DNA of 64,000 nt from Rhizomicrobium sp. (GTDB taxonomy: Bacteria > Pseudomonadota > Alphaproteobacteria > Micropepsales > Micropepsaceae): the NCBI GenBank assembly GCA_037200385.1, contig JBBCGL010000001.1:62001-126000 (forward strand), written 5' to 3'. Position numbers and translations under genes: made by a program. The notes under the pieces were generated by a model. The model made no database searches and had not been told where the DNA came from. It saw nothing but the letters and a program-made list of their open reading frames with translations. Below are positions 1 through 64,000 of the stretch, one piece after another. Numbering within the stretch: the first letter of the stretch is position 1; each line of letters starts with the position of its first letter.

Positions 1-420
1 GTCGAGAGCCTCGTTCTCATCGACCCGGTGGCACCCCCGGATGGCGACACGCCCCCGGATGACGACCGCTCGGCGCTCGCGCGCCTCAAGCGACGATTCG
101 AGATCGCCGCGCTGGCAAGCATCACGCCGCTCAGCCCGGAATATGCCTTCGTCGCACAAGTGAACCGCGACCTCGCGGTGTCCGCTGCCGGCTTTCGACG
201 TCGCAAGCTCGCGGCGGCTATTCGGATCGTCCATGGGACCCGCGGTCCCTATGTCTCCTCGCCGGAGACGCTGATGGCCTGGACGGACCTTTCGGCGCGC
301 GGTACCGACTGCGCGGCCGTGGATTGCGACCATTTCGAGATCGTGCGCGAGCCCTATGTTGCCGACACCGGACGATTGATGACGCGCTGGCTCGATGCAA
401 CGCCGCGGGACCGGGCATGA
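1..420 (+). CDS. C-terminal thioesterase domain of a nonribosomal peptide synthetase (5' end outside window)
   Basis: The frame is open from the first base, so only the last 139 residues of the protein are visible. The opening VESLVLIDP is typical of the strand after the nucleophile elbow in NRPS-type alpha/beta-hydrolase thioesterases. Near the end, CDHFEIVREPYV matches the catalytic-histidine region (xDHFxxxREPxV) of these domains. The domain would release the finished peptide from the carrier protein. The nucleophile serine and all upstream modules lie outside the window, so the product cannot be predicted. The stop codon overlaps the next start (ATGA), coupling it to a phosphopantetheinyl transferase, the enzyme that activates NRPS carrier domains. 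A free-standing type II thioesterase is possible but less likely. Confidence 0.7.
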   Translation, partial: VESLVLIDPVAPPDGDTPPDDDRSALARLKRRFEIAALASITPLSPEYAFVAQVNRDLAVSAAGFRRRKLAAAIRIVHGTRGPYVSSPETLMAWTDLSARGTDCAAVDCDHFEIVREPYVADTGRLMTRWLDATPRDRA

Positions 421-1091
421 GTGCCGGCATCGTACGCTCCGAATTGTGGCGGTCGCTGCTGCCGCCGGGTGTTGTGGCGTACGAGACGCGCGAGTTCGTG
501 CAGGCGCCGCTCTTGTTCGATGGCGAGCAAAGCCTCGTGGCAAAGGCCGTCCCGAAGCGCGTTGCGGAATTCGCGGCCGGTCGGCTCTGCGCGCGACATG
601 CTCTTGCCGAATTGGGCCACACGGATTTTCAGCTCCTGAGAGATGCCAGCCGGCGTCCGTTGTGGCCCGACGGCATCGTGGGAAGCATCACCCACACCGA
701 TGGCTATTGTGGCGCAGCCGTCGGAAGACAATCGGCGATTTCCAGCATCGGGATCGACGCCGAAGAGATCGTGCGGCTGGACGATTCCATCCTTCGCGCA
801 ATCTGCACGCCCGAGGAACGGGCGCGCCTCGAGGAGGCGGATACCGCAAAGAGGCAATGCGCTACGGCGCTCGTCTTCAGCGCCAAAGAGGCATTCTACA
901 AATGCCATTCCGCAGCCGGGGGTGAAATGCTCGGGTTTCGGGACGTCGCATTATGCTTCCACGAGAACGGATTCACTGTCGAGCCGCAAAGGGCGTTCCG
1001 ACGTTCCTGGCCCGAAGGCACGCGCCCCGCAGGCCAGTACGAAATCCGGGAAGGCCTCGTCTTCTGTGCTGTCGCATTTGTGCGCCACTGA
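417..1091 (+). CDS. 4'-phosphopantetheinyl transferase, EntD/Sfp type
   Basis: This 224-residue protein would transfer the phosphopantetheine arm from CoA to carrier domains of the upstream synthetase. The family signatures are present in order: GSITHTDGYC (the WSxSHT/GSxTHT-like block), SIGIDAEE (the G(I/V)D metal-binding block) and FSAKEAFYKC (the F(S/N)xKEAxYK block). The GID aspartate and the SAKE glutamate/lysine, which bind Mg-CoA, are intact. The ATG at 417 overlaps the upstream stop by four bases, which decides the start over in-frame codons further upstream. Length and motif spacing fit the EntD subgroup better than AcpS. Confidence 0.9.
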   Translation: MSAGIVRSELWRSLLPPGVVAYETREFVQAPLLFDGEQSLVAKAVPKRVAEFAAGRLCARHALAELGHTDFQLLRDASRRPLWPDGIVGSITHTDGYCGAAVGRQSAISSIGIDAEEIVRLDDSILRAICTPEERARLEEADTAKRQCATALVFSAKEAFYKCHSAAGGEMLGFRDVALCFHENGFTVEPQRAFRRSWPEGTRPAGQYEIREGLVFCAVAFVRH

Positions 1092-1133
1092 CACATCTGC
1101 GTATCGTCGCCGACGGCGGTGTTGGTGCGGCGC

Positions 1134-1412
1134 TCAGGCGCGCGTGACGATACCGTCCGCGACGAGATCGTCGAGGAATTTGCGCGTATCGTGCAGGCAC
1201 TGTTCCCGGCCGACATCAAATTGCTGTTCCAAGCCGGTCACGATTGTATCGAGACTTGCCGGCTTCTCCAGCAAGGACCAGATCGCGCTGCTGATGGGAT
1301 TGAATTCGAAGTAGTTCCAATTTCCCAAGTGCAGCAGCAGCACCACGCCGTTGACTTCGGTTTCGACAACCTCGTCCGCGCGGGAATAAAGCAGGTTCGT
1401 GTCCTCGAGCAT
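1134..1412 (-). CDS. PqqD-family peptide chaperone / RiPP recognition element protein
   Basis: This 92-residue protein has the PqqD/RRE pattern: an N-terminal beta region (VNGVVLLLHLGNWNYFEFNPISSAIWSLLEKP) with the characteristic NxxxxxIWxLL helix, then a three-helix part ending FLDDLVADGIV. Family members bind leader peptides of ribosomally made peptides and present them to modifying enzymes; in split lasso pathways this is protein B1. It is transcribed towards the phosphopantetheinyl transferase and is not obviously part of the NRPS operon. No B2 transglutaminase-like leader peptidase lies beside it. The only other RiPP-type enzyme in the window is the asparagine-synthetase homologue at 11648, so pairing the two is an inference. 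Confidence 0.75.
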   Translation of the reverse strand: MLEDTNLLYSRADEVVETEVNGVVLLLHLGNWNYFEFNPISSAIWSLLEKPASLDTIVTGLEQQFDVGREQCLHDTRKFLDDLVADGIVTRA

Positions 1413-1415
1413 GCC

Positions 1416-1646
1416 TCAAGTGTGCCTCAATGAGGCCATTGCGGCAATGTGCGGGAGCCGCGAGTCCTGGGCTGGTGCGTCGAACACCGGACCGAAGGCG
1501 GCTTTGGAGACATGCCAATGCTTGATGAGCGCCGGCCGCCAGAAATGGACGAAGATAACCCCAAGGTAATGGTGGCTATCCCGATCCGGTCGAATCGTCA
1601 GGCTATGAGCAAGGCCGCCGTTCGTGCCAAAGTACTGTCTTGCCAC
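1416..1646 (-). CDS. Possible small ORF directly upstream of the PqqD-like gene
   Basis: An open frame of 76 codons (GTG start at 1646) ends three bases before the ATG of the PqqD-like gene on the same strand. The C-terminal half contains the short string [16 protein letters not shown] and uses GC-rich third positions, but no strong ribosome binding site was found. It could be a translated leader, a peptide substrate or chance. I do not recognise it. It is listed because substrates of PqqD-like proteins are often encoded just upstream of them. Confidence 0.2.
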
Positions 1647-1668
1647 CAGCGCGACCGGAACCTATCTG

Positions 1669-2679
1669 TTGACTGAGCTTTCCATTCTCGAACTTGTTCG
1701 CGTCACCGAAGAAACCGATGCGCGCGGGGCGCTCGACAACGCTCGCGATCTCGCCGCCCATGCGGAAAACTGGGGTTATCGCCGCATCTGGGTCGCCGAG
1801 CATCACAACATGGCCGGCATCGCGAGCGCGGCGACGTCCATCGTCATCGCGCATATCGCGGCCGGCTCGAAGAGCATCCGGGTCGGCGCGGGCGGCATCA
1901 TGCTGCCAAACCATGCGCCTTACGTCATCGCGGAGCAGTTCGGCACCTTGGCGCGGCTGTTTCCCGATCGCATCGATCTGGGGCTCGGCCGCGCGCCCGG
2001 AACCGACCAGCTGACCTTGCGCGCTTTGCGCCGCACGCCCGAAGCGGCGGAGAATTTTCCGCAGGACGTCCTGGAACTCCAGGCATTCCTCGCGCCGGCG
2101 GGTCCCAACCAGCGCATCCAGGCGGTTCCGGCGGCGGGCACCAATGTCCCCTTGTGGATTCTCGGATCGAGCAATTTCGGCGCCATGCTCGCAGCGGAAT
2201 TGGGCCTGCCTTATGCATTCGCCTCGCATTTCGCGCCCGACCTGCTCATATCCGCATTGCAGATCTACCGCAGCCGCTTCAAGCCGTCCGAACAGCTCGC
2301 TGCGCCCTATGCGATGGTGGGCGTCAATGTCATTGCGGCGGAGACGGATGCCGAAGCGCGTCGTCTGGCCACGACGCAGCAGATGTCCTTTGCGAACATC
2401 TTCCGCGGGGCGCGGGGCCTGAGTCAGCCACCGATCGACGACATCGAAACCTACTGGTCGCCGACGGAGAGGGCACAGGCCAGGCAGATGCTCGCCCGCT
2501 CGGTCATCGGTTCGCCAGGCACCGTTCGCGCCGGTCTGGAAGCGTTCGTCGCGGAGACGAAAGCCGACGAATTGATGATCGTGTCCGACATCTACGATCA
2601 CGCCAGAAGGCTCCGCTCGTTCGAGCTCATCGCTGACGCCTGGAAAACCGGCACCAAGACCGACGGTCCGCGCCTCTAG
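1669..2679 (+). CDS. LLM-class flavin-dependent oxidoreductase (luciferase-like)
   Basis: A TIM-barrel flavin monooxygenase of the bacterial-luciferase superfamily, in the MsnO8/YhbW-like group that uses FMNH2 and O2. Diagnostic blocks are the N-terminal LSILELV, the active-site [12 protein letters not shown] near residue 40, [36 protein letters not shown] as the central barrel (cited by its key motifs LPNH and GLGRAPG), and LWILGSS in the second half. The frame is open from a GTG at 1624, but relatives begin only a few residues before LSILELV. The TTG at 1669 (reading MTELSIL) is therefore preferred. It is followed after 13 bases by the exporter gene, so the two are probably one operon. The substrate is unknown; tailoring or detoxification of a secondary metabolite is possible. 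Confidence 0.85.
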
Positions 2680-2692
2680 CGAAGGATTTCTC

Positions 2693-4126
2693 GTGTCCAC
2701 TGCCCCCACGGACAGGCCTTCCGACGCGGTCAAGCGCATGCTGCCCTGGCTGGTCGCCGTGGCGTTCTTCATGGAGTCGCTCGACACCACGATATTGAAC
2801 ACCGCCGTGCCGGTCATCGCCAAGGCGCTGGCGGTCACCCCGCTCAACATGAAGTCCGTGCTAGCGAGCTACACGCTCAGCCTCGCGGTCTTTATCCCGA
2901 TCAGCGGCTGGATGGCCGACCGGTTCGGCACGCGGCGCGTCTTCGCCTCGGCCATCGGCATCTTCACCCTGGGCTCGTTCCTCTGCGGCCTTTCCGGCGA
3001 CATCCACCTGCTGGTGGCCTGCCGCATCCTTCAGGGCTGCGGCGGCGCGATGATGGTGCCGGTCGGCCGGCTGACACTGGTCCGCACCTTCCCGAAATTC
3101 GAACTCGTGCGCGCCATGAGCTTCGTCGCCATTCCCGGCCTGATCGGCCCCATGCTCGGGCCCATCGCCGGCGGCCTCATCGTCGATTACCTGCACTGGC
3201 GCGCGATCTTTTTTCTCAACATTCCGGTCGGAATCGCGGGACTCGTGCTCGTTTACCTGCATCTACCGGACTATCGCGAAAGGACGACCCATCCGCTCGA
3301 CGTCGTCGGGCTCATCCTGTTCGGCACCGGCATCGCCCTCTTGTCCTATGTGTTGGAGATCTTCGGCGAACACCGGCTCGGCACCGGCGAAGTCCTGGGG
3401 CTGCTGGCAATCTCGCTTGCGCTGCTGCTCGGCTATGGGCTGCATGCCAGCCGGACAACCTATCCCCTGCTGCAACTGGGCCTGTTCCGCATCCGCACGT
3501 TCGCCGCCGCCGTGAGCGGCAGTTTCTTCACCCGCCTCGGCATCGGCGGCGTCCCGTTTCTGCTGCCGCTCCTCTATCAAGAGGGGCTCGGCCTTTCGGC
3601 CATCGTGTCGGGCCTTCTCATCATGCCGCAGGCACTGGCGGCGCTGAGCACCAAGTTTTTCATGCCCAGGCTCCTGGAGCGTGTCGGCTATCGCGGCGTG
3701 CTGATCTCGAACACCGTCATCCTGGGTTGCATCCTGATGCTCTTCGCGACGATCGGGCCGGGCACGCCCATCTGGCTCATCGTCGTGCAGGCCTTCTGCT
3801 ATGGCGCGCTGACCTCTACGCAATATACCAGCATGAACACGCTCGTGTATGCCGACGTCCCGGCGGACAAGGCAAGCAACGCAAGCTCGATCGCCAGCAC
3901 CATGCAGCAGTTGTCGGTCAGTTTCGGCGTCGCCGCGGCCGGCCTGACCACTGTGTTCTTCATTCCGGCCGGGCCGAGCATCGGCACCGGCGCGATGATC
4001 CGGGGATTGCACGAGGCGTTCCTCGTCCTCGGTGCCTTCACCATCCTTTCGACGATCGTCTTCAGCAGGTTAAAGGGTTCTGACGGCGAGGACGAGACCG
4101 AGCAGAAGGACATCCATCTGGGATAA
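2693..4126 (+). CDS. MFS exporter, DHA2 (EmrB/QacA/HsrA-like) family
   Basis: A 477-residue inner-membrane protein with about 14 hydrophobic segments. The early helix ESLDTTILNTAVPVIA carries the LDxTIxNxAxP motif that defines the DHA2 drug/H+ antiporter family. GWMADRFGTRRVF is the loop 2-3 motif A, and LGPIAGG is the motif C antiporter signature. The start is a GTG preceded by GAAGG. It lies directly behind the luciferase-like gene and near an NRPS, so export of a metabolite is a reasonable guess. No TolC or membrane-fusion partner is adjacent. A perfect hairpin follows the stop codon. Confidence 0.88.
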   Translation: MSTAPTDRPSDAVKRMLPWLVAVAFFMESLDTTILNTAVPVIAKALAVTPLNMKSVLASYTLSLAVFIPISGWMADRFGTRRVFASAIGIFTLGSFLCGLSGDIHLLVACRILQGCGGAMMVPVGRLTLVRTFPKFELVRAMSFVAIPGLIGPMLGPIAGGLIVDYLHWRAIFFLNIPVGIAGLVLVYLHLPDYRERTTHPLDVVGLILFGTGIALLSYVLEIFGEHRLGTGEVLGLLAISLALLLGYGLHASRTTYPLLQLGLFRIRTFAAAVSGSFFTRLGIGGVPFLLPLLYQEGLGLSAIVSGLLIMPQALAALSTKFFMPRLLERVGYRGVLISNTVILGCILMLFATIGPGTPIWLIVVQAFCYGALTSTQYTSMNTLVYADVPADKASNASSIASTMQQLSVSFGVAAAGLTTVFFIPAGPSIGTGAMIRGLHEAFLVLGAFTILSTIVFSRLKGSDGEDETEQKDIHLG

Positions 4127-4140
4127 CTGCGCAAACCGCA

Positions 4141-4166
4141 CGGCTGTCGCGCTCACGCGACAGCCG
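4141..4166 (+). terminator. Perfect 11-bp stem hairpin after the exporter gene
   Basis: CGGCTGTCGCG and its exact reverse complement flank a CTCA tetraloop, 14 bases after the exporter stop. No T-run follows, so it is a terminator-like or mRNA-stabilising hairpin rather than a textbook intrinsic terminator. Confidence 0.45.
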
Positions 4167-4334
4167 GCCGGTGAAGCCGGATCGGCTGAACAAATACATG
4201 CGCCGGGTGTCTGCCGGAGCTCTGTCTCGAGCGCCCGCCATTTGAAGGTAAACGTAGCCGAGCCCACATTCCTCACTAGAAAAGTTTGTTTCGATCCGGT
4301 CGCGCTTTGCATATGATCATGCAGGGGACTTCGC

Positions 4335-4883
4335 GTGTCGGAACGATCGGATGGCCGCAAATCTGACGACGCGGTCTGGGCAAATCTGGACCGCCGGTTT
4401 CGGGCGCCGTTGGTGGCGTTCTTTCAGCGGCGCGTCTACGACCGGACAGAGGCGGAGGATCTGACCCAGGAAGTCTTCGTGCGCCTGACGCGCCGGCCGG
4501 ACCGGCACAACGGCGAAACGATCGACGCCTATGTCTTCAAGATCGCGGCCAATGTCCTGATCGATTGGGGGCGCTATCGTACGTCGCGCCGGGCGGCGGC
4601 GCATCGCACCTTCTCGGATATCACCGAGGATGTCGGCATTCCGTCGATCCTGGTTGAGGATCGGACGCCCGAACGCGTTCTGGCGGGCAAGGACGCGCTC
4701 CAGAACATCGAGGATGCCTTGGCCGAACTCAGCGCGCGGACCCGCGAGATATTCTTGCTGTCGCGGATGGAAAACGTCCATCACCGCGATATCGCGAATT
4801 TGCACGGCATTTCGGTCAGCGCAGTCGAGAAGCATGTGCTGAAGGCCGTCGCCCATCTTTCCGCAAGGGCGCTTCGATCATGA
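4335..4883 (+). CDS. ECF sigma factor, FecI-like (system 1)
   Basis: A 182-residue ECF sigma factor. The region 2 signature is FFQRRVYDRTEAEDLTQEVFVRL, here identified by the AEDLTQEVF block near residues 38-46. Region 4 carries REIFLLSRMENVHHRDIA followed by a helix-turn-helix (GISVSAVEKH). Such factors direct RNA polymerase to the promoter of a linked TonB receptor when FecR signals. The GTG at 4335 is preceded by AGGGGAC at a good distance. The stop codon overlaps the FecR start (ATGA). This is the first of three sigma/FecR pairs in the window. Confidence 0.92.
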   Translation: MSERSDGRKSDDAVWANLDRRFRAPLVAFFQRRVYDRTEAEDLTQEVFVRLTRRPDRHNGETIDAYVFKIAANVLIDWGRYRTSRRAAAHRTFSDITEDVGIPSILVEDRTPERVLAGKDALQNIEDALAELSARTREIFLLSRMENVHHRDIANLHGISVSAVEKHVLKAVAHLSARALRS

Positions 4884-5893
4884 GCGCGTTCGACACTTTG
4901 CCCTCCGACGAACAGGCAAGGCTGGAAACGGCTGCTGTCTGGTGGCAGCGTTTGCGAAGCAGTCCGTCCACCGAATTGTCGGCCGAATTCCTCACCTGGA
5001 TCGGGCAACCCGCGAATCGCCGCGCTCTCGATGCGGTCGAGAGCACGATGTCGGCGCTCGACGATTTCGGCGCGACGCCGAAGATCCTCGATATGCGGCG
5101 CTCGGCGCTGACGCGGTTGCGGAACGCCGGCGTGAAGAGGTGGGCGCCGTGGCAGGGGATCGGTCAGATCGCCGCCGCGGCGTTGCTGCTTGTCGCGATT
5201 GGCGGCGGCCTTTGGTACATCCAAGGCCAGCGCCCCACGGCTTATGCGACCGATGTCGGCGAGCGGCGGGTCGTGGCGTTGCCGGATGGCTCGCGTATCT
5301 CCCTCGATTCCGACAGCGAGGTCGAGGTTCGCTATTCCAGCGCGGCGCGCACGATCATGCTCGATCGGGGCCGCGCCCGGTTCGACGTGGCACACGATGT
5401 GACGCGGCCGTTCACGGTCTCGGCCGGCGCGGAAACCGTGGTTGCGGTCGGTACGTCGTTCAACGTGGAGCGGCTAGGCTCGACCGTGCTGGTCACGCTC
5501 ATCCAGGGCCATGTGCTGATCAAAGGCGCGAGCGGCTCGGACGGCGCGCCCCGTCCGGGTCCGAAGCCGACCGTATCCCTGGTGGCCGGCGAGCAGCTGG
5601 TGGCGGTGCGCAATGCAACGCCGGTGGTCACGCCGGCGAACCTGGACGCCGCCACCGCCTGGGAGGAAGGCCATCTGGTGTTCCGCGGCGAGCCTCTCGG
5701 CGAGGCCGTCCAGCGCGTGAACCGCTACACCGACCATCCCATCGTCGTCGATCCATCGGTGGCGTCGGTCCGGATCAGCGGCGTCTTCAACGCGGGCGAT
5801 ATCGGATCTTTCGTCAGCGCGATCACCGGCTATTTTCCGGTCGAGGCGACCACGGACTCCGACAACAGGATCACGCTCCAGCGCCGGTCGTAA
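4880..5893 (+). CDS. FecR-family anti-sigma / sigma regulator (system 1)
   Basis: A 337-residue inner-membrane regulator. It has a cytoplasmic DUF4880 region (about residues 12-60), one transmembrane helix at roughly 95-115 (AAALLLVAIGGGLWYI), a periplasmic FecR domain and a C-terminal secretin/TonB-like DUF4974 region (LGEAVQRVNRYTDHPIVVD onwards) that docks on the STN domain of the receptor. Translational overlap with the sigma gene and the STN-bearing receptor 117 bases downstream define a classical outer-membrane-to-nucleus signalling set. Confidence 0.92.
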   Translation: MSAFDTLPSDEQARLETAAVWWQRLRSSPSTELSAEFLTWIGQPANRRALDAVESTMSALDDFGATPKILDMRRSALTRLRNAGVKRWAPWQGIGQIAAAALLLVAIGGGLWYIQGQRPTAYATDVGERRVVALPDGSRISLDSDSEVEVRYSSAARTIMLDRGRARFDVAHDVTRPFTVSAGAETVVAVGTSFNVERLGSTVLVTLIQGHVLIKGASGSDGAPRPGPKPTVSLVAGEQLVAVRNATPVVTPANLDAATAWEEGHLVFRGEPLGEAVQRVNRYTDHPIVVDPSVASVRISGVFNAGDIGSFVSAITGYFPVEATTDSDNRITLQRRS

Positions 5894-6009
5894 CCGGCAA
5901 CATCTCGCTTTACATTTTTTTGACTCTTTTGCTGCGGAAGCGTTTCGCGGTTGCGTTTATCAACACGAACCGTCCCTCCAGCTCGGGGGGCGCCGTGTTG
6001 GGGGGCCGC

Positions 6010-8487
6010 ATGCGTTATCATTTGCGCCGTAGTGCGTTGTTTGCCACGTCCGCGCTTGCGGGCATTTCGATGCTGGGCGTGGGCGGCGCCGCCGCTGCCG
6101 AGCAGACCTTTCAATTTGACATCCCGGCGGAGCCACTCGGGCAGGCCTTGACGGATTTCTCGCGGGAATCGGCGCAGCAGATCGTTTTCTCGGAAGAAGT
6201 CACCAACGGGCTGAGGACGGCGGGCCTGCACGGCCGCTACACGGCGGCGGCGGCGTTGAACGCGCTCCTCGCCGGCACCGGGCTGAATGTCGAGCGCAAT
6301 TCCGACAGCGTCATGATGGTCCGACCAAAAAACGCCGAAGCCGCCTCAAATGATGGGGCGGCGGATCCCAACGGCACGGCGGACGGGCGGATCGAAACGG
6401 TCACGGTGACGGCGGAAAAGCGGGAGGAATCCGCGCTCGACGTGCCGATCGCCCTCACCGCGCTCGGCGGCGCGCAATTGGAGCGCTCGCAATCGTATCG
6501 GTTCGAGGATTATGTCGCCAAGGTGCCGGGCCTGACCGTCATCGACAATGGCGCGGTCGGCAGCCAGCTCGTCATCCGCGGCATCACCAACGGCGTGAAC
6601 GTCGAAAACACCTCCGTCGCGACCTATATCGACGAGACGCCGTTCACTGAGGCCGGGCCATTTGCCGGCGCGAGCTTCGCCGCGCCAAATCTCGACACCT
6701 TCGACATGCAGCGCATCGAAGTTCTGAAAGGCCCGCAAGGCACGCTGTACGGCGCCAACGCGCTGGGCGGTCTTCTGAAATTCGTCACCAACGCGCCCGA
6801 TCCGACCGCTTTCGTGGGGCGGTTAGCGGCCGGCGTCAGCTCCACCGAGAATGGCGGCACCGGCTTCGATCTGCACGGCATGGTCAACGTGCCGCTCGCC
6901 GACGATGCCGCCCTGCGCGTGGTCGGCTACGATACCTACTATCCCGGCTTCATCGACGATCCGTCGCGCGGCGTGAAGGACATCAACGGCACGCATTTCA
7001 CCGGCGGGCGCGCCTCGCTGCTCTATACGCCGACCACAGACCTGTCGGTCCGGTTCAACGCGCTGTACCAGGTGCGCGCCTGGGGCGACTGGCCCAATGA
7101 AGACGTGAATGCCGGTACGCTGACGCCGCTGCATGGCGACCTGGTGCAGGAGCACCTGATCGCCCAGCCCGGCCGCCTGACGACGCAGCTCTACAACGTC
7201 ACGGTGAACTGGGACGTGGGTTTCGCCAATCTCGTCTCGACGACCAGCTACTACAGCAACAACAACCACAACATCGAGGATTTCAGCGACTCCTACGAGC
7301 CGCTCCTCACCGGCATTTTCGGTGCGCCCTACGGCGTGGCGATCCAGGCTCGCAAATGGTACGTCCACGCCTTCACCCAGGAGCTGCGCCTGTCGTCGTC
7401 GGGCGACGAACCGCTGCAATGGCAGGTCGGCGGCTATTTCACGAATGAACGCGGCGACGAGGACACGATCTACCCGCCGATCGACGGCACCACCGGGAAA
7501 ATCCTGTTCGACGATCCCTTGGGGCTCGGCGGCTTCGTCGCACCGGTGCACTACCGCGAATATGCCGGCTTCGCGAACCTCGACTACCATTTCACCCCGA
7601 CCTTCGATATCGGCCTTGGCGGCCGCTACAGCGAGAACAGCCAGGATTTCCACGAGACTGCGCCGGGCATCTTCGGCGGCGGGTTTGATTTCGGCACCGC
7701 CTCGTCGGAGAGCGTCTTCACCTATTCGGCGGACGCGCGCTGGCACGTCACGCCGCAGAACATGTTCTATGCCCGCGTCGCCTCCGGCTTCGCGCCCGGC
7801 GGGCCTAACGATGCGGTGCCGAACCAGGTCGTGCCCAGTTCCTACAAATCGTCCAAAACGTTGAACTACGAGGTCGGCGTCAAGAGCAGCCTGCTCGACG
7901 ACAACCTGACGCTCGAACTCTCCGCCTTCGATATCGAATGGAGCGATATCCAGCTCAACGCGATCGTCGGCGGGTTCGGCACCATCACCAATGGTGGCAA
8001 GGCGCAGAGCAGGGGCGTCGAATGGAATGCCGTTTATCGGCCGATCGACGGCCTGACGCTGCAACTGAACGGCGCCTATACCGATGCGCATCTGACCCAG
8101 CCGACGCCGGCAAGCGTCAACGGCCACGCCGGCGACCGGTTGCCGAGTTCTCCGCTGTGGGGGACCTATGCGAGCGCGGAGTATGAACGGCCGCTGTTCG
8201 ACGATTACTCCGGCTTCGCAGGCGTGGATTGGCGCTTCAACGGCAGCCGCTATGCCGATTTCCAGGCGACAGGCCCGCGTCAGGAGATGCCGCAGTTCGG
8301 GATCGTCGATCTGCGCGCCGGCATCGAGCGGCAAGGCTGGTCGCTCGCGCTCTACGCCAAGAATGTCGGCAACGAGATCGCGATCAATTACGTGCAACCC
8401 GAATCGCTGGCCGGCGGATCCGGTCCGCAGTCGGCCAGCGTCTGGCAGCCCCGCACGATCGGCGCAACCCTGACCAGCAATTTCTGA
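6010..8487 (+). CDS. TonB-dependent receptor with STN signalling domain (system 1)
   Basis: An 825-residue outer-membrane receptor. In order: a signal peptide (about 1-30), an STN domain (about 35-95, FDIPAEPLGQALTDFSRES), a TonB-box-like segment around ETVTVTAEK, a plug domain (GSQLVIRGI, IEVLKGPQGTLYGANALGG) and a long barrel ending in an aromatic residue (TLTSNF). The frame is open far upstream through the FecR gene; the ATG at 6010 is chosen because it is followed at once by the signal peptide. The STN domain means it both imports a ligand and signals to the preceding FecR/sigma pair. The following MFS transporter and halogenase hint that the ligand could be an aromatic or peptide-like compound. 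The true ligand is unknown. Confidence 0.93.
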   Translation: MRYHLRRSALFATSALAGISMLGVGGAAAAEQTFQFDIPAEPLGQALTDFSRESAQQIVFSEEVTNGLRTAGLHGRYTAAAALNALLAGTGLNVERNSDSVMMVRPKNAEAASNDGAADPNGTADGRIETVTVTAEKREESALDVPIALTALGGAQLERSQSYRFEDYVAKVPGLTVIDNGAVGSQLVIRGITNGVNVENTSVATYIDETPFTEAGPFAGASFAAPNLDTFDMQRIEVLKGPQGTLYGANALGGLLKFVTNAPDPTAFVGRLAAGVSSTENGGTGFDLHGMVNVPLADDAALRVVGYDTYYPGFIDDPSRGVKDINGTHFTGGRASLLYTPTTDLSVRFNALYQVRAWGDWPNEDVNAGTLTPLHGDLVQEHLIAQPGRLTTQLYNVTVNWDVGFANLVSTTSYYSNNNHNIEDFSDSYEPLLTGIFGAPYGVAIQARKWYVHAFTQELRLSSSGDEPLQWQVGGYFTNERGDEDTIYPPIDGTTGKILFDDPLGLGGFVAPVHYREYAGFANLDYHFTPTFDIGLGGRYSENSQDFHETAPGIFGGGFDFGTASSESVFTYSADARWHVTPQNMFYARVASGFAPGGPNDAVPNQVVPSSYKSSKTLNYEVGVKSSLLDDNLTLELSAFDIEWSDIQLNAIVGGFGTITNGGKAQSRGVEWNAVYRPIDGLTLQLNGAYTDAHLTQPTPASVNGHAGDRLPSSPLWGTYASAEYERPLFDDYSGFAGVDWRFNGSRYADFQATGPRQEMPQFGIVDLRAGIERQGWSLALYAKNVGNEIAINYVQPESLAGGSGPQSASVWQPRTIGATLTSNF

Positions 8488-8492
8488 GAACG

Positions 8493-8526
8493 GCGCGGCG
8501 GAGCATGCGATCGCGTCCCGCCGCGC
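8493..8526 (+). terminator. GC-rich inverted repeat after the receptor
   Basis: GCGCGGCGG pairs with CCGCCGCGC across a 16-base loop just after the receptor stop and before the transporter ribosome binding site. It has no T-run, so it may only reduce read-through. Confidence 0.3.
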
Positions 8527-8560
8527 GCCCTTCCATTCCCGATGAGACAACGCGGAGGGC

Positions 8561-9841
8561 TTGGTGAAGAAGATCGTCTACAAGAATTACCTGCTCGGCG
8601 TGTTGCTGCTGCTCTTTGCGTTCAACTCGGTGGACCGGCTGGCGCTGGGATTGGTGCTGCAGGACATCAAGGCCGACCTGCACCTGACCGACACGCAGTT
8701 GGGGCTGCTGACCGGCATCGCCTTCGCGCTGTTCTACGCCATCGTCGGCATACCGATCGCCCGCTGGGCGGATCGCGGCAATCGCGTGACGATCATTGCG
8801 GTGACGGCGGCGGTGTGGAGCGTCATGGTCGTCTTGTGCGGCGCCGCGGGGAATTTCGTTCAGCTCCTGCTGATCCGCGCGGCGGTCGGCGTCGGCGAGG
8901 CGGGATGCGTGCCGCCGGCGCATTCGCTGATCGCCGACTATTTCGACCGTGGGGAACGGCCCAAGGCCATCGCGGTCTACATGATGGGCGGCTCGCTGAG
9001 CCTGCTGATCGGCTATTTCCTGGCGGGCTGGCTCAACCAGTTCTACGGCTGGCGCGCCATGTTCGTCCTGCTCGGCCTGCCCGGACTGGTGCTGGCGGTG
9101 CTGGCATGGCGCAGCTTGCGCGAACCGCGGTTGGACAAGGCGGATGCGCCGGACGGGATCGCCGCATCGCCCGCGCCGCAGCCCAGCCTGAGGGAGGTCT
9201 GGCTGACCTTGTGGGCGAATGCCACATTCCGTCACCTGCTGTTCTGCTTTTCGGCCGTGTTCTTCTTCGGCTACGGCATTCTGCAATGGCAGCCCACCTT
9301 CTTCATCCGCAGCTATGGACTGAAGACCGGCGAGCTCGGCACGTGGTTCGCCGCCGTCAACGGCGTGAGCGGCCTCATCGGCACCTATGCCGGTGGCGCG
9401 CTGGCGTCCCGTTATGCCGTCAACAATGAGCGCCTGCAGCTCAGGGTCATCGCACTTCTTTTCTCCAGCTTCGGCGCGATCTATGCACTCGTCTATCTTT
9501 CCCCCGATCGCTACATGGCCTTCGCGCTGATGGGCATTGCGACCTTGGGCGCTGCGGCGGCGAACGGTCCGATATTCGGCGCCATCCAGTCGCTGGTGCC
9601 CGAACGCATGCGGGCGATCACGATCGCCATCATCTATCTGTTCTCGAACCTGATCGGCATGGGGCTCGGGCCGTTGGCGGCCGGCGCCCTGAGCGATGCG
9701 CTTCGACCGTGGGCAGGAGACGAATCCTTGCGGTATGCGCTGCTGGCGTTGTGTCCCGGCTATTTGTGGGGTGGCTGGCATCTGTGGCGGGCGAGTCGAA
9801 CCGTGAACCGGGATATGGAGGCGGTGCAAACGGCCCGCTGA
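8561..9841 (+). CDS. MFS transporter, spinster-like
   Basis: A 426-residue 12-helix major facilitator protein. NSVDRLALGLVLQDIKADL in helix 1 and the loop ARWADRGNR (motif A variant) resemble the spinster-type MFS proteins that often accompany TonB receptors in sphingomonads and Caulobacter. GGAGGG lies just before TTG 8561 / GTG 8564; either could be the start. It would move the ligand taken up by the upstream receptor, or a breakdown product, across the inner membrane. It ends seven bases from the convergent halogenase gene. Confidence 0.88.
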   Translation: MVKKIVYKNYLLGVLLLLFAFNSVDRLALGLVLQDIKADLHLTDTQLGLLTGIAFALFYAIVGIPIARWADRGNRVTIIAVTAAVWSVMVVLCGAAGNFVQLLLIRAAVGVGEAGCVPPAHSLIADYFDRGERPKAIAVYMMGGSLSLLIGYFLAGWLNQFYGWRAMFVLLGLPGLVLAVLAWRSLREPRLDKADAPDGIAASPAPQPSLREVWLTLWANATFRHLLFCFSAVFFFGYGILQWQPTFFIRSYGLKTGELGTWFAAVNGVSGLIGTYAGGALASRYAVNNERLQLRVIALLFSSFGAIYALVYLSPDRYMAFALMGIATLGAAAANGPIFGAIQSLVPERMRAITIAIIYLFSNLIGMGLGPLAAGALSDALRPWAGDESLRYALLALCPGYLWGGWHLWRASRTVNRDMEAVQTAR

Positions 9842-9847
9842 GGGCAC

Positions 9848-11524
9848 TCAGGCAGCGCCCGGCCGCGGAGTCTCGCTGACCGCGAGCATCTGCGTCTCGG
9901 GCGGGCGACCGACGGTATCGCCGATCTGTGCGGCGGCGCGCATCGCTTCGATCAGTTCGAGATGGTCCGGCAGACTGTCCAGCAAGGCGTCCTTGATGCC
10001 CTCCCATTCCAGGCAATATCGCCGCCATACGTCGCCAGCCACCACATCGATGGTGGGGGCGGGCGTATTCCGATAAAAATCCTTGCCGAAAAGAACGCTC
10101 TGAAGGCTGCAGGAACTGAAGATGCCGGGGGGCGAGACGTCCAGGCCGTCCGGAACAGCGTGGCGCCATAGCGCCAAATTCTCCAGCACGGCGTCCGACT
10201 TCTTCGTTTCGTTGCGGACCGCCAGCCAATAGGGCGTGTCGTCACGGTTGCCGAGCGTATAATGCAGGGCGAGGAAGTCGCGCACATGTTCGTAGAACTT
10301 CTCGATCGTCGCATTGAATTTGGCGCGCAACGGTTCTTCGAAGTCCGTCGTCGGCATGGTGGCCACGAGCCAGCGGGCCGATAGATCGATGGATTGAATG
10401 GCCGTCGACTCCAATGGCTCGAGGAAGCCCGCCGAGAGACCGATGGCCACGCAATTCTTGACCCATGCGCGGCGCGAGCGCCCGACGCGCATCCTCAGGA
10501 CGCGAGGTTCCGTCAGCAGATGGTCGCCCGCGAGTTGCGTGTGCAGCTCCTCGAGCGCTTTCTCGTCGGATTTGAACGCACTCGAATAGACATAGCCGGT
10601 GCCGAGGCGCGAATGGAGCGGAATGCGCCAAGACCATCCTGCTTCCAGGGCCCTCGAGACGGTGACCGGCTCTATCGATTTGAGGTCCCTGTGCGCGACC
10701 TGGATCGGAATCGCACGATCGTTGAGCAGATAATCCGAAAACGGGACAAAGGGCTCGCTCATCGCTTCGTTGATCAGCAGCCCTCGAAAGCCCGTGCAAT
10801 CGATGACCAGTTCCACGGCATGCGTGCCGGACTTTGCCAATTTCAGTGCCGAGACGAAGCCGCGTTCGTCATGTTCGACGTCGATAACGTCGTCGGCGAG
10901 ACGCTGGACGCCTCGGGCCTGGCAGACCTCCGACAGGAATTCGGCGAAGCGGGCCGCGTCGACGTGATAGGCATAGCGCAGCTTGTTGCTGTAAGGCGCG
11001 GCGGCGACGTCGCGCGGAGCCTTGCGCCGCTCGATCGCCTCCACGCTTCGGCTTACCAGCCGCACATACTCCCGTCCGTGGAGGTTCTCCCGTCCCGGAA
11101 CGCCATGGGCGCGGAACGAGTTGCCGGGATTTAGGCCTCGCACCCAGCTTCCGCAGTGGAAGGGGTGGACGAAGGCATAGGGCTGTCGCCGATCGTCGAC
11201 GTTCCAGTTCTCGAGCCGCGTGCCGTACTTGAATGTCGCATTCGTGCGCAGAACGAATTCCGGTTCCGATATCTGGAGAAGCTCGAGCGTATGCGCGAGC
11301 AAGGGCAGCGTGCCTTCGCCGACGCCTACGCTTGGAATATTCGGCGATTCTATGAGCGTGATGGCAACGTCCGGGCGCCCGGTCGGGCCCCACTGCAACG
11401 CATGATTGAGATGCGCGGCGGCGATCCAGCCCGCCGTTCCGCCGCCGACAATCGTTATATTCGTGATCGGCCGACCCAAAGCGACGTTCCCCGCCCAACG
11501 CAATTCCGTCCTCTTTATCGACAT
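9848..11524 (-). CDS. Flavin-dependent tryptophan-halogenase family protein
   Basis: A 558-residue FAD protein. The dinucleotide motif GGGTAGW is at residues 27-33. The WxWxIP halogenase signature is present as WSWRIP (297-302). The lysine equivalent to the PrnA chloramine lysine is K99 (ATFKYGT), and the catalytic glutamate is at E372 (PLESTAI). All known catalytic positions are intact, so halogenation is chemically plausible. However, many proteins of this family next to TonB receptors have unknown substrates. A start at TTG 11479 (reading MGRPITNITIVGGG, with GGGGAA upstream) fits relatives better than the ATG at 11524; both are in frame. It is divergent from the lasso-cyclase-like gene and convergent with the MFS gene, so either could be its functional partner. 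Confidence 0.87.
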   Translation of the reverse strand: MSIKRTELRWAGNVALGRPITNITIVGGGTAGWIAAAHLNHALQWGPTGRPDVAITLIESPNIPSVGVGEGTLPLLAHTLELLQISEPEFVLRTNATFKYGTRLENWNVDDRRQPYAFVHPFHCGSWVRGLNPGNSFRAHGVPGRENLHGREYVRLVSRSVEAIERRKAPRDVAAAPYSNKLRYAYHVDAARFAEFLSEVCQARGVQRLADDVIDVEHDERGFVSALKLAKSGTHAVELVIDCTGFRGLLINEAMSEPFVPFSDYLLNDRAIPIQVAHRDLKSIEPVTVSRALEAGWSWRIPLHSRLGTGYVYSSAFKSDEKALEELHTQLAGDHLLTEPRVLRMRVGRSRRAWVKNCVAIGLSAGFLEPLESTAIQSIDLSARWLVATMPTTDFEEPLRAKFNATIEKFYEHVRDFLALHYTLGNRDDTPYWLAVRNETKKSDAVLENLALWRHAVPDGLDVSPPGIFSSCSLQSVLFGKDFYRNTPAPTIDVVAGDVWRRYCLEWEGIKDALLDSLPDHLELIEAMRAAAQIGDTVGRPPETQMLAVSETPRPGAA

Positions 11525-11647
11525 CGCAAGACGGTTTCAAATGGCCGTCCCCAAGTTGTTTCCAACCGCCGGCGCATGTAACAAATCGATCATGGGAGAG
11601 CGCCGTTCATGCACAGAATTGGAAGTTGAAGCGACCGACGTGAACGC

Positions 11648-13564
11648 ATGAGCGCGATCTTCGGGATATTGCGGTTCGACGGCGGCGAAGTTTCCTCGCG
11701 CGATCTGGAGCGCATGGCCAATACGCTGGCGCATCGCGGTCCGGATGGGCGCAGATCCGTCGGAGGCGGCGTGGTCGGCCTCGGACACTGCTTGTTGCGG
11801 GTCAATCAGGAAGACCTGTTCGAAGCGCAGCCGCTCTGCGACCGCGAGGCTGATCTTACGCTGGTCGCCGATTGCAGGATCGACAATCGCGAAACGCTCG
11901 CGACGGCCTTCGGCATCGGTGCTGCCGAGCTCCGCGACATGCCCGACAGCGCCCTGGTGTTGCAGGCCTACAAAAAATGGGGCGAAGACTGCGCCGAACA
12001 ACTATTGGGCGATTTCGCGTTTGCGATCTGGGATGGGCGTCGGCGAACGCTGCTGCTCGGACGCGATCATATGGGGCAGCGATGCCAGTTCTACCATCAT
12101 GGGAAGGACTTCATTGCGTTCGCAACCGAGATCAGGGCGCTATGGGCGTTGGGCGGCGTTCCGCACGAGTTGAGCGCCGACCAGATCGGCAAGAGCCTTT
12201 TGAATGCGGTCGATATCTCCACCGGAAAAACGCTTTTCGACGGCATCGGCCTGTTGCCGGGAGGCACGACGCTGCGGGTCGAGGAGAGCGGCGCTGCGAC
12301 CTTGCGGCGCTATTGGGAGCCGCGCGCGGCTGCCGAACATCTGGGACGCGACGAAGCCCATTATCTCGCGGCCTATCGCGAGGTTCTGGAGGAGGCGGTC
12401 GCCTGCCGCGTGCGGCGCCTGACTCGGCCACCGGCGCTCTGCTTCAGCGGCGGCTTCGATAGCGGCAGCATCGCCGCGCTAGCAGGCCCCATCGTCGCGG
12501 CCCGCAAGCGCAAGATCATCGCAGTGGCTTCGGTGCTGGAGGAAGGCGAGACGCGCATGGTGCGCGATGCGCGCGCCGCGGTCGAGGCGTTCCGCGTCTT
12601 TCCCTTTCTCGACATCCGCTACTTCATCCGTCGGGACGAGACGATCTTCGCCGACATCGAGGAATCCTTCGCGATGGTCGACGGGGCCGGCGGCACCCGC
12701 TATGTGAAGCGTGGGCTTTTCAGGATCGCCGCCGCGGCGGGTGCGCGTCTGGTGCTGGACGGGCACGGCGGAGACTACACGGTCAATGTCCGGGCCGGCC
12801 ACATGCTGGGGCGGATGCTGCGCCGGGGCAAGTTGCGCCGCTTCGCACGCGAGTTTCGCATGCGCATGCGCGCGACGCGACGCTCCGGCTTTGAGGTGCT
12901 GCGCCAGGACGTGGTGCCGGCTCTGCTTCCGCTGAACGCCATTGCGGCGGTCTTCTCCTTGCGGCGCAAATCCGCACAGGTCTGGCTGGAACGGCCTATC
13001 AATGAAGCTCTTGCCCGCGATCTGTTCGCGCGCGGCGCGGCAGATCCCGCGCGATTGCGCGTCAACTATCCGGTCTACAACCGGTGGCGCGACCGCTGGC
13101 TTCATTTGTTGCGCAGATTTTCGGCCTCCACCCCCGCGCATGCGCAGCTTGCCGCCGCCCATGGCATGGATTTGTCGCGGCCCTTTCACGACAAGCGCAT
13201 TGTGGAGCTGGGGCTTGCGCTACCCGAGGATTTGCAGTTCCGGAACGGCTTGGAGCGCTATCTTGCGCGGCGCACCCTCGGCGCCTTGCTGCCCGCTCGC
13301 CTTTTGGCATCCGGCCCGGGGAACGATGCGGAAGACCCCGATATGTTTCGTGCAGCAAATGGTTCGGCAGCGCAGGCGCTCGCCGAGGTGCGAAAGCTTG
13401 ATCATGACGGCCGGCTGTCGCGCTTCTTCGACTTGGACAAGTTGGGCGCGATGCTGGCCGGCGTCGAGGAAACACGGAAGGCGGATCACTTCCGGCTGAG
13501 TCTTGCGGCGAACGCCATCGCGATGGCGCGGTTTGTCGCCTGGTTCGAACGTTCCAACGATTAG
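11648..13564 (+). CDS. Asparagine-synthetase homologue without glutaminase cysteine (lasso-cyclase-like)
   Basis: A 638-residue two-domain protein. The N-terminal class II amidotransferase fold is recognisable (HRGPDG near residue 30), but the mature protein begins MSAIFG: the nucleophilic Cys2 of true asparagine synthetase is absent, so it cannot release ammonia from glutamine. The C-terminal domain keeps the PP-loop SGGFDS (267-272) and LDGHGGD, so it should still adenylate a carboxylate. This combination is what lasso-peptide macrolactam synthetases (protein C) show: they activate an Asp/Glu side chain and close it on the peptide N-terminus. A candidate substrate with a suitable Asp lies on the opposite strand just downstream. 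Alternatives are another amide-forming tailoring enzyme. Confidence 0.8.
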   Translation: MSAIFGILRFDGGEVSSRDLERMANTLAHRGPDGRRSVGGGVVGLGHCLLRVNQEDLFEAQPLCDREADLTLVADCRIDNRETLATAFGIGAAELRDMPDSALVLQAYKKWGEDCAEQLLGDFAFAIWDGRRRTLLLGRDHMGQRCQFYHHGKDFIAFATEIRALWALGGVPHELSADQIGKSLLNAVDISTGKTLFDGIGLLPGGTTLRVEESGAATLRRYWEPRAAAEHLGRDEAHYLAAYREVLEEAVACRVRRLTRPPALCFSGGFDSGSIAALAGPIVAARKRKIIAVASVLEEGETRMVRDARAAVEAFRVFPFLDIRYFIRRDETIFADIEESFAMVDGAGGTRYVKRGLFRIAAAAGARLVLDGHGGDYTVNVRAGHMLGRMLRRGKLRRFAREFRMRMRATRRSGFEVLRQDVVPALLPLNAIAAVFSLRRKSAQVWLERPINEALARDLFARGAADPARLRVNYPVYNRWRDRWLHLLRRFSASTPAHAQLAAAHGMDLSRPFHDKRIVELGLALPEDLQFRNGLERYLARRTLGALLPARLLASGPGNDAEDPDMFRAANGSAAQALAEVRKLDHDGRLSRFFDLDKLGAMLAGVEETRKADHFRLSLAANAIAMARFVAWFERSND

Positions 13565-13646
13565 ATGGAACGACATTCAGCTTCACCGACCGGCCGTCCG
13601 GTCAAAGCGGATGCGCGGCTTCGCGGCCGATTCAGCGTAGCGCCGT

Positions 13647-13823
13647 TCAGGAGCCGTATTGGGAGTGATTGCCGCCGGTGTCCGTGCCGTCGGTGTACTG
13701 GGTGACGTGCGCCTTGGACCGCCGAACCTGCGATGCGATTACAACCGGCGTGATCCAGCGCTTCAACTTATCGGCCGGCGTTTCGAGCTCATCTGTCTTC
13801 GACTCAGGCAAATCGCTCCCCAA
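13647..13823 (-). CDS. Candidate lasso-type RiPP precursor peptide
   Basis: A 58-codon frame (TTG start at 13823, or TTG at 13811 with GGGGAG upstream) lies 83 bases past the cyclase-like gene, convergent with it. It was found by reading the minus strand directly. The leader half is charged and contains KRWITPVVI, a WxxPxV motif like the Y/WxxP leader motif recognised by PqqD-type B1 proteins. Counting 15 residues on from the W, as in Bacillales lasso precursors of the paeninodin type, puts Ser at -2 and predicts a core beginning AHVTQTYD, so Ala1 and Asp8 could form an eight-residue ring. The tail is Gly/Thr-rich, has no Cys and ends SQYGS. There is no ATG and the start is weak; a non-coding coincidence cannot be excluded. 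Confidence 0.4.
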   Translation of the reverse strand: MGSDLPESKTDELETPADKLKRWITPVVIASQVRRSKAHVTQYTDGTDTGGNHSQYGS

Positions 13824-13965
13824 AGCAAGAATGCTTCTGCATCAGTATTACAATCTCTCATCGAAGCCAACAACGCTCGGATTTCACAACGCCTGATATA
13901 GCAGTTTCGCAACCATGTGTTGCAATGCTGTGTTCCCGAACGAATGCGCTGTTGCGACAGAGTGG

Positions 13966-14676
13966 TCAGGGCGGCGATCCGAACACGACCGGAAGGACGA
14001 TATTAAGCGGCTCGGGCAGATCGGGCGGGATGGCCGGAAGCGGCTGCGCGCGCAGCACGGTCGCGATCGCTTCGCGATCCAGGGCGTCGGAACCGGATGA
14101 CCGGTCGATCCATATCCCGAGGACCTTGCCTTGGCGATCCATGGCAAAAACGATCTGAACCGTGCCTTGGGGACGCAAGCCCTTGGTCTGATCGGGATAC
14201 CGCCGATAACTTTCGATGTGCGCGAGCAGCGCCCTCTGGAAGTCGGAGGCCGCGTCGGCCGACAGGCCTACGGCAGGAGCAGGTGAACTTTCGTGTGGGC
14301 CGCTTACCGGATATCGGGCGGTCGACGGATCAGCTGCTTCTTCCGTCTCGTCGGGAGAATGTCCCGGCGACTGCCGCGGCGGCGCCGGGTTGGACGGTCG
14401 CGCCAAGCCGGGTACCGACCGAGCGGGTTCGGGCTTTTGCTGTGCCGCGGCTCTGGCGCTTCCCGTGCTTCCCGCGGGCGCAAGAGACATTTCGATCTCG
14501 GAATCGGTTTGCGCGCGGCGCGACGCGTTCAAATCGGCCGACGAAGAGTCGCGATGAAGCAACAGTGCCCAGAGGACTGCGATATGAACGGCGGCAACGA
14601 AGATCGCTCCGACTACCCGTTGCGTCGCAGGCCATCTTGGAGTCGACGGACGATTGGTGGCATGGCCGATCATCAT
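13966..14676 (-). CDS. TonB-family energy transducer with C-terminal TonB domain
   Basis: A protein of about 236 residues with an N-terminal cytoplasmic stretch, one transmembrane helix (VVGAIFVAAVHIAVLWALLL), a Pro/Ser-rich periplasmic linker and a C-terminal TonB domain (SYRRYPDQTKGLRPQGTVQIVFAMDRQGKV ... SSGSDALDREA as landmarks). The start at 14676 avoids overlap with the upstream STN gene; longer in-frame starts exist. It lies directly downstream of the barrel-less STN protein and divergent from the sigma/FecR pair of the secretion island. It probably serves that signalling step or the TpsB pore. It is one of four proteins in the island with TonB-C-like domains. Confidence 0.8.
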   Translation of the reverse strand: MMIGHATNRPSTPRWPATQRVVGAIFVAAVHIAVLWALLLHRDSSSADLNASRRAQTDSEIEMSLAPAGSTGSARAAAQQKPEPARSVPGLARPSNPAPPRQSPGHSPDETEEAADPSTARYPVSGPHESSPAPAVGLSADAASDFQRALLAHIESYRRYPDQTKGLRPQGTVQIVFAMDRQGKVLGIWIDRSSGSDALDREAIATVLRAQPLPAIPPDLPEPLNIVLPVVFGSPP

Positions 14677-14710
14677 GGTCGATAGCGTCTTCGCAGCATG
14701 TCGCCAGCGG

Positions 14711-15469
14711 CTAAAGCTGACGCTCTGCCGATATGCGGACATGCACCGGCTGCGGCAGATCGAACGGCGGAGCGCGCCCAACGACGACGCGCCGGACGAG
14801 TTGGAGTAGCGCAGTGTCCACGCCGGAATCGCCGTCCGAAACCTGCACGTCCAGATGCTGCACCCTGCCCGATGGAGAGAGCCAGACGTTGATATCCGCC
14901 CGATAGCTGCGCGTCTTCAATGCGTCCTCCCGCTGCAGCACGCCGAGGATGGCGTATTGCACGGTCGTCGCATAGAGACGGAAATTGTCGCGTGGTGGCG
15001 CGTCGACATGCAGTGCTTCGAGCGAAAGCACCGGTGCATTCGCGAGCGGGGCTGCAGCGAACATCGAGGCTTGCGGACTGAAGACGAGCGTGATGGCGTC
15101 GGGACCGGTCGTCATGGGTGCAAGATTGGTTCCCGCCAACAGAATCTGCAATGCGCGCGACGGCGTGAAGACGCCTCTGACGCCTGGCGACGTCCTTTTC
15201 GCCGTCAAGGTGCTTCCGTAGAATATCTGGATTCCGGTGGCGGCGCCGAAGGCGTCCAGCGCCGTATCGAGTGGTTGCGCGCGGATCGCAAACGGGCGTG
15301 GCTGCTCCGACAGATGGTGCATGCCGGAAGGCGATGCTGCCTGTGCGTCACCGATGATCCAGTCGTCGCAGCGCGCCGGAGTCGCGACCAGCAGGGCAAG
15401 CGTGACCGCCAACATGCCCAGCGGGCTGTTTCGACACGCTCCGAAAATCGCTCCTGTCGTTGCCATCAT
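14711..15469 (-). CDS. Barrel-less STN-domain protein with TonB-C-like end (VreA-like)
   Basis: A protein of about 252 residues with a signal peptide (SPLGMLAVTLALLVATPARC), an STN domain (FAIRAQPLDTALDAFGAATGIQIFYG, recognised by PLDTALDAF and the ALQILLAGTNL end) and a C-terminal domain (YRADINVWLSPSGRVQHLDVQVSDG) resembling TonB-C. It has no plug or barrel. STN domains normally belong to TonB receptors that signal through FecR. A free STN protein next to a sigma/FecR pair is the arrangement of Pseudomonas VreA/VreI/VreR. It could therefore relay a periplasmic signal that sets expression of the secretion genes. A longer form from TTG 15511 is possible. Confidence 0.72.
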   Translation of the reverse strand: MMATTGAIFGACRNSPLGMLAVTLALLVATPARCDDWIIGDAQAASPSGMHHLSEQPRPFAIRAQPLDTALDAFGAATGIQIFYGSTLTAKRTSPGVRGVFTPSRALQILLAGTNLAPMTTGPDAITLVFSPQASMFAAAPLANAPVLSLEALHVDAPPRDNFRLYATTVQYAILGVLQREDALKTRSYRADINVWLSPSGRVQHLDVQVSDGDSGVDTALLQLVRRVVVGRAPPFDLPQPVHVRISAERQL

Positions 15470-15709
15470 CCCGCGGCCATCGTCCGTGCCGGAAAGCCGC
15501 TTATAGTGCAATCCTGTGTCAATCGCATCTCGCCGATACCGCGGCCGCCGGCACCATCATAGCCGTGTTGTCGGTGATAGCACCGGCCGACAAGGCGCAG
15601 CGATGCACGAGGTTGCGGCAATTCGCGTGGAGCAGGGCGTGTCCACGGCCTTGAAGAACCGTAATGTCCTGCGGTTGAACACAGCCGGCCCAGAGATTCC
15701 TCGCAAAGG

Positions 15710-16261
15710 ATGTCTCCCTATCGCGGTCGCATGGCGGGTTATCGGATGGTTGACACAGGCTGGAACGCGCTGCGCGACGTGCTGGTCGAGAGCTATGCCG
15801 ACCTGGAGCGCCGTCTGACGCGCCGACTCCGTTCGTCGGAACTCGCGCGCGATGCCCTGCAGGATACTTATCTAAGGCTGGAGCGCGGCGGGCGGATCGG
15901 TCCCGTCGCGCATCCGCTGGGCTATGTCCTGCGGATTGCCATAAACCTTGCCAGGGACCGTCAGCGGGCGGAAAAGGGGCTGGCGAGCGCCGAACAAATC
16001 GAAGCCGCAATGGACATACCGGACGAGCATCCCGATCCGTCGCGGACCGCCGAAGCGAAGGCGGATCTTGCGATCGTGGAGCGGACGCTCGCGACCATGA
16101 CCGCCCGGCGCCGCGCGATCTTCCTCGCGGCCTGGAAGGAGCACCTGACGTCCCGGGAAATCGCGCGGCGTTACGATCTCAGCATCCGGCTTATCGACCT
16201 GGAGTTGAAGCGGGCGCGCGAACAATGTGCCGCGGCACTTCGCAAAGTTTCGGAAAAATGA
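15710..16261 (+). CDS. ECF sigma factor, FecI-like (system 2, VreI-like)
   Basis: Up to 183 residues. Region 2 is recognisable by ELARDALQDTYLRLE, and region 4 by ARRRAIFLAAWKEHLTSREIA with the helix-turn-helix that follows. ATGs at 15731 and 15746 are alternative starts; the ribosome binding site does not decide. It is divergent from the STN/TonB pair and followed by its FecR partner 90 bases downstream. Its likely targets are the TpsB, ExbBD-TonB and exoprotein genes. Confidence 0.85.
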   Translation: MSPYRGRMAGYRMVDTGWNALRDVLVESYADLERRLTRRLRSSELARDALQDTYLRLERGGRIGPVAHPLGYVLRIAINLARDRQRAEKGLASAEQIEAAMDIPDEHPDPSRTAEAKADLAIVERTLATMTARRRAIFLAAWKEHLTSREIARRYDLSIRLIDLELKRAREQCAAALRKVSEK

Positions 16262-16351
16262 TTCTCGGATGGCTTTTGCGATACGTCTACAAGACGGAGA
16301 GCCTCTGTTTCGGGGGGAAGCATCGCGTGCAAGCGGCGGTGTGACGGGAGA

Positions 16352-17326
16352 ATGGGGACTTTGAGCGGCAACCGTGGCTATGCACCCGACCTGACGCCGG
16401 TCGAGCGCGAAGCTCTGGCCTGGGTCGAACGGATGGTGGCGGGCGTGCCCAGCCACGGCGACCTGTCGGCCCTTGCGCGCTGGCGCGGCCAGAGCCGGGA
16501 TCACGAAGACGCCTTCGCCTCCGCCGTGAGGATGTACAAGCTCATCGATGCGCATGCGGTCCCGGAAGGGGATGCGTTCGTCCCGACTCTTCTGGAGCGA
16601 AAGTCCACCCGCCGCGGCTTGATTGCGGGCGGCGCCGCGGTCGGCATCGGCCTTTATGCGGTCGGAACGTCCTCGCTCGGGTTGTGGCCGTCCCTCGCCG
16701 AATTGGCGTCGGATTATCGGACGACCACCGGCGAGCGCCGCCGGATCGCGCTGGCACAAGGCATTTCGCTGGAATTGAACACCCGCAGCAGCGTTTCGCT
16801 GCGGCGTGGCAGCGCGCAGCCGGGAATCGAGCTCGTCGCTGGCGAGATCATCGTCTCGGCGGATCTGGCCTCAGCCCAACGATTTAGCGTGTTTGCGGCC
16901 GGAAGCCGCTTCACCACACGCCGCGGCACCTTCGACGTCCGCTCCGATGCCCGCGGAACCTGTGTCACTTGTGTCGAAGGCTCAGTCCGTATCGAGGGGC
17001 CGGCGGGACAACTGGCGATCGGCCCGCGCCAGCAGACATGGAAATCCGGCAACAGGTTCCTGCCGCCCGCTGCGGTCGATCCGACGGTGGTTACGGCATG
17101 GCAAAACGGCCAGCTTATCTTTCACGATGCCACGTTGTCGGTGGTGATCGCGGAACTCAACCGCTACCGGCCCGGCGAAATAGTCATCGTCAACTCTCGA
17201 CTTGCAGATAGCCGCTTCAGCGGCGAGTTCAGTATTGCCAGGCTTGATGAAGCCTTGACTCAAATCGCCAAGGTTGCCGACGCGGCCGCGACGCGCCTGC
17301 CGGGCGGGATCGTCATCCTGAGCTGA
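16352..17326 (+). CDS. FecR-family anti-sigma / sigma regulator (system 2, VreR-like)
   Basis: A 324-residue protein. It has an N-terminal DUF4880 region (ALAWVERMVAG ... LARWRGQSRDHEDAF), a hydrophobic helix around residues 88-112 (LIAGGAAVGIGLYAVGTSSLGL), then a periplasmic FecR domain and a C-terminal DUF4974-like region (FHDATLSVVIAELNRYRPGEIVI). A CVTC pair sits in the FecR domain. Unlike the other two pairs, no TonB receptor follows; the next gene is the TpsB transporter. The signal input must therefore come from the free STN protein or from the secretion machinery. Confidence 0.88.
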   Translation: MGTLSGNRGYAPDLTPVEREALAWVERMVAGVPSHGDLSALARWRGQSRDHEDAFASAVRMYKLIDAHAVPEGDAFVPTLLERKSTRRGLIAGGAAVGIGLYAVGTSSLGLWPSLAELASDYRTTTGERRRIALAQGISLELNTRSSVSLRRGSAQPGIELVAGEIIVSADLASAQRFSVFAAGSRFTTRRGTFDVRSDARGTCVTCVEGSVRIEGPAGQLAIGPRQQTWKSGNRFLPPAAVDPTVVTAWQNGQLIFHDATLSVVIAELNRYRPGEIVIVNSRLADSRFSGEFSIARLDEALTQIAKVADAAATRLPGGIVILS

Positions 17327-17454
17327 TGGCGTACCCCGCGGCCGCGACTCAAAAAGTTCACAAAAATCCCGTTCCAAACCTTGCAGCGCAATACGTCCCA
17401 TTCTTGAGGCCATGACGCAGATGCGTCGTGCGCCTGGAGTAGTGACGACTGCGG

Positions 17455-17586
17455 ATGAAAAGGACGAGCCGCGATAAGCGGACGATCCTGCCGGATGATC
17501 CGGATGCGCAGGCCGGCGCGGGTGACGCGGCGGTCGATGATGGGCTGTGGAGTTGCGTGCGCGGCTGCGCCGGGGCGAGGGGTTGA
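17455..17586 (+). CDS. Possible 43-codon leader ORF ending at the TpsB start
   Basis: An ATG frame at 17455 runs 43 codons and its stop codon ends exactly one base before the TpsB ATG at 17587. The peptide is hydrophilic with two cysteines near its end. No family is recognised and the ribosome binding site is distant. It may couple translation into TpsB or be chance. Confidence 0.2.
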   Translation: MKRTSRDKRTILPDDPDAQAGAGDAAVDDGLWSCVRGCAGARG

Positions 17587-19251
17587 ATGACAAGGAAATT
17601 CGGCGGCATGCCCGCGCCTCGCTTGCGGGCCGTGCTGGCAATCGGCGCGATCGCGATGCTGTCGGCGCGGAACGCGGAGGCACAGGATGGGCCGGCAGCC
17701 GCGGCTGCGCCGCCGACAGCTCCGGTTGCGCCGCCGGCCGCCGTTCCGACGCCGCCGCGCCTCGTCGACATCAACGAATATCAGGTCGAGGGCAACAGCC
17801 TTCTCGATCCCGTCGAGATCGAGCGCACGGTGTATCCCTTTCTCGGGCCCCAACGTCCGACGGGGGACGCGGAAAAGGCGCGCGCGGCGCTGGAAGCCCT
17901 CTATGCCGACAAAGGCTATCAGGCGGTCGTCGTGCAATTGCCGCCGCAGAATGTGCGCGACGGCGTGGTCCATATCCGGGTGATCGAGGCGAAGATCGGC
18001 GCCGTTACCGTCTCGGGCCAGCACTATTCGCGGGAAGCCGATATCCGCCGCGCGCTGCCGTCGGCCCGCAGCGGAAAGGTGCCGAACTTCAAGGATCTCA
18101 ACAAGGATCTGGTGGCGCTCAACGGCCGCAGCGCCGATGTCCAGGTGACGCCGCAGCTGAAACCGGGATCGGCCGCCGATACGATCGACGTCGATCTCAC
18201 CGTCGCGGATTCGCCCCCCATCCACAGCAGTGTCGAGCTCAACAACAACTACAGCCAGGACACCCATCCGCTGCGGCTGGAGGCGAATTTCTCCTTCGAC
18301 AATCTATGGGGCATCGGCCACGCCTTCTCGGCCTATTACGACTACGCGCCGCAGCACATGGACGACGCGGCGGTCTATGTCCTGAGCTATTCGATGCCGG
18401 TCCCCGAGAGCGACATCCGCCTGTCGCTCACGGGGCTCAAATCGGACAGCAATGTCACGACGGTTGGTTCCACGGGCGTCATCGGCCGGGGCTATTCGCT
18501 CACCTTGGCGGCCAATGCGCCGCTTCCGAGCCTTGGCGATTACACCCAATCGCTGCAAGCGGGGTTTGCATTCAAGCATTTCACCGACGTCGTCTCCATC
18601 ACCGGACAGTCGAACGATGCCCCCATCACCTACTATCCGCTGTCGGTCACATACAATGCGTCGTGGCGCGGCGAGCAGGATCTGGTCAACCTCAGCGCGG
18701 CCGTCAATTTCTCGTTCCGCGGACTGGGGAGCAGCAGCGACGCCTATGACGCCAAGCGCTATCGCGCGCTGCCGAATTTCGTCTATTTGCGGGCTTCGGC
18801 CAATCTGCAGCACGACTTCGCGTCGGGCTGGCAATTGTATCTCGAGAGCGACGGTCAGTTCTCCAACGAGCCGTTGATCTCGAACGAACAATTCTCCGCC
18901 GGCGGCAACGGTTCGGTGCGCGGCTATCTCCAGGCCGAGGCGCTGGGCGACAACGGCATCCACAGCGCCATCGAGTTCCGCACGCCCGAGCTCGCGCCTC
19001 TCGTCGACAAGGACGCCGACCTGTTGAACGAACTGCGCCTGTTCGCCTTCACGGACGCGGCCCGCTCCTGGCTGCTCTCGCCGCTGCCGCAACAGCAGGA
19101 CGATTTCAGTCTTCTGGGCGTGGGGCTCGGGCTCCGAGCCCGCATCAAGTTCATCAACGTGGAAGGTGATTGGGGACATGCGCTCAAGGACAGCTCCGCG
19201 ACCCGCAGCGGCGAGGACCGTTTCTACTTCCGCATCTACAGCCAGATTTGA
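17587..19251 (+). CDS. TpsB outer-membrane transporter (ShlB/FhaC/HecB family) of a two-partner secretion system
   Basis: A 554-residue Omp85-superfamily protein. It has a signal peptide (cleavage near ARNAEA-QD), a Pro/Ala-rich linker, two POTRA domains (about residues 60-215; INEYQVEGNSLLDPVEIE opens the first) and a 16-strand-type barrel. The conserved L6 loop motif VRGY is present (GNGSVRGYLQAEALG, about residue 440), as is the terminal FYFRIYSQI strand. It would recognise and export the giant filamentous exoprotein encoded at 24537. GAGGGG precedes the ATG. Unusually for TpsB, it heads a run of ExbB, ExbD and TonB genes, suggesting input from the proton motive force. Confidence 0.93.
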   Translation: MTRKFGGMPAPRLRAVLAIGAIAMLSARNAEAQDGPAAAAAPPTAPVAPPAAVPTPPRLVDINEYQVEGNSLLDPVEIERTVYPFLGPQRPTGDAEKARAALEALYADKGYQAVVVQLPPQNVRDGVVHIRVIEAKIGAVTVSGQHYSREADIRRALPSARSGKVPNFKDLNKDLVALNGRSADVQVTPQLKPGSAADTIDVDLTVADSPPIHSSVELNNNYSQDTHPLRLEANFSFDNLWGIGHAFSAYYDYAPQHMDDAAVYVLSYSMPVPESDIRLSLTGLKSDSNVTTVGSTGVIGRGYSLTLAANAPLPSLGDYTQSLQAGFAFKHFTDVVSITGQSNDAPITYYPLSVTYNASWRGEQDLVNLSAAVNFSFRGLGSSSDAYDAKRYRALPNFVYLRASANLQHDFASGWQLYLESDGQFSNEPLISNEQFSAGGNGSVRGYLQAEALGDNGIHSAIEFRTPELAPLVDKDADLLNELRLFAFTDAARSWLLSPLPQQQDDFSLLGVGLGLRARIKFINVEGDWGHALKDSSATRSGEDRFYFRIYSQI

Positions 19252-19272
19252 GCAATGAACACGAGGTCGTCC

Positions 19273-21018
19273 ATGAATTCGCGCCGCCGGATCGCAACCA
19301 TCCTCATCGTCATCGCTGCCGCCGTTCTCGGCAGCAGCCCGGCATCGGCTTGGTTCGACAATGCCTGGAGCTTCCGCAAGGCGATCACCGTCGACAGCAA
19401 GGCCGCCGCGGTCGACGACACGCTCAAGCACTATCCGGTCCTGATACGTCTCGATTCCAGCCGGTTCAATTTCGACGACGCGCAGAAAGCGGGGCAGGAT
19501 CTGCGCTTCGTCGACAGCGATGACCGCACGGTCCTCAACTACCAGATCGAGAGCTTCGATTCGGCGCTCGGACTGGCGATGATCTGGGTCGACATGCCCG
19601 AATTGCCGGGCGGCAGCGAACACCAGATCTGGATGTATTACGGCAACAAGACCGCGCAGAGCGGCGCCGACCCGGTCAAGGTGTTCGATGCGGCCTATCG
19701 CGGCGTATATCATTTCGTCAGTGGCAATCCGGGTCGCGACAGCTCATCCGCGCATGCCGACATCGCGGGTGTCGCCACGGCCGCGGCCGGCGCCATCGGT
19801 GCCGGCGCCGGGTTTACCGGCCAACCGGTCAGCCTTCCCGCGTCGGTCAATCCCGCGACGGGCTTCACGCTGTCTTTCTGGGCGCATGAAAAGGCGCCCG
19901 CGGCCAACGCGGTGCTTTATGCCTTGCATGGCGCCGGCGCGCTCGTGGTGGGTCTGAAGCAGGGCGTGCCCTATCTCGAAGTCGGCGGCCAGCACGTCGA
20001 CGCCACGGTGCCGCCGCTGGCCGACTGGACCGACTTCGCCGTGGTCGGCGATGCCGGCAAGACGACGCTTTATGTCGATGGCAAGCCGGCCGCGACCGTG
20101 AATGCTCCGGTGCCGGCCACGGTCGGCACGGCGACGCTCGGCGCCGACGGCACAACCCCCTCGACGGCGTTCACCGGCGAGATCGACGAGTTGCGGACGT
20201 CCGCCACCGCGCGGCCGGCGTCGCTGGTCGCCGCCGACTACGCCGCACAGCGCGCGGGTTCGCCGCTTGTGGAATATGGCGCGGACGAAAAGGCGTCCGG
20301 CGTCGGCTTCGGCTATTTCGGAATCATCTTCCGCAATATTACGCCGGATGCCTGGGTCGTGATCGCCGTCCTCGCCGTGATGGCGGTGCTGTCATGGCTG
20401 GTGATGTGGACGAAATGGAACTATGTCGCGCGGGCCGCGCGCGCCAATCGCGTGTTCCTGGCGCGCTACCGCGAGCAGGGCAGCAACCTGACGGCGCTCG
20501 ACGGCGCGCTCGCCGCGCCGGGCGGCAAGCGCCGGCTGATCGAGGCGGCGCCGATCTATCGGGTCTACCGGATCGGCATGGCCGAGCTGCATGCCCGCGG
20601 CGACCTGCGCGGCCGCGCCCTCACCGGCGAGACGGTGGCCGCGATCCGCGCATCGCTGGACGGTCAGCAGGTCGAGGAAAACCAGGCGCTGGACCGCCAC
20701 ATGGTCCTTCTCACGATCGCCATCGCAGGCGGGCCGTTCATCGGTCTGCTCGGCACCGTCCTCGGCGTGATGATCACCTTCGCCGCGATCGCGGCCGCCG
20801 GCGACGTGAACGTCAATGCCATCGCGCCTGGCATCGCTGCCGCCCTGCTCGCCACCGTCACCGGCCTCTTCGTCGCGATCCCGGCGCTGTTCGGCTACAA
20901 CTACCTTTCCACGCTCAACGCCGACGTCTCCGCGAAGATGCAGGTCTTCGCCGACCAGTTTGTCACGCGGCTGGCCGAAGTGCAGCGCGACGCGTCGCGC
21001 GCGCAAGCGGCGGAGTAA
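19273..21018 (+). CDS. ExbB/TolQ proton-channel protein with periplasmic DUF2341 and LamG-like domains
   Basis: A 581-residue fusion. It has a signal peptide (ATILIVIAAAVLGSSPASA) and a DUF2341 domain (about 25-125; WSFRKAITVD, LRFVDSDD, IWMYYGN). A concanavalin/LamG-like jellyroll follows at about 165-330 (TGFTLSFWAHE, DWTDFAVVGDAGKTTLYVDGKP in part, GEIDELRTS), then a membrane helix around 355 and the MotA/TolQ/ExbB core (GGPFIGLLGTVLGVMITF, ATVTGLFVAIPALFGYNYL). The start at 19273 has GAGG six bases upstream and is preferred over ATG 19255. Ordinary ExbB has no such exposed binding domains. It is followed after three bases by ExbD. The jellyroll may sense carbohydrate or the exoprotein; that is inference. 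Confidence 0.88.
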   Translation: MNSRRRIATILIVIAAAVLGSSPASAWFDNAWSFRKAITVDSKAAAVDDTLKHYPVLIRLDSSRFNFDDAQKAGQDLRFVDSDDRTVLNYQIESFDSALGLAMIWVDMPELPGGSEHQIWMYYGNKTAQSGADPVKVFDAAYRGVYHFVSGNPGRDSSSAHADIAGVATAAAGAIGAGAGFTGQPVSLPASVNPATGFTLSFWAHEKAPAANAVLYALHGAGALVVGLKQGVPYLEVGGQHVDATVPPLADWTDFAVVGDAGKTTLYVDGKPAATVNAPVPATVGTATLGADGTTPSTAFTGEIDELRTSATARPASLVAADYAAQRAGSPLVEYGADEKASGVGFGYFGIIFRNITPDAWVVIAVLAVMAVLSWLVMWTKWNYVARAARANRVFLARYREQGSNLTALDGALAAPGGKRRLIEAAPIYRVYRIGMAELHARGDLRGRALTGETVAAIRASLDGQQVEENQALDRHMVLLTIAIAGGPFIGLLGTVLGVMITFAAIAAAGDVNVNAIAPGIAAALLATVTGLFVAIPALFGYNYLSTLNADVSAKMQVFADQFVTRLAEVQRDASRAQAAE

Positions 21019-21021
21019 GCC

Positions 21022-21432
21022 ATGCAGATCCAGGCCGCGCGCGGCAAGCGCTACGACGACATCAACATCACGCCCATGCTGGACCTCGCTTTCGTCCTGC
21101 TCGTGATCTTCATCATCATGACCACCGCCCAGGTCCAGGGCATCAAGGTGAATCTGCCCAAGGCGTCGTCCGCGGTCCATCTCGAGGCCGATAAGACCAA
21201 GGCCATCACGATCGCCAATGACGGGCAGATCTACTACGAGGCGTTCCCGGTTTCGCTCGACGAGCTCGATCTCAAGCTGACCGAGCAGAAGGCGTTGACG
21301 CCGGAGTTCCCGATCGTGGTGAAGGGCGACGGCACCGTCCAATACCAGCGCGTCGTCGCGGTGCTGGACCTGCTGCGCCGGCTCGACCTGACCAAGGTCG
21401 GTCTCGTCACCGGCAAGCCGCAGAAGAGCTGA
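21022..21432 (+). CDS. exbD: ExbD biopolymer transport protein
   Basis: A 136-residue ExbD with a short cytoplasmic tail and a single transmembrane helix. That helix holds the essential proton-carrying aspartate, D21, in NITPMLDLAFVLLVIFI. A periplasmic domain follows (KAITIANDGQIYYEA, VVKGDGTVQYQRVVAVLDLLRR). Together with the preceding ExbB fusion and the following TonB it would form an inner-membrane motor. The spacing of three and four bases to its neighbours indicates one transcript. Confidence 0.95.
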   Translation: MQIQAARGKRYDDINITPMLDLAFVLLVIFIIMTTAQVQGIKVNLPKASSAVHLEADKTKAITIANDGQIYYEAFPVSLDELDLKLTEQKALTPEFPIVVKGDGTVQYQRVVAVLDLLRRLDLTKVGLVTGKPQKS

Positions 21433-21436
21433 GGCG

Positions 21437-22117
21437 ATGACGGCTGCGTTCACTCCGGATGAGGACAACGACGGCGGCGGCCGGTTCCTGCGCTATGCGG
21501 GTCCGGTCGCGGTTCTCGTCGTGCTGGTCCTTGCCATAGCGTGGTTCGCCAGCCAGCAGGCCGGTGTGATCCGGCAGGCCAGCACCATCTCGACGATTTT
21601 GCCCGTCGAGCAGCCTCCTCCTCCGCCGCCTCCGCCCAAGCCGATCGAGCCGCCCAAGCCCGTACCCGAGCAGATCGTGCAGCCGACCAACACACCGCCG
21701 CCGCCCGCGCCGGCGGCGCCACAGAACAATGCGATCACCGAGAACGCGCCCGCGCAGGCCGGTCCGGCCGACGCCTTCAATATCGGTGCCGGCTCCGGCG
21801 GCGGCATGAGGGGCGCCGGTCTCGCGGGATTCGCCGAAACGCCGGCGAGTTACGGCCAGTATGCGCGGGGCCGCATCATGGCGGCCGTCAAGGGCAGCGA
21901 CGTCCTGCATGACAAGGACTTCATCGCGGTGGTTCGCCTGTGGTTCAACGCCCGAGGCACCATCGCCAAGATCGAGATCACGCGGCCGACCGGCGTCGAC
22001 ACTTACGATGCCGAGATCGCGCACGTGCTGGACGGTCTTTCCGGCTTCACGCCGCCGTCGCCCGAAGTGGTCGCGCAGATGCCGATCCAGTTCACCATCG
22101 ACGAGAGGCATCTATGA
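21437..22117 (+). CDS. tonB: TonB energy transducer of the secretion island
   Basis: A 226-residue TonB with an N-terminal helix (YAGPVAVLVVLVLAIAWFA), a proline-rich spacer (eight consecutive prolines near residue 60, then KPIEPPKP) and a C-terminal TonB domain (YGQYARGRIMAAVKGS, VVRLWFNARGTIAKIEITRPTG in part). Its place between ExbD and the porin gene suggests that it contacts an outer-membrane partner made by the same operon: TpsB or the porin. No TonB receptor is encoded in the operon itself. Confidence 0.92.
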   Translation: MTAAFTPDEDNDGGGRFLRYAGPVAVLVVLVLAIAWFASQQAGVIRQASTISTILPVEQPPPPPPPPKPIEPPKPVPEQIVQPTNTPPPPAPAAPQNNAITENAPAQAGPADAFNIGAGSGGGMRGAGLAGFAETPASYGQYARGRIMAAVKGSDVLHDKDFIAVVRLWFNARGTIAKIEITRPTGVDTYDAEIAHVLDGLSGFTPPSPEVVAQMPIQFTIDERHL

Positions 22118-22183
22118 GCCTCTCGCACATCGACAAGGACGTGCGCCGGGTGCGCGCCGTTTCAATCACCGAAGGGGAATGCC

Positions 22184-23962
22184 ATGCGAGTTGATTTCCA
22201 CCGCACGCGTATGCTGGGTCACGTATCGGCGCTTGCGCTGTTCGCCGCGCTGTTGCCGGCGGCGGCGATCGCCCAGGATGCGGCGCCGTCCGACAATCTC
22301 TCCATCAACATCGTGCGCGCCCTGGTCGCCCAGCGCGTCCTGACGCAAAAACAGGCCGACGCGATCATCGCACAGGCGCAGGCGGACACCGCGCGGGCTC
22401 GCGCCGCGGAACCGCGGCCGCAGACGGCCGCCGTGCCGGCGGCGGAAACGCCGGTCGCGCCGGGCGTGGTGCGCGTACCTTATGTGCCCGAGAGCGTGCG
22501 CGCCGACATCGCAAAGAAGGTCAAGGAGGACGTTCTCGCCGAGGAAGAAGCCCGCGGCTATGCCAAGCCCGAGGCGGTGCCGAGCTGGACGAAGCGCATC
22601 CGCATCTTCGGCGATTTCCGCTTCCGCGACGAGGAGCGCCTGTTCGACAAGGGCAACGCCTACACCTTCGTCAACATCCCCGCGATCAATGCCGGTTCCT
22701 CGCCGGTGGACCAGAACAGCGGTCCGTTCCCGGTGCTGAACTCGACGCAAGACCGCAACCTGCTCAAATTCCGCGCCCGCCTCGGCATCGCGGCGGACAT
22801 CAACGACAATTTCCGCACGGTGATCAGTCTGGCGAGCGGCAACGACAACGGACCCGTCTCGACCAACCAGACCCTGGGCAACGATTTCGGCAAGAAGAAC
22901 ATCTGGCTGGATCGCGCCTATGTGCGCTGGACGCCATGGACGGGCGGTGGCCTGTCCATGACCTTCGGCCGCATGGACAATCCGTTCCGCTCCACCGAGA
23001 TCGTATGGAAGCAGGACGACCTCGCGCTCGACGGCATTTCCGCCAGCTATGCGAGCAAGGTCGCGGCGGACTTGTCGTTCAGCGCCACCGCCGGCGCCTT
23101 CCCGGTCCAATACACGCCAGACGACTATCCGACGAATGCGCCGTCGAACCTCAAGGCGGGCAATGGCGACGATAAGTGGCTGTTCGCCGGCCAGGTCGGC
23201 CTTGACTACAATCCGTCGCCGTCCTGGACGATTTCCGGCAATGCGGCGATCTACTGGTTCGAGAACGCCGAGGGCACGCCGTCGCCCTGCGTCTACACCG
23301 ACGCGTTCTGCTTCACCGACTTCACCAAGCCGGGCTTCGCGCAGAAGGGCAACACCTACATCCCGCTCAATCCCGACATCACCAACCCGACCACGGGTGC
23401 GATGCCGGAATATTACGGCCTCGCGTCGCAGTTTCACGTGCTCGACCTCATCGGCCGCGCGGATTATGCGGTCAGCGACAGGCTGCACCTGACGTTCACT
23501 GGCGACTACGCCAACAATCTCGGCTACGACCGCGGCGCCATTCTCGCGGAGGCGGGCGGCGTCGGCGGGCTCGCCAACAACAACGAGACCTGCGTCCTGC
23601 CGCCGGGCACGTCGCTCGCGCCCGGCCAGAGCTGTGTCGCCGGCGGCGGCACAAACGTCTTCAAGAGCGGCAGCACGGCCTGGCTCGCCCGTTTTCAGGT
23701 CGGCGCGCCGGTCATGCGGAATCGCTGGGACTGGAACGTCAATTTCGCCTACGCCTATATCGAGCCGGATGCGGTCGTCGACGCCTTCAACGACAGCGAC
23801 TTCCGCCTGGGCGGCACGAACTCCAAGGGATGGATCCTCGGCGCCAATCTCGGCGTCGCGCAGGACAGCTGGCTCGCGGCCAAATGGCTGTCGGCCGATG
23901 CGGTCTATGGCCCTCCCTTCTCGGTGGACGTTTTCCAGCTCGACCTCAACACCCGTTTCTGA
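22184..23962 (+). CDS. Putative outer-membrane porin (Porin_5-like)
   Basis: A 592-residue protein. It has a signal peptide (ALFAALLPAAAIA-QD) and a short N-terminal region with a coil-like Ala/Gln-rich stretch (AQRVLTQKQADAIIAQAQADTARA in part). A periplasmic hinge leads to a large barrel beginning RIRIFGDFRFRDEERLF and ending DVFQLDLNTRF with a terminal Phe. The pattern matches the uncharacterised 'putative porin' family that accompanies TpsB/ExbBD clusters. It could pass a product or nutrient, or act as the TonB target. It has no TonB box that I can recognise. Confidence 0.82.
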   Translation: MRVDFHRTRMLGHVSALALFAALLPAAAIAQDAAPSDNLSINIVRALVAQRVLTQKQADAIIAQAQADTARARAAEPRPQTAAVPAAETPVAPGVVRVPYVPESVRADIAKKVKEDVLAEEEARGYAKPEAVPSWTKRIRIFGDFRFRDEERLFDKGNAYTFVNIPAINAGSSPVDQNSGPFPVLNSTQDRNLLKFRARLGIAADINDNFRTVISLASGNDNGPVSTNQTLGNDFGKKNIWLDRAYVRWTPWTGGGLSMTFGRMDNPFRSTEIVWKQDDLALDGISASYASKVAADLSFSATAGAFPVQYTPDDYPTNAPSNLKAGNGDDKWLFAGQVGLDYNPSPSWTISGNAAIYWFENAEGTPSPCVYTDAFCFTDFTKPGFAQKGNTYIPLNPDITNPTTGAMPEYYGLASQFHVLDLIGRADYAVSDRLHLTFTGDYANNLGYDRGAILAEAGGVGGLANNNETCVLPPGTSLAPGQSCVAGGGTNVFKSGSTAWLARFQVGAPVMRNRWDWNVNFAYAYIEPDAVVDAFNDSDFRLGGTNSKGWILGANLGVAQDSWLAAKWLSADAVYGPPFSVDVFQLDLNTRF

Positions 23963-23974
23963 GGGCACAGGCCT

Positions 23975-24478
23975 GTGTCGCGTTCGCCAGCAATCGATGA
24001 ACGGGTGATGGACATGTCCGCGCAGATGCCGCGTGCGGGTTGGTCGGGATTGCTCCTCATGGCCCTTCCTCCGCGCAGTATGACGGAACTGTACGGCACG
24101 CCACAGCGCCGGCCCGCCGCCGGCGCGCCGCACCGGCCGCATCGTGGGACGGCGACGCGTCTTGCCGTTCTCCTTTTCGCTTGCGTTGGTCTCCTGGGAC
24201 ATCCGGCCCTGGCGCAGCAATCCTGCGTCGAGGTCGAGGTCGAGGGGCAGCGACGGCCACCGCTCGATTGCCTCAATCGCCAGCTGCAACAGGCATCGGC
24301 GGCTGGCGGCCCATCCGCCGCGATCGCCGCCGTCGTCGGCAATGCCGAACCCAACCGGGTCGGCATATTCAGCCATGCCGGCACGGCCATCCGCATGGGA
24401 GCGGCCTTCGGCAGGTCTGCAACGCCCCAACGCCCGTCATCCGTTTACGCACAGCCAGTGGGAGCGCCGCGGCCGTGA
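23975..24478 (+). CDS. Small secreted protein of the secretion island, unknown function
   Basis: A frame of up to 167 residues (GTG start; ATGs at 24008 and 24056 are alternatives). A hydrophobic export signal lies in its middle (RLAVLLFACVGLLGHPALA-QQ). The mature part begins QQSCVEVEVEGQRRPPLDCLNRQLQ, with two cysteines likely to form a disulfide, and then becomes low-complexity. It sits between the porin and exoprotein genes. I recognise no named domain, but position and signal peptide argue that it is real. The very long pre-signal region suggests that the true start is internal. Confidence 0.55.
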   Translation: MSRSPAIDERVMDMSAQMPRAGWSGLLLMALPPRSMTELYGTPQRRPAAGAPHRPHRGTATRLAVLLFACVGLLGHPALAQQSCVEVEVEGQRRPPLDCLNRQLQQASAAGGPSAAIAAVVGNAEPNRVGIFSHAGTAIRMGAAFGRSATPQRPSSVYAQPVGAPRP

Positions 24479-24536
24479 TCGCCACGCATCCCAAGGGCCA
24501 TCGCCCGACCCATACCGCCATCTCCGCGAGGACGTC

Positions 24537-27500
24537 ATGAACCCGATCCGCCTTCCGAACGCCAGAGCGTTCCTGCTCGCAAGCTCGAGCGTCCTTGCCC
24601 TGGTGATGGGCGACAACGCCTATGCCGGTCCCCTGAGCGAGCGCGTCGGAGGTGCAGCCGTGCAGGTCAATCCGACGACGCCGGCACCGACCATTTCCGG
24701 CGTCGTGACGACGCCGCAACAGGTTGCGGCACAGCAGGCGCGCACCACCGCCAATCTCAACGAGGCCGCGGCGCGCCTCCAGGCGACGCTGACGGCCCAG
24801 GCAAGTGCCCGTGCCGCCGCCCAGGCGGCGAGCTCGACCGTGCCCAACGGCCTGGGCAGTGGCGGATTGCAGGTCGATCCGCGTGCCGCCGATCCCAATG
24901 CGCCGGGCTACAGCCCGCTCTATTGGTCGGGCGCCGACCAGCCGACGCAGACTGCCGCGAACGGGCAGACCACGGTCACGATCACGCAGCACCAGTCGCA
25001 AGCGCTGCTGAACTGGCAGACGTTCAATGTCGGCGCCAAGACGACGGTGAACTTCGTCCAGAAGGACACCTCCGGCAAGGACCAGTCGACCTGGGTGGCG
25101 ATCAACAAGGTCAACGATCCCAATGCGCGGCCTTCGCAGATCCTCGGCCAGATCAACGCACCGGGCTCGGTATATGTGCTCAATCGCAACGGGGTGATCT
25201 TCGGCGGAACCGCGCAGGTCAACGTCCACAGCCTCGTCGCGGCTGCCGCCAATTACGGTACGCCCGACATCCAGGACGACCCGGCGGCCTTTGCCGCGCA
25301 GTTCTCGACCTACGGTCTCTATAGTCCGGTCACGAGCGTCTCGGATCCAAGCAGTGGCGTGTATTACGATTACACGCCCGCCTTCACCGGCTCTGGCGGC
25401 GCAGTCGTCGTGCAAGCAGGAGCGCAAATCACCACGGCCGCGCCGGCTTCGGTGACGGCTGGCGGCGGCTTCGTCCTTCTGCTTGGGGCGAACGTAAGCA
25501 ATGCCGGAACGATCGCGACGCCTGATGGTCAAGTGACGCTAGCCGCCGGCGACAACTTCTACATCCGCCCGGGCTTTTCGACCGGCAGCGCCGCAGGCTC
25601 CATCGCCGACAACAACACGACGTCGACCACGCGCGGCAACGAGGTCGCCTACACGCTCGATGCCAATTCCGGCAGCGGCACGGTGAGCAATACCGGCCTG
25701 CTGGAGGCGACCACGGGCGACATCACGATGGCGGGACAGATGGTCCTGCAGGACGGTGTTGCCTTCGCGACGACGTCCGTGGCGGCGCGGGGAACGATCC
25801 ATCTTCTGACGTCTCAAGAAGATGCGACCAGCAGCGTCACCCTGACGGCGGACAGCCTGACGACGATCCAGCCCGATCTCAGCGACACGACCACGGCGCT
25901 TGATTCGCAGCGCGCGACGCTGATAACCAATTCCACCAAGCAGGATGGGCTGCGCGACTATTCGAATCCCTACCTGTTCCAGCTGATCGCCGATGCCGGA
26001 ACCGACAGCGGCCGCTCTTACCGCTTCGGCGAATTCGACGATCTGAGCCTGCTGGCGGACCGCGAGGACCAATCGCGCGTCGAGATCGTGACCGGTGGTG
26101 TCGCCGACTTCAAAGGCGGCTCGCTGACGATGGCGCAGGGCGGACAGATCGCCGTTTCCGGCGTCACGCGCACTCTGGTGGAGAGCGCAGCCAATCTCGA
26201 CGTGTCGGGCTCGCTGGACGTCCTGCTGCCGGTGTCCGGCAACATCATCACGGTCAACATACAGGGCAACGAGCTGCGCGACGCGCCGGTCAACCGCGAC
26301 GCCGGCGACCTGAAGAACGGCGACGTCTATGTCGACACGCGCGACCTCATCCTGGTGCCGGCCGGCACCGACGGATATGCCACGGACCGGTACTACACCG
26401 CCGGCGGCCTGCTCGAAGTGTCGGGCTGGCTCGCCAATACGGGCCATACGATCGGCGAGTGGACGGCGGAAGGCGGAACGATCACCTTGTCGAGCGGGCT
26501 TCCCGTCCAGTCCGACCCGTCGCGGCCGCTGGCCGATTTTCGCGACGGCACGCCGGTGCCGGTCTCGGCTTTCGCCGGCGATGTCGTCGTGCAGCCCGAC
26601 GCCATATTCAATCTTTCGGGCGGCGCGATCGACTACCAGGGCGGGTATGTCAACACGACGTGGCTGCTCGGGTCGGACGGCAATTTCTACAATCTCGACA
26701 CCGCACCGGCCGATATCCAGTACGCTGCGCTCGGCAACACCTTCCAGGTCGACCACGGCCGCTGGGTCACAACCGACAACTATTCCCAGGGACTGCTCAC
26801 GCCATCGCAGCTCTACGAGCCCGGCTATATCGACGGCCGCGATGCGGGCACGCTCATCATCGACACGCCGACAGCGATATTCGAAGGCCAGATCGCCGCC
26901 GGCGTCGTCACCGGCTCGGGCCAGGTGAAACAGCGCGCCGCGGGCGTGGCCGACGGCTACGGCGTTCCGCAGAACGTCGCCGCATTGCCCGGGCGGCTCG
27001 CGATCGACACGACGTTGGATAGCGTGCTCAACGGCGGCTTCAATCCCGCCGGGACCGATGTGGTGGTGGGAACCGGTCAGCCGGGCTTGGCGGGCAGCCT
27101 CGACGCGGCGTCGCTTGTTCCCGGCGATCGGCTCGATACGGTCTGGCTCGATGCCGGCGCGCTCGATGCGGATGGGCTCGGCGGCCTCAGCATCAATACG
27201 GTCGGCGATTTCGCGATCACCGCGCCGCTGACCCTAGCGCCCGGCGGCAGCCTGATCGTCAACGCGTCGACCGCCGACATCGCGGCGGACGTCACGGCGC
27301 GTGCCGGCAGCGTTTCCATCAATGGCGGCGTGCTGCGCGCCGTCACGCTGAAGCCGCAAGGCGGGGTGGACGTCACGCTGGAGGCCGGCGCGACCATCGA
27401 CACGAGGGGCCTGTTCACCAACGCGTTCCTCGACCCTTCGGATCTGGCCGGCGAAGCGTTCGTCAATGGCGGCGGCGTCTCGCTGACCGCGATAAACGGC

Positions 27501-30500
27501 ATCACCCTTGCCGCCGGCAGCGTCATCGATGCGTCGGGAGGCGGCTTCGTATCGGCGTCGGGCGCCGCGACGGCCGGCAAGGGCGGCGACATCAGCTTGC
27601 TCGCCGATCAATACGATTTCCTGAGCAGCACGACGGGCGTGGTATCCAATTTCGACGCGCCACTGACGATCGATGGAACGCTGCGCTCGGTCGGATCGAC
27701 CGGCGGTGCGCTGACTTTACAGTTTCCGCAGGATCTGATCGTCAGCAACACGACGGTCGTGAACGGCTCGACGCTTGCCGCCGGTACCGCGGCGCCGGCC
27801 GGTCTCACGCTGGACCAGTCGCTGACGATCAAGGCGGGCCAGCCCTTGCCGCTGGCGCTGACCCAAACGTCGGTCATCTCCGTGGTCGCGCCGGGCATGG
27901 CGATGCCCGTGTCGCTCGTTCCGCCTGGCGGCAGCGCGCCGGGGCCGACCAGCATCGTCCTCGCTGCGCCTTGGACGGTGCCGCCGGGCGCGGGCATCCT
28001 CTACACGATCGATTCCGCAAATTACAACAGGTCCTGGACGACCGGCCAAATCATACCGGCCGGTGCCATCCTCTGGGGCGGCTATGGCAGCATTCCGGCA
28101 GGCTATGTCCTGCCCGCCGATGTATTCCCGCACGGACTGGCGATCCCGCCGACGCCCGTGAACACGACCTATGCCGCCGGCACCGTTCTCGGCTCGGACG
28201 TCACCTATGCTCCGGGTACGGATATTCCGCTGGGAAGCCTTTTGCCGGCCGACGTCACGGTGCGCGCGCCCTTGCAGTTGAAGCCCGACTTCTTCGCACA
28301 GGGATTCTCGAACTACACGCTCACCAATCTCGGCAACATCACGATCACGCCGGGAACGCAGGTGAACGTCACCGAGCCGACCTACCAGGTGACGGCGGCG
28401 ACGATCATGACGCCCACCGGCAGCGATCCGCTGGCGGCCTTCGCCGTCGGGCTGCAACCGCTTTATCTCGACAATCCTGTCAAGAGCACCATCACCCAGC
28501 GGCCGGGCGCCAGCATCACGCTGCAGACGGCGTCCATTGCCGCTCGACAGGGCCTGTACGAAGACTACGTCCCCGGCACGCCATTGCCGGTGAGCATCAC
28601 GAGCGTCGCCAGCATCGGCGGCACCGGTATCACGCTGAAGGCGGATTGGACGATCCCAAATGATCCGTTCTACGTCGGCCTGAACTACATGCACGCCCAG
28701 GATCCGCAAGGGAACGACTATTACTTCCGCGCAGGCGACACGATACCGGCGGGCTACTCGATCCCGGGCGGCGATTGGACGGCCAATGCCTATTTCGGAT
28801 TGGAAGGCGGCACCGTGCTGCCCGCCTCCGTCTTCCCGTCGTTTCCGCTGCCCGTCCAATACGAATACAACCGCAGCACCATCCTGATCGGCGCCGGCGG
28901 CGGCATCACCGTCGATCCCAAGCAGGCGATCACGCTGTCTTCGCCCGGGCAGATCACGGTCTCGGGCGACCTGACCGCCCATGCCGGGAAGGTCACGGTC
29001 ACCAACACGATGCCGCTGAGCTTCATCAACGGCGACAACTCCTATACGACGCCCGACGTCGACGGCCTTTCGATCTGGATCGCCGGCGACATCGATGTCT
29101 CCGGCCAGGCGGTCACGGCGGTCAACCATGCAGGCCAGACCTACGGCACCGTGACCGACGGTGGATCGATCGTGCTGGGCAATACCGGAACGGCCAGCAC
29201 GTCCGCATTCGTCGTCATCCGCCCCGGCGCGGTGCTCGACGCCGACGGCGCCAGCGCCGATCTGGTGCTATTCCCGTCGCAGGACGCGACGTCCTTCGGC
29301 ACGGGCGATTTGCTGCCGCAGCCTGTCGCGAGCAATGGCGGGGCGATCACGCTGACGTCCTTCAGCGGCATCTACAATGATGGCGACGCCACGGCCCGCG
29401 CGGGTGGCGCTGGCGCCGCGGGCGGTCTTCTGTCGGTGACGATGTCGACGCCGGTCTATAGCATCAAGACCCTGACCGGGCCGGACAACGTGCCGTTGGA
29501 CGATCAGTCTTCGCGAGTCCTCACCGTCTCGCAGGAGACGCCGGCGGGAACGCTTCCCGATGATTTGGCGGCCGGAACCGCCGATCCGTCGCTGGTGGTC
29601 GGCCATGGGCGCGTCAGCGTCGCCCAGATCGCAACGGGCGGCTTCGACAGCGTCTATCTCGAAGGTAATGGCGGCTTGCTGTTCGACGGCGACGTCGACC
29701 TGAACGTCGGGCGGAGCCTTTCGCTGGCCGGTGGTTTCTCGGATACCACGACCGGCGCGGCGGTCAATGTTTCGGCGCCCTATGTCGCGCTGCTGCCGGG
29801 TCTCTTCGTATCCGCGGGGGATTATCACTACGCGCCGCACGGCGCCGCGATCGGGTCCGCAAGCGACGCGGGAAGCTTCACCGTCACGGCCGCCTCGCGC
29901 GATCCGAACACGAGCGGCGGTCTCATCGAGCTCGGCGAATCCGAAAGGTTCGGAGGTTTCGCCACCGTCGATCTCGTAAGCCAGGGCGACATTCGCTTCC
30001 TCGCGCCCTCGGCCAGCTACAACTATCAGAGCACGCTGTCCGCCAGCGGCGATCTCGCACTGACCGCCGCGCGGATCTATGGGCTTCCGACCCTCGTCAG
30101 CAAGCCCGGCGGCAGCGGCGGCGCGCCGATCATCTACACCGCGAAGGACAGCGTCACGGCGACCGGGGATCTGGCGATCCACAATTACGGCGCGAGCGCG
30201 GACACGCAGATCCCGGACAGCTATTTCACCACGATGACCCTGACCGGGAGCACGATCGAGCAGGGCGGCGCGATCTTCGCGCCGCTAGGCGTGATCGCGT
30301 TCAGCGCCAGCGGCGCGGCGCTGGTCAGCAGCGTCGACCTCCAGCCAGGCAGCCTGACCTCGACGAGCGCCGCAGGCATCCTGCTGCCTTTCGGTGGGAC
30401 GACGGACGACCTCAACTATACCATCAACGGCGTGCCGTTGGCCGACGTCGTTCTGCCCGTCGGCGTCTCGATCGGTGCGAACTTCTACAGCGGCGCGGAA

Positions 30501-33500
30501 CAGGATCTCGACGTCGAAAAAGGCGCCGTCATCGACGTGTCGGGCGGCGGGGAATTCCAGGGCAAGAGCTTCATCAGCGGCCGCGGCGGCTCGGTGGATA
30601 CGCTGCTCAATCCGTTCCTGACGTTCAATCCGACGGCCGGAACCTACAGCACCAACAGCGCCAACCAGGTCTATGCCATCATGCCGGGGGCGCAGCCCGG
30701 TTATGCGCCCGCCTCGGGCGGCACGATCGATGGATCGCCCGATCCGGCGCCCGGTGTCGGCCAGCAGATCACGATCCCGGAGGGCGTGCCGGGCCTGCCT
30801 GCGGGCACCTATACCCTGCTGCCGTCCAACTATGCGCTGCTGCCCGGCGCCTATCGCGTCGAGCTCCAGGGGCCGGCCAAGGGCGCCGCTTCCGGCGCGA
30901 CGGCGCTGAACAACGGCAGCTACCTGGTGGACGGCTACACCGGCGTCGCCAATACCGCGATCAAGGCCGACATGCCGACCCAGATCGTCATCAGCTCCGG
31001 CAAAGCGGTGCTCGACTACTCGCAATACGACCAGACCACCTATACCGCGACGCTGCTGAACCAGATCGCGCAGACCGGAACGGACCAGGTCAAGCTGCCG
31101 TTCTCGGTCATCACGCCGCGATTCCTCGCGGATGCGGGCTCGCTTTCGTTCCTGTATGGCAATGTCGGCAATCCGCAGTTCAACTTCACCTTCGACGGGA
31201 CGGCTCTCTTCGCCCCTGCCAAGGGTGGGCAGGACGGGGGCACGACCATCAGCATCAGCGGCATGGTTCCCATCGAGATCATCGCCGACGACGGAACACC
31301 GACGCAGGGCGAACTCAGCCTGCGCACCGGCGATCTCGCGGCACTGAACACGCCGAACCTGGTCATCAATGCCGATGTCGGAGGGAACAATGGAGCGGGC
31401 GACATCACCGTCCGCGCCGGCGCCTATCTGACGGGCGACGGAATCGCGCTGTTCACCGGCTATTCGGGCTCGGGCGTGCTGAACGAACATCCCAACCTCA
31501 CGATCGAAAGCGGCGCGGGAGTGAACGCGCGCGGCAACCTGATCCTTTCCGACGCGAGAGGTTCGATCTTCGTCGACGCGGGCGGCACGGCGATCGCACA
31601 GGACACCCTCTATTTCGACACGAGCGACCTCAATATCGACTCCGGCGCCCTGATCGGCGGCAAGGGGCTTTCGCTCTCGGCGCCCGAGATCAACATCGGA
31701 ACCGCGGATTCGCTGGCCGCCGCCGAAAGCGCAGGCGCGCTGCCGGAGGGCCTTTCGGTGACGCAGGCCGAGCTCAATGCGCTGCTCGCCGGCAACGCTT
31801 CGGCCAATATCCCCGCATTGCAGTCCCTGACGCTCACGGCGACGGGCTCGCTGAACCTGGTGGGAACGGTCGATTTCGATACGACCAAGCTCGCAACGCT
31901 GGAAATCGACACCCCCGCGATCTACGGCCTGGGCGAGACCGGCGACACGGCTGCCATCAACGCCGGCACGCTGATCTGGAGCATGCCGTTCGTTTCCAAC
32001 GTCGCCGCGACGGCGCCGGACATCGTGGCCGGAGGACCGGGAACCGGATCGGGGCGTCTCGCGGTCACCGCCGACGAGGTCATTTTCGGCTCCGCGACGC
32101 CGGGAACCGCTTACTACGGACCTGCAACGTTCAAGACCTTGTCGACTTCCACATTCTATCCGTCCGGCACCGTCGATCCGGGGCAGGGGCAGTTCGAGGA
32201 GAGTACACCGACGGCGCGTGTCGCTTCGGGCTTCGCGAACGTCACCTTCACCGCGCGCGACAGCATCGTATCGAACAGCCATGGCTCGCTGTCCGTCAGC
32301 CAGGCCGACGGTTCGGCGGCGGATCTCGATCTCGTCACGCCGCTGCTGACCGGCACGGCCGGTTCGGTGGCGGATTATGCGGCGAGTGGCACGCTCACGC
32401 TGGAGGCGCCGGCCGGGACCGCGCCGAGCGCAGCGACACCGAACGCCCTGGGCGCGGAGATCGATCTCTCCGGCCATGCGATCGACGTATCGAGCACGAT
32501 CGTCGCCAACAGCGGCAAGGTCGTGATGACCGCCCAGGGCGACATTGCGCTGGGCGCCGGGGCTCGCATCGATCTCTCCGGCCAGACGATTCCGATCCTC
32601 GATACCGTCGAATATAGCTGGGGCGGCGATCTCTCTCTGCTCAGCGCGGACGGCAATATCAGCCAGGCCGTGGGATCCGTCATCGACGTCTCGGCGCAGA
32701 ACAATACCGCCGGGAGCGTGACCGTTCAGGCCATCGGCGCCGACGCCGGCAATGTGTCGCTGGACGGCACGCTGCGCGGCGCTTCGATCGCCGGAGCAGG
32801 CATGGCGGCCCATGCCGGCGGCTTCGCCACCATCGACGCACAGACGCTCGGCACCGCGGCGCTCGATGCCGGCTTCGCCGACGTGAACGGCAGGCTCGAC
32901 GCGGGCGGCTTCACGGGCGGCCGGGCATTCGACCTGCGGCGCGGCGATCTCGTCATCGCGGGAACGGTCAAGGCGTCCGACGTGGAGATCGCGCTGGACG
33001 GCGGCAGCCTGACGGTGAACGGCCTTGTCGACGCCTCGGGCCCGGCGCCGGGAACGATCCGGCTGACGGCGGCCGACGACCTGACGCTGGGTTCGAACAG
33101 CCTGCTCGACGCCCATGGCACGGTGCTGCAGAAGGACAGCTACGGCAATCCCATCGATGCCGAGAACCGGGCCCATGTCGAGCTGACCTCCGACAACGGT
33201 ACCCTGACGCTCATGCCGCATGCGGCGATCGATGTGAGTTCGCCGGAGGCGGCGCCGCAAGGCGACGTCGAGATCAACGTCGGCCGCGACAGCGAGACCG
33301 GCGGCGACGCCCGCATCTCGGCGGCGGGACCGGTGACGATCAAGGGCGCGCAGAACATCGCCGTGAATGCCTTCTGGACATATGTCCCGACCGATGCGAA
33401 TGGCAGCATCATCCAGGACAATCTCGATCCGGGCGGCGCGCCGGTGGCCGTGACCGGCGACGATGCCGGATATGTCGGCCTCGACCAGGTCGACGCGCGC

Positions 33501-36500
33501 AACCGGCAGTTCATCAACGCGGCTCTCGCCAATCCGGATCTCATGAACCGGATCCAGGGGCTTTCGGCCTATCGCGACGCGTTCCATCTGCGCCCCGGCG
33601 TGGAGATCGACAGCGCCACGCCGGACGGTAATTTGACCACGGTCGGCGACCTGGACTTCTCGGGCTTCCGCTATGCCAGCGTCAATCCGAACAGCCAGCA
33701 GACCGGCATCTACGGATCCGGCGAGCCGGGTGCGGTGATCTTCCGTGCCGGCGGCAGTCTCAATATACAGGGCAATATCAGCGACGGATTCCAGCCCGGT
33801 CCGGAGGTGCCGATCATCGAGGAAGAATTCCTCACGACGGTCACCACCGCCATTGCGACCGAAGCCGCGCTGGAGGACGGCGTGGCATTGGCGAACTCCT
33901 TCACGTTCATCAACCTGCCCACGCCGAACGACGCCGTCGGGACCCGCGTGAATTCCGGCGGTGGCTGGTTCTATTTCCCCGGCTATTGCGGCGCGTTCTG
34001 CAGCGACGCCACGGTCGTCTCTGGTCAGGTCAAGGACAACGTCACCGGCCATACCTTCAATCCCGGCGACCAGATCGGCTACTTCACCGCGAATGGCTAT
34101 GGCGGTACCACCTTTGCCGCCGGAACGGTGATCGCGATTGCCGGACAAAGCGAGGGCACGGTCTTGTTCACGGGGTCGTCGTCGCGGGTGCTCTCCACCG
34201 TGTCGCAGCACGCCGCGCCCGGCACGCCGGTGGGCTCCACGACCACGACGGTCGATACGCCAGACGGCGTCGAAACGATCACGTCGTCGACCGGCACGCA
34301 GAGCATCTCCGTGGTCACGGCGCTTCCCGCGGCGGCGCAGATGCTGGCGCCGGGATCGCTCTCATGGTCGATGCGGTTCGCCGCCGGCGCCGACCTGCAA
34401 GCCGCAGACACGCGCGCGCTGCAGACCAAGGCGGCCCTGGCGGCCGCGCCCGCTTCGCAAGCCGGCAACATCACGCTCAACGATCCCTCGGTCGCGCTGG
34501 CCCTCAACTGGAGCTTCTACGGCGAGCAGGATACGGCCGGCTTCAGCGTGCTGCGCACGGGCACCGGCGACCTCGAATTGCTGGCAGGCGGCGATTTCAG
34601 CGAGCAGTCGCCCTATGGCGTCTATACGGCGGGCACGCAGTCGCCCGACGTGAACCAAATGATCGTCAATCCGCTGGGTCCGGACGGCCTGAACCTGCCC
34701 GGCCAGCCGGAGATGGTGAACGCTTTCGACATTCCACGCAGCCGCTCTTCGGACGGCTCCGGCACGATCCTCGGCGACTGGTATGACAACAATGCCCAGT
34801 GGCAGTTGTCCTATCCGAGTATCGATGCGGACCAGGTGCAGCTCTTCGAAGCCGCGGTCGAAGCGCAGCGCGCCTACTATCCGCAGAGCGGCGGCGATCT
34901 GCTGCTGAAAGCACAGGGCGACATCGTATCGCCGGCGCCGGTCACCTTAGGGGGGGTCTTCACCACGCCGGCGAGCAACAATGTCGGCAATTGGCTTTGG
35001 ACGCAGGGTGGCGCGGACACCGGGCAGCCCGCGGCGTGGTGGATCAATTTCGGCACCTATGTCAACAACCCCGGCAGCATAACGCCCGAGGGTGCCGGAC
35101 CGCAGCTGGTCGGATTCACCGGCATCGGCACGCTGGGTGGCGGCAATGCCACCATCCTGTCGGGCAACAACATCCTTTATCTCAATGCGGCCGTCGCGAG
35201 CACCGGGCGCGTCACCGCTGTCACGCATTCCGGCAACGTCGTCACCGGCGGTGCGATCATGGAGACCGGCGGCGGTCTGCTCACGGTGAAGGCGGACGGC
35301 GACGTCTTCGGCACGGTCACCGACACCCGCGGCACCATCGCTGTGAACGCCCAGACCGTCGGCGACCTCGCGAATCCCGGCTCGAACGCCCAAGGTGCTT
35401 TGCCGAGCGAACTTTACGCCTACCAGACGCCGCAGTTCGACGGGGCCGGCCTTCCCATGGGCTTCACGGTCGTTCAAGGCGATGCGGCTGCGAATATCGA
35501 CACGCGCGGCGATCTCGTGGTGACCGGCGAAGCCAATCCCGGCTATCTCAATTCGGTCAGCACGCCGGAGGCGATCTTCTATTCCGGACCCCAAGCCGGC
35601 ACCGTCGCTGCGGCGCCCGACAGCTACTTCTCCCTTTGGACGCCGCAGACGGCAATCGCCATGGTGTCCGCTGGCGGCAATGTCAGTCCGGCCGTGATCG
35701 GCCAACTCCAGGATGCCAATGTCCTGCTGAGCGGCGGTTTGCTCTCCGCCTATATGGCGCCGGGCAGCTACTCCGTGGTCGCGGCGAATGGCGACATCCT
35801 GCTGCGCGGGACCAGCAATCTCGGCAACTACAACCAAGAGGTCGTCGAGCTTGCGCCGTCGCCCAATGGCGAACTCCAGCTCCTTGCCGCAGGCTCGATT
35901 CAGGGACAGGGCCTGCTGAATGCCGATGGCACGGCCCAGACCTCCTATGGACAATTCCCCGATTTCAGCTTTGCCATGTCCGGCGCCGGCGCCGGCCCCA
36001 ACGATCTGCCCAATCCGTTCCGGCCGGCCGATCCGTCGGGCTTGGCGAATTCCTATTATCTCAATCCTTTCGCCTTCGAATCCGACGTTCCCACGAGCGA
36101 CGTTCATGCGGGCGACGCTGTTCCCAACCGCATCTATGCGGCAACGGGTGACATCACCAGTCTCGGCCTCAATATCATGGCCAAGCCGACGGATATCGTG
36201 GCGGGCGGCGACATCGATTATCTGACCGGCCAACTGGGTAACGACAAGCCGAATGACGTTTCGATCATCGCGGCCGGCGGCAATATCATCTTTCCCGATG
36301 TCGCGATCGGCGGGCCTGGCACGCTGGCGGTGAGCGCGCAGGGCAATATCTTCATGGGAACGCGGCCGCAGGCGCCGCAATTTGTTGCCGACCCGGTGTT
36401 CGGCTTCACGCAAGGCGCCAGCAGCAGCAGCTTCACCAGCACCGGCCTCTGGTATGGACAATCCGGCTCCGTGTCTGGCGGCGCGAATGTCGCTGTCGTG

Positions 36501-37607
36501 GCGGGACAGGGAGCGAACGGGCCCGACTATGCGGCCTTCAAGGCGCTTTATCTCGACCCCGCCAAACAGGCCGATCCCGCCTATCCGCTCGACTTCCCGC
36601 AGAACCAGGGGAAAGTGGTCCAGACCTACCAGGACCAGCTCTACGCATGGCTCAAGAGCAGCTATGGCTATGCCGGAACGGAAGCGGACGAGATGGCGTT
36701 CTTCAATGCCTTGTCGCAGCCGCAGCAGGACGTGTTCCTGCGCCAGGCGTTCTTCAACGAACTCAACCAGGCGGACGTCGAGTACAACGACCCGTCGAAT
36801 CCGCTGTTCCAGAGCTATGTCCGCGGCCGCACGGCCATCGCCACGCTGTTCCCCGCGTCCGGCAGTTACGACGGCGCCATAACGATGTATGGCGGCTCGG
36901 GAATCCGCAGCGAATTCGGCGGCGACGTCTCGATCCTGACGCCGGGCGGGTTCACGACCATCGGCGTGGAGGGCCCGACACCGGCACCGACCGCCGGCGT
37001 GATCACGCAAGGTTCCGGCAATATCGGCATCTACAGCCTCGGCAGCGTCGAGCTCGGCCAGAGCCGCGTCTTCACCACGTTCGGTGGCGACATCACGATC
37101 TGGTCGGCGACCGGCGACATCAATGCGGGCCGCGGCGCCAAGACCGCCGTGGTCTACAGCCCGCCGCTCCTGAGCTATGACGATCTTGGCAACATCACCC
37201 TGTCGCCGACCGTTCCGAGCCAGGGCGCGGGCATCGGCACGCTGGCGCCCATTCCGCAAGTGCCGCCGGGCGACGTCTTTCTGGTCGCACCGCTCGGCAT
37301 CATTGATGCGGGAGAGGCCGGCGTACGCGTCTCCGGCAATGCCTATCTCGCCGCGCTGCAGATCGTGAATGCCGCCAATATCCAAGTGCAGGGCAAGGCT
37401 TTCGGCTTGCCGCCGAAGCCTGTCACAAATCTGGCGCTGACCACGGCTAGCAATGCGGCCACGGAGGCGGCGGCCGTGGTGAAGAAGCTGGCGGCGCAGC
37501 ATCAATCGGTGATCTCGGTCGAGGTGACCGGCTTCGGCGGCAGCGCTGCCGAGCCGGATGTCTGCATCCCGACGGCGACCAGCCCATGCCCGCCATCCAA
37601 CCCGTAA
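24537..37607 (+). CDS. Giant filamentous-haemagglutinin-type TpsA exoprotein (4356 residues)
   Basis: A beta-helical surface protein. A signal peptide (AFLLASSSVLALVMGDNAYA) precedes an Ala/Gln-rich spacer. The TPS secretion domain follows at about 100-330 (LLNWQTFNVG near 157, VLNRNGVIFGG near 215). Thousands of residues of Gly/Asp/Ala-rich beta-helix repeats follow. The last roughly 300 residues match the DUF3739 exoprotein end (GIIDAGEAGVRVSGNAYLAALQ). ATG 24537 is taken as the start because the signal peptide begins there, although the frame is open upstream. Two cysteines, C4343 and C4351, lie in the last 14 residues, resembling the HMW1/HMW2 C-terminal anchor. A C3151-x3-C3155 pair is the only other one I noticed. 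It would be exported by the TpsB at 17587 and kept on the surface. Ligand unknown. Confidence 0.95.
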   Translation: MNPIRLPNARAFLLASSSVLALVMGDNAYAGPLSERVGGAAVQVNPTTPAPTISGVVTTPQQVAAQQARTTANLNEAAARLQATLTAQASARAAAQAASSTVPNGLGSGGLQVDPRAADPNAPGYSPLYWSGADQPTQTAANGQTTVTITQHQSQALLNWQTFNVGAKTTVNFVQKDTSGKDQSTWVAINKVNDPNARPSQILGQINAPGSVYVLNRNGVIFGGTAQVNVHSLVAAAANYGTPDIQDDPAAFAAQFSTYGLYSPVTSVSDPSSGVYYDYTPAFTGSGGAVVVQAGAQITTAAPASVTAGGGFVLLLGANVSNAGTIATPDGQVTLAAGDNFYIRPGFSTGSAAGSIADNNTTSTTRGNEVAYTLDANSGSGTVSNTGLLEATTGDITMAGQMVLQDGVAFATTSVAARGTIHLLTSQEDATSSVTLTADSLTTIQPDLSDTTTALDSQRATLITNSTKQDGLRDYSNPYLFQLIADAGTDSGRSYRFGEFDDLSLLADREDQSRVEIVTGGVADFKGGSLTMAQGGQIAVSGVTRTLVESAANLDVSGSLDVLLPVSGNIITVNIQGNELRDAPVNRDAGDLKNGDVYVDTRDLILVPAGTDGYATDRYYTAGGLLEVSGWLANTGHTIGEWTAEGGTITLSSGLPVQSDPSRPLADFRDGTPVPVSAFAGDVVVQPDAIFNLSGGAIDYQGGYVNTTWLLGSDGNFYNLDTAPADIQYAALGNTFQVDHGRWVTTDNYSQGLLTPSQLYEPGYIDGRDAGTLIIDTPTAIFEGQIAAGVVTGSGQVKQRAAGVADGYGVPQNVAALPGRLAIDTTLDSVLNGGFNPAGTDVVVGTGQPGLAGSLDAASLVPGDRLDTVWLDAGALDADGLGGLSINTVGDFAITAPLTLAPGGSLIVNASTADIAADVTARAGSVSINGGVLRAVTLKPQGGVDVTLEAGATIDTRGLFTNAFLDPSDLAGEAFVNGGGVSLTAINGITLAAGSVIDASGGGFVSASGAATAGKGGDISLLADQYDFLSSTTGVVSNFDAPLTIDGTLRSVGSTGGALTLQFPQDLIVSNTTVVNGSTLAAGTAAPAGLTLDQSLTIKAGQPLPLALTQTSVISVVAPGMAMPVSLVPPGGSAPGPTSIVLAAPWTVPPGAGILYTIDSANYNRSWTTGQIIPAGAILWGGYGSIPAGYVLPADVFPHGLAIPPTPVNTTYAAGTVLGSDVTYAPGTDIPLGSLLPADVTVRAPLQLKPDFFAQGFSNYTLTNLGNITITPGTQVNVTEPTYQVTAATIMTPTGSDPLAAFAVGLQPLYLDNPVKSTITQRPGASITLQTASIAARQGLYEDYVPGTPLPVSITSVASIGGTGITLKADWTIPNDPFYVGLNYMHAQDPQGNDYYFRAGDTIPAGYSIPGGDWTANAYFGLEGGTVLPASVFPSFPLPVQYEYNRSTILIGAGGGITVDPKQAITLSSPGQITVSGDLTAHAGKVTVTNTMPLSFINGDNSYTTPDVDGLSIWIAGDIDVSGQAVTAVNHAGQTYGTVTDGGSIVLGNTGTASTSAFVVIRPGAVLDADGASADLVLFPSQDATSFGTGDLLPQPVASNGGAITLTSFSGIYNDGDATARAGGAGAAGGLLSVTMSTPVYSIKTLTGPDNVPLDDQSSRVLTVSQETPAGTLPDDLAAGTADPSLVVGHGRVSVAQIATGGFDSVYLEGNGGLLFDGDVDLNVGRSLSLAGGFSDTTTGAAVNVSAPYVALLPGLFVSAGDYHYAPHGAAIGSASDAGSFTVTAASRDPNTSGGLIELGESERFGGFATVDLVSQGDIRFLAPSASYNYQSTLSASGDLALTAARIYGLPTLVSKPGGSGGAPIIYTAKDSVTATGDLAIHNYGASADTQIPDSYFTTMTLTGSTIEQGGAIFAPLGVIAFSASGAALVSSVDLQPGSLTSTSAAGILLPFGGTTDDLNYTINGVPLADVVLPVGVSIGANFYSGAEQDLDVEKGAVIDVSGGGEFQGKSFISGRGGSVDTLLNPFLTFNPTAGTYSTNSANQVYAIMPGAQPGYAPASGGTIDGSPDPAPGVGQQITIPEGVPGLPAGTYTLLPSNYALLPGAYRVELQGPAKGAASGATALNNGSYLVDGYTGVANTAIKADMPTQIVISSGKAVLDYSQYDQTTYTATLLNQIAQTGTDQVKLPFSVITPRFLADAGSLSFLYGNVGNPQFNFTFDGTALFAPAKGGQDGGTTISISGMVPIEIIADDGTPTQGELSLRTGDLAALNTPNLVINADVGGNNGAGDITVRAGAYLTGDGIALFTGYSGSGVLNEHPNLTIESGAGVNARGNLILSDARGSIFVDAGGTAIAQDTLYFDTSDLNIDSGALIGGKGLSLSAPEINIGTADSLAAAESAGALPEGLSVTQAELNALLAGNASANIPALQSLTLTATGSLNLVGTVDFDTTKLATLEIDTPAIYGLGETGDTAAINAGTLIWSMPFVSNVAATAPDIVAGGPGTGSGRLAVTADEVIFGSATPGTAYYGPATFKTLSTSTFYPSGTVDPGQGQFEESTPTARVASGFANVTFTARDSIVSNSHGSLSVSQADGSAADLDLVTPLLTGTAGSVADYAASGTLTLEAPAGTAPSAATPNALGAEIDLSGHAIDVSSTIVANSGKVVMTAQGDIALGAGARIDLSGQTIPILDTVEYSWGGDLSLLSADGNISQAVGSVIDVSAQNNTAGSVTVQAIGADAGNVSLDGTLRGASIAGAGMAAHAGGFATIDAQTLGTAALDAGFADVNGRLDAGGFTGGRAFDLRRGDLVIAGTVKASDVEIALDGGSLTVNGLVDASGPAPGTIRLTAADDLTLGSNSLLDAHGTVLQKDSYGNPIDAENRAHVELTSDNGTLTLMPHAAIDVSSPEAAPQGDVEINVGRDSETGGDARISAAGPVTIKGAQNIAVNAFWTYVPTDANGSIIQDNLDPGGAPVAVTGDDAGYVGLDQVDARNRQFINAALANPDLMNRIQGLSAYRDAFHLRPGVEIDSATPDGNLTTVGDLDFSGFRYASVNPNSQQTGIYGSGEPGAVIFRAGGSLNIQGNISDGFQPGPEVPIIEEEFLTTVTTAIATEAALEDGVALANSFTFINLPTPNDAVGTRVNSGGGWFYFPGYCGAFCSDATVVSGQVKDNVTGHTFNPGDQIGYFTANGYGGTTFAAGTVIAIAGQSEGTVLFTGSSSRVLSTVSQHAAPGTPVGSTTTTVDTPDGVETITSSTGTQSISVVTALPAAAQMLAPGSLSWSMRFAAGADLQAADTRALQTKAALAAAPASQAGNITLNDPSVALALNWSFYGEQDTAGFSVLRTGTGDLELLAGGDFSEQSPYGVYTAGTQSPDVNQMIVNPLGPDGLNLPGQPEMVNAFDIPRSRSSDGSGTILGDWYDNNAQWQLSYPSIDADQVQLFEAAVEAQRAYYPQSGGDLLLKAQGDIVSPAPVTLGGVFTTPASNNVGNWLWTQGGADTGQPAAWWINFGTYVNNPGSITPEGAGPQLVGFTGIGTLGGGNATILSGNNILYLNAAVASTGRVTAVTHSGNVVTGGAIMETGGGLLTVKADGDVFGTVTDTRGTIAVNAQTVGDLANPGSNAQGALPSELYAYQTPQFDGAGLPMGFTVVQGDAAANIDTRGDLVVTGEANPGYLNSVSTPEAIFYSGPQAGTVAAAPDSYFSLWTPQTAIAMVSAGGNVSPAVIGQLQDANVLLSGGLLSAYMAPGSYSVVAANGDILLRGTSNLGNYNQEVVELAPSPNGELQLLAAGSIQGQGLLNADGTAQTSYGQFPDFSFAMSGAGAGPNDLPNPFRPADPSGLANSYYLNPFAFESDVPTSDVHAGDAVPNRIYAATGDITSLGLNIMAKPTDIVAGGDIDYLTGQLGNDKPNDVSIIAAGGNIIFPDVAIGGPGTLAVSAQGNIFMGTRPQAPQFVADPVFGFTQGASSSSFTSTGLWYGQSGSVSGGANVAVVAGQGANGPDYAAFKALYLDPAKQADPAYPLDFPQNQGKVVQTYQDQLYAWLKSSYGYAGTEADEMAFFNALSQPQQDVFLRQAFFNELNQADVEYNDPSNPLFQSYVRGRTAIATLFPASGSYDGAITMYGGSGIRSEFGGDVSILTPGGFTTIGVEGPTPAPTAGVITQGSGNIGIYSLGSVELGQSRVFTTFGGDITIWSATGDINAGRGAKTAVVYSPPLLSYDDLGNITLSPTVPSQGAGIGTLAPIPQVPPGDVFLVAPLGIIDAGEAGVRVSGNAYLAALQIVNAANIQVQGKAFGLPPKPVTNLALTTASNAATEAAAVVKKLAAQHQSVISVEVTGFGGSAAEPDVCIPTATSPCPPSNP

Positions 37608-37617
37608 GAGAGGACAC

Positions 37618-38277
37618 ATGATGTTCCGCAGTGACAGGATATTGACCGCGCTCGCCGCCGTGGCGGTGATCGGTGTGGCGGTCAGCGGCGGTTACTATCT
37701 CGGCCGCCATGGCGATGCCGCGGCCTATGCCGACGCGCTGCCGTCGCCGCAAGGCGTGGCGTCGCTGTCGGGCGGGCCGGCAGTGCCGGGACTGTGTGTG
37801 CTCGGCCAGAATGCGGTCTATGCCGGTGCGCGCGTGGGGCAAGCGGCGACGGCGCGTTACAGGCAGCTGGCCGCCGATTTGCGCGGCCAACTGGCGCCGG
37901 AGCAGGCGGCGATCCAGGATGCAGCCAAGACCCTCGAAGCCGCGCGGAGCACCATGCCGCCGGCCCAGTTCCAGCAGCGCGAACAGGACCTCGCACAACG
38001 CATTCGCGCGCTCCAGGCCGCCAATGCACAGGACTCGCGCGACCTCGAAGCTACGCGCGTCAAGGCACTCAAGCAGATTGCGGTTCTGGCCAATCCCGTC
38101 ATCGCGGACGTCTACAAGTCGCATCGTTGCGGTGTCCTGTTCTCGCGCGACATGATGTTGGCGGGGAATTCCGGCATGGATCTGACACCCGATGTTGTCC
38201 GGGGTCTCGACGCAAAGGTGACGACGCTCGCTTTCAACCTCGAGCATGCAGCGGCGCAGCCGCAGGCCGCACAATGA
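37618..38277 (+). CDS. OmpH/Skp-like periplasmic protein
   Basis: A 219-residue protein with an N-terminal signal-anchor (ILTALAAVAVIGVAVSGGYYLG). A long alpha-helical coiled-coil arm (about 75-155: QLAADLRGQL, EQDLAQRIRALQ) sits between short beta parts, as in Skp. The region CVLGQNAVYAGARVG is the OmpH opening block. AGAGAGG precedes the ATG ten bases after the exoprotein stop. A Skp-like chaperone dedicated to the 4356-residue exoprotein or to its TpsB is a natural role. The retained anchor would tether it to the inner membrane. Confidence 0.8.
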   Translation: MMFRSDRILTALAAVAVIGVAVSGGYYLGRHGDAAAYADALPSPQGVASLSGGPAVPGLCVLGQNAVYAGARVGQAATARYRQLAADLRGQLAPEQAAIQDAAKTLEAARSTMPPAQFQQREQDLAQRIRALQAANAQDSRDLEATRVKALKQIAVLANPVIADVYKSHRCGVLFSRDMMLAGNSGMDLTPDVVRGLDAKVTTLAFNLEHAAAQPQAAQ

Positions 38278-39065
38278 CAGGCTCCGATGCCGCGACGGGC
38301 AGCACGAAACAGGCGCTGCCGCCGGGCTTGCCGCTTTTCTATCGCGAGCCCGAACTGCTTGTGCCCGAACGGCACGGCAAGCTGCGCATGCTGATGACGC
38401 CGGATTTTCGCTTTGCGCGCGACACCAATGCGGTGCCCATCATGGCCGGCGAGTTCGTCCAGGCGGCGCGGTTCTATCCGGTGGTGTTCGCGGGAGAGCC
38501 CATCATGCCGGTCGCGGTGCTCGGCCTGGAACGCAGAAACGTATTCGTCGACGACGCGGGCGCCTGGGATGGCCCGCGCACTTATATTCCCGCCTATGTT
38601 CGTCGCTATCCCTTCACCTTCATCGCGCTGCAAGGCGTGTTTGCGCTGGGGATCGATATGGCCTGCGACCGGCTGATTTCCGGCGGCGAGGCCTCCAACG
38701 ACGTAAGGCGCCTGTTCGAAGATGGAAAGCCCACGCCTTTCACGCAGGACGCGCTGCGTTTCTGCGGCGCCTTGCAAGGCGAGCAGATCGCAACGCGCAC
38801 CTTCGCCGAGGCGCTGGCGGCGTACGAGATTCTTGTCGATCAATCGGCGAGGGCGGTTTCGGGCAGCGGCCGCAACTACGATCTGCAAGGCTTCCGTATC
38901 GTCGATGCGAAAAAACTGGCGGCGTTGCCGGACGCCGTCGTGATCGATTGGCAGAAAAGGGGCTGGCTCGCGCTGATCCATGCGCACATCGCGTCCCTTG
39001 CATGCTGGCATGATCTGGTCGCCCGTGTCGGCGAGCGTGAAGTCAAATCCGGCGAGGGAAACTGA
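38274..39065 (+). CDS. SapC-family protein
   Basis: A 263-residue protein with the SapC fold marks: the N-terminal block ALPPGLPLFYREPELL, PIMAGEFVQAARFYPVVFAGEP, FVDDAGAWDGPRTYIPAYVRRYPF (recognised by PAYVRRYPF) and the C-terminal FRIVDAKKLAALPD. SapC is named from Campylobacter S-layer genes and is common beside TonB receptors and halogenase homologues in Alphaproteobacteria; its biochemical role is unknown. The start overlaps the OmpH-like stop (ATGA), so it belongs to the exoprotein operon. Confidence 0.88.
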   Translation: MTGSDAATGSTKQALPPGLPLFYREPELLVPERHGKLRMLMTPDFRFARDTNAVPIMAGEFVQAARFYPVVFAGEPIMPVAVLGLERRNVFVDDAGAWDGPRTYIPAYVRRYPFTFIALQGVFALGIDMACDRLISGGEASNDVRRLFEDGKPTPFTQDALRFCGALQGEQIATRTFAEALAAYEILVDQSARAVSGSGRNYDLQGFRIVDAKKLAALPDAVVIDWQKRGWLALIHAHIASLACWHDLVARVGEREVKSGEGN

Positions 39066-39067
39066 TC

Positions 39068-39529
39068 ATGTTGAAACGCTTTGCCGCATTCGGCGCCGCG
39101 CTCGCCAGCCTCCTTTCGGCTGCGCAGGCGCAGCAAGGTTCACCGGTATCCACCAGACAGGCGCCGGCCGCGTGGGTGCAATACGCCGGTCTGCTGCAGC
39201 ATCAGTTCGAAGTGCGACTCGCAGACGGCGGTGCCGCGGCCGGTCGGCTGCGCAGCTATCTGGCCGGCACGCACGCTACGGGTGCTACGATCGCCGCCAG
39301 CATATGGCTCCGCCCGGACGGTACGGTCTCCAAAGTCGCCTTCGCGCCGTTTCTCGACTCCCAGGCCAACGCGGATTTGAACGAGATACTACAAGGCACG
39401 AAGCTCCCGTCGTCACCGCCGTCGGGCATTCTCCTGCCGATCCATCTGAACCTGCATGTCGCGCCCGCGCCGCCGTCCGCGATAGGCGGCGACCTGCCGC
39501 CGGCGGGCGCTGGCCAGGGGCCGCGATGA
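39068..39529 (+). CDS. Small periplasmic TonB-C-like protein
   Basis: A 153-residue protein with a cleavable signal (FAAFGAALASLLSAAQA-QQ) and a domain resembling TonB-C / DUF-type energy-transducer ends (YLAGTHATGATIAASIWLRPDGTVSKVAFAPF in part, by the LRPDGTVSKV motif). It lacks the transmembrane helix and proline linker of real TonB. It sits two bases after SapC and overlaps the next gene. It could act as a free periplasmic TonB-like adaptor, echoing the TonB-C end of the STN protein at 14711. Confidence 0.65.
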   Translation: MLKRFAAFGAALASLLSAAQAQQGSPVSTRQAPAAWVQYAGLLQHQFEVRLADGGAAAGRLRSYLAGTHATGATIAASIWLRPDGTVSKVAFAPFLDSQANADLNEILQGTKLPSSPPSGILLPIHLNLHVAPAPPSAIGGDLPPAGAGQGPR

Positions 39530-40602
39530 ACATTCCGGACGATGCCGCCAGCGCCACCCTCCATGACGGCACCGGATCCTTTCTTGCACTGCTCGATCGC
39601 TTCGGCTGTTCGCTGCTCCTCAGCACGGACGACTATCGTCTTGTCGCAATCGGGGTCAGCGAGCGGAAACCGACGCTCCGCGCTCTGGTCCTTCCATTTC
39701 TGCGCGGCGTCGGCGTGCAAGGTTCCTACATCGCTGCAGGCACCGCCAGTTCAGTGGTCGTCTTCAAGGATGTCCCTGGGCTCGCTCCGCTCGTTCCCGA
39801 TGCGCCCCAGCGCTTCGACGCGGTCTATATGCCGCGGGCCGTGCATTTCACCGGTCGTTGCGATTTCCATGACATGGCGTTCGTCGGAGGCGCGATCGTC
39901 GCCGTAAACACGCATTATTCGTGCATCTGCGCCGTCGACGGGCGCCACAGTTTCACCCCGCTGTGGAAGCCGCCCTTCATCACGCAGTTGCTGCCCGAGG
40001 ATCGCTGCCATCTGAACGGCATGGCGATCGAGAACGGCCAGATCCGCTATGCGACGCTGCTCGGAGAGTCCGATCGGCGGGAGGGGTGGCGCGATATCTA
40101 TCTCGATGATGCAGGATTGGTCGTGGAAGTCCCGAGCGGCCGCATCGTCGCAAGCGGCCTGTCGCTGCCGCATTCGCCGCGTGTCATCGGCGGCAGACTG
40201 TTCTGCCTGGACAGCGGCCGCGGCGAACTGCTCGGAATCGACGCAGGAAACGGACAGCGCACCGTCCTGGCACGCTTACCAGGATTCGCGCACGGACTTC
40301 TCGAATATCGCGGTGTCCTTTTCATCGCCGTGTCCAAGCTGCGGTCGCGCCGGCCCGAACGCAGGCTTCCGCTCGAAGACGGCGGTGGAGAACCCATCTG
40401 CGGCATCCTCGCGCTGGATGCCGCCAGCTTCCGGCTGCTTGGGACACTCGAAATCCGGACCGGCATCCACGAGATCTACGATCTGCAGCTTTTGCCTGGT
40501 GTCCGCAGGGCGGACATCCGGAACTCCGATCAATGGAGAGAGCAGCAGGCGATCGAATTGCCCGACAGTGCGTTTTGGGCGCACGAACCGATCGTGCGAT
40601 GA
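39526..40602 (+). CDS. TIGR03032 / DUF4915 family protein
   Basis: A 358-residue soluble protein with beta-propeller-like repeats and the family marks: VYMPRAVHFTGRCDFHDMAF (by RAVHFTGxxDxHD), FVAVNTxxSC as VAVNTHYSC, PEDRCHLNGMA, SGLSLPHSPR and FIAVSKLR. Family members (TIGR03032) occur near large exoproteins and glycosyltransferases, but no reaction is established. The start overlaps the preceding stop (ATGA). It has no signal peptide, so it acts in the cytoplasm, perhaps modifying the exoprotein before export (inference). It is the last gene of the island. Confidence 0.85.
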   Translation: MNIPDDAASATLHDGTGSFLALLDRFGCSLLLSTDDYRLVAIGVSERKPTLRALVLPFLRGVGVQGSYIAAGTASSVVVFKDVPGLAPLVPDAPQRFDAVYMPRAVHFTGRCDFHDMAFVGGAIVAVNTHYSCICAVDGRHSFTPLWKPPFITQLLPEDRCHLNGMAIENGQIRYATLLGESDRREGWRDIYLDDAGLVVEVPSGRIVASGLSLPHSPRVIGGRLFCLDSGRGELLGIDAGNGQRTVLARLPGFAHGLLEYRGVLFIAVSKLRSRRPERRLPLEDGGGEPICGILALDAASFRLLGTLEIRTGIHEIYDLQLLPGVRRADIRNSDQWREQQAIELPDSAFWAHEPIVR

Positions 40603-40692
40603 ACGGCTAAGCTCCGCCGGGCCCGCTCGCGCACAAGCGGAACTCGCATCGCGGAACACGATCCTGGACCGAGAAGCGCGCGATGCACCCGA

Positions 40693-41835
40693 TCAGGGAA
40701 TCGTTCCGCCGCGCAGCCGCCAATACGCCGCCGCACGCGCGATCGCATTCTCGCGGATGTCCATCGCGAAAAGCGGATAGTCGAGGCCGTGGTAGTTCTT
40801 GTTCCCGAATGTCGTGCTGCCGAATCGTCCGTCGGTCTGCTCTTGCACGAAGAGGAAGCCCGCACGGCATTCCGCCGTCGTCCACTTCCGGACCGGCGCT
40901 CCCAGCGGCGGAAACCTCATCCCCTGAGGCTTGTCACGCCCCCAGAATTTGATCTGGAACGCGCCGCTGCTTGGCACCGCGCCGCGATGCAGGCTCGCCG
41001 GCGCGAGGCCGCCATCTCGCGTCCAGGTCAGCGGATTGACGCATAGCAGCTTGTCCTTCGTGTCTTCGCGCACGGGCATGCTGCCTTCGCCGTAGGTCGC
41101 CCAATGTATGATGCAATGCAGATCGGTCGGCGAGGTGCAAGCGTGGACGGTCTTCAAGGCGTCGACGTCCTTGTCGGTAATTGCGCCGCCGATCAAATAG
41201 GCGGCGACCAGCCGGTCCGCGAGCGGCGTGCCGTCGATCCGGCGCCTGACAAGGTTCAGGCCGTGTTCGGTGCCCTGGCTGTGGCCGGCGACGATGAAAG
41301 GACGGCCCTTGGAATAATGTTCGAGGAAATAGGTGAAGGCGCGGTCGACATCGGCATAGGCGAGCGCGCCGGACTTCTCGTAGAGATCGGGCGTCGCGCT
41401 GACATAGCGAAAGATCGATGCCTCGCGATAACGCGGCGCGTAGACGGCGCAGCAGCCGTTGAAGGCGCTCGCCTGGTTCGCCAGCATCCAGTTCGTGTTC
41501 TCCTCGGTTTGGCTGTCGGGATCGAGCGGCGAGTTCCAATCCGCGCCGCCCATATAGCCGGTCGGATGGATGAAGAAGACATCGATTTGCGGATGCGCCG
41601 GCGGCGCATCCACACCCGCCGGCACCGATGCGGCCAGGCCCGGCCTGGCTGGCAATGCCGCCCAGTTTCGCTCTTCTGTATAGTCGGGCGCCGGCGCCTT
41701 CAGGCTCAGGTTCCAGCCATGCCACGGTCCGAACAAGCCCAGGATGACGCGCAGATTGCCGGAGAAATAGAAGGCGGCAAGCGCCACGACGACGAGCGTG
41801 ACAGGCGCCGCAACCGCCAATATGAAAATTCTCAT
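40693..41835 (-). CDS. DUF3089-family alpha/beta hydrolase (secreted lipase/esterase-like)
   Basis: A 380-residue protein with an N-terminal membrane helix (FILAVAAPVTLVVVALAAFYF), then an alpha/beta-hydrolase fold. The nucleophile elbow is VAGHSQGTEHG, and the DUF3089 opening is VFFIHPTGYMGGADWN. Several cysteines (CCAVYAPR, HACTSPTDLHC) suggest periplasmic disulfides. It is followed on the same strand by nothing obvious and lies 18 bases after the TetR gene, so the two form an operon. Likely an esterase of unknown substrate, perhaps related to the ligand of the divergent receptor. Confidence 0.82.
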   Translation of the reverse strand: MRIFILAVAAPVTLVVVALAAFYFSGNLRVILGLFGPWHGWNLSLKAPAPDYTEERNWAALPARPGLAASVPAGVDAPPAHPQIDVFFIHPTGYMGGADWNSPLDPDSQTEENTNWMLANQASAFNGCCAVYAPRYREASIFRYVSATPDLYEKSGALAYADVDRAFTYFLEHYSKGRPFIVAGHSQGTEHGLNLVRRRIDGTPLADRLVAAYLIGGAITDKDVDALKTVHACTSPTDLHCIIHWATYGEGSMPVREDTKDKLLCVNPLTWTRDGGLAPASLHRGAVPSSGAFQIKFWGRDKPQGMRFPPLGAPVRKWTTAECRAGFLFVQEQTDGRFGSTTFGNKNYHGLDYPLFAMDIRENAIARAAAYWRLRGGTIP

Positions 41836-41853
41836 GGGGCTCCTCGGGAATGA

Positions 41854-42570
41854 CTACCGGAACAGGATGCCGACGACCGCGTCGGCATGCTTCTTGACCG
41901 CATCGGGCGAGAACACATTGCGGCCATTCACGGCTCGGACTTCCGGCGCCAGCAGATAGATCATCTGGCAAGCGCCCACGATGATGAAGTGAAGCGCGAT
42001 CGTGTCCACATCGGGAAGCACACCGGCCTGCTTGAGCCGCTCGAGAAAGGGCAGGTCGCGGCTGTGCCGGACGCGGATGAACTGCTCGGCCGCCCAAGTC
42101 AGCTCGGGGCCGGCGAGAATGGATTGCTGGATCATCATCCGCGCATGTTCGGGGTGGCGGGCGCAGTACTCGACGTAGCGTCTTACGTAAGCCTTCAGGC
42201 GATCGCGATCGTCCAGTCCCGCGAGCACTTCGGCATTCTGGCTCAGCTCGATGCTCGTCCGTTCGAACAGAAAGGTCACCGCTTGGCGCCAGAGTTCGTC
42301 CTTGTCGCCATAGATGTGCCGGATCATCCCATGATTGACGCCCGCGGCGGTGGCGATGGTGCGCAGCGACACCCCCTCGAATCCCATCCGGCCGAAATGC
42401 TCCAGCGCGCTTTGCAGGATCGCCACGCGCGTTCGATCGAGCTTTTGCTTGCGATTGAGCGGCGCGCGCGCCTTGTGCGGCCGCTTCGGCGTCTTCGCAA
42501 GGCTGCGCTTTTTTTCGGAAGGCTTTGCGGCACGCGTCCGCGTCGATTTCTCGCTCGGCGATGGGGGCAT
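41854..42570 (-). CDS. TetR-family regulator
   Basis: A 238-residue repressor. It has a Lys/Arg-rich N-terminal tail, then the helix-turn-helix (RVAILQSALEHFGRMGFEGVSLRTIATAAGVNHGMIRHIYGDK, by the GVSLRTIATAAGVNHGMIRHIY core) and a helical ligand domain. The ATG at 42570 has GGAG six bases upstream and is preferred over the in-frame ATG at 42681. It is divergent from the TonB receptor at 42732 and in operon with the DUF3089 hydrolase, both plausible targets. No clear palindromic operator was recognised in the intergenic region apart from the terminator-like hairpin. Confidence 0.88.
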   Translation of the reverse strand: MPPSPSEKSTRTRAAKPSEKKRSLAKTPKRPHKARAPLNRKQKLDRTRVAILQSALEHFGRMGFEGVSLRTIATAAGVNHGMIRHIYGDKDELWRQAVTFLFERTSIELSQNAEVLAGLDDRDRLKAYVRRYVEYCARHPEHARMMIQQSILAGPELTWAAEQFIRVRHSRDLPFLERLKQAGVLPDVDTIALHFIIVGACQMIYLLAPEVRAVNGRNVFSPDAVKKHADAVVGILFR

Positions 42571-42616
42571 GGCTGGCTCCGCGGCAACGCGCGTATTTGG
42601 ACAAATCCCGGCGACA

Positions 42617-42659
42617 ACACAAGCGCTCCGTCCATGCGGCGGAGTCGGCTTGTGTTTTT
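42617..42659 (+). terminator. Intrinsic-terminator-like hairpin upstream of the TonB receptor
   Basis: ACACAAGC and GCTTGTGT pair around a second inner stem CTCCG/CGGAG, and the right arm runs directly into five T residues (42655-42659). It lies 72 bases before the receptor ATG, while the nearest + strand gene upstream ends 2 kb away. A function as a 5'-leader attenuator of the receptor, or as a shield against read-through antisense to TetR, fits better than ordinary termination. Confidence 0.6.
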
Positions 42660-42731
42660 CATTATCCACATGTATATCCAAACTACGATAACGCGATCCG
42701 GTTTCGAGCCGGGCGGGATTACGGGGGAAAT

Positions 42732-45029
42732 ATGCGTTACACGAACCGCGTGCTGCTCTCTTGCGCGATCTTCGCGCTTCATGCGTCGACGGCTTGGGCC
42801 GCCCAGACGACGGACGGGCCGGGAGACGCGGTCTCCGGTGCCGACACGGCCATCGAGACGGTCGTGGTCACCGCGGAAAAGCGAGTCGAGCGGTTCCAGG
42901 ATCTGCCGCTTGCCGCGACGGTGGTGTCGAACCGGCAAATTCACGATCAGAAGATCGACGACATCTCGCAACTGTCGCTGTCGACGCCGGCATTCACGAG
43001 CCATCCCGGCAATGGCGGCTATCTCACGATCCGCGGTGTCGGCACGCAATCTTTCGCGCGTTCGGCTGAGGGTGACGTCGCCATGCTGCTCGACGGCGTG
43101 GCGCTTTCGGGCGGCGCCAATCCCCAGGACCCGGCGAGCCTGTTCGACGTTCAGCAGGTGGAAGTCCTGGAAGGACCGCAAAGCACGTTGTTCGGAAAGA
43201 ACGCGGCGGTGGGAGCGATCAATATCGTCACCAACCCGCCCGATCCTTCCGGATTGCAGGCCGTGGCGCATCTGGACGCCGACGACCGCGGCGGGGTCAC
43301 GGCACAAGGCATGGTCAACCTCCCCGTCGGCGATGATGCGGCGCTGCGCATCAGCGGCCACGATACGATCGAACCGCGCGTCCTTCGCAACGATTTCAAC
43401 GACAAATGGAACAGCGGCGCCAATATCGGCGGCCGCGCGCGCTTTCTCTATGCGCCGAGCGACCGGCTCAAGGTGAATCTGATCGTCGACTACAACAAGG
43501 ACCACGGCAGCGGCTCCAATTGGGCCGTCGTCGATGCGCCGGTGGGAACGTTCCTGAACGGCGCGCTGGCGGCGTGTGGTGTGACGCCGTCGCGCGACAA
43601 TGACCGGGACTGCGTCGATGCGCCGTCGTTCATCGCATATGAAGACTACGGGGCATCGGCGCAGGTCGACTATCAATTTGCAAGCGGGGCCACGCTGACC
43701 TCGATCACGGCCGACCGCGTGAACGCGACCCGGAACCAGTTCGACAGCGACAGCGTCGCGATAAACGACATCTTCAACCTGAACGACGCCGCCACGCGGG
43801 AAAACAGCTTCAGCGAGGAATTGCGTCTGGTCTCCCCCGCGGACGCGAAGATCGCGTATGTCGTGGGAGCCTATTTCGTCGACTCGCACCTGACCGCGTC
43901 GGGCGACCAGGCCGGCTCGTTCAACATGCCGTATCTGTATTGCTGCGGTTACACGTTCGGCAACAGCTTCGCCATGCACGGCAACTCCGAGAGCTATGCG
44001 ATCTTCGGTCAGGCGACATACCCGCTGACGGATGCGCTCTCACTGATCGGCGGTCTTCGATTCACGCACGATGCGGTGTCTGCCGATAATGCCAAGTTCG
44101 TGACGCCCGGCTCCGTCGGCGCGATCGGAAGCGTCGACCCGCTCGCGGGTTCGGCCGGCCATTCGGACTTGTCCGGCAAGTTGGGCGTGCAATATGCGGT
44201 CGACTCGGACTGGATGTTCTACGCCACGGCAAGCAAGGGATATAAGGGGCCGGCGATCAACGACCAGGCGCCCGACCCGACGGTGCCGCTCGTCGTGAAG
44301 CCGGAGTTCGTCTACAACTACGAAATCGGCACGAAGCGCAGCCTGCTGGGCGACCGCTTGCAGGTCGCTGCCACGATCTTCTACGAAGACATCCGCGACT
44401 ATCAGATGCAGATACAGGACACCGCGACGGCGCGATCCTATTTCGGCAACGCCAGGGCCGTGAATGTGCGCGGCCTGGACCTATCCGTCTTCGGCAACGT
44501 CACCGACACTCTCTATCTTTCGGGCGGACTCAACTACAGCGACGGAAAATTCGGGTCCGGCACCTTCTTCGGCTGCGGGCCTACGCAGGCCGTCGGTCAG
44601 GCGGGCTGCAACTTGATCGTGCGCGGCGGCAATGCGGCCTTGGTCGCGGATGCCCGGGGCCGGCAGCTGCTGGGTTCGCCAAAGTGGAAGTTGGTCGGCT
44701 TCGGCCAGTACCATCGATCGCTCGGCTTCGCCGAAGGCTTCCTGCAGGCAGACCTCGTCTACTCGGACGCGGTGACCTATACGGCAGTGTACGATCCGGG
44801 CGACACCGCTTCGAGCTATTGGCTGCTCGGCGGGCGCCTGGGCTTGCGCAGCCCGGACGGCCATTGGAGCGTCGCGGTCTTCGCCAGGAACCTGCTCGAT
44901 CAGCGCGTGCCGGTGGCGGTGTTCGACACGCCGATCGCATCCTATCTGGGCGCGCCGAGTTCGCATTCCCAGTATCTCGGCTCGGACTCGTTCCGTCGCG
45001 TGGGCATTTCCGTGGATTTCGATCTTTAG
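42732..45029 (+). CDS. TonB-dependent receptor without STN domain
   Basis: A 765-residue outer-membrane receptor with signal peptide MRYTNRVLLSCAIFALHASTAWA in its first 23 residues, the TonB box region IETVVVTAEKR near residue 38, a plug (GGYLTIRGVGTQSF, VEVLEGPQSTLFGKNAAVGA) and a barrel ending RRVGISVDFDL. Its lineage is the FecA/CirA-like 'TonB-dependent receptor' group common in sphingomonads. GGGGGAAAT precedes the ATG. Because it lacks an STN domain, it imports but does not signal. Control is likely by the divergent TetR gene and the leader hairpin. The ligand is unknown; the YCCG pair in an outer loop may form a disulfide. Confidence 0.92.
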   Translation: MRYTNRVLLSCAIFALHASTAWAAQTTDGPGDAVSGADTAIETVVVTAEKRVERFQDLPLAATVVSNRQIHDQKIDDISQLSLSTPAFTSHPGNGGYLTIRGVGTQSFARSAEGDVAMLLDGVALSGGANPQDPASLFDVQQVEVLEGPQSTLFGKNAAVGAINIVTNPPDPSGLQAVAHLDADDRGGVTAQGMVNLPVGDDAALRISGHDTIEPRVLRNDFNDKWNSGANIGGRARFLYAPSDRLKVNLIVDYNKDHGSGSNWAVVDAPVGTFLNGALAACGVTPSRDNDRDCVDAPSFIAYEDYGASAQVDYQFASGATLTSITADRVNATRNQFDSDSVAINDIFNLNDAATRENSFSEELRLVSPADAKIAYVVGAYFVDSHLTASGDQAGSFNMPYLYCCGYTFGNSFAMHGNSESYAIFGQATYPLTDALSLIGGLRFTHDAVSADNAKFVTPGSVGAIGSVDPLAGSAGHSDLSGKLGVQYAVDSDWMFYATASKGYKGPAINDQAPDPTVPLVVKPEFVYNYEIGTKRSLLGDRLQVAATIFYEDIRDYQMQIQDTATARSYFGNARAVNVRGLDLSVFGNVTDTLYLSGGLNYSDGKFGSGTFFGCGPTQAVGQAGCNLIVRGGNAALVADARGRQLLGSPKWKLVGFGQYHRSLGFAEGFLQADLVYSDAVTYTAVYDPGDTASSYWLLGGRLGLRSPDGHWSVAVFARNLLDQRVPVAVFDTPIASYLGAPSSHSQYLGSDSFRRVGISVDFDL

Positions 45030-45162
45030 GGGTGCCCGGCGGTTACGGATCCCGGATGTGCTAGACGAACAAGCGTCGACTCTGCCGCAACGTCCGGACT
45101 CGAATTATTTCGTCCCCAGTGTCCCTCGCGCCCGCTACAGTCGCGGCGGGAGTGGGCGGTCG

Positions 45163-45651
45163 ATGGCGGAAGACGGATCGGAGGCGGGATTTTGGGCGCG
45201 CGCGCTCAAACAGGTGCTGCGCCGCACGCACGGAAACCCGGATTCCGAGGATTTGCTGCATTCCGCCTATTTGCGCCTGGAGGCGTACCGGACGCGCGAG
45301 ACGGTCGACAACCCGATCGGCTTCCTGGTCCGGACCGCCGTCAATCTGAGCGTCGATGAACACCGCCGGGCTCGCCGCAATTCGGAGGATGGCGAGGCCA
45401 AAATCCTCACCGTCGTGGACGACGGACCGCTGGCCGATGAGGTACTTGCCGCCCGTGAACGTCTAGAGAGGGTGAAGGCGTGTCTCGCGGCCATGCCGGC
45501 CCGGCGCCGAGAGATTTTCCTGATGAATCGTATAGAAGGCCTCACCTACCGTCAGATCGCGACCGAGTTCGGGCTGTCGCAAAGCATGATCGAAAAGGAA
45601 ATGGCCAAGGCGATCCTGTTCCTGACCGAATGGATGGAAGGCTGGGAATGA
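45163..45651 (+). CDS. ECF sigma factor, FecI-like (system 3)
   Basis: A sigma factor of 162 residues from ATG 45163, which has GGGAG upstream. The frame extends back to GTG 45058, but those 35 residues do not look like sigma sequence. Region 2 is PDSEDLLHSAYLRLEAYR, and region 4 is MPARRREIFLMNRIEGLTYRQIA with the following helix-turn-helix FGLSQSMIEKEMAKA. The stop overlaps the FecR start. It should activate the STN receptor and hydrolase genes downstream. Confidence 0.9.
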   Translation: MAEDGSEAGFWARALKQVLRRTHGNPDSEDLLHSAYLRLEAYRTRETVDNPIGFLVRTAVNLSVDEHRRARRNSEDGEAKILTVVDDGPLADEVLAARERLERVKACLAAMPARRREIFLMNRIEGLTYRQIATEFGLSQSMIEKEMAKAILFLTEWMEGWE

Positions 45652-46610
45652 GGCAACCGGTCGCCATACCATCGGCCCTGAAGGCCGAGGCCGCGGCGTG
45701 GATCGCGCGCCTGCACGCCGACGATCGTTCGGCGACGGACGAACGCGCGTTCCAGGCCTGGCTCGCGGAGTCGCCGGAACATTCCCGCGCCTTCGATTCC
45801 GTCACGGCGGCCTGGGACTTGGTCGGCGGCCTGCGCGGCGGGTTTCCAGCGGTCGTGCGGGCGGATGCAGCCCGGCCCCGGCGCCGGGCGGTGCTGGCGG
45901 CTCTCGGAACGCTGGTGTTCGCCGGCGGCACGATCGGCGGATGGCGCGCGGCCTATGCCGGCGTCTATGAGACCAATGTCGGGGGGCAGGAGCATGTGGC
46001 GCTGGAGGACGGCACCCAGGCTTTTCTCGATACCGATACGCGCATTCGCGTGACCTATTCGGACGAAATTCGCGCGGTGCGCCTGGACCGCGGCAGGGTC
46101 AATTTCCGCGTCGCGCGGGATGCGCGCCGGCCTTTTGTGGTGGACGTCGCGGATCGCCGCATCATCGCATCGCAAACCACGTTCGACGTCTATCGCGACG
46201 GCGACAGGCTTTCGGTCGTGTTGCTGCGCGGCAGTGCATCGGTCGCCGACAAGGCCGCGCAGACCGCAACGCCGAAAACTCTGACTGCCGGCGAGAGGTT
46301 GCTCGCGACCGCGTATGCCGTGCGCACCGACCGGCCCAATCTCACGCCCCTGGTCGCCTGGCAGTTCGGCCAGGCGATCTTCGAGAACGAGACGCTCGCG
46401 GACGCCGCGGCGGAGATGAACCGCTATTCGACGATCAAGCTCGTGATCGACGATCCGCTCGCCGCCCGGTTTCGGTTGTCCGGCGTCTATCGCGTCGGCG
46501 ACACCTCCGCGTTCGCGCGCTCCGTCGCGTCGCTGCTGCCCGTCCAGATGGAGATCGTCGGCGACCAGGTGCGCCTTGTTGCCGATCCGGCACGCTTGCA
46601 AGGAAGCTGA
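45648..46610 (+). CDS. FecR-family anti-sigma / sigma regulator (system 3)
   Basis: A 320-residue protein. It has an N-terminal DUF4880 region (AAAWIARLHADDRSATDERAFQAWL in part), a transmembrane helix about 80-98 (AVLAALGTLVFAGGTIGGW), a periplasmic FecR domain (EHVALEDGTQAFLDTDTRIRV in part, VRLDRGRVNFRVARD) and a C-terminal STN-docking region (FENETLADAAAEMNRYSTIKL). The overlap with the sigma gene and the receptor 94 bases downstream form a third complete signalling set. Confidence 0.92.
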   Translation: MRQPVAIPSALKAEAAAWIARLHADDRSATDERAFQAWLAESPEHSRAFDSVTAAWDLVGGLRGGFPAVVRADAARPRRRAVLAALGTLVFAGGTIGGWRAAYAGVYETNVGGQEHVALEDGTQAFLDTDTRIRVTYSDEIRAVRLDRGRVNFRVARDARRPFVVDVADRRIIASQTTFDVYRDGDRLSVVLLRGSASVADKAAQTATPKTLTAGERLLATAYAVRTDRPNLTPLVAWQFGQAIFENETLADAAAEMNRYSTIKLVIDDPLAARFRLSGVYRVGDTSAFARSVASLLPVQMEIVGDQVRLVADPARLQGS

Positions 46611-46704
46611 CGAAAGGGAGTGAGGTCGCGACCACGTTCATACGTCCTTCATAAGAGGCACTAAGGGGCGCTCCGCTCGTCGGGCGGAGTTGTGAGGGGT
46701 CAGT

Positions 46705-49236
46705 ATGCGTAACAGGCGTATGAGTTTCACCGCTGCGCTGTTCAATGGCGTGGCCGCGATGGCGATTTTTGTGGCCGGCGCACAGGCGCAAACGGCGGCC
46801 ATCAACATACCGGAAGAGCCGCTCGCGCTATCCTTGCGGGCCGTCGCCAACCAGACCGGGACCAATATTCTCTTTACGCCCGAGGCGGTCGAGGGACTCA
46901 AATCCCACGCGCTGCAGGGCACGATGAGTGCACAGTCCGCCGTCGAGCAACTTCTCTCGGGCTCCGGCCTCGAGGTCGTTTCGGACGGTAATGGCGGCCT
47001 GATCGTGCGCAAGAAAGACGCGCCGCGGTCGCAGCAGCGCGCCGATGCGGCGGCACCCGAGACGGTCATCGTCACGGGCTCGCGCATTCCAGGCGCGGTC
47101 GTAGCGTCACCGGTGATCACGGTCACAGCAGATCAAATCAAGAAGCAGGGCTATAACGATCTGGGCGACGTCGTGCGCAGCCTGCCGCAGAGCTACAATG
47201 GCGGCCAGAATCCCGGTGTCGTTCCCGGCTCGCCCGGGCTCAGCAACCAGAACCTGACCTCGGGCTCGAGCGTCGATCTGCGCGGCTTGGGCGCCGATGC
47301 CACCCTCACGCTGCTCGACGGCCGCCGATTGGCGTCAGACGGCTTCACGCAGGCGGTCGACATATCGGTCATTCCCGTCGCGGCCGTCGACCGGCTCGAA
47401 GTGCTGCTGGACGGCGCGTCCGCAATCTATGGATCGGACGCCGTGGGCGGCGTCGCGAACGTCATCCTCAAGCGCGACTATGACGGCGTGTCCGTCACCG
47501 GCCGCTACGGTGCGGCGACCCAGGGCGGCGACGTGCAGGGCGAGTTCTCGGCCGTCGGGGGGACGACCTGGGACGGCGGCGGCTTTCTCGCGACCTACAC
47601 CGGCGAATGGGACTCCGGCATCGACGCGCCGCAGCGTGAGTTCTCCAGCTTCCTCGCGCCGCACAACACGATCTTTCCGTCGATCATGCACCAGAGTGCC
47701 TTGATCAGCGGTCATCAGGAGATCACTTCGAACCTCGAATTCGACATCGACGCGGCTTACAGCTATCGCAACTCGCACAGCGCCGCCAATTCGTATGGCG
47801 AGTTGAGCTTGGTTTCGTCGAACAGCGAAACTTGGGTGGTGTCGCCGACCCTGCGCCTGACATTGCCGGGCGAATGGTCGCTGGCACTGAACGGGTCCGT
47901 GGCAGAGGATCGTTCGACCTCGGCGCAGAACATATCCTACCTCGGCATACCGCTCGAGAACATCGAGACCTGCTATTGCAATACCGCGCAGTCGGTGGAG
48001 CTCGATGCCGAAGGCCCGCTCTTCGCGTTGCCGGGCGGTCCGGCGCAGGCATCGGTCGGCGCGGGCTATCGCAATACGGGCTTCAAGTCCGGTTCCATCG
48101 GCGGTTCGCGTCATGCGTTTTATGGTTTCGCCGAAACGAACTTTCCGTTCGTGTCGCCCGACCAGAACATCCCGTTCGTCGACCGGCTGGAGCTCAACGC
48201 CGCGGCGCGCTTCGAGAATTATTCCGATTTCGGCTCCGTCGTGACGCCGAAGGTCGGCGTGGTATGGGGCCCGGCTGCCGATTTCGAATTCAAAGGTACG
48301 TGGGGACAATCGTTCAAGGCGCCGACTTTGCTCCAGGAATACGAGCCGTCGGTCGTCGATCTCGCTCCCATCGGATTGTTCGGTGGCACCGGCCCGGCGG
48401 GGGCGACCGGCCTTCTGCTGCAGGGCGGCAGCGTCAATTTAAAACCGGAGCGCGCCAACACCTACAGCGGAGGCGTTGAATTCCATCCGGATTGGATTCC
48501 GGGCCTCCACATCGGCTTGGACTATTTCAGCGTCAACTATACCAATCGCGTGCTCGCGCCGATCGACAATCCCGGCCTCGCCTTCACCAATCCGGCCTAT
48601 ACCGACTTCATAAACCTGGCACCGGCACCTGCGCTGGTCGCATCACTGGTTGCGAGCGCACAGCACGTGCTGAACCAGACAGGCGTATCGCCACTCAATC
48701 TGGCATCGGTGGTCGCCATCGCCGACGACCGCTACACGAATGCGACGCGCCAGCGCGTCAGCGGCGTCGACCTCGCCTTCAACTATGCGATGGATTTGCT
48801 CGACGGCACCTTGACCTCATCGGGCAATTTCGCCTGGCTGCAGGGCAACCAGCTGACCACGCCGACATCGGGCCTCCTCCAGACGGCCGGCACGATCTAC
48901 AATCCGCCGAAATTCCGCGCGCGCGGCGGATTCGGTTGGACGCGCGACGGCTTGGCGCTGACGGCATACGCCAACTACATCGGCGGCGTGGAGAACACGA
49001 CCGTCATGCCCAATGTCGCGGGCGACGGCATGACCACCGTCGATGCGGTCGCCGACTACAAGATCGGCGAATGGGGGCCGATCGACGATCTCGAACTCAA
49101 CCTCTCGGTGACGAATCTGTTCGATCAGAAGCCGCCGTTCTTCTCGAGCGGAAATCCGTACATCGTGAACTACGACTCCACGAACTACTCCGCCATCGGA
49201 CGGTTCGTGAGTTTCTCGATCACCAAGAGCTGGTGA
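46705..49236 (+). CDS. TonB-dependent receptor with STN signalling domain (system 3)
   Basis: An 843-residue receptor with signal peptide (AALFNGVAAMAIFVAGAQA-QT) and an STN domain about 30-95 (INIPEEPLALSLRAVANQTG). A plug follows (ETVIVTGSRIPGA, VDLRGLGADATLTLLDGRRLA by RGLGADATL, VEVLLDGASAIYGSDAVGGVANV by GASAIYGSDAVGG), then a barrel ending VSFSITKSW. The GSRIPG / LLDGRR / IYGSDAVGG pattern is that of receptors for bulky or peptide ligands in Caulobacterales and sphingomonads. The next three genes are two S9 hydrolases and an FKBP lipoprotein. In lasso-peptide producers, STN receptors with FecIR stand next to isopeptidases that open the imported lasso, and this layout is similar. Confidence 0.93.
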   Translation: MRNRRMSFTAALFNGVAAMAIFVAGAQAQTAAINIPEEPLALSLRAVANQTGTNILFTPEAVEGLKSHALQGTMSAQSAVEQLLSGSGLEVVSDGNGGLIVRKKDAPRSQQRADAAAPETVIVTGSRIPGAVVASPVITVTADQIKKQGYNDLGDVVRSLPQSYNGGQNPGVVPGSPGLSNQNLTSGSSVDLRGLGADATLTLLDGRRLASDGFTQAVDISVIPVAAVDRLEVLLDGASAIYGSDAVGGVANVILKRDYDGVSVTGRYGAATQGGDVQGEFSAVGGTTWDGGGFLATYTGEWDSGIDAPQREFSSFLAPHNTIFPSIMHQSALISGHQEITSNLEFDIDAAYSYRNSHSAANSYGELSLVSSNSETWVVSPTLRLTLPGEWSLALNGSVAEDRSTSAQNISYLGIPLENIETCYCNTAQSVELDAEGPLFALPGGPAQASVGAGYRNTGFKSGSIGGSRHAFYGFAETNFPFVSPDQNIPFVDRLELNAAARFENYSDFGSVVTPKVGVVWGPAADFEFKGTWGQSFKAPTLLQEYEPSVVDLAPIGLFGGTGPAGATGLLLQGGSVNLKPERANTYSGGVEFHPDWIPGLHIGLDYFSVNYTNRVLAPIDNPGLAFTNPAYTDFINLAPAPALVASLVASAQHVLNQTGVSPLNLASVVAIADDRYTNATRQRVSGVDLAFNYAMDLLDGTLTSSGNFAWLQGNQLTTPTSGLLQTAGTIYNPPKFRARGGFGWTRDGLALTAYANYIGGVENTTVMPNVAGDGMTTVDAVADYKIGEWGPIDDLELNLSVTNLFDQKPPFFSSGNPYIVNYDSTNYSAIGRFVSFSITKSW

Positions 49237-49242
49237 GCCTGC

Positions 49243-49288
49243 CCGGCGAGCGCGGCGTGCGTCCCCTTTGGTTGCGCCCGCTCGCCGG
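49243..49288 (+). terminator. 10-bp inverted repeat between receptor and first S9 gene
   Basis: CCGGCGAGCG pairs exactly with CGCTCGCCGG across 26 bases, followed by CTTTCCC. Its place just after the receptor stop and 25 bases before the S9 start suggests partial termination or mRNA processing that lowers hydrolase expression relative to the receptor. Confidence 0.4.
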
Positions 49289-49312
49289 CTTTCCCGATTG
49301 TATGAGGACGGC

Positions 49313-51838
49313 ATGAAGACTGGCATCTCCTGGTTGCTTGCGGTGGTGGTCGCCGGCGGTCTGTCCCTCGAAGCTTTTGCCGCCGCGGCGCCACCCATCA
49401 CGTTCGACGATCTGTTGAACGCCGAGACGTTGGGAACCGCCGAATTCTCGCCCGGCGGCAAATGGCTGGTCTTCACGCGGAGCGTCCCGGCGACCCGACA
49501 GCCGAGCTGGGGCTACGAGGACCCGAGCCGGGTGCGGACGCGGCTTTTCGTCGGCAAGGCTGACGGAAGCGGGGTGCGCGAGATTGTGGGGCCGGCCGAC
49601 ACCCGGTATTCCTTTCCATACAGCACGCCCTGGTCGCCGGACGGCACGAATCTTCTTCTCATCGCCGCCAAGCGCGAGAGCTATGGCTTGGCGGCCTACA
49701 ATCTGGCGACGGGCGCACTGACGTCGCTGCCGGGACGGACACGCTATTCGCTCAACGCCTGGATGCCGGACGGCCGCATCCTCTACCCGGTATTTGACGA
49801 CGGGGTGCGGCAGCGCGACCTCTACGGTTCCCTGCTCGACGGACTGGACACGCGTTGGCACGCCGCCTGGAATGGTCATGCGCCGCAGGTGACGGTGAGT
49901 ACGCCCAATCCCGTTTTTCCGCAGGATGCTTCGCCGACCGGCACGCTGATGCTGGGCGACCCCAAGACCGGCAAGGCGCAGCCTTTGGTGCGGGCCGATG
50001 TCTTCGGCCTGGCGGCCTCGGGCGACGATCGCCACATCGCCGTGATCACCGCCGCCGAAAGCCTGCCCGATGCGGTCGAGGGCGAGGGGCGGCGCAGCGA
50101 ACTGCAAATCTATGTGCTGGAAGACGGAAAGGCGCGTCTGGTGCGCCGGTTTCCGGATATCGACCTGTCGCCTTACGGCAGCCTGTCCTGGTCGCCGTCC
50201 GGCAAGCGGCTGATCTTCGTCGGGCGGCCGCTACGCGATGCGCAGCATCAGCCGATCGCCTATGGCCGCGACCTGCATGGCGGCATGCGCCTCTATGAGA
50301 CCGACGCGACGGGCGCGTCGCCCCACCTCCTGTCGGCCGAAGGCCTGTCGCATGGCAGTTGGGACGATCTTACCGTGTTGCCGACCGGCTGGCTCGGCGA
50401 GCGCCCCATCGCCATTGCGGCACATCATGTGGCGGGTGCGGTAGCCGCGGCCGGCGTCGATACGCACACCCGTCTCGACTACGGCCAGTCGCGCGACATC
50501 CGCTTCGACCTCTTCGCCTTCGACGGCAAGCGCAGCGAAAATCTCACCGCCTTCGCGCATGCGTCGGTCAATCGCTTCCTTGTACCCGAGGGGAGCGATG
50601 CCGCCTATGTCGTTGCCGACGGCGCGTTGTGGAGCGTCAAGTCCGGCGCGGCGGCGCGGCGCGCGTCGCCCGACGGGACGGCGGTCCTGGGCTTCGGTAC
50701 CGATAGCCGCTATCCCGCCACGCCGGAGCAGCGGGCCTATTACCGGTCCGCCGGCGTCGAGCGGATTTCCCTGGCGACGGTCGCCGATGGGCATGTCGGG
50801 CGGCTGGTGCTCGACCTTGCGACGGGACGCCTGCAGACCTTGTCGCCGCCGGGTGACATCGTGGCGACGGCGCCGGATCAGCTCACCACGATCAGCAAGA
50901 GCATCGAGACCTGGACGACGACGCTGCACTTCAACGGCGCCAATGTTCGCGACCTTGCCGTTCTGAATGCCGGTCTCAAGGAGAAAGCAGTCTCGCCGGC
51001 CGAAAAATTCACCTTTCCCTACAATGGCGCGCAGTTGACGGGGTGGGTGGTCCTGCCGCCCGGCACGCAGCCCGGCGCGAAATTGCCGGCCATCGTCTCG
51101 ATCTATGGCGGCTCGGTGTACGGCGATCAGCCGCCGTTCTACGCGCGCACCGACATGCCGCTGCCGCTGTTCAGCGGCCAGTTGTGGGCAGCGCAGGGCT
51201 ATGCGGTGATCTATCCCAGCACGCCGCTGGGCGCCGGCGCCGATACCGACATGATGGCGACGCTGGCGGGCGAGGCGACCGCCGCCGTCGATGCGCTGGC
51301 CGCGAAGGGCATCGTCGATCCGGCGCGTGTCGGCATCACCGGCCAGAGCTTCGGCGGCTTCTCCACGGCGGCGGTTCTGGCGGAGCGCTCCGACCGGTTC
51401 CGGGCCGGCGTGGCGCTGGCGGGCGTCTACGACTTCATCCACGGCTATGGCCTGCGCGCGATGGAGAGCATGCTCGACGACGACGGCAACATGCTGTCGC
51501 ACGAGACCTTCCTGCTCGAATCCGGACAGTCACGGTTCGGCAAGCCGTTCTGGGAAATGCCGGACGCCTATATCCGCAACAGCCCGATCTTCCGCGTCGA
51601 CAAGATCGACGCACCATTGCTTCTGCTGCACGGCGACCTCGATCTCGCGGTCACGGGCCTGTCGGGTGCGGAACGGCTCTACAACGCGATGCTGCGCGCC
51701 GGGAAGACGCCGACGCTGGTGCGCTATTGGGGTGAAGGCCACGTCGCCGGCGACGACTGGGCGATCCGCGACCAGTGGCTGCGGATGACGACCTGGTTCG
51801 GCCACTACGTCAAAGGCGAGAAGCTACAAGCGCGATGA
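49313..51838 (+). CDS. S9-family hydrolase, AtxE2-like (possible lasso isopeptidase)
   Basis: An 841-residue secreted prolyl-oligopeptidase-fold protein. It has a signal peptide (ISWLLAVVVAGGLSLEAFAAA in part), an N-terminal beta-propeller with WSPDG and WSPSGKRL blades, and a C-terminal alpha/beta-hydrolase domain. The catalytic triad is visible as S679 (TGQSFGG), D775 (HGDLDLAV) and H810 (WGEGHV). The start at 49313 has GAGGAC upstream. Members of this branch annotated as AtxE2-type enzymes cut the isopeptide bond of lasso peptides and sit beside STN receptor/FecIR sets exactly like this one. A dipeptidyl-peptidase role is the main alternative. The stop overlaps the FKBP start. Confidence 0.78.
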   Translation: MKTGISWLLAVVVAGGLSLEAFAAAAPPITFDDLLNAETLGTAEFSPGGKWLVFTRSVPATRQPSWGYEDPSRVRTRLFVGKADGSGVREIVGPADTRYSFPYSTPWSPDGTNLLLIAAKRESYGLAAYNLATGALTSLPGRTRYSLNAWMPDGRILYPVFDDGVRQRDLYGSLLDGLDTRWHAAWNGHAPQVTVSTPNPVFPQDASPTGTLMLGDPKTGKAQPLVRADVFGLAASGDDRHIAVITAAESLPDAVEGEGRRSELQIYVLEDGKARLVRRFPDIDLSPYGSLSWSPSGKRLIFVGRPLRDAQHQPIAYGRDLHGGMRLYETDATGASPHLLSAEGLSHGSWDDLTVLPTGWLGERPIAIAAHHVAGAVAAAGVDTHTRLDYGQSRDIRFDLFAFDGKRSENLTAFAHASVNRFLVPEGSDAAYVVADGALWSVKSGAAARRASPDGTAVLGFGTDSRYPATPEQRAYYRSAGVERISLATVADGHVGRLVLDLATGRLQTLSPPGDIVATAPDQLTTISKSIETWTTTLHFNGANVRDLAVLNAGLKEKAVSPAEKFTFPYNGAQLTGWVVLPPGTQPGAKLPAIVSIYGGSVYGDQPPFYARTDMPLPLFSGQLWAAQGYAVIYPSTPLGAGADTDMMATLAGEATAAVDALAAKGIVDPARVGITGQSFGGFSTAAVLAERSDRFRAGVALAGVYDFIHGYGLRAMESMLDDDGNMLSHETFLLESGQSRFGKPFWEMPDAYIRNSPIFRVDKIDAPLLLLHGDLDLAVTGLSGAERLYNAMLRAGKTPTLVRYWGEGHVAGDDWAIRDQWLRMTTWFGHYVKGEKLQAR

Positions 51839-52398
51839 TGCGGATGCGAAAGCCCGAAATGCAGAGCCGTCCGGCACGTTGGCTGGCGGTGGGCGTTGCA
51901 TGTATCGCGCTGGCGGGCTGTACGCATGACGACTCCTTCACGCCGCAGCCGGGCGAGGCGCCGCAGGCGATGCAGCAGCGCTATCTGGACTGGAGCGCGC
52001 ATCGGCCGGGATGGGGGGTGACGGCAAGCGGCCTGCGCTATCACCGCATAGACGACCCGCATCCCTCCGGCGCGTCGCCGCATCCCGGATCCATCGTCAC
52101 CGTGCAATGCGAGGGGCGTTTCCTCGACGGGCGGCTGTTTTTCGCCACCACGCCCGACCAGCCGCTGATCGGACCGCTCGCCAAGCTCGTCAAGGGCTGG
52201 CAGCAGGGTCTGTTGCTGATGCATGCGGGAGAGACTTGGGAATTCGTGCTGCCGCCCGAACTCGCTTACGGCGAGAAGGGTTGGACGTCGCACACCGCCG
52301 CGATCCCCTCGATCCCGCCGGGGACCGCATTGTTGTTCAAGATCGAGTTGATCGCCGTCGCCGAGCCGCCACCCGAGAGCGAGAGGAAATCGCCATGA
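51835..52398 (+). CDS. FKBP-type peptidyl-prolyl isomerase lipoprotein
   Basis: A 187-residue lipoprotein with lipobox LAGC (VACIALAGCTHDD). The FKBP fold has SGLRYHRIDD, PGSIVTVQCEGRFLDGRLFF in part, LVKGWQQGLLLMHAGETWEFVLPPELAYGEKG (recognised by the VKGWxxGL and PPELAYGEKG blocks) and PPGTALLFKIEL. It would catalyse prolyl isomerisation in the periplasm, perhaps on the peptide handled by the flanking S9 hydrolases. Both ends overlap neighbouring genes by four bases, so the three proteins are made together. Confidence 0.9.
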   Translation: MMRMRKPEMQSRPARWLAVGVACIALAGCTHDDSFTPQPGEAPQAMQQRYLDWSAHRPGWGVTASGLRYHRIDDPHPSGASPHPGSIVTVQCEGRFLDGRLFFATTPDQPLIGPLAKLVKGWQQGLLLMHAGETWEFVLPPELAYGEKGWTSHTAAIPSIPPGTALLFKIELIAVAEPPPESERKSP

Positions 52399-54914
52399 GA
52401 CTGTCTTCGGCCATCCGCCAGTGCGTCTTGCTTGTCGCCGCCGCCGTGTTTTCTTGCGTGGCGAACGCTGCGGATACGCCAGCACCACCGCATCCGCTCG
52501 ACATCGAAGACATGCTGGCGATGGAACGCTTCGGACAGGTCGGAATCGGCGGTGGCGGCCGGCTCGTGCTGTTCGAGAAAGGCGGACCCAAGGAGGGCTT
52601 TTCCGACTACGGCATCGACGACCAGGCTGCGTCGAGCCGCATCTATGTCTTCGACCGCACGCTGGGGACGGTGAAGCGCCTGCTCGAGGGTTTTGCGTTT
52701 CCGAATTGGATCGGCGCGGTCTCGCCGGGCGGCGGCAAGCTGGCGATCTACTGGCTCGACGACGACCACGTGAAGGCCGGCGTCGTCGATCTCGGCAGCG
52801 GCAAGCTCACGCCCTTCGCTTTCACGCCGGCCTATGATTTCGAGGTCGGCGCGCCGCTCTGGATCTCGGACACCGAGCTGGTTTATGCGACCGATACGGA
52901 TGGCGCCTATTCGCCGCGCATCGACTTCCGCCGTCGCGCGGCGCTGATCGAGAGCGCCGGGCAGCAGACCGCCTGGCATGGTGGCGTATCGGCGTCCGTT
53001 CTCGAAAACCACCCGACGGGCTTCTTGCCCGAATGGCGTCCGGGAACGCTGCTGCGGGTAGATGCCGACAGCGGAAAGGCCGCGGTGCTCGCACAGGGCC
53101 GCTATGTCGAGCCGTCGCTTTCGCCGGACAAGCGCTATCTCGCGGTCGGCCGCCAGGGGCGCTATCTGCCATTCGCGCCCGACAGCGGCAAGGAGACCTA
53201 TGACCCGCACCGGCTCGAACCGTTCCTGATCGATCTCCAGCATGGGCGCGCGGCGGTCGCAATGTGCCAGGGCTGCCAGCTCAGCGGCCGCGCCGACTTC
53301 GCCTGGGGGCCGGCCGGCCATCGCGTCAGCTTCTTCGCGCGCTTCGGCCAGGAGCCATGGGAGCATGTCCGCTTCCGCGTGTTCGATGCCGACACCAAGG
53401 CGCTTGCCGAGATCCGCCATGTCGGTCTGGACCTCGCATCCCAGCGGGAGACGACGGGCGCGGCCAGCGCGCCGGTCAAGGCGATCCCGTTCGGTCCCGG
53501 CGCGCTCGTGCCCGCGCGCAAGCAGACCGATCCGAAGGCGGCGCCGATCTTCACCTTCAAGGAGCCGACGACGCTGCTGCGCGTGAACATGGACCGCAAG
53601 GATTTGAAGGCCAAGCTCGGCCGGCTGGACTGGTACGTCGTGACGCCCGACGGCGTGTCGCATCCGCTCACCGGCGCGCTGGACGATGTCCAGCCGAACC
53701 TGGCCGCGGAAGATTCACATGGCCTCTATTTCATGGGTGGCGGCAAGATACTGCGCCTCGACTTCAACGGCACGGTGCACGATATCGCGGCGCTCGCGGG
53801 GCAGGGCGTGCTCTACAAGCTCGACGGTGCGATCGATGAGGGTGGCCACGCCGTCGCGGTTTCGGTTGGCCCGGACGGCAGCCGCATCGTGCAGTTTTTC
53901 GACGGTCGTACGAGCCAGCTCAGCGTGAAGGCCCCCGCCACGATCGGCATTCCCATGGCTGTGGACCCGACGTCCGGCGTCGTGGCCTTCCAGTCCGACG
54001 GACCCCAGGGAAGTACGCTGTCCGTGCTGGATCGCGATGGACGCATCGCGCCGATCCTGTCGATCAACGGCCATCTCCGGCAGGTTGCGCCCGCCAAACA
54101 GGTGATGCTGAAATACACGCTGCCCAGCGGCGAGGTCGAGCAGGCTTGCCTGCTGTTGCCGGCGAATGCCGTGCCGGGAAAGAAGCTGCCGACAATTGTC
54201 TCGGTCTATCCGGTCGAAGGCCGCTGCCGCTCCCTTTGGCACTATGGACTGGCGAACACCTATGACGACGAGCTCTTCACCGGGATGGGCTACGCCGTGC
54301 TCAATCCCGCAACGCCGGCGCGCCTGCTGCAGGAGGGTGACAACCCCACCGCGCATTGGGGCGCGCTCGTCGAGGCGGCGGTGAACGAGGCCGTGCGCGG
54401 CGGCTATGTCGACAAGGACCGGCTGGGCCTATGGGGCATGAGCCTCGGCGGTCACAGCGCGCTGTCGACGCTGTCGCAGACGCATATCTTCAAGGCCGGC
54501 GTCGCGGCGAACGGCGCGGCGGATTTCTTCAGCAACTATGCGAGCCTCGGCATCGTGCGCAGCCTGCTGTCGGACGATCTGTTCGCGGTCGGCCATGCGG
54601 CGATGTACGAAGGCGCGCCCGACGAGGGCCTGCATATCGGCGCGACGCCTTGGGAGCGGCCCGATGCCTATGCCGCCGCGAGCCCGCTCTCGCACGCGGG
54701 GACGATGAACACGCCGCTTCTGTTGTTCGCGGGTGAGCTCGACTGGGATTATCAGATGACGGAGTTCGACCAGTACTATGTCGCGCTGGTACGGCAGGGC
54801 AAGGAAGTGACCTATGTCCGCTACCTCGGGGAAGGGCATGGCAATTTCAGTCCGGCGAATGTCCGCGACGCATGGAGGCGCATGCGCCTCTGGTTCGACG
54901 CGCATCTGCGCTAG
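52395..54914 (+). CDS. Second S9-family (prolyl oligopeptidase-like) secreted hydrolase
   Basis: An 839-residue protein with a signal peptide (CVLLVAAAVFSCVANA-AD), a divergent propeller and an alpha/beta-hydrolase domain. The nucleophile S683 lies in GMSLGGHSA, acidic residues D783 and D785 in AGELDWDYQ, and H815 in LGEGHG. It shares its N-terminal theme (IEDMLAMERFGQVGIGGGGRLVLFE in part) with the preceding S9 protein, so the pair may come from an old duplication. The propeller lacks the clear WSPDG blades of the first copy, suggesting a different substrate size or role. The start overlaps the FKBP stop. Confidence 0.82.
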   Translation: MRLSSAIRQCVLLVAAAVFSCVANAADTPAPPHPLDIEDMLAMERFGQVGIGGGGRLVLFEKGGPKEGFSDYGIDDQAASSRIYVFDRTLGTVKRLLEGFAFPNWIGAVSPGGGKLAIYWLDDDHVKAGVVDLGSGKLTPFAFTPAYDFEVGAPLWISDTELVYATDTDGAYSPRIDFRRRAALIESAGQQTAWHGGVSASVLENHPTGFLPEWRPGTLLRVDADSGKAAVLAQGRYVEPSLSPDKRYLAVGRQGRYLPFAPDSGKETYDPHRLEPFLIDLQHGRAAVAMCQGCQLSGRADFAWGPAGHRVSFFARFGQEPWEHVRFRVFDADTKALAEIRHVGLDLASQRETTGAASAPVKAIPFGPGALVPARKQTDPKAAPIFTFKEPTTLLRVNMDRKDLKAKLGRLDWYVVTPDGVSHPLTGALDDVQPNLAAEDSHGLYFMGGGKILRLDFNGTVHDIAALAGQGVLYKLDGAIDEGGHAVAVSVGPDGSRIVQFFDGRTSQLSVKAPATIGIPMAVDPTSGVVAFQSDGPQGSTLSVLDRDGRIAPILSINGHLRQVAPAKQVMLKYTLPSGEVEQACLLLPANAVPGKKLPTIVSVYPVEGRCRSLWHYGLANTYDDELFTGMGYAVLNPATPARLLQEGDNPTAHWGALVEAAVNEAVRGGYVDKDRLGLWGMSLGGHSALSTLSQTHIFKAGVAANGAADFFSNYASLGIVRSLLSDDLFAVGHAAMYEGAPDEGLHIGATPWERPDAYAAASPLSHAGTMNTPLLLFAGELDWDYQMTEFDQYYVALVRQGKEVTYVRYLGEGHGNFSPANVRDAWRRMRLWFDAHLR

Positions 54915-54957
54915 GCAATTCCGGAGGGCGTTGCCTACACATTGACTTGACCCGCCG

Positions 54958-57333
54958 TCACCCGGCGCGAAAGCGGATCGGCTTGCCTGGGGTGGCGCTT
55001 TCGACGGCGCGCAGGATGCTTTCCGTGTCGAAGCCGAAATGGCGATAGAGGTCGGCGATGGTGCCGGTCTGGCCGAAAGCGTCGACGCCCAGGCTCTCGA
55101 CCCGATGCCCCGCCACGCCGCCGAGCCAGGACAGGCTGGCGGGATGGCCGTCGATCACCGTCACGATCACCGCGTCGCGCGGCACGCGGGCGAGCAGGGA
55201 CTCGACATGGCTGGGCGGGCTGAGCCGGCCGCCCTGGCGGTGCTTGCTCCCTTTGCGCCACTCCGTGTACAGACGGTCGGCCGATGTCAGCGCCAGCACG
55301 CCGACGCCGTGGCGGTCTTCCGCCATCAGTCCGGCAGCGGCGATCACTTCGGGCGCGACCGTGCCCTGGTAGGCGAGCACGACGCGCGTGCTGTTGGTCG
55401 GCTCGGCCAGCCAATAGCCGCCGGCGATGATGTTGCGCTTCGCCGGCGCGTCGAGCGTGCGCGTCAACTGGTCGAGGCTGCGCGTGGTCAGGCGCAGATA
55501 GACCGAGCCGCCCTGTTCCTCGTCCTGGATATGCTCGAACGCCCAGCGCAGGATCACCGCGAGTTCGTCGGCATAGGCCGGCTCGTAGGACGTCAGCCCC
55601 GGCTGCGCCATGCCGATCAGCGGGGTGCCGATGGACTGGTGCGCGCCGCCTTCGGGCGCCAGCGCAACCCCGCTCGGCGTCGCGACGAGGATGAACCGCG
55701 CGTCCTGATAACAGGCATAGTTCAGGGCATCGAGGCCGCGGGCGATGAAGGGATCGTACAGCGTGCCGACCGGCAGCAGCCGCGTACCGAACAGGCTGTG
55801 CGAGAGGCCGAGCGCGGAAAGCAGCAGGAACAAGTTCATCTCGGCGATTCCGAGCTCCATGTGCTGGCCGTCGCTGGAGAATTCCCAGCGCTGGGTCGAA
55901 GGGATCTTGTGCTCGCGGAACGTGTCGCCTTGCGCGCTGACCCCGAACAGGCCGCGCCGATTGACCCACGGCCCGAGATTGGTCGAGACCGTGACGTCGG
56001 GCGACGTCGTGACGATGTGCGCGGCGAGATCCGACTGCGTGCGCCCGATCTCGTTGAGCAGATTGCCGAACGCCGCCTGGGTGGAGACCGCCTTCTGCGG
56101 CGGCAGCACGAACGCGTCCGGCACCGCGATCTTCGGCGCGGAAAGGCGCCGCTTCGCGTCCTGTGCGAAAGGCACTGCGTCGAGGAAGGTTTGCAGATCG
56201 GCGGGATCGGCGGCGAGTCCTTCGAACTTGTCCCACTCCTTGCCCTCGCCGATGTTCATCAGCGCACGCAGCTGCGCCATCTGCGCCTCGTTCATCAGGC
56301 CGGCGTGGTTGTCCTTGTGGCCGGCAAGCGGCAAGCCGAAGCCCTTCACCGTGTAGCAGAGAAAGCAGACGGGGCGGTCGTGATCGATCGACTGGAACGC
56401 CTCGAGGATCGAGGGAATATCGTGACCGCCGAGATTGCTCATCAGCGCGGCGAGTTCGGCGTCGGATCGCCTCCCGATCAGCGCGGACACGTCTCCCTGG
56501 TCGCCCAGATCATCCATCAGGCGCTTGCGCCACGATGCGCCGCCTTGGAAGGTCAGCGCGGAATAGAGCTGGTTCGGCGCATTGTCGATCCAGGCCTTGA
56601 GCTTGTCGCCGCCGGGCTCCTCGAACGCCGCCTGCTGCAGCTTGCCGTATTTGAGCACGACGAGGTCCCAGCCCATCGCTTGGAACAGCTTCTCGAAGCG
56701 GGTGTGCAGGTCCTCGCGCACCACGGCGTCTAGACTCTGGCGGTTGTAGTCGATGATCCACCAAGTGTTCTTGAGGCCGAATTTCCAGCCCTCGAGCAGC
56801 GCCTCGTAGATGTTGCCCTCGTCGAGCTCGGCATCGCCGACCAGCGCGATCATCCGTCCCTTGGGCCGACCGTCGGCCCAGCCATGGGCGTGGACATAAT
56901 CCTGCACCATCGATGCGAAGGCGGTGACCGCGACGCCGAGACCGACCGAACCGGTGGAGAAGTCGACATCGTCGGTGTCTTTCGTCCGCGAGGGATAGGA
57001 TTGCGCGCCGCCATAGGCGCGGAAGGCTTCGAGCTTCTCGCGCGTCTGTTTGCCCAGCAGGTATTGGATCGCGTGGAACACCGGCGAGGCGTGCGGCTTC
57101 ACCGCGACGCGGTCCTCCGGCTTCAGCACGGCGAAATAGAGCGCGGTCATGATCGAGGCGAGCGAGGCGGAGGACGCCTGGTGTCCGCCGACCTTGAGCC
57201 CGTCCTCGCCGGGGCGCAGGTGGTTGGCGTTGTGCACGGTCCAGCTCGCCAGCCAGAGCACCTTGCGTTCAAGCTCGGCCAGCAGTGGGCGGTTGTCGGG
57301 CATGTCGATCTCGATCGCTACGTTGTCGCGCAT
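54958..57333 (-). CDS. AceE-like homodimeric 2-oxoacid dehydrogenase E1 / transketolase-family ThDP enzyme
   Basis: A 791-residue thiamin-diphosphate protein. The ThDP/Mg motif GDAELDEGN is at 166-174, with the closing N197. HNANHLRPGEDGLKVGGHQ near residue 34 and the pyrimidine-binding domain (EMNLFLLLSALGLSHSLFG by MELGIAEMN) follow AceE order. It is shorter than E. coli AceE, mainly at the ends. No E2 or E3 lipoyl genes are nearby, so it is not a complete pyruvate dehydrogenase operon. It could use 2-oxo acids made by the adjacent catabolic genes. Start M1 is used; M11 is possible. Confidence 0.8.
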   Translation of the reverse strand: MRDNVAIEIDMPDNRPLLAELERKVLWLASWTVHNANHLRPGEDGLKVGGHQASSASLASIMTALYFAVLKPEDRVAVKPHASPVFHAIQYLLGKQTREKLEAFRAYGGAQSYPSRTKDTDDVDFSTGSVGLGVAVTAFASMVQDYVHAHGWADGRPKGRMIALVGDAELDEGNIYEALLEGWKFGLKNTWWIIDYNRQSLDAVVREDLHTRFEKLFQAMGWDLVVLKYGKLQQAAFEEPGGDKLKAWIDNAPNQLYSALTFQGGASWRKRLMDDLGDQGDVSALIGRRSDAELAALMSNLGGHDIPSILEAFQSIDHDRPVCFLCYTVKGFGLPLAGHKDNHAGLMNEAQMAQLRALMNIGEGKEWDKFEGLAADPADLQTFLDAVPFAQDAKRRLSAPKIAVPDAFVLPPQKAVSTQAAFGNLLNEIGRTQSDLAAHIVTTSPDVTVSTNLGPWVNRRGLFGVSAQGDTFREHKIPSTQRWEFSSDGQHMELGIAEMNLFLLLSALGLSHSLFGTRLLPVGTLYDPFIARGLDALNYACYQDARFILVATPSGVALAPEGGAHQSIGTPLIGMAQPGLTSYEPAYADELAVILRWAFEHIQDEEQGGSVYLRLTTRSLDQLTRTLDAPAKRNIIAGGYWLAEPTNSTRVVLAYQGTVAPEVIAAAGLMAEDRHGVGVLALTSADRLYTEWRKGSKHRQGGRLSPPSHVESLLARVPRDAVIVTVIDGHPASLSWLGGVAGHRVESLGVDAFGQTGTIADLYRHFGFDTESILRAVESATPGKPIRFRAG

Positions 57334-57847
57334 GCCTTATGTCATTCGCGCGCGCCGGGCCATCATTGTAGCGGGAAAAAATGGAATACCCGATCTGCAA
57401 ATACCGGACCGGGGGAGGTGCGCCGGCACCTCCCCCGAGGCGGCCGGGCTTCCGCTCTGGCAAGTCGGGGCCGTGGTCGCGGGCAGCACGCTCGAATTCC
57501 GCGACTTCCTCGCCTCTTCGTTTTTCGCGGCACAGATCGGCCGCACCTTTTCCCGCGCACGATCCGGCGGCGCTCGCGCCCTCCCAACAACGGGCGGCGG
57601 CTGCCGGAGCCATGCGGCGCTCCGATCAAAAGACGAGTTGCATGATAGGGATTCCGTGGTAAGAAAGGCGAAGCCTTGGGTGGGGAAAGAGGCATTTGGA
57701 TACGGCCCGTGGCGATTGCGCCATCCGGCGCCTGGTGTCGTCGGCTTCACCGAAAGGTGCGAGGTGGATCGCGTGACAATTCTGGCTTTTCCCGCGCGCG
57801 CATGGCGGGCGCCACAGCGGTCGTCGCCCGCCGATAGGGCGGTCGAC
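57334..57847 (+). other. Gene-free stretch upstream of the ThDP gene
   Basis: About 510 bases hold no frame that looks coding on either strand; the candidate frames have arginine-rich, low-complexity products. It probably carries the promoter of the ThDP gene near its left end, but no clear -35/-10 pair was identified. Confidence 0.5.
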
Positions 57848-58081
57848 ATGTGGGGAATCTGCTCTCGAAGCGAGGAAGCCTCCGACTACGACAAGCGCCA
57901 TATGTCGCTCTGCGCGTGGCTGCTGCATGACGTGTCCGAGGCGGCGTCGGAAGAAGATCTCGCGCGGGTGACGCTCGGACTCGACCCTGCCGGCCGCCGC
58001 GCGGTCGTCCGCGACGTGGTGCAATCGCATCTCAGGCGCGCGCATTGGATCGCCGACACGCTGTTTCCGCTCTTGTGGTAG
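57848..58081 (+). CDS. Small hypothetical protein
   Basis: A 77-residue frame. Its second half (SLCAWLLHDVSEAASEEDLARVTL and following, helical and amphipathic) looks more protein-like than the surrounding sequence, and it ends shortly before the operator and promoter of the dehydrogenase gene. No family is recognised and the ribosome binding site is weak (GGGC eight bases upstream). An ATG at 57902 would give a shorter form. Confidence 0.3.
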   Translation: MWGICSRSEEASDYDKRHMSLCAWLLHDVSEAASEEDLARVTLGLDPAGRRAVVRDVVQSHLRRAHWIADTLFPLLW

Positions 58082-58141
58082 GAGCGGCGGCCGGCGCGGC
58101 GTGAATGCGAACACCGCCCCTCGCGCGCGCGGGCGCACTGG

Positions 58142-58154
58142 ATACCGGCGGTAT
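58142..58154. promoter_or_regulatory. TetR operator, copy 1 (perfect 13-bp palindrome)
   Basis: ATACCGGCGGTAT is a perfect inverted repeat around one central base. The same arms (ATACCG n CGGTAT) recur at 59879 next to the TetR gene, and both copies are followed at once by a TTGAC -35 box. Binding here would block the promoter of the zinc dehydrogenase. Confidence 0.65.
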
Positions 58155-58182
58155 TGACGGCTGCGGGGCAGGGCGGTATCCC
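58154..58182 (+). promoter_or_regulatory. Promoter of the zinc-dependent dehydrogenase
   Basis: TTGACG (58154-58159) and TATCCC (58177-58182) are 17 bases apart. The -35 box shares its first base with the palindromic operator, the geometry of a repressed promoter. Confidence 0.5.
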
Positions 58183-58210
58183 GGATGCGAGTTCTATGCG
58201 GGCCACCACC

Positions 58211-59287
58211 ATGCAGGCCGTCATCAGGCGACAGGCGCGCCTCGTCTGCGACGAGATCGCGGAACCGGTATTGGGTGCGGGGCAGGTTCTGTTGCGGACC
58301 CTGACATGCGGAATCTGCGGTTCCGATCTGCATGTCCATCAGCATGCCGAGCGTCTTGCGGCGCTCCGCCGCCGCGCCGGGCGGCCTTATCTGGATCCGG
58401 ATCGGGACATCGTCTTCGGTCATGAATTCTGCGGCGAAATCCTCGCACATGGCCCCGGCACGTCCCGTTCGCTGAAAGCCGGAACACGCGTGGTGGCGCT
58501 GCCTTATGCGACCGGGCAGTCCGGTCGGGAAACCGTGGGACTCTCCAATCGCTTTCCGGGCGGGTTGGCGGAGCGCGTCTGCGTGGACGAAGCGATGTTG
58601 CTTGCCGTCCCCAATGGCCTGTCCGACATCCACGCCGCCCTGACCGAACCCTTCGCGGTCGGCGCGCATGCGGTCGCACAGGCGCAGTTGGACGGCGACT
58701 CTGTCGCGCTCGTCCTGGGCTGCGGCCCCGTCGGGCTCGCCGTCGTCGCCGCCTTGAAGGCCCGCGGCTTCGGGCCGGTCGTCGCCGCGGATTTTTCCTT
58801 GGCGCGCCGCCAAGCGGCCGAACGGCTCGGCGCGGACATCCTGGTGGATCCGGCGGAACGCTCGCCGCATGCCTGCTGGACCGAGCTGGGCGTTTCCGCA
58901 TCCCTTCTGGAGCGCGATCTGGCGCGGGCTGCGGGGCGGCGGGCCGCCAATCCGGTGGTCTTCGAATGCGTCGGCGTGCCCGGCATGCTGCAGGGCATTC
59001 TCGAGGGCGTGGTGCCCGGCGCCCAGATCATCGTCGTCGGCGTCTGCATGGAGGAAGACCGCATCGAACCGTCGATCGCGATCAACAAGCAACTCAGCTT
59101 CCGTTTTGTCGCGGCCTATACGCCGGACGAATTCGCCAGGACGTTGTCGGACATCGCGGAAGGACGGATCGACGTGCGGCGCATCGCCAGCACCTTGGTG
59201 GGGCGCGCCGGCGTCGCCGATGCCTTCGACGCGCTGAAAAAACCGGAAACGCAAGTGAAGATCGTCGTCGAAACGGGACGGGCCTAG
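58211..59287 (+). CDS. Zinc-dependent medium-chain alcohol dehydrogenase
   Basis: A 358-residue MDR dehydrogenase (ATG 58211; ATG 58196 is an alternative but lies very close to the predicted transcription start). Catalytic zinc ligands are in CGICGSDLH, and GHEFCGEI carries the GHE motif. The NAD-binding loop is LGCGPVGLAVVAAL. The usual four-cysteine structural zinc lobe is absent: that stretch reads YATGQSGRETVGLSNRFPGG with no cysteines. It would oxidise an alcohol or polyol in the pathway controlled by the TetR gene that it overlaps tail to tail by four bases. Confidence 0.88.
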   Translation: MQAVIRRQARLVCDEIAEPVLGAGQVLLRTLTCGICGSDLHVHQHAERLAALRRRAGRPYLDPDRDIVFGHEFCGEILAHGPGTSRSLKAGTRVVALPYATGQSGRETVGLSNRFPGGLAERVCVDEAMLLAVPNGLSDIHAALTEPFAVGAHAVAQAQLDGDSVALVLGCGPVGLAVVAALKARGFGPVVAADFSLARRQAAERLGADILVDPAERSPHACWTELGVSASLLERDLARAAGRRAANPVVFECVGVPGMLQGILEGVVPGAQIIVVGVCMEEDRIEPSIAINKQLSFRFVAAYTPDEFARTLSDIAEGRIDVRRIASTLVGRAGVADAFDALKKPETQVKIVVETGRA

Positions 59288-59859
59288 CCGCGCGAGCGGT
59301 GCAGCAGGCTCTCCAGCGCCTCGCGATACAGCGCGGAATCGATCCGGCTGCGATCGCTCATGCGCTCGAGCGTCAGGCCATTGCTGATCGCGAAGAAGAG
59401 CGTCGCCACGCGGTCCAGCCGCGCATCGTCCGCTTGGCCGTCGTCGACCAGCGGGCGCAGCAGGATGATGATTTCGGCGCGCAGGCGCGTACGCATGGCG
59501 GCGAGCGCCTTGGCGGTGGAAGGTCGGCGCGACGCGTGCAGCGCGAATTCGGCGAACACGGTCGACCAGGGGGCATCGACGATCGCGGCTCTGGCGAGGA
59601 ATTCGGCCATGAAGGCGATGGTGTCGCGGCCCTCCGCGCTCGCCGCCTTGCGGAAGCGCGCGATCGAGCGGTTGACGCGGCCCTCGAGCACGGTGAGCAG
59701 CAGATCGTCCTTGTCCTTGAAATTGGAATACACCGCGCCTTTGGTCAGGCCGGCCGCCTTCGCGATCTCGGCCAGCGAGGCGGCTTGGAAGCCGTCCTCC
59801 CGAAAGGCGGCTTCGGCGGCGCGCAGGATTTTCTCGCGGATCGTGGCTTGGTTTTCCAA
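59284..59859 (-). CDS. TetR-family regulator of the catabolic locus
   Basis: A 191-residue repressor from TTG 59859 (MENQATIREKILRAAEAAF, a normal TetR opening). The frame extends to ATG 59919, but that would place the operator inside the gene. Helix-turn-helix: SLAEIAKAAGLTKGAVYSNF. The C-terminal region matches tetracyclin-repressor-like ligand domains. Two copies of a 13-bp palindrome, one 20 bases upstream of this start and one before the zinc dehydrogenase, are its likely operators, so it should control itself, the aldolase operon and the dehydrogenase. Confidence 0.88.
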   Translation of the reverse strand: MENQATIREKILRAAEAAFREDGFQAASLAEIAKAAGLTKGAVYSNFKDKDDLLLTVLEGRVNRSIARFRKAASAEGRDTIAFMAEFLARAAIVDAPWSTVFAEFALHASRRPSTAKALAAMRTRLRAEIIILLRPLVDDGQADDARLDRVATLFFAISNGLTLERMSDRSRIDSALYREALESLLHRSRG

Positions 59860-59878
59860 TGTCGAGCCCGTTTTATGA

Positions 59879-59891
59879 ATACCGTCGGTAT
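59879..59891. promoter_or_regulatory. TetR operator, copy 2 (perfect 13-bp palindrome)
   Basis: ATACCGTCGGTAT is identical to copy 1 except for the central base. It lies in the divergent region between the TetR gene and the class II aldolase and overlaps the -35 box of the aldolase promoter. Confidence 0.65.
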
Positions 59892-59919
59892 TGACTGGCG
59901 GGAGATCTGCGCGGATCAT
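59891..59919 (+). promoter_or_regulatory. Promoter of the class II aldolase operon
   Basis: TTGACT (59891-59896) is followed after 17 bases by GATCAT (59914-59919), a weak -10. The layout relative to the palindrome is the same as at 58142-58182. Confidence 0.4.
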
Positions 59920-59948
59920 CGCCCGAAGAAGAACGCCAGGAGGATACC

Positions 59949-60713
59949 ATGACGACGCAGCAGATTTCGAGGCTTCCGCTCCGCGACGAGGCCGAGCTGG
60001 AACTGCGGCGCGATCTTGCGGCCTGCTATCGTCTTGTTGCGATGCTGGGCTGGGACGATCTGCTGTTCACCCACATCTCCGTCCGCATTCCCGGCCCGGA
60101 GCACCATTTCCTGCTCAACCCGTTCGGCCTGACTTTCGACGAGATCACCGCATCGTCGCTGGTGAAGGTGGACCTCGACGGAAACATTCTGGAGCCGACG
60201 GAATATCGCATCAATTCGGCGGGCTTCACGATCCACTCCGCGGTGCATGCCTCGCGCGAGGACGCGCAATGCGTCATCCACCTGCACACGATCGCCGGCA
60301 CCGGCGTGTCCTGCCAGAAACACGGTCTTCTGCCCATCCATCAGGAGGCAATGCTGATCAACAGCCAGATCGCCTATCACGACTACGAGGGCGTCGCGTT
60401 CAATCACGACGAGCGCCCGCGTCTCGTGGCCGATCTGGCCGACAAGCACTACATGATCCTGCGCAGCCACGGCACGCTCACCGTCGGCCGCTCGGTCGCG
60501 GAGGCTTTTTCGCGCATGTATCACCTCGAACGCGCCTGTGCGATGCAGGTCGCCGCACTCGCCGGCGGCGCGGAGGTCATCACCCCGCCCGCGGCCGTTC
60601 AAGGCGTCGCGACGGAGCAAGGCAGGTCCGACGGACGCAACGTGGCCGACAACTACATCTGGCCGGCCATGCTGCGTCGGCTGGCGCGCGCAGGCGCCGA
60701 CTATCGGCTTTGA
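59949..60713 (+). CDS. Class II aldolase/adducin-family protein
   Basis: A 254-residue zinc enzyme of the fuculose-aldolase fold. Metal ligands are visible as H111 and H113 (VIHLHT) and H174 (RSHGTL). The N-terminal block GWDDLLFTHISVRIPG is typical of the subgroup that acts as sugar-acid aldolases or decarboxylases, or that lacks a proven reaction. An excellent ribosome binding site (AGGAGG) precedes the ATG. The operon promoter overlaps the TetR operator. It is followed by a TauD-like dioxygenase, so the pathway probably oxidises then cleaves a hydroxylated acid. Confidence 0.88.
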   Translation: MTTQQISRLPLRDEAELELRRDLAACYRLVAMLGWDDLLFTHISVRIPGPEHHFLLNPFGLTFDEITASSLVKVDLDGNILEPTEYRINSAGFTIHSAVHASREDAQCVIHLHTIAGTGVSCQKHGLLPIHQEAMLINSQIAYHDYEGVAFNHDERPRLVADLADKHYMILRSHGTLTVGRSVAEAFSRMYHLERACAMQVAALAGGAEVITPPAAVQGVATEQGRSDGRNVADNYIWPAMLRRLARAGADYRL

Positions 60714-60733
60714 CGCCGGCATTGCCTCGGCCA

Positions 60734-60753
60734 TTAAATAGTGTAAGGATTAT
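60734..60753. promoter_or_regulatory. AT-rich element upstream of the dioxygenase (possible GntR site)
   Basis: TTAAATAGTGTAAGGATTAT matches 14 of 20 positions with the AT-rich element at 62754 upstream of the SDR gene. Both stand out from GC-rich surroundings next to the GntR gene. There is no perfect palindrome, so this is a weak call. Confidence 0.25.
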
Positions 60754-60799
60754 GCGTGTAGCCGGCCCGTCAACAAGCCGGCGCATGGAGGAAAGAGCA

Positions 60800-61837
60800 A
60801 TGTCCGCCAGCCACAAGCCGGGATCCGCCCCTATCCTGTCCGGCGCGATCACCACCCGCCTCTATGACGAAAACGGCCTGCCTTTGATGATCGAGCCGGC
60901 CTCCACGGCGCTGGCCGACGATCCGAAGGCGGCTCTGGACTGGTTCGTCGCCAACCGCGAGCGCATAGAAAGCTTGTTGCCGGAATATGGCGGCGTGATG
61001 CTGCGTGGCTTTGCGGTTCCCGATACCGAGGCATTCAACGCGTTCATCGACAGCTATCCGACCGATCCGAACGGCTATGCCGCAGGGCTCGCGCCGCGTG
61101 AAAAGATCTCGGGCAAGGTGTTCGAGACCTCGAAAGTGCCTGCACCCGACAAGATCATCCTGCATCAGGAGATGGGATATCTGCCGAAATATCCCAAAGG
61201 CGTGGCGTTCTACTGCCATATTCCGTCGGAGACGGGCGGCGCAACCACGATCGGCGACGCGCGCCGGTATCAGAAGGCGATTCCCGCGACGCTGCTCGAT
61301 TCGGTGCGCGAGCGTGGTGTGCTCTACCGGCGCAATTATCGCGGCGATTACGACGAGGCGACGCCGGTGCTCAATCTCTTCCATCGTCCCTGGAAGGAGG
61401 TCCTGCATGTGGAGACGCGCGAGGGCGCGGAGGAGGCCTGCGAGGCCGTAGGCTGCACGCCGCAATGGGAAAGCGACGGCAGCCTGTCGCTGCTCTATCG
61501 CTCGCCGGGCTTCGCGCGGCATCCCCTCACCGGCGACGAGGTGTGGTTCGCGCAGGTGCAGGGCATGCACGCCAACGAAACGCGCCTGGCCCACCACTAC
61601 GACATGCTGAAGGCGGCGTTCCCGCCCGGCCGGCCATGGCCGGTGGAAATCCTGTACGGCGACGGCGGCGCGATACCGGAAGACCTTGTCGTGCCGTTGT
61701 ACGAAATCCTCGACAACCTCGCCGTGAACATCCCCTACGAACATGGCGACGTGATGATCCTGGACAACATCTACACCATGCACGGACGCGAGCCTTTTAC
61801 GGGCAAGCGCGACGTGCAGGTTGCGCTGATGTTCTGA
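60800..61837 (+). CDS. TauD/TfdA-family 2-oxoglutarate/Fe(II) dioxygenase (SyrP-like)
   Basis: A 345-residue non-haem iron enzyme. The facial triad is visible: H122 and E124 in LHQEMGY and the distal H328 in TMHGREP, followed by the oxoglutarate-binding arginine in KRDVQVAL. GGAGGAAAG sets the ATG at 60800. SyrP-like members hydroxylate amino acids or acids. Here it is in operon with the aldolase, suggesting hydroxylation of a substrate that the aldolase then cleaves. Convergent with the GntR gene, 12 bases apart. Confidence 0.9.
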   Translation: MSASHKPGSAPILSGAITTRLYDENGLPLMIEPASTALADDPKAALDWFVANRERIESLLPEYGGVMLRGFAVPDTEAFNAFIDSYPTDPNGYAAGLAPREKISGKVFETSKVPAPDKIILHQEMGYLPKYPKGVAFYCHIPSETGGATTIGDARRYQKAIPATLLDSVRERGVLYRRNYRGDYDEATPVLNLFHRPWKEVLHVETREGAEEACEAVGCTPQWESDGSLSLLYRSPGFARHPLTGDEVWFAQVQGMHANETRLAHHYDMLKAAFPPGRPWPVEILYGDGGAIPEDLVVPLYEILDNLAVNIPYEHGDVMILDNIYTMHGREPFTGKRDVQVALMF

Positions 61838-61849
61838 GCCGCCTGCCGC

Positions 61850-62641
61850 TCAGTAGAGCGAGAGCGGCGTTTCCTCGCCCAGTTCGTGCAGGATGATCTT
61901 GCGCGCCTGCTGCATGTGATAGCGCCAGGTGACTTCGGCGGCGTCGCCGTCGCGGGCCTCGATCATGTCCACGATCTGCTTGTGGATCGCGAAAGACGAC
62001 GTGTTGAGCGCCAGCTGGTCGGCGCGCGCGCGCGCGATGAAGCGCTTGAGATGCAGCAGATAGAGCTCGTCGAGCATCCCGACGATCAGCGACATCACCA
62101 CATTGCCGGACCGCCGGATGAGCAGCCGGTGGAACTCCGCGGCCGCATAGCCGAACGCCTTGAAGTCGCCCAGGATCGCCCGCTCCGCCTCGACATGCCG
62201 CCGCAGGGCGTGCACGTCGTCGGCGGTACGGATCTTCGCGAGTTGATTGATCAGGGGCGGCTCGATGATGAGCCGGGCGTTGAACATCTCGCGCAAGGTC
62301 GCGCCGCGAAGCTGCAGGAGCATGCCGACGAAGCGCGCGACCGTCTCGTCGCGGGGCAATCGGATCCGGGGGCCGCCGCCCGCGCCGCGCCGGACTTCGA
62401 GCAGGGACTCCGCTTCCAGGATGCGCAGCGCCTCGCGCAGCGACGCGCGCGAGACGCCGAACTCCTTCATCAGCGCGGCCTCGGCGGGAAGTGCGTCGCC
62501 TTCGGTCAATTCGCCCTGGACGATGCGTCGCCGCAGCGTTTCGGCGATCAGTTCGGCGGTCTTCGGCACATTGATCGACGAGCGTGCGGCAGGCTCGGAC
62601 GGACGTTTCGCCTTGGCGCGTGTCTTCTTGACGGATTTCAC
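61850..62641 (-). CDS. GntR-family regulator, FCD (FadR-type) subgroup
   Basis: A 263-residue regulator from GTG 62641, which has GGGGAG eight bases upstream. A Lys/Arg-rich tail precedes the winged helix (GDALPAEAALMKEFGVSRASLREALRILEAESLLEVRRG, by GVSRASLREAL). The C-terminal FCD domain holds metal/acid-binding His residues (EFHRLLIRRSGN, IHKQIVDMI). It likely responds to an acid intermediate of the locus and controls the divergent SDR gene, its own gene, and perhaps the dioxygenase. Confidence 0.9.
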   Translation of the reverse strand: MKSVKKTRAKAKRPSEPAARSSINVPKTAELIAETLRRRIVQGELTEGDALPAEAALMKEFGVSRASLREALRILEAESLLEVRRGAGGGPRIRLPRDETVARFVGMLLQLRGATLREMFNARLIIEPPLINQLAKIRTADDVHALRRHVEAERAILGDFKAFGYAAAEFHRLLIRRSGNVVMSLIVGMLDELYLLHLKRFIARARADQLALNTSSFAIHKQIVDMIEARDGDAAEVTWRYHMQQARKIILHELGEETPLSLY

Positions 62642-62753
62642 TGCGGTCTCCCCGGATTCGCGCACAAGTCTGTAACGTAGAGTGTTTTGGCCGGGGAGTC
62701 GCAAATTGTCGGCCGGGAAATCTCCGCATCGGCGCGCCCGCGTTGACGCCGCG

Positions 62754-62773
62754 ATATATAGTATAATAAATAT
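62754..62773. promoter_or_regulatory. AT-rich promoter/operator region before the SDR gene
   Basis: A striking AT-rich run (ATATATAGTATAATAAATAT) in GC-rich DNA includes TATAAT at 62762-62767. A TTGACG lies at 62743, but the 13-base spacing is too short for a clean sigma-70 pair. It resembles the element at 60734. Likely promoter plus GntR site. Confidence 0.35.
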
Positions 62774-62805
62774 TCTCTTTGATGATATCGGGGAAGAACG
62801 ACCTC

Positions 62806-63594
62806 ATGGCCAATCCACATCTCGAGCAGACCGACTTTCTCGGATTTGCCAAAGGCACCGTTGCGGTCGTCACGGGTGTCGCCAGCGGCATCGGGCGAGA
62901 GACGGCCGCGCAGTTGCTGGCCCAGGGTCTGCGCGTCGTCGGGCTGGATATCAATGCTGCCGGCCTTGCGACGCTCGATTTCGGCCCGAACTTCTCGGGC
63001 CGCGTGCTCGACACGGGAAACCGCGCGGATGTCGAGGCGATGTTCGCGACGCTGAAGGAAGAATACGGCGAGATCGCGCATCTCGTGAACAATGCCGGGC
63101 CGCCGAGCTCCGCGCCTTACTCCATCGAGGAAGGGATGGCGAAGACGGCGGGCAGCGTGGAGGCGGTGACGGCCGCCTGGGAAGCGAGCGGACTGCCCGC
63201 CGGTGCCAGCGTCGTGAATGTCGCGTCGGTCGCTGGGACGATCTCCGGCGGTCCGCCGCCGGCTATCGTGCGCGAGCGCGCGCGCGGCAAGATCGGCAAT
63301 GGCTGGTACGGTGCCGGCAAGGCGGCGATCGCCGGCCTCACCCGCTACCAGGCGGTGTTCGCCGCGGGCCGCTTCCGCGCCAATGCGGTCGCACCCGGCG
63401 TCATCGCAACGCCGCGCGTCGCCGATCTGACGGGCGGCGCCTATGGCCGGCTGATGGTCGAGCGCTGCCCTCTCGGTCGGCTGGGCGAGGCGCTGGATGT
63501 CGCGCGCGCCATCGTCTTCCTGCTCAGCCCGGCGGCGTCCTATGTCAACGGTGTCACGCTGGTGATCGACGGCGGCGGCACGCTGGTGTTCTGA
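62806..63594 (+). CDS. Short-chain dehydrogenase/reductase
   Basis: A 262-residue classical SDR. The NAD(P) motif is TGVASGIG, the NNAG motif is present, the serine lies in NVASVAG, and the catalytic pair YxxxK is in WYGAGKAA. PGVIATPR and the end YVNGVTLVIDGGGTL are typical. ATG 62806 is preferred (GGGGAAG upstream); ATG 62779 or 62782 would add nine residues. Divergent from the GntR gene and tail-to-tail with the MFS fragment, which it overlaps. Probably oxidises a hydroxy acid or sugar acid of the pathway. Confidence 0.9.
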   Translation: MANPHLEQTDFLGFAKGTVAVVTGVASGIGRETAAQLLAQGLRVVGLDINAAGLATLDFGPNFSGRVLDTGNRADVEAMFATLKEEYGEIAHLVNNAGPPSSAPYSIEEGMAKTAGSVEAVTAAWEASGLPAGASVVNVASVAGTISGGPPPAIVRERARGKIGNGWYGAGKAAIAGLTRYQAVFAAGRFRANAVAPGVIATPRVADLTGGAYGRLMVERCPLGRLGEALDVARAIVFLLSPAASYVNGVTLVIDGGGTLVF

Positions 63595-64000
63595 ACCGGC
63601 TCGACCGGCCGGGTTTGCGCGACGCCGTCGGCCTCGCGCAGCAGGACGACATAGCCGGCGCGTCCCGCCAGGATGAGCGCGATGGCGATCGGTCCGCAGA
63701 TCAATGCGACGGCCGCGAAGCCGGGCTGCAGCGCCCCATGGCCCAGCCATTTGGCGAACAGCGTGACGATGAAAGGCCCGCATCCCATGGCCAGCAGCGA
63801 GTTGAGCACGAGGCATACGGCCATGAGTTCTCCGCGCATGCGCGGCAAGGCGACGAGCTGGATCGCCACCATCAGGAGCAAGCCCGTGCCCATGACGCCG
63901 AACGCCGATAAAGCATAGAAAAACACGAACAAACCGGCATTGGGTGCAAGCACCGCGCCCAGCGCGCCCGCCATTCCAACGCAGGCGCCGCCCAACAGGA
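63540..64000 (-). CDS. MFS transporter, C-terminal part (gene runs off the window)
   Basis: An open frame enters from the right edge and encodes the last few helices of a major facilitator protein (NAGLFVFFYALSAFGVMGTGLLLMVAIQLVAL in part, then PFIVTLFAKWLG and VALICGPIAIALILAG). It ends with a polar tail and its last 55 bases overlap the SDR gene tail to tail. It likely imports the substrate of this catabolic locus. The 5' part is outside the window. Confidence 0.75.
   Translation of the reverse strand, partial: LLGGACVGMAGALGAVLAPNAGLFVFFYALSAFGVMGTGLLLMVAIQLVALPRMRGELMAVCLVLNSLLAMGCGPFIVTLFAKWLGHGALQPGFAAVALICGPIAIALILAGRAGYVVLLREADGVAQTRPVEPVQNTSVPPPSITSVTPLT

What the first reader, a model, noticed from the sequence alone, without database searches (positions are those of the whole stretch)
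15710..40602. Two-partner secretion island with its own ExbB-ExbD-TonB motor and surface-signalling sigma system
TpsB at 17587 is followed without gaps by ExbB, ExbD and TonB, a porin, a small secreted protein and a 4356-residue exoprotein, then OmpH-like, SapC, TonB-C-like and TIGR03032 genes. Standard two-partner secretion is thought to need no energy coupling at the outer membrane. A private proton-driven transducer in the operon suggests that TonB may gate or drive TpsB, release the exoprotein or feed the porin. The closest described arrangement I know is the P. aeruginosa PUMA3 locus (PdtA/PdtB with ExbB2/ExbD2/TonB4). This version adds six or so genes not explained there.
Basis: partly seen in the sequence, partly recalled or inferred. 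Interest (0 to 1): 0.85.

Follow-up and report, generated by a model that had tools for sequence, protein, structure and literature searches.

The report
TonB-linked two-partner secretion and sensing
This bacterium carries a gene set that pairs a giant surface protein and its exporter with a private proton-driven motor, a special porin and a signalling relay; the same parts travel together across distant bacteria, and in some relatives the giant protein itself carries the signalling domain, which suggests a powered surface sensor rather than plain secretion.

Summary
TpsB, ExbB, ExbD and TonB lie 3-4 bases apart, followed by a porin and a 4356-residue TpsA with a C-terminal DUF3739 domain. Two genes were missed: an STN (VreA-like) protein and a second TonB at 13966-15511 (-). 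In 299 Pseudomonadota genomes DUF3739 and full-length Porin_5 occur in the same nine (DUF2341 in eight of them; in the ninth the ExbB is cut by a contig end), TpsB in 127. In 115 Verrucomicrobiota, DUF3739 and full-length Porin_5 again coincide (three genomes). Motor-linked TpsBs form one branch; 0 of 50 control TpsB loci show the motor in short flanks. Cassette porins carry a conserved [YFH]-[VIL] segment before the barrel (71 of 73 by pattern; 0 of 27 unlinked Porin_5-like proteins): a candidate TonB contact. In Sphingobium relatives STN is fused to the TpsA C-terminus and no VreA gene stands beside sigma-FecR. I read this as a powered display-and-sense version of the P. aeruginosa PUMA3/Pdt locus. 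The gene module is secure; TonB's partner and TpsA's role as receptor are inferred; whether TonB drives export is untested.

The parts
13966..14781 (-). Second TonB (proline-rich, TonB_C); likely start ATG at 14742 or 14676
   Evidence: TonB_C 1.4e-11; same place in Caulobacter L097 and Sphingobium L102; start codons
14711..15511 (-). VreA-like periplasmic protein with STN domain; likely start ATG at 15469 or 15466
   Evidence: STN 6.2e-7, over cut-off.
15710..16261 (+). ECF sigma factor
   Evidence: Sigma70_r2 and r4_2 over cut-off
16352..17326 (+). FecR-type anti-sigma regulator
   Evidence: FecR 1.3e-12, FecR_C, DUF4880
17587..19251 (+). TpsB outer-membrane exporter
   Evidence: ShlB, POTRA_2; inside the motor-linked TpsB branch
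19255..21018 (+). ExbB with N-terminal DUF2341 + LamG (lectin-like) domains before the TolQ/ExbB part; periplasmic placing of these domains is inferred
   Evidence: AF2 model pLDDT 88.6; Foldseek ExbB/TolQ and LamG-type folds
21022..21432 (+). ExbD (conserved Asp21)
   Evidence: ExbD 9e-30; alignment consensus
21437..22117 (+). TonB (proline-rich, TonB_2)
22184..23962 (+). Porin_5, 16 predicted strands; N-terminal stretch with VRVPYVPESVR (about residues 96-106)
   Evidence: Porin_5 3e-170; AF2; motif; PA0696 position in PUMA3
24008..24478 (+). Small secreted-looking protein (start uncertain)
   Evidence: no Pfam hit; profile relatives in 14 of 80 loci and four of the first set
24537..37607 (+). 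TpsA exoprotein, 4356 aa: TPS domain, long body, DUF3739 at 4183-4292, C-terminal Cys pair C4343/C4351
37618..38277 (+). OmpH/Skp-like protein
   Evidence: OmpH 1e-17; behind TpsA in L068, L263, L269, L309, L316
38274..39065 (+). SapC protein
   Evidence: SapC 2.5e-57; behind TpsA in L262, L263, L269, L309, L314, L316
39068..39529 (+). Small TonB-C-like protein without TM anchor
   Evidence: relatives L060 1028-1486 (4e-19), L263 3590-4207 (5e-17)
39526..40602 (+). TIGR03032 / DUF4915 protein
   Evidence: relatives upstream of TpsB in Paraburkholderia L074 and L127

Best explanation
This is a PUMA3/Pdt-type locus that displays a giant TpsA on the surface and senses through it. Shown: the genes, their tight operon, the co-occurrence of DUF3739-TpsA, DUF2341-LamG-ExbB and Porin_5, one branch of motor-linked TpsBs, and recurrent fusion of an STN domain to the TpsA C-terminus in relatives. 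Inferred: (1) TpsB exports TpsA N-terminus first, but TpsA is not released; its DUF3739 end stays at the TpsB pore with the C-terminal tail in the periplasm, because an STN domain placed there can meet FecR only in the periplasm. (2) The motor brings proton-motive force to this outer-membrane complex, most likely by TonB binding the Y-V-P segment of the porin; the DUF2341/LamG part of ExbB acts as a periplasmic docking or ligand domain. (3) The state of TpsA reaches FecR through STN (here on the separate VreA-like protein, in relatives on TpsA itself), which frees the sigma factor to express the operon.
For: DUF3739 9/299; DUF2341 8/299, all within those 9; the ninth (G284) has a contig that begins inside such an ExbB, then ExbD, TonB and Porin_5, the DUF2341 part itself not being on it; full-length Porin_5 in the same 9/299 against TpsB in 127/299. 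Verrucomicrobiota: full-length Porin_5 3/115, DUF3739 the same 3/115, centre genome included. Of 80 loci found by the fused ExbB: ExbD 79, TonB 75, Porin_5 73, some TPS gene in the fetched DNA 74; 22 of the 37 without TpsB in range have it directly before TpsA on the same contig. DUF3739 in 74 of 78 genomes behind these loci. Porin segment 71/73 by pattern against 0/27 unlinked Porin_5-like proteins. STN on TpsA: 6 genes in 5 of 298 genomes, Pfam STN over cut-off in 5 of 6; the five of these loci examined with flanks have sigma-FecR and no VreA gene beside it, whereas three loci with VreA (window, L097/L262, L102/L263) have TpsA without STN. TpsA genes with their own sigma-FecR pair directly upstream: two of three in G200 (the third's upstream was not fetched) and both in G284. 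G294: a sister TpsB without motor in range has a TpsA open frame of 1242 aa and its genome no DUF3739.
Against: No experiment shows that the motor is needed for TpsA or for signalling. The porin segment as a TonB contact rests on conservation only; no complex was modelled. In L134, L310 and L312 TonB is followed by TpsB, not by the porin. STN was on 1 of 61 TpsA tails in the broad set, otherwise seen in one family only. Sigma and FecR were found in only 13 of 80 loci (flanks of 10 kb miss some). The other member of the G294 sister pair, L188 of G333, comes from a MAG that does carry a fused ExbB (L152) but no detected DUF3739, so that case is not clean. PUMA3 activity depends on PhoB and phosphate (PMC4971064 passages), which gives no sign of TpsA as sensor. 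A Cys pair that could hold TpsA in the pore is present in only 16 of 61 tails.
Confidence: 0.45

Rival explanations
1. TonB-ExbB-ExbD drives or gates TpsB so that the very large DUF3739 exoprotein is exported or released.
For: Motor-linked TpsBs are one branch; the motor goes with large DUF3739 TpsAs (open frames mostly about 3,300-5,100 residues; shorter ones were not checked for contig ends); a TpsB without motor just outside the branch has a short TpsA; in L134, L310 and L312 TpsB lies between TonB and the porin.
Against: No conserved segment in the N-terminal extension of TpsB; in 26 of 80 loci the gene right before ExbB is TpsA, not TpsB; a 2017 review states that no energy source powers type V translocation and that translocation was reconstituted without external energy (PMC5422565 passages). 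None of this was tested for DUF3739 proteins.
Confidence: 0.2
2. HxuCBA-like scavenging: TpsA captures a ligand outside and Porin_5, energised by TonB, imports it; the sigma/FecR part regulates by substrate.
For: Porin_5 is the next tested gene after TonB in 70 of 74 loci, and only linked Porin_5 has the extra N-terminal segment; the H. influenzae HxuA/HxuB/HxuC operon is a TPS with a TonB-dependent transporter (PMC5422565 passage).
Against: Porin_5 has no Plug hit and a predicted 16-strand porin-like barrel, unlike TonB-dependent transporters; the plus-strand neighbour clusters seen in 10 or more of the 80 loci are a coiled-coil-like protein, PpiC, YbjN and LysR types, none an uptake or catabolic gene.
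Confidence: 0.22
3. The motor, porin and TPS are only co-regulated parts of one response and do not touch each other.
For: All are in one P. aeruginosa VreI/PhoB regulon (passages).
Against: Co-regulation alone would hardly give this degree of co-occurrence over two phyla, nor fusion of STN to TpsA; in G268 the ExbB-ExbD-TonB part lies on another contig than TpsB-Porin_5-TpsA, yet is kept.
Confidence: 0.1

Closest known systems
Pseudomonas aeruginosa PUMA3/Pdt locus (vreA-vreI-vreR, pdtA, phdA-pdtB-exbB2-exbD2-tonB4-PA0696-PA0701)
   Same: Same core order TpsB-ExbB-ExbD-TonB-porin, same STN/TonB-like VreA with ECF sigma and regulator (passages). Pseudomonas loci of my set (L077-L083, L085 and others) keep this layout with Phd/transposase-like, coiled-coil, YbjN, PpiC and LysR genes, family names checked on one representative each. 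P. aeruginosa itself was not searched here.
   Different: Here TpsA sits in the operon behind the porin; the tail set is OmpH-SapC-TonB-C-TIGR03032; the PA0697-like coiled-coil gene has no match in the window; a second TonB sits beside the VreA-like gene (not mentioned in the passages read). Phd and Hxc type II genes were not looked for in the window.
Two-partner secretion of FhaB/FhaC type (type Vb)
   Same: TpsB with POTRA_2 and ShlB barrel, TpsA with N-terminal TPS domain.
   Different: Private Ton motor and porin; C-terminal DUF3739. None of 50 control TpsB loci, nor two of the three other TpsB loci of this genome that were fetched, shows motor genes in its short flanks.
TonB-dependent transducers with cell-surface signalling (FecA/FpvA-FecR-FecI)
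   Same: ECF sigma + FecR + STN domain + TonB.
   Different: STN is not on a plugged receptor but on a small protein, or in relatives at the C-terminus of a TPS exoprotein.
HxuCBA haem-haemopexin system
   Same: TPS operon plus a TonB-linked outer-membrane partner.
   Different: Partner is Porin_5 without plug, not a TonB-dependent transporter; the motor is encoded in the operon.

Membership tests
Two-partner secretion (type Vb) | TpsB with ShlB-type POTRA and barrel, and TpsA with TPS domain in one locus | tested here: met
Two-partner secretion (type Vb) | Export of TpsA by TpsB without an energy source | not testable with these tools
   needs an experiment
PUMA3/Pdt-type locus | TpsB-ExbB-ExbD-TonB-porin in this order | tested here: met
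   PUMA3 order from PMC2729926 and PMC7035377 passages
PUMA3/Pdt-type locus | VreA (STN) with ECF sigma and FecR-type regulator | tested here: met
   STN 6.2e-7, sigma and FecR; divergent from sigma here, vreA and vreI overlap in P. aeruginosa
PUMA3/Pdt-type locus | Control by PhoB / phosphate starvation | not tested
   no pho-box search made
PUMA3/Pdt-type locus | Neighbouring Hxc type II secretion genes | not tested
   not searched in the window; type II genes near TpsA in L257
TonB-dependent receptor (for the porin) | Plug domain inside a 22-strand barrel | tested here: not met
   no Plug hit; 16 strands predicted
TonB-dependent receptor (for the porin) | Periplasmic TonB box | tested here: inconclusive
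   conserved Y-V-P-type segment; binding not tested
Contact-dependent inhibition (CdiA) | C-terminal toxin domain | tested here: not met
   only TPS and DUF3739 in Pfam at E up to 0.01; an immunity gene was not looked for
HxuCBA-like system | TonB-dependent transporter in the TPS operon | tested here: not met
   Porin_5 instead; the TonB-dependent receptor at 42732 lies beyond an opposite-strand gene

The most novel reading that the evidence does not exclude
A DUF3739 TpsA is itself a cell-surface signal receptor: a giant surface fibre whose C-terminus stays in the periplasm and talks to a FecR anti-sigma factor through STN, in a complex energised by its own Ton motor through a porin that carries a TonB-binding segment. 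It would supply the outer-membrane receptor left unknown for PUMA3 and be a proton-driven class of two-partner secretion.
Probability: 0.4. Interest if true: 0.9.

Novelty: new variant of a known kind. Interest (0 to 1): 0.75.

Why it matters
Two-partner secretion is described as unpowered. Here one defined class of it, marked by DUF3739, is almost never found without a private proton-driven motor and a matching porin, so the question 'is any type V secretion energised, and for what?' becomes directly testable. The STN-TpsA fusions point to TpsA as the missing receptor of the PUMA3 signalling pathway of pseudomonads, for which the 2009 paper left the outer-membrane receptor unknown. The porin segment gives a precise target for a TonB binding test.

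Tried and rejected
TonB box on TpsB: residues 33-58 show no conserved motif among 43 TpsBs. OmpH-like protein as a form of the coiled-coil-like protein that follows Porin_5 elsewhere: no profile match, hhalign probability 15%, and that family has no match in the window. A first, too strict porin pattern found 42 of 73; the wider pattern, chosen after seeing the misses, found 71 of 73, the two others having near variants, so the pattern is not independent of the data; the 27 controls were scored with the same pattern. The third letter of the segment is Y in 68, F in 2, H in 1; by automatic measure 65 of 71 lie 40-60 residues before the first strand, the other six being measured to a later match of the strand pattern. 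A universal C-terminal Cys hook on TpsA: only 16 of 61. G478, a DUF2341 hit in Verrucomicrobiota, looked like a motor without TPS but matches only the N-terminal half, not the ExbB half. DUF2341 alone is not specific in Verrucomicrobiota (13 of 115). Loci without any TPS gene in range: 6 of 80 (L106, L107, L141, L147, L148, L152); five of these genomes have DUF3739 elsewhere, G333 (L152) does not. L141 also lacks Porin_5 in range, and in L106 it is on the other strand. The four of 78 genomes without DUF3739 (G333, G356, G372, G376) are MAGs whose ExbB contigs are 3.5-8.7 kb long. Control flanks (about 1.5 kb, then about 3 kb) are too short to see a motor behind a TpsA; what covers this is that the control genomes have no DUF2341 at all, except G255 and G130, which carry the cassette elsewhere. 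Rows dropped: TpsBs under 450 residues in both trees, and 11 rows (two long branches, nine near-duplicates) in the second. My print of the second tree was cut at its end. The Sphingobium SYK-6 Ton paper (PMC8599685 passages) did not bear on this.
Full report
Check of the observation. The window is bases 62001-126000 of a 5.0-Mb single-contig genome. TpsB-ExbB-ExbD-TonB are 3, 3 and 4 bases apart; the genes behind TpsA overlap or nearly touch. The ExbB is a fusion: DUF2341, a Laminin_G_3 (lectin-like) domain, then the MotA/TolQ/ExbB domain. Two genes were overlooked: a search of the own genome for STN hit 15119-15232 on the minus strand, inside a 266-residue open frame (STN 6.2e-7), and beside it lies a second TonB with TonB_C 1.4e-11. 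The signalling part is therefore TonB2 and VreA-like on one strand and sigma-FecR on the other; the same four genes stand together in Caulobacter L097 and Sphingobium L102.

Does the set travel together? In one sample of 299 Pseudomonadota genomes (own genome included) DUF3739 occurs in 9, DUF2341 in 8, all among those 9, and full-length Porin_5 (E below 1e-100) in the same 9; three further genomes have partial or marginal Porin_5 matches. The ninth genome (G284) has a 3,770-base contig that begins inside such an ExbB and holds ExbD, TonB and Porin_5. TpsB as such occurs in 127 of 299. Without the own genome the DUF3739/Porin_5 match has p about 7e-16 if genomes were independent, which they are not fully (the nine lie in 7 families). 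A second sample, 115 genomes of the phylum of G368 (a Verrucomicrobiota MAG known to have the locus), gave full-length Porin_5 in 3, DUF3739 in the same 3, and DUF2341 in 13 including those 3; without the centre genome p is about 1.6e-4. 28 more genomes there have only partial Porin_5-like matches.

Neighbourhoods. A search with the fused ExbB gave 80 loci from alpha-, beta- and gammaproteobacteria and Verrucomicrobiota (338 candidates were confirmed, the best 80 kept). With iterated profiles of the window's parts: ExbD in 79, TonB 75, Porin_5 73, TpsB 43, TpsA C-terminus 38, TpsA N-terminus 28, small secreted protein 14, sigma 13, FecR 13, TIGR03032 2, SapC 1, OmpH 0; any TPS gene in 74 of 80. 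Flanks of 10 kb hide genes beyond a TpsA of 10-13 kb, so counts for outer genes are lower bounds. Porin_5 is the next tested gene after the motor TonB in 70 of 74 loci where ExbD and TonB were both found; before ExbB stands TpsB in 40, TpsA in 26, a more distant TpsA in 5, and none in range in 9. Three orders exist: TpsB-ExbB-ExbD-TonB-Porin_5; TpsA-ExbB-ExbD(-ExbD)-TonB-Porin_5; and, in L134, L310 and L312, ExbB-ExbD-TonB-TpsB-Porin_5. TpsB was found in 47 of 49 genomes asked and DUF3739 in 74 of 78. A secreted-looking, coiled-coil-like protein follows Porin_5 in 55 of 80 loci by clustering and is in 66 of 80 by profile; its place corresponds to PA0697. It has no match in the window, where the small secreted protein stands in this place.

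Controls. Of 30 TpsB loci that the tool returned for the best ShlB matches (TpsB recognised again in 29; about 1.5 kb flanks) none shows a motor or Porin_5 gene; of 20 further TpsB loci (about 3 kb flanks) none; two of the three other TpsB loci of the own genome were fetched and show none. Such flanks cannot show a motor behind a TpsA, but 48 of the 50 control genomes have no DUF2341 at all, and the other two, G255 and G130, carry the cassette elsewhere. In trees (quick IQ-TREE, SH-aLRT only) motor-linked TpsBs form one branch with support 99: 79 rows (51 cassette, 21 linked, 7 unassigned from cassette genomes), and 70 rows with all 51 controls outside. The first rows outside are a pair: L211 (G294), a TpsB without motor whose TpsA open frame is 1242 residues long and whose genome has no DUF3739, and L188 of G333, a MAG that does have a fused ExbB on a short contig but no detected DUF3739. 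G294 suggests that the motor goes with the DUF3739 exoprotein rather than with TpsB as such; G333 keeps this from being clean.

What does TonB act on? The N-terminal extension of TpsB has no conserved motif. Cassette porins have a conserved stretch, mostly [VI]-x-Y-[VI]-P, about 45 residues before the first barrel strand: 71 of 73 by pattern, the other two by near variants, against 0 of 27 Porin_5-like proteins of Verrucomicrobiota genomes without the locus, and 2 of 1420 shuffles (letters and distances). Tyr100 is invariant in the 52 porins of alignment A2; outside it F or H occur in three. In the AF2 model (pLDDT 79.9, 52 sequences) the barrel has 16 strands and the stretch is coil between a low-confidence linker and a helix. 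The best Foldseek match is the barrel of OmpM1 of Veillonella, an outer-membrane attachment porin. I infer that this stretch is the TonB contact; it could as well contact VreA, the TonB-C-like protein or TpsB.

Signalling. In Sphingobium quisquiliarum P25 the TpsA C-terminus is DUF3739 followed by an STN domain. It recurs: six TpsA genes in 5 of 298 genomes of that family (centre included; at most 8 candidates per genome were scored) match over both domains; Pfam STN is over cut-off in five of the six tails, the sixth has 21.4 bits against 28.4. Five of these genes lie in loci examined with flanks: all have sigma-FecR at the head and none has a VreA gene beside it (for S. quisquiliarum only 2.5 kb before sigma are available; VreA-profile matches there are the motor TonB, the TpsA tail itself and, 2.7 kb beyond sigma in L312, a 1063-residue protein with its own sigma and FecR). 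The sixth (G494) lies in a short open frame without the cassette in the 39 kb fetched. Loci with a separate VreA (window, Caulobacter L097/L262, Sphingobium L102/L263) have TpsA without STN. So in what was examined STN is either on VreA or on TpsA. As the signalling domain of transducers is the part that meets the sigma regulator (PMC2729926 passage), the TpsA C-terminus should stay in the periplasm. TpsA genes with their own sigma-FecR pair directly upstream are seen in G200 (two of three) and G284 (both), and some genomes have many DUF3739 matches (nine in G358, six in G345). In the broad set STN was on 1 of 61 tails.

Comparison with print. PMC2729926 (passages) reports the association of PUMA3 with TPS, ExbBD and PA0696 in several genera and an unknown outer-membrane receptor for VreA; PMC7035377 (passages) calls exbB2-exbD2-tonB4 uncharacterized and PA0696 a putative porin; PMC12505986 (passages) mentions DUF2341 as an appendage of such A subunits; PMC5422565 (passages) states that no energy source powers type V translocation. 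Searches for DUF3739 (0 papers), DUF2341 with ExbB, TPS with ExbB/ExbD/TonB, PdtA/PdtB/TonB, haemagglutinin/ExbB/FecR/Sphingobium, TPS with STN and signalling and TonB4/ExbB2/PUMA3 listed no title or abstract start that describes the triad, the porin segment or the STN-TpsA fusion; several listings were capped (20 of 971, 12 of 22), and subscription papers, among them Faure 2014, were not readable.

Verdict. The gene module is secure and wider than the finding claimed. The function is an inference: most likely a powered display-and-sense system, with powered export and nutrient capture as live rivals.

Noticed in passing
window 4880-13564 and 45480-49236: Further FecR genes and STN-type TonB-dependent receptors flank the island; one stretch also holds a tryptophan-halogenase-like gene (9848-11524, -) and an asparagine-synthase-like gene (11648-13564).
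   Followed up: no
L257 5139-10298 (Paraburkholderia podalyriae); by look also L258 and L264: Type II secretion genes (secretin and T2SSF by Pfam in L257) lie next to the DUF3739 TpsA, as the Hxc genes do in PUMA3.
   Followed up: partly
L206 (G220): A TpsB without motor in range is followed by a SapC gene, so SapC may belong with TPS more widely.
   Followed up: no
G358 and G345 (Rhodoblastus sphagnicola L088, Pandoraea L089): Nine and six DUF3739 matches in one genome, many exoproteins possibly served by one motor.
   Followed up: no
L107, L111, L114, L124, L128, L131, L132, L136, L137, L143, L146, L150, L153: Two ExbD genes in tandem within the cassette.
   Followed up: no
L078, L081, L085, L256-L258 and others, TpsA C-terminal tails: A recurrent extreme C-terminal tail of the kind Y-[DN]-x-x-S-x-V-Q-V-L-G-x-G...L in Pseudomonas and Burkholderia-group TpsAs; other TpsAs end in a Cys pair instead.
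   Followed up: partly
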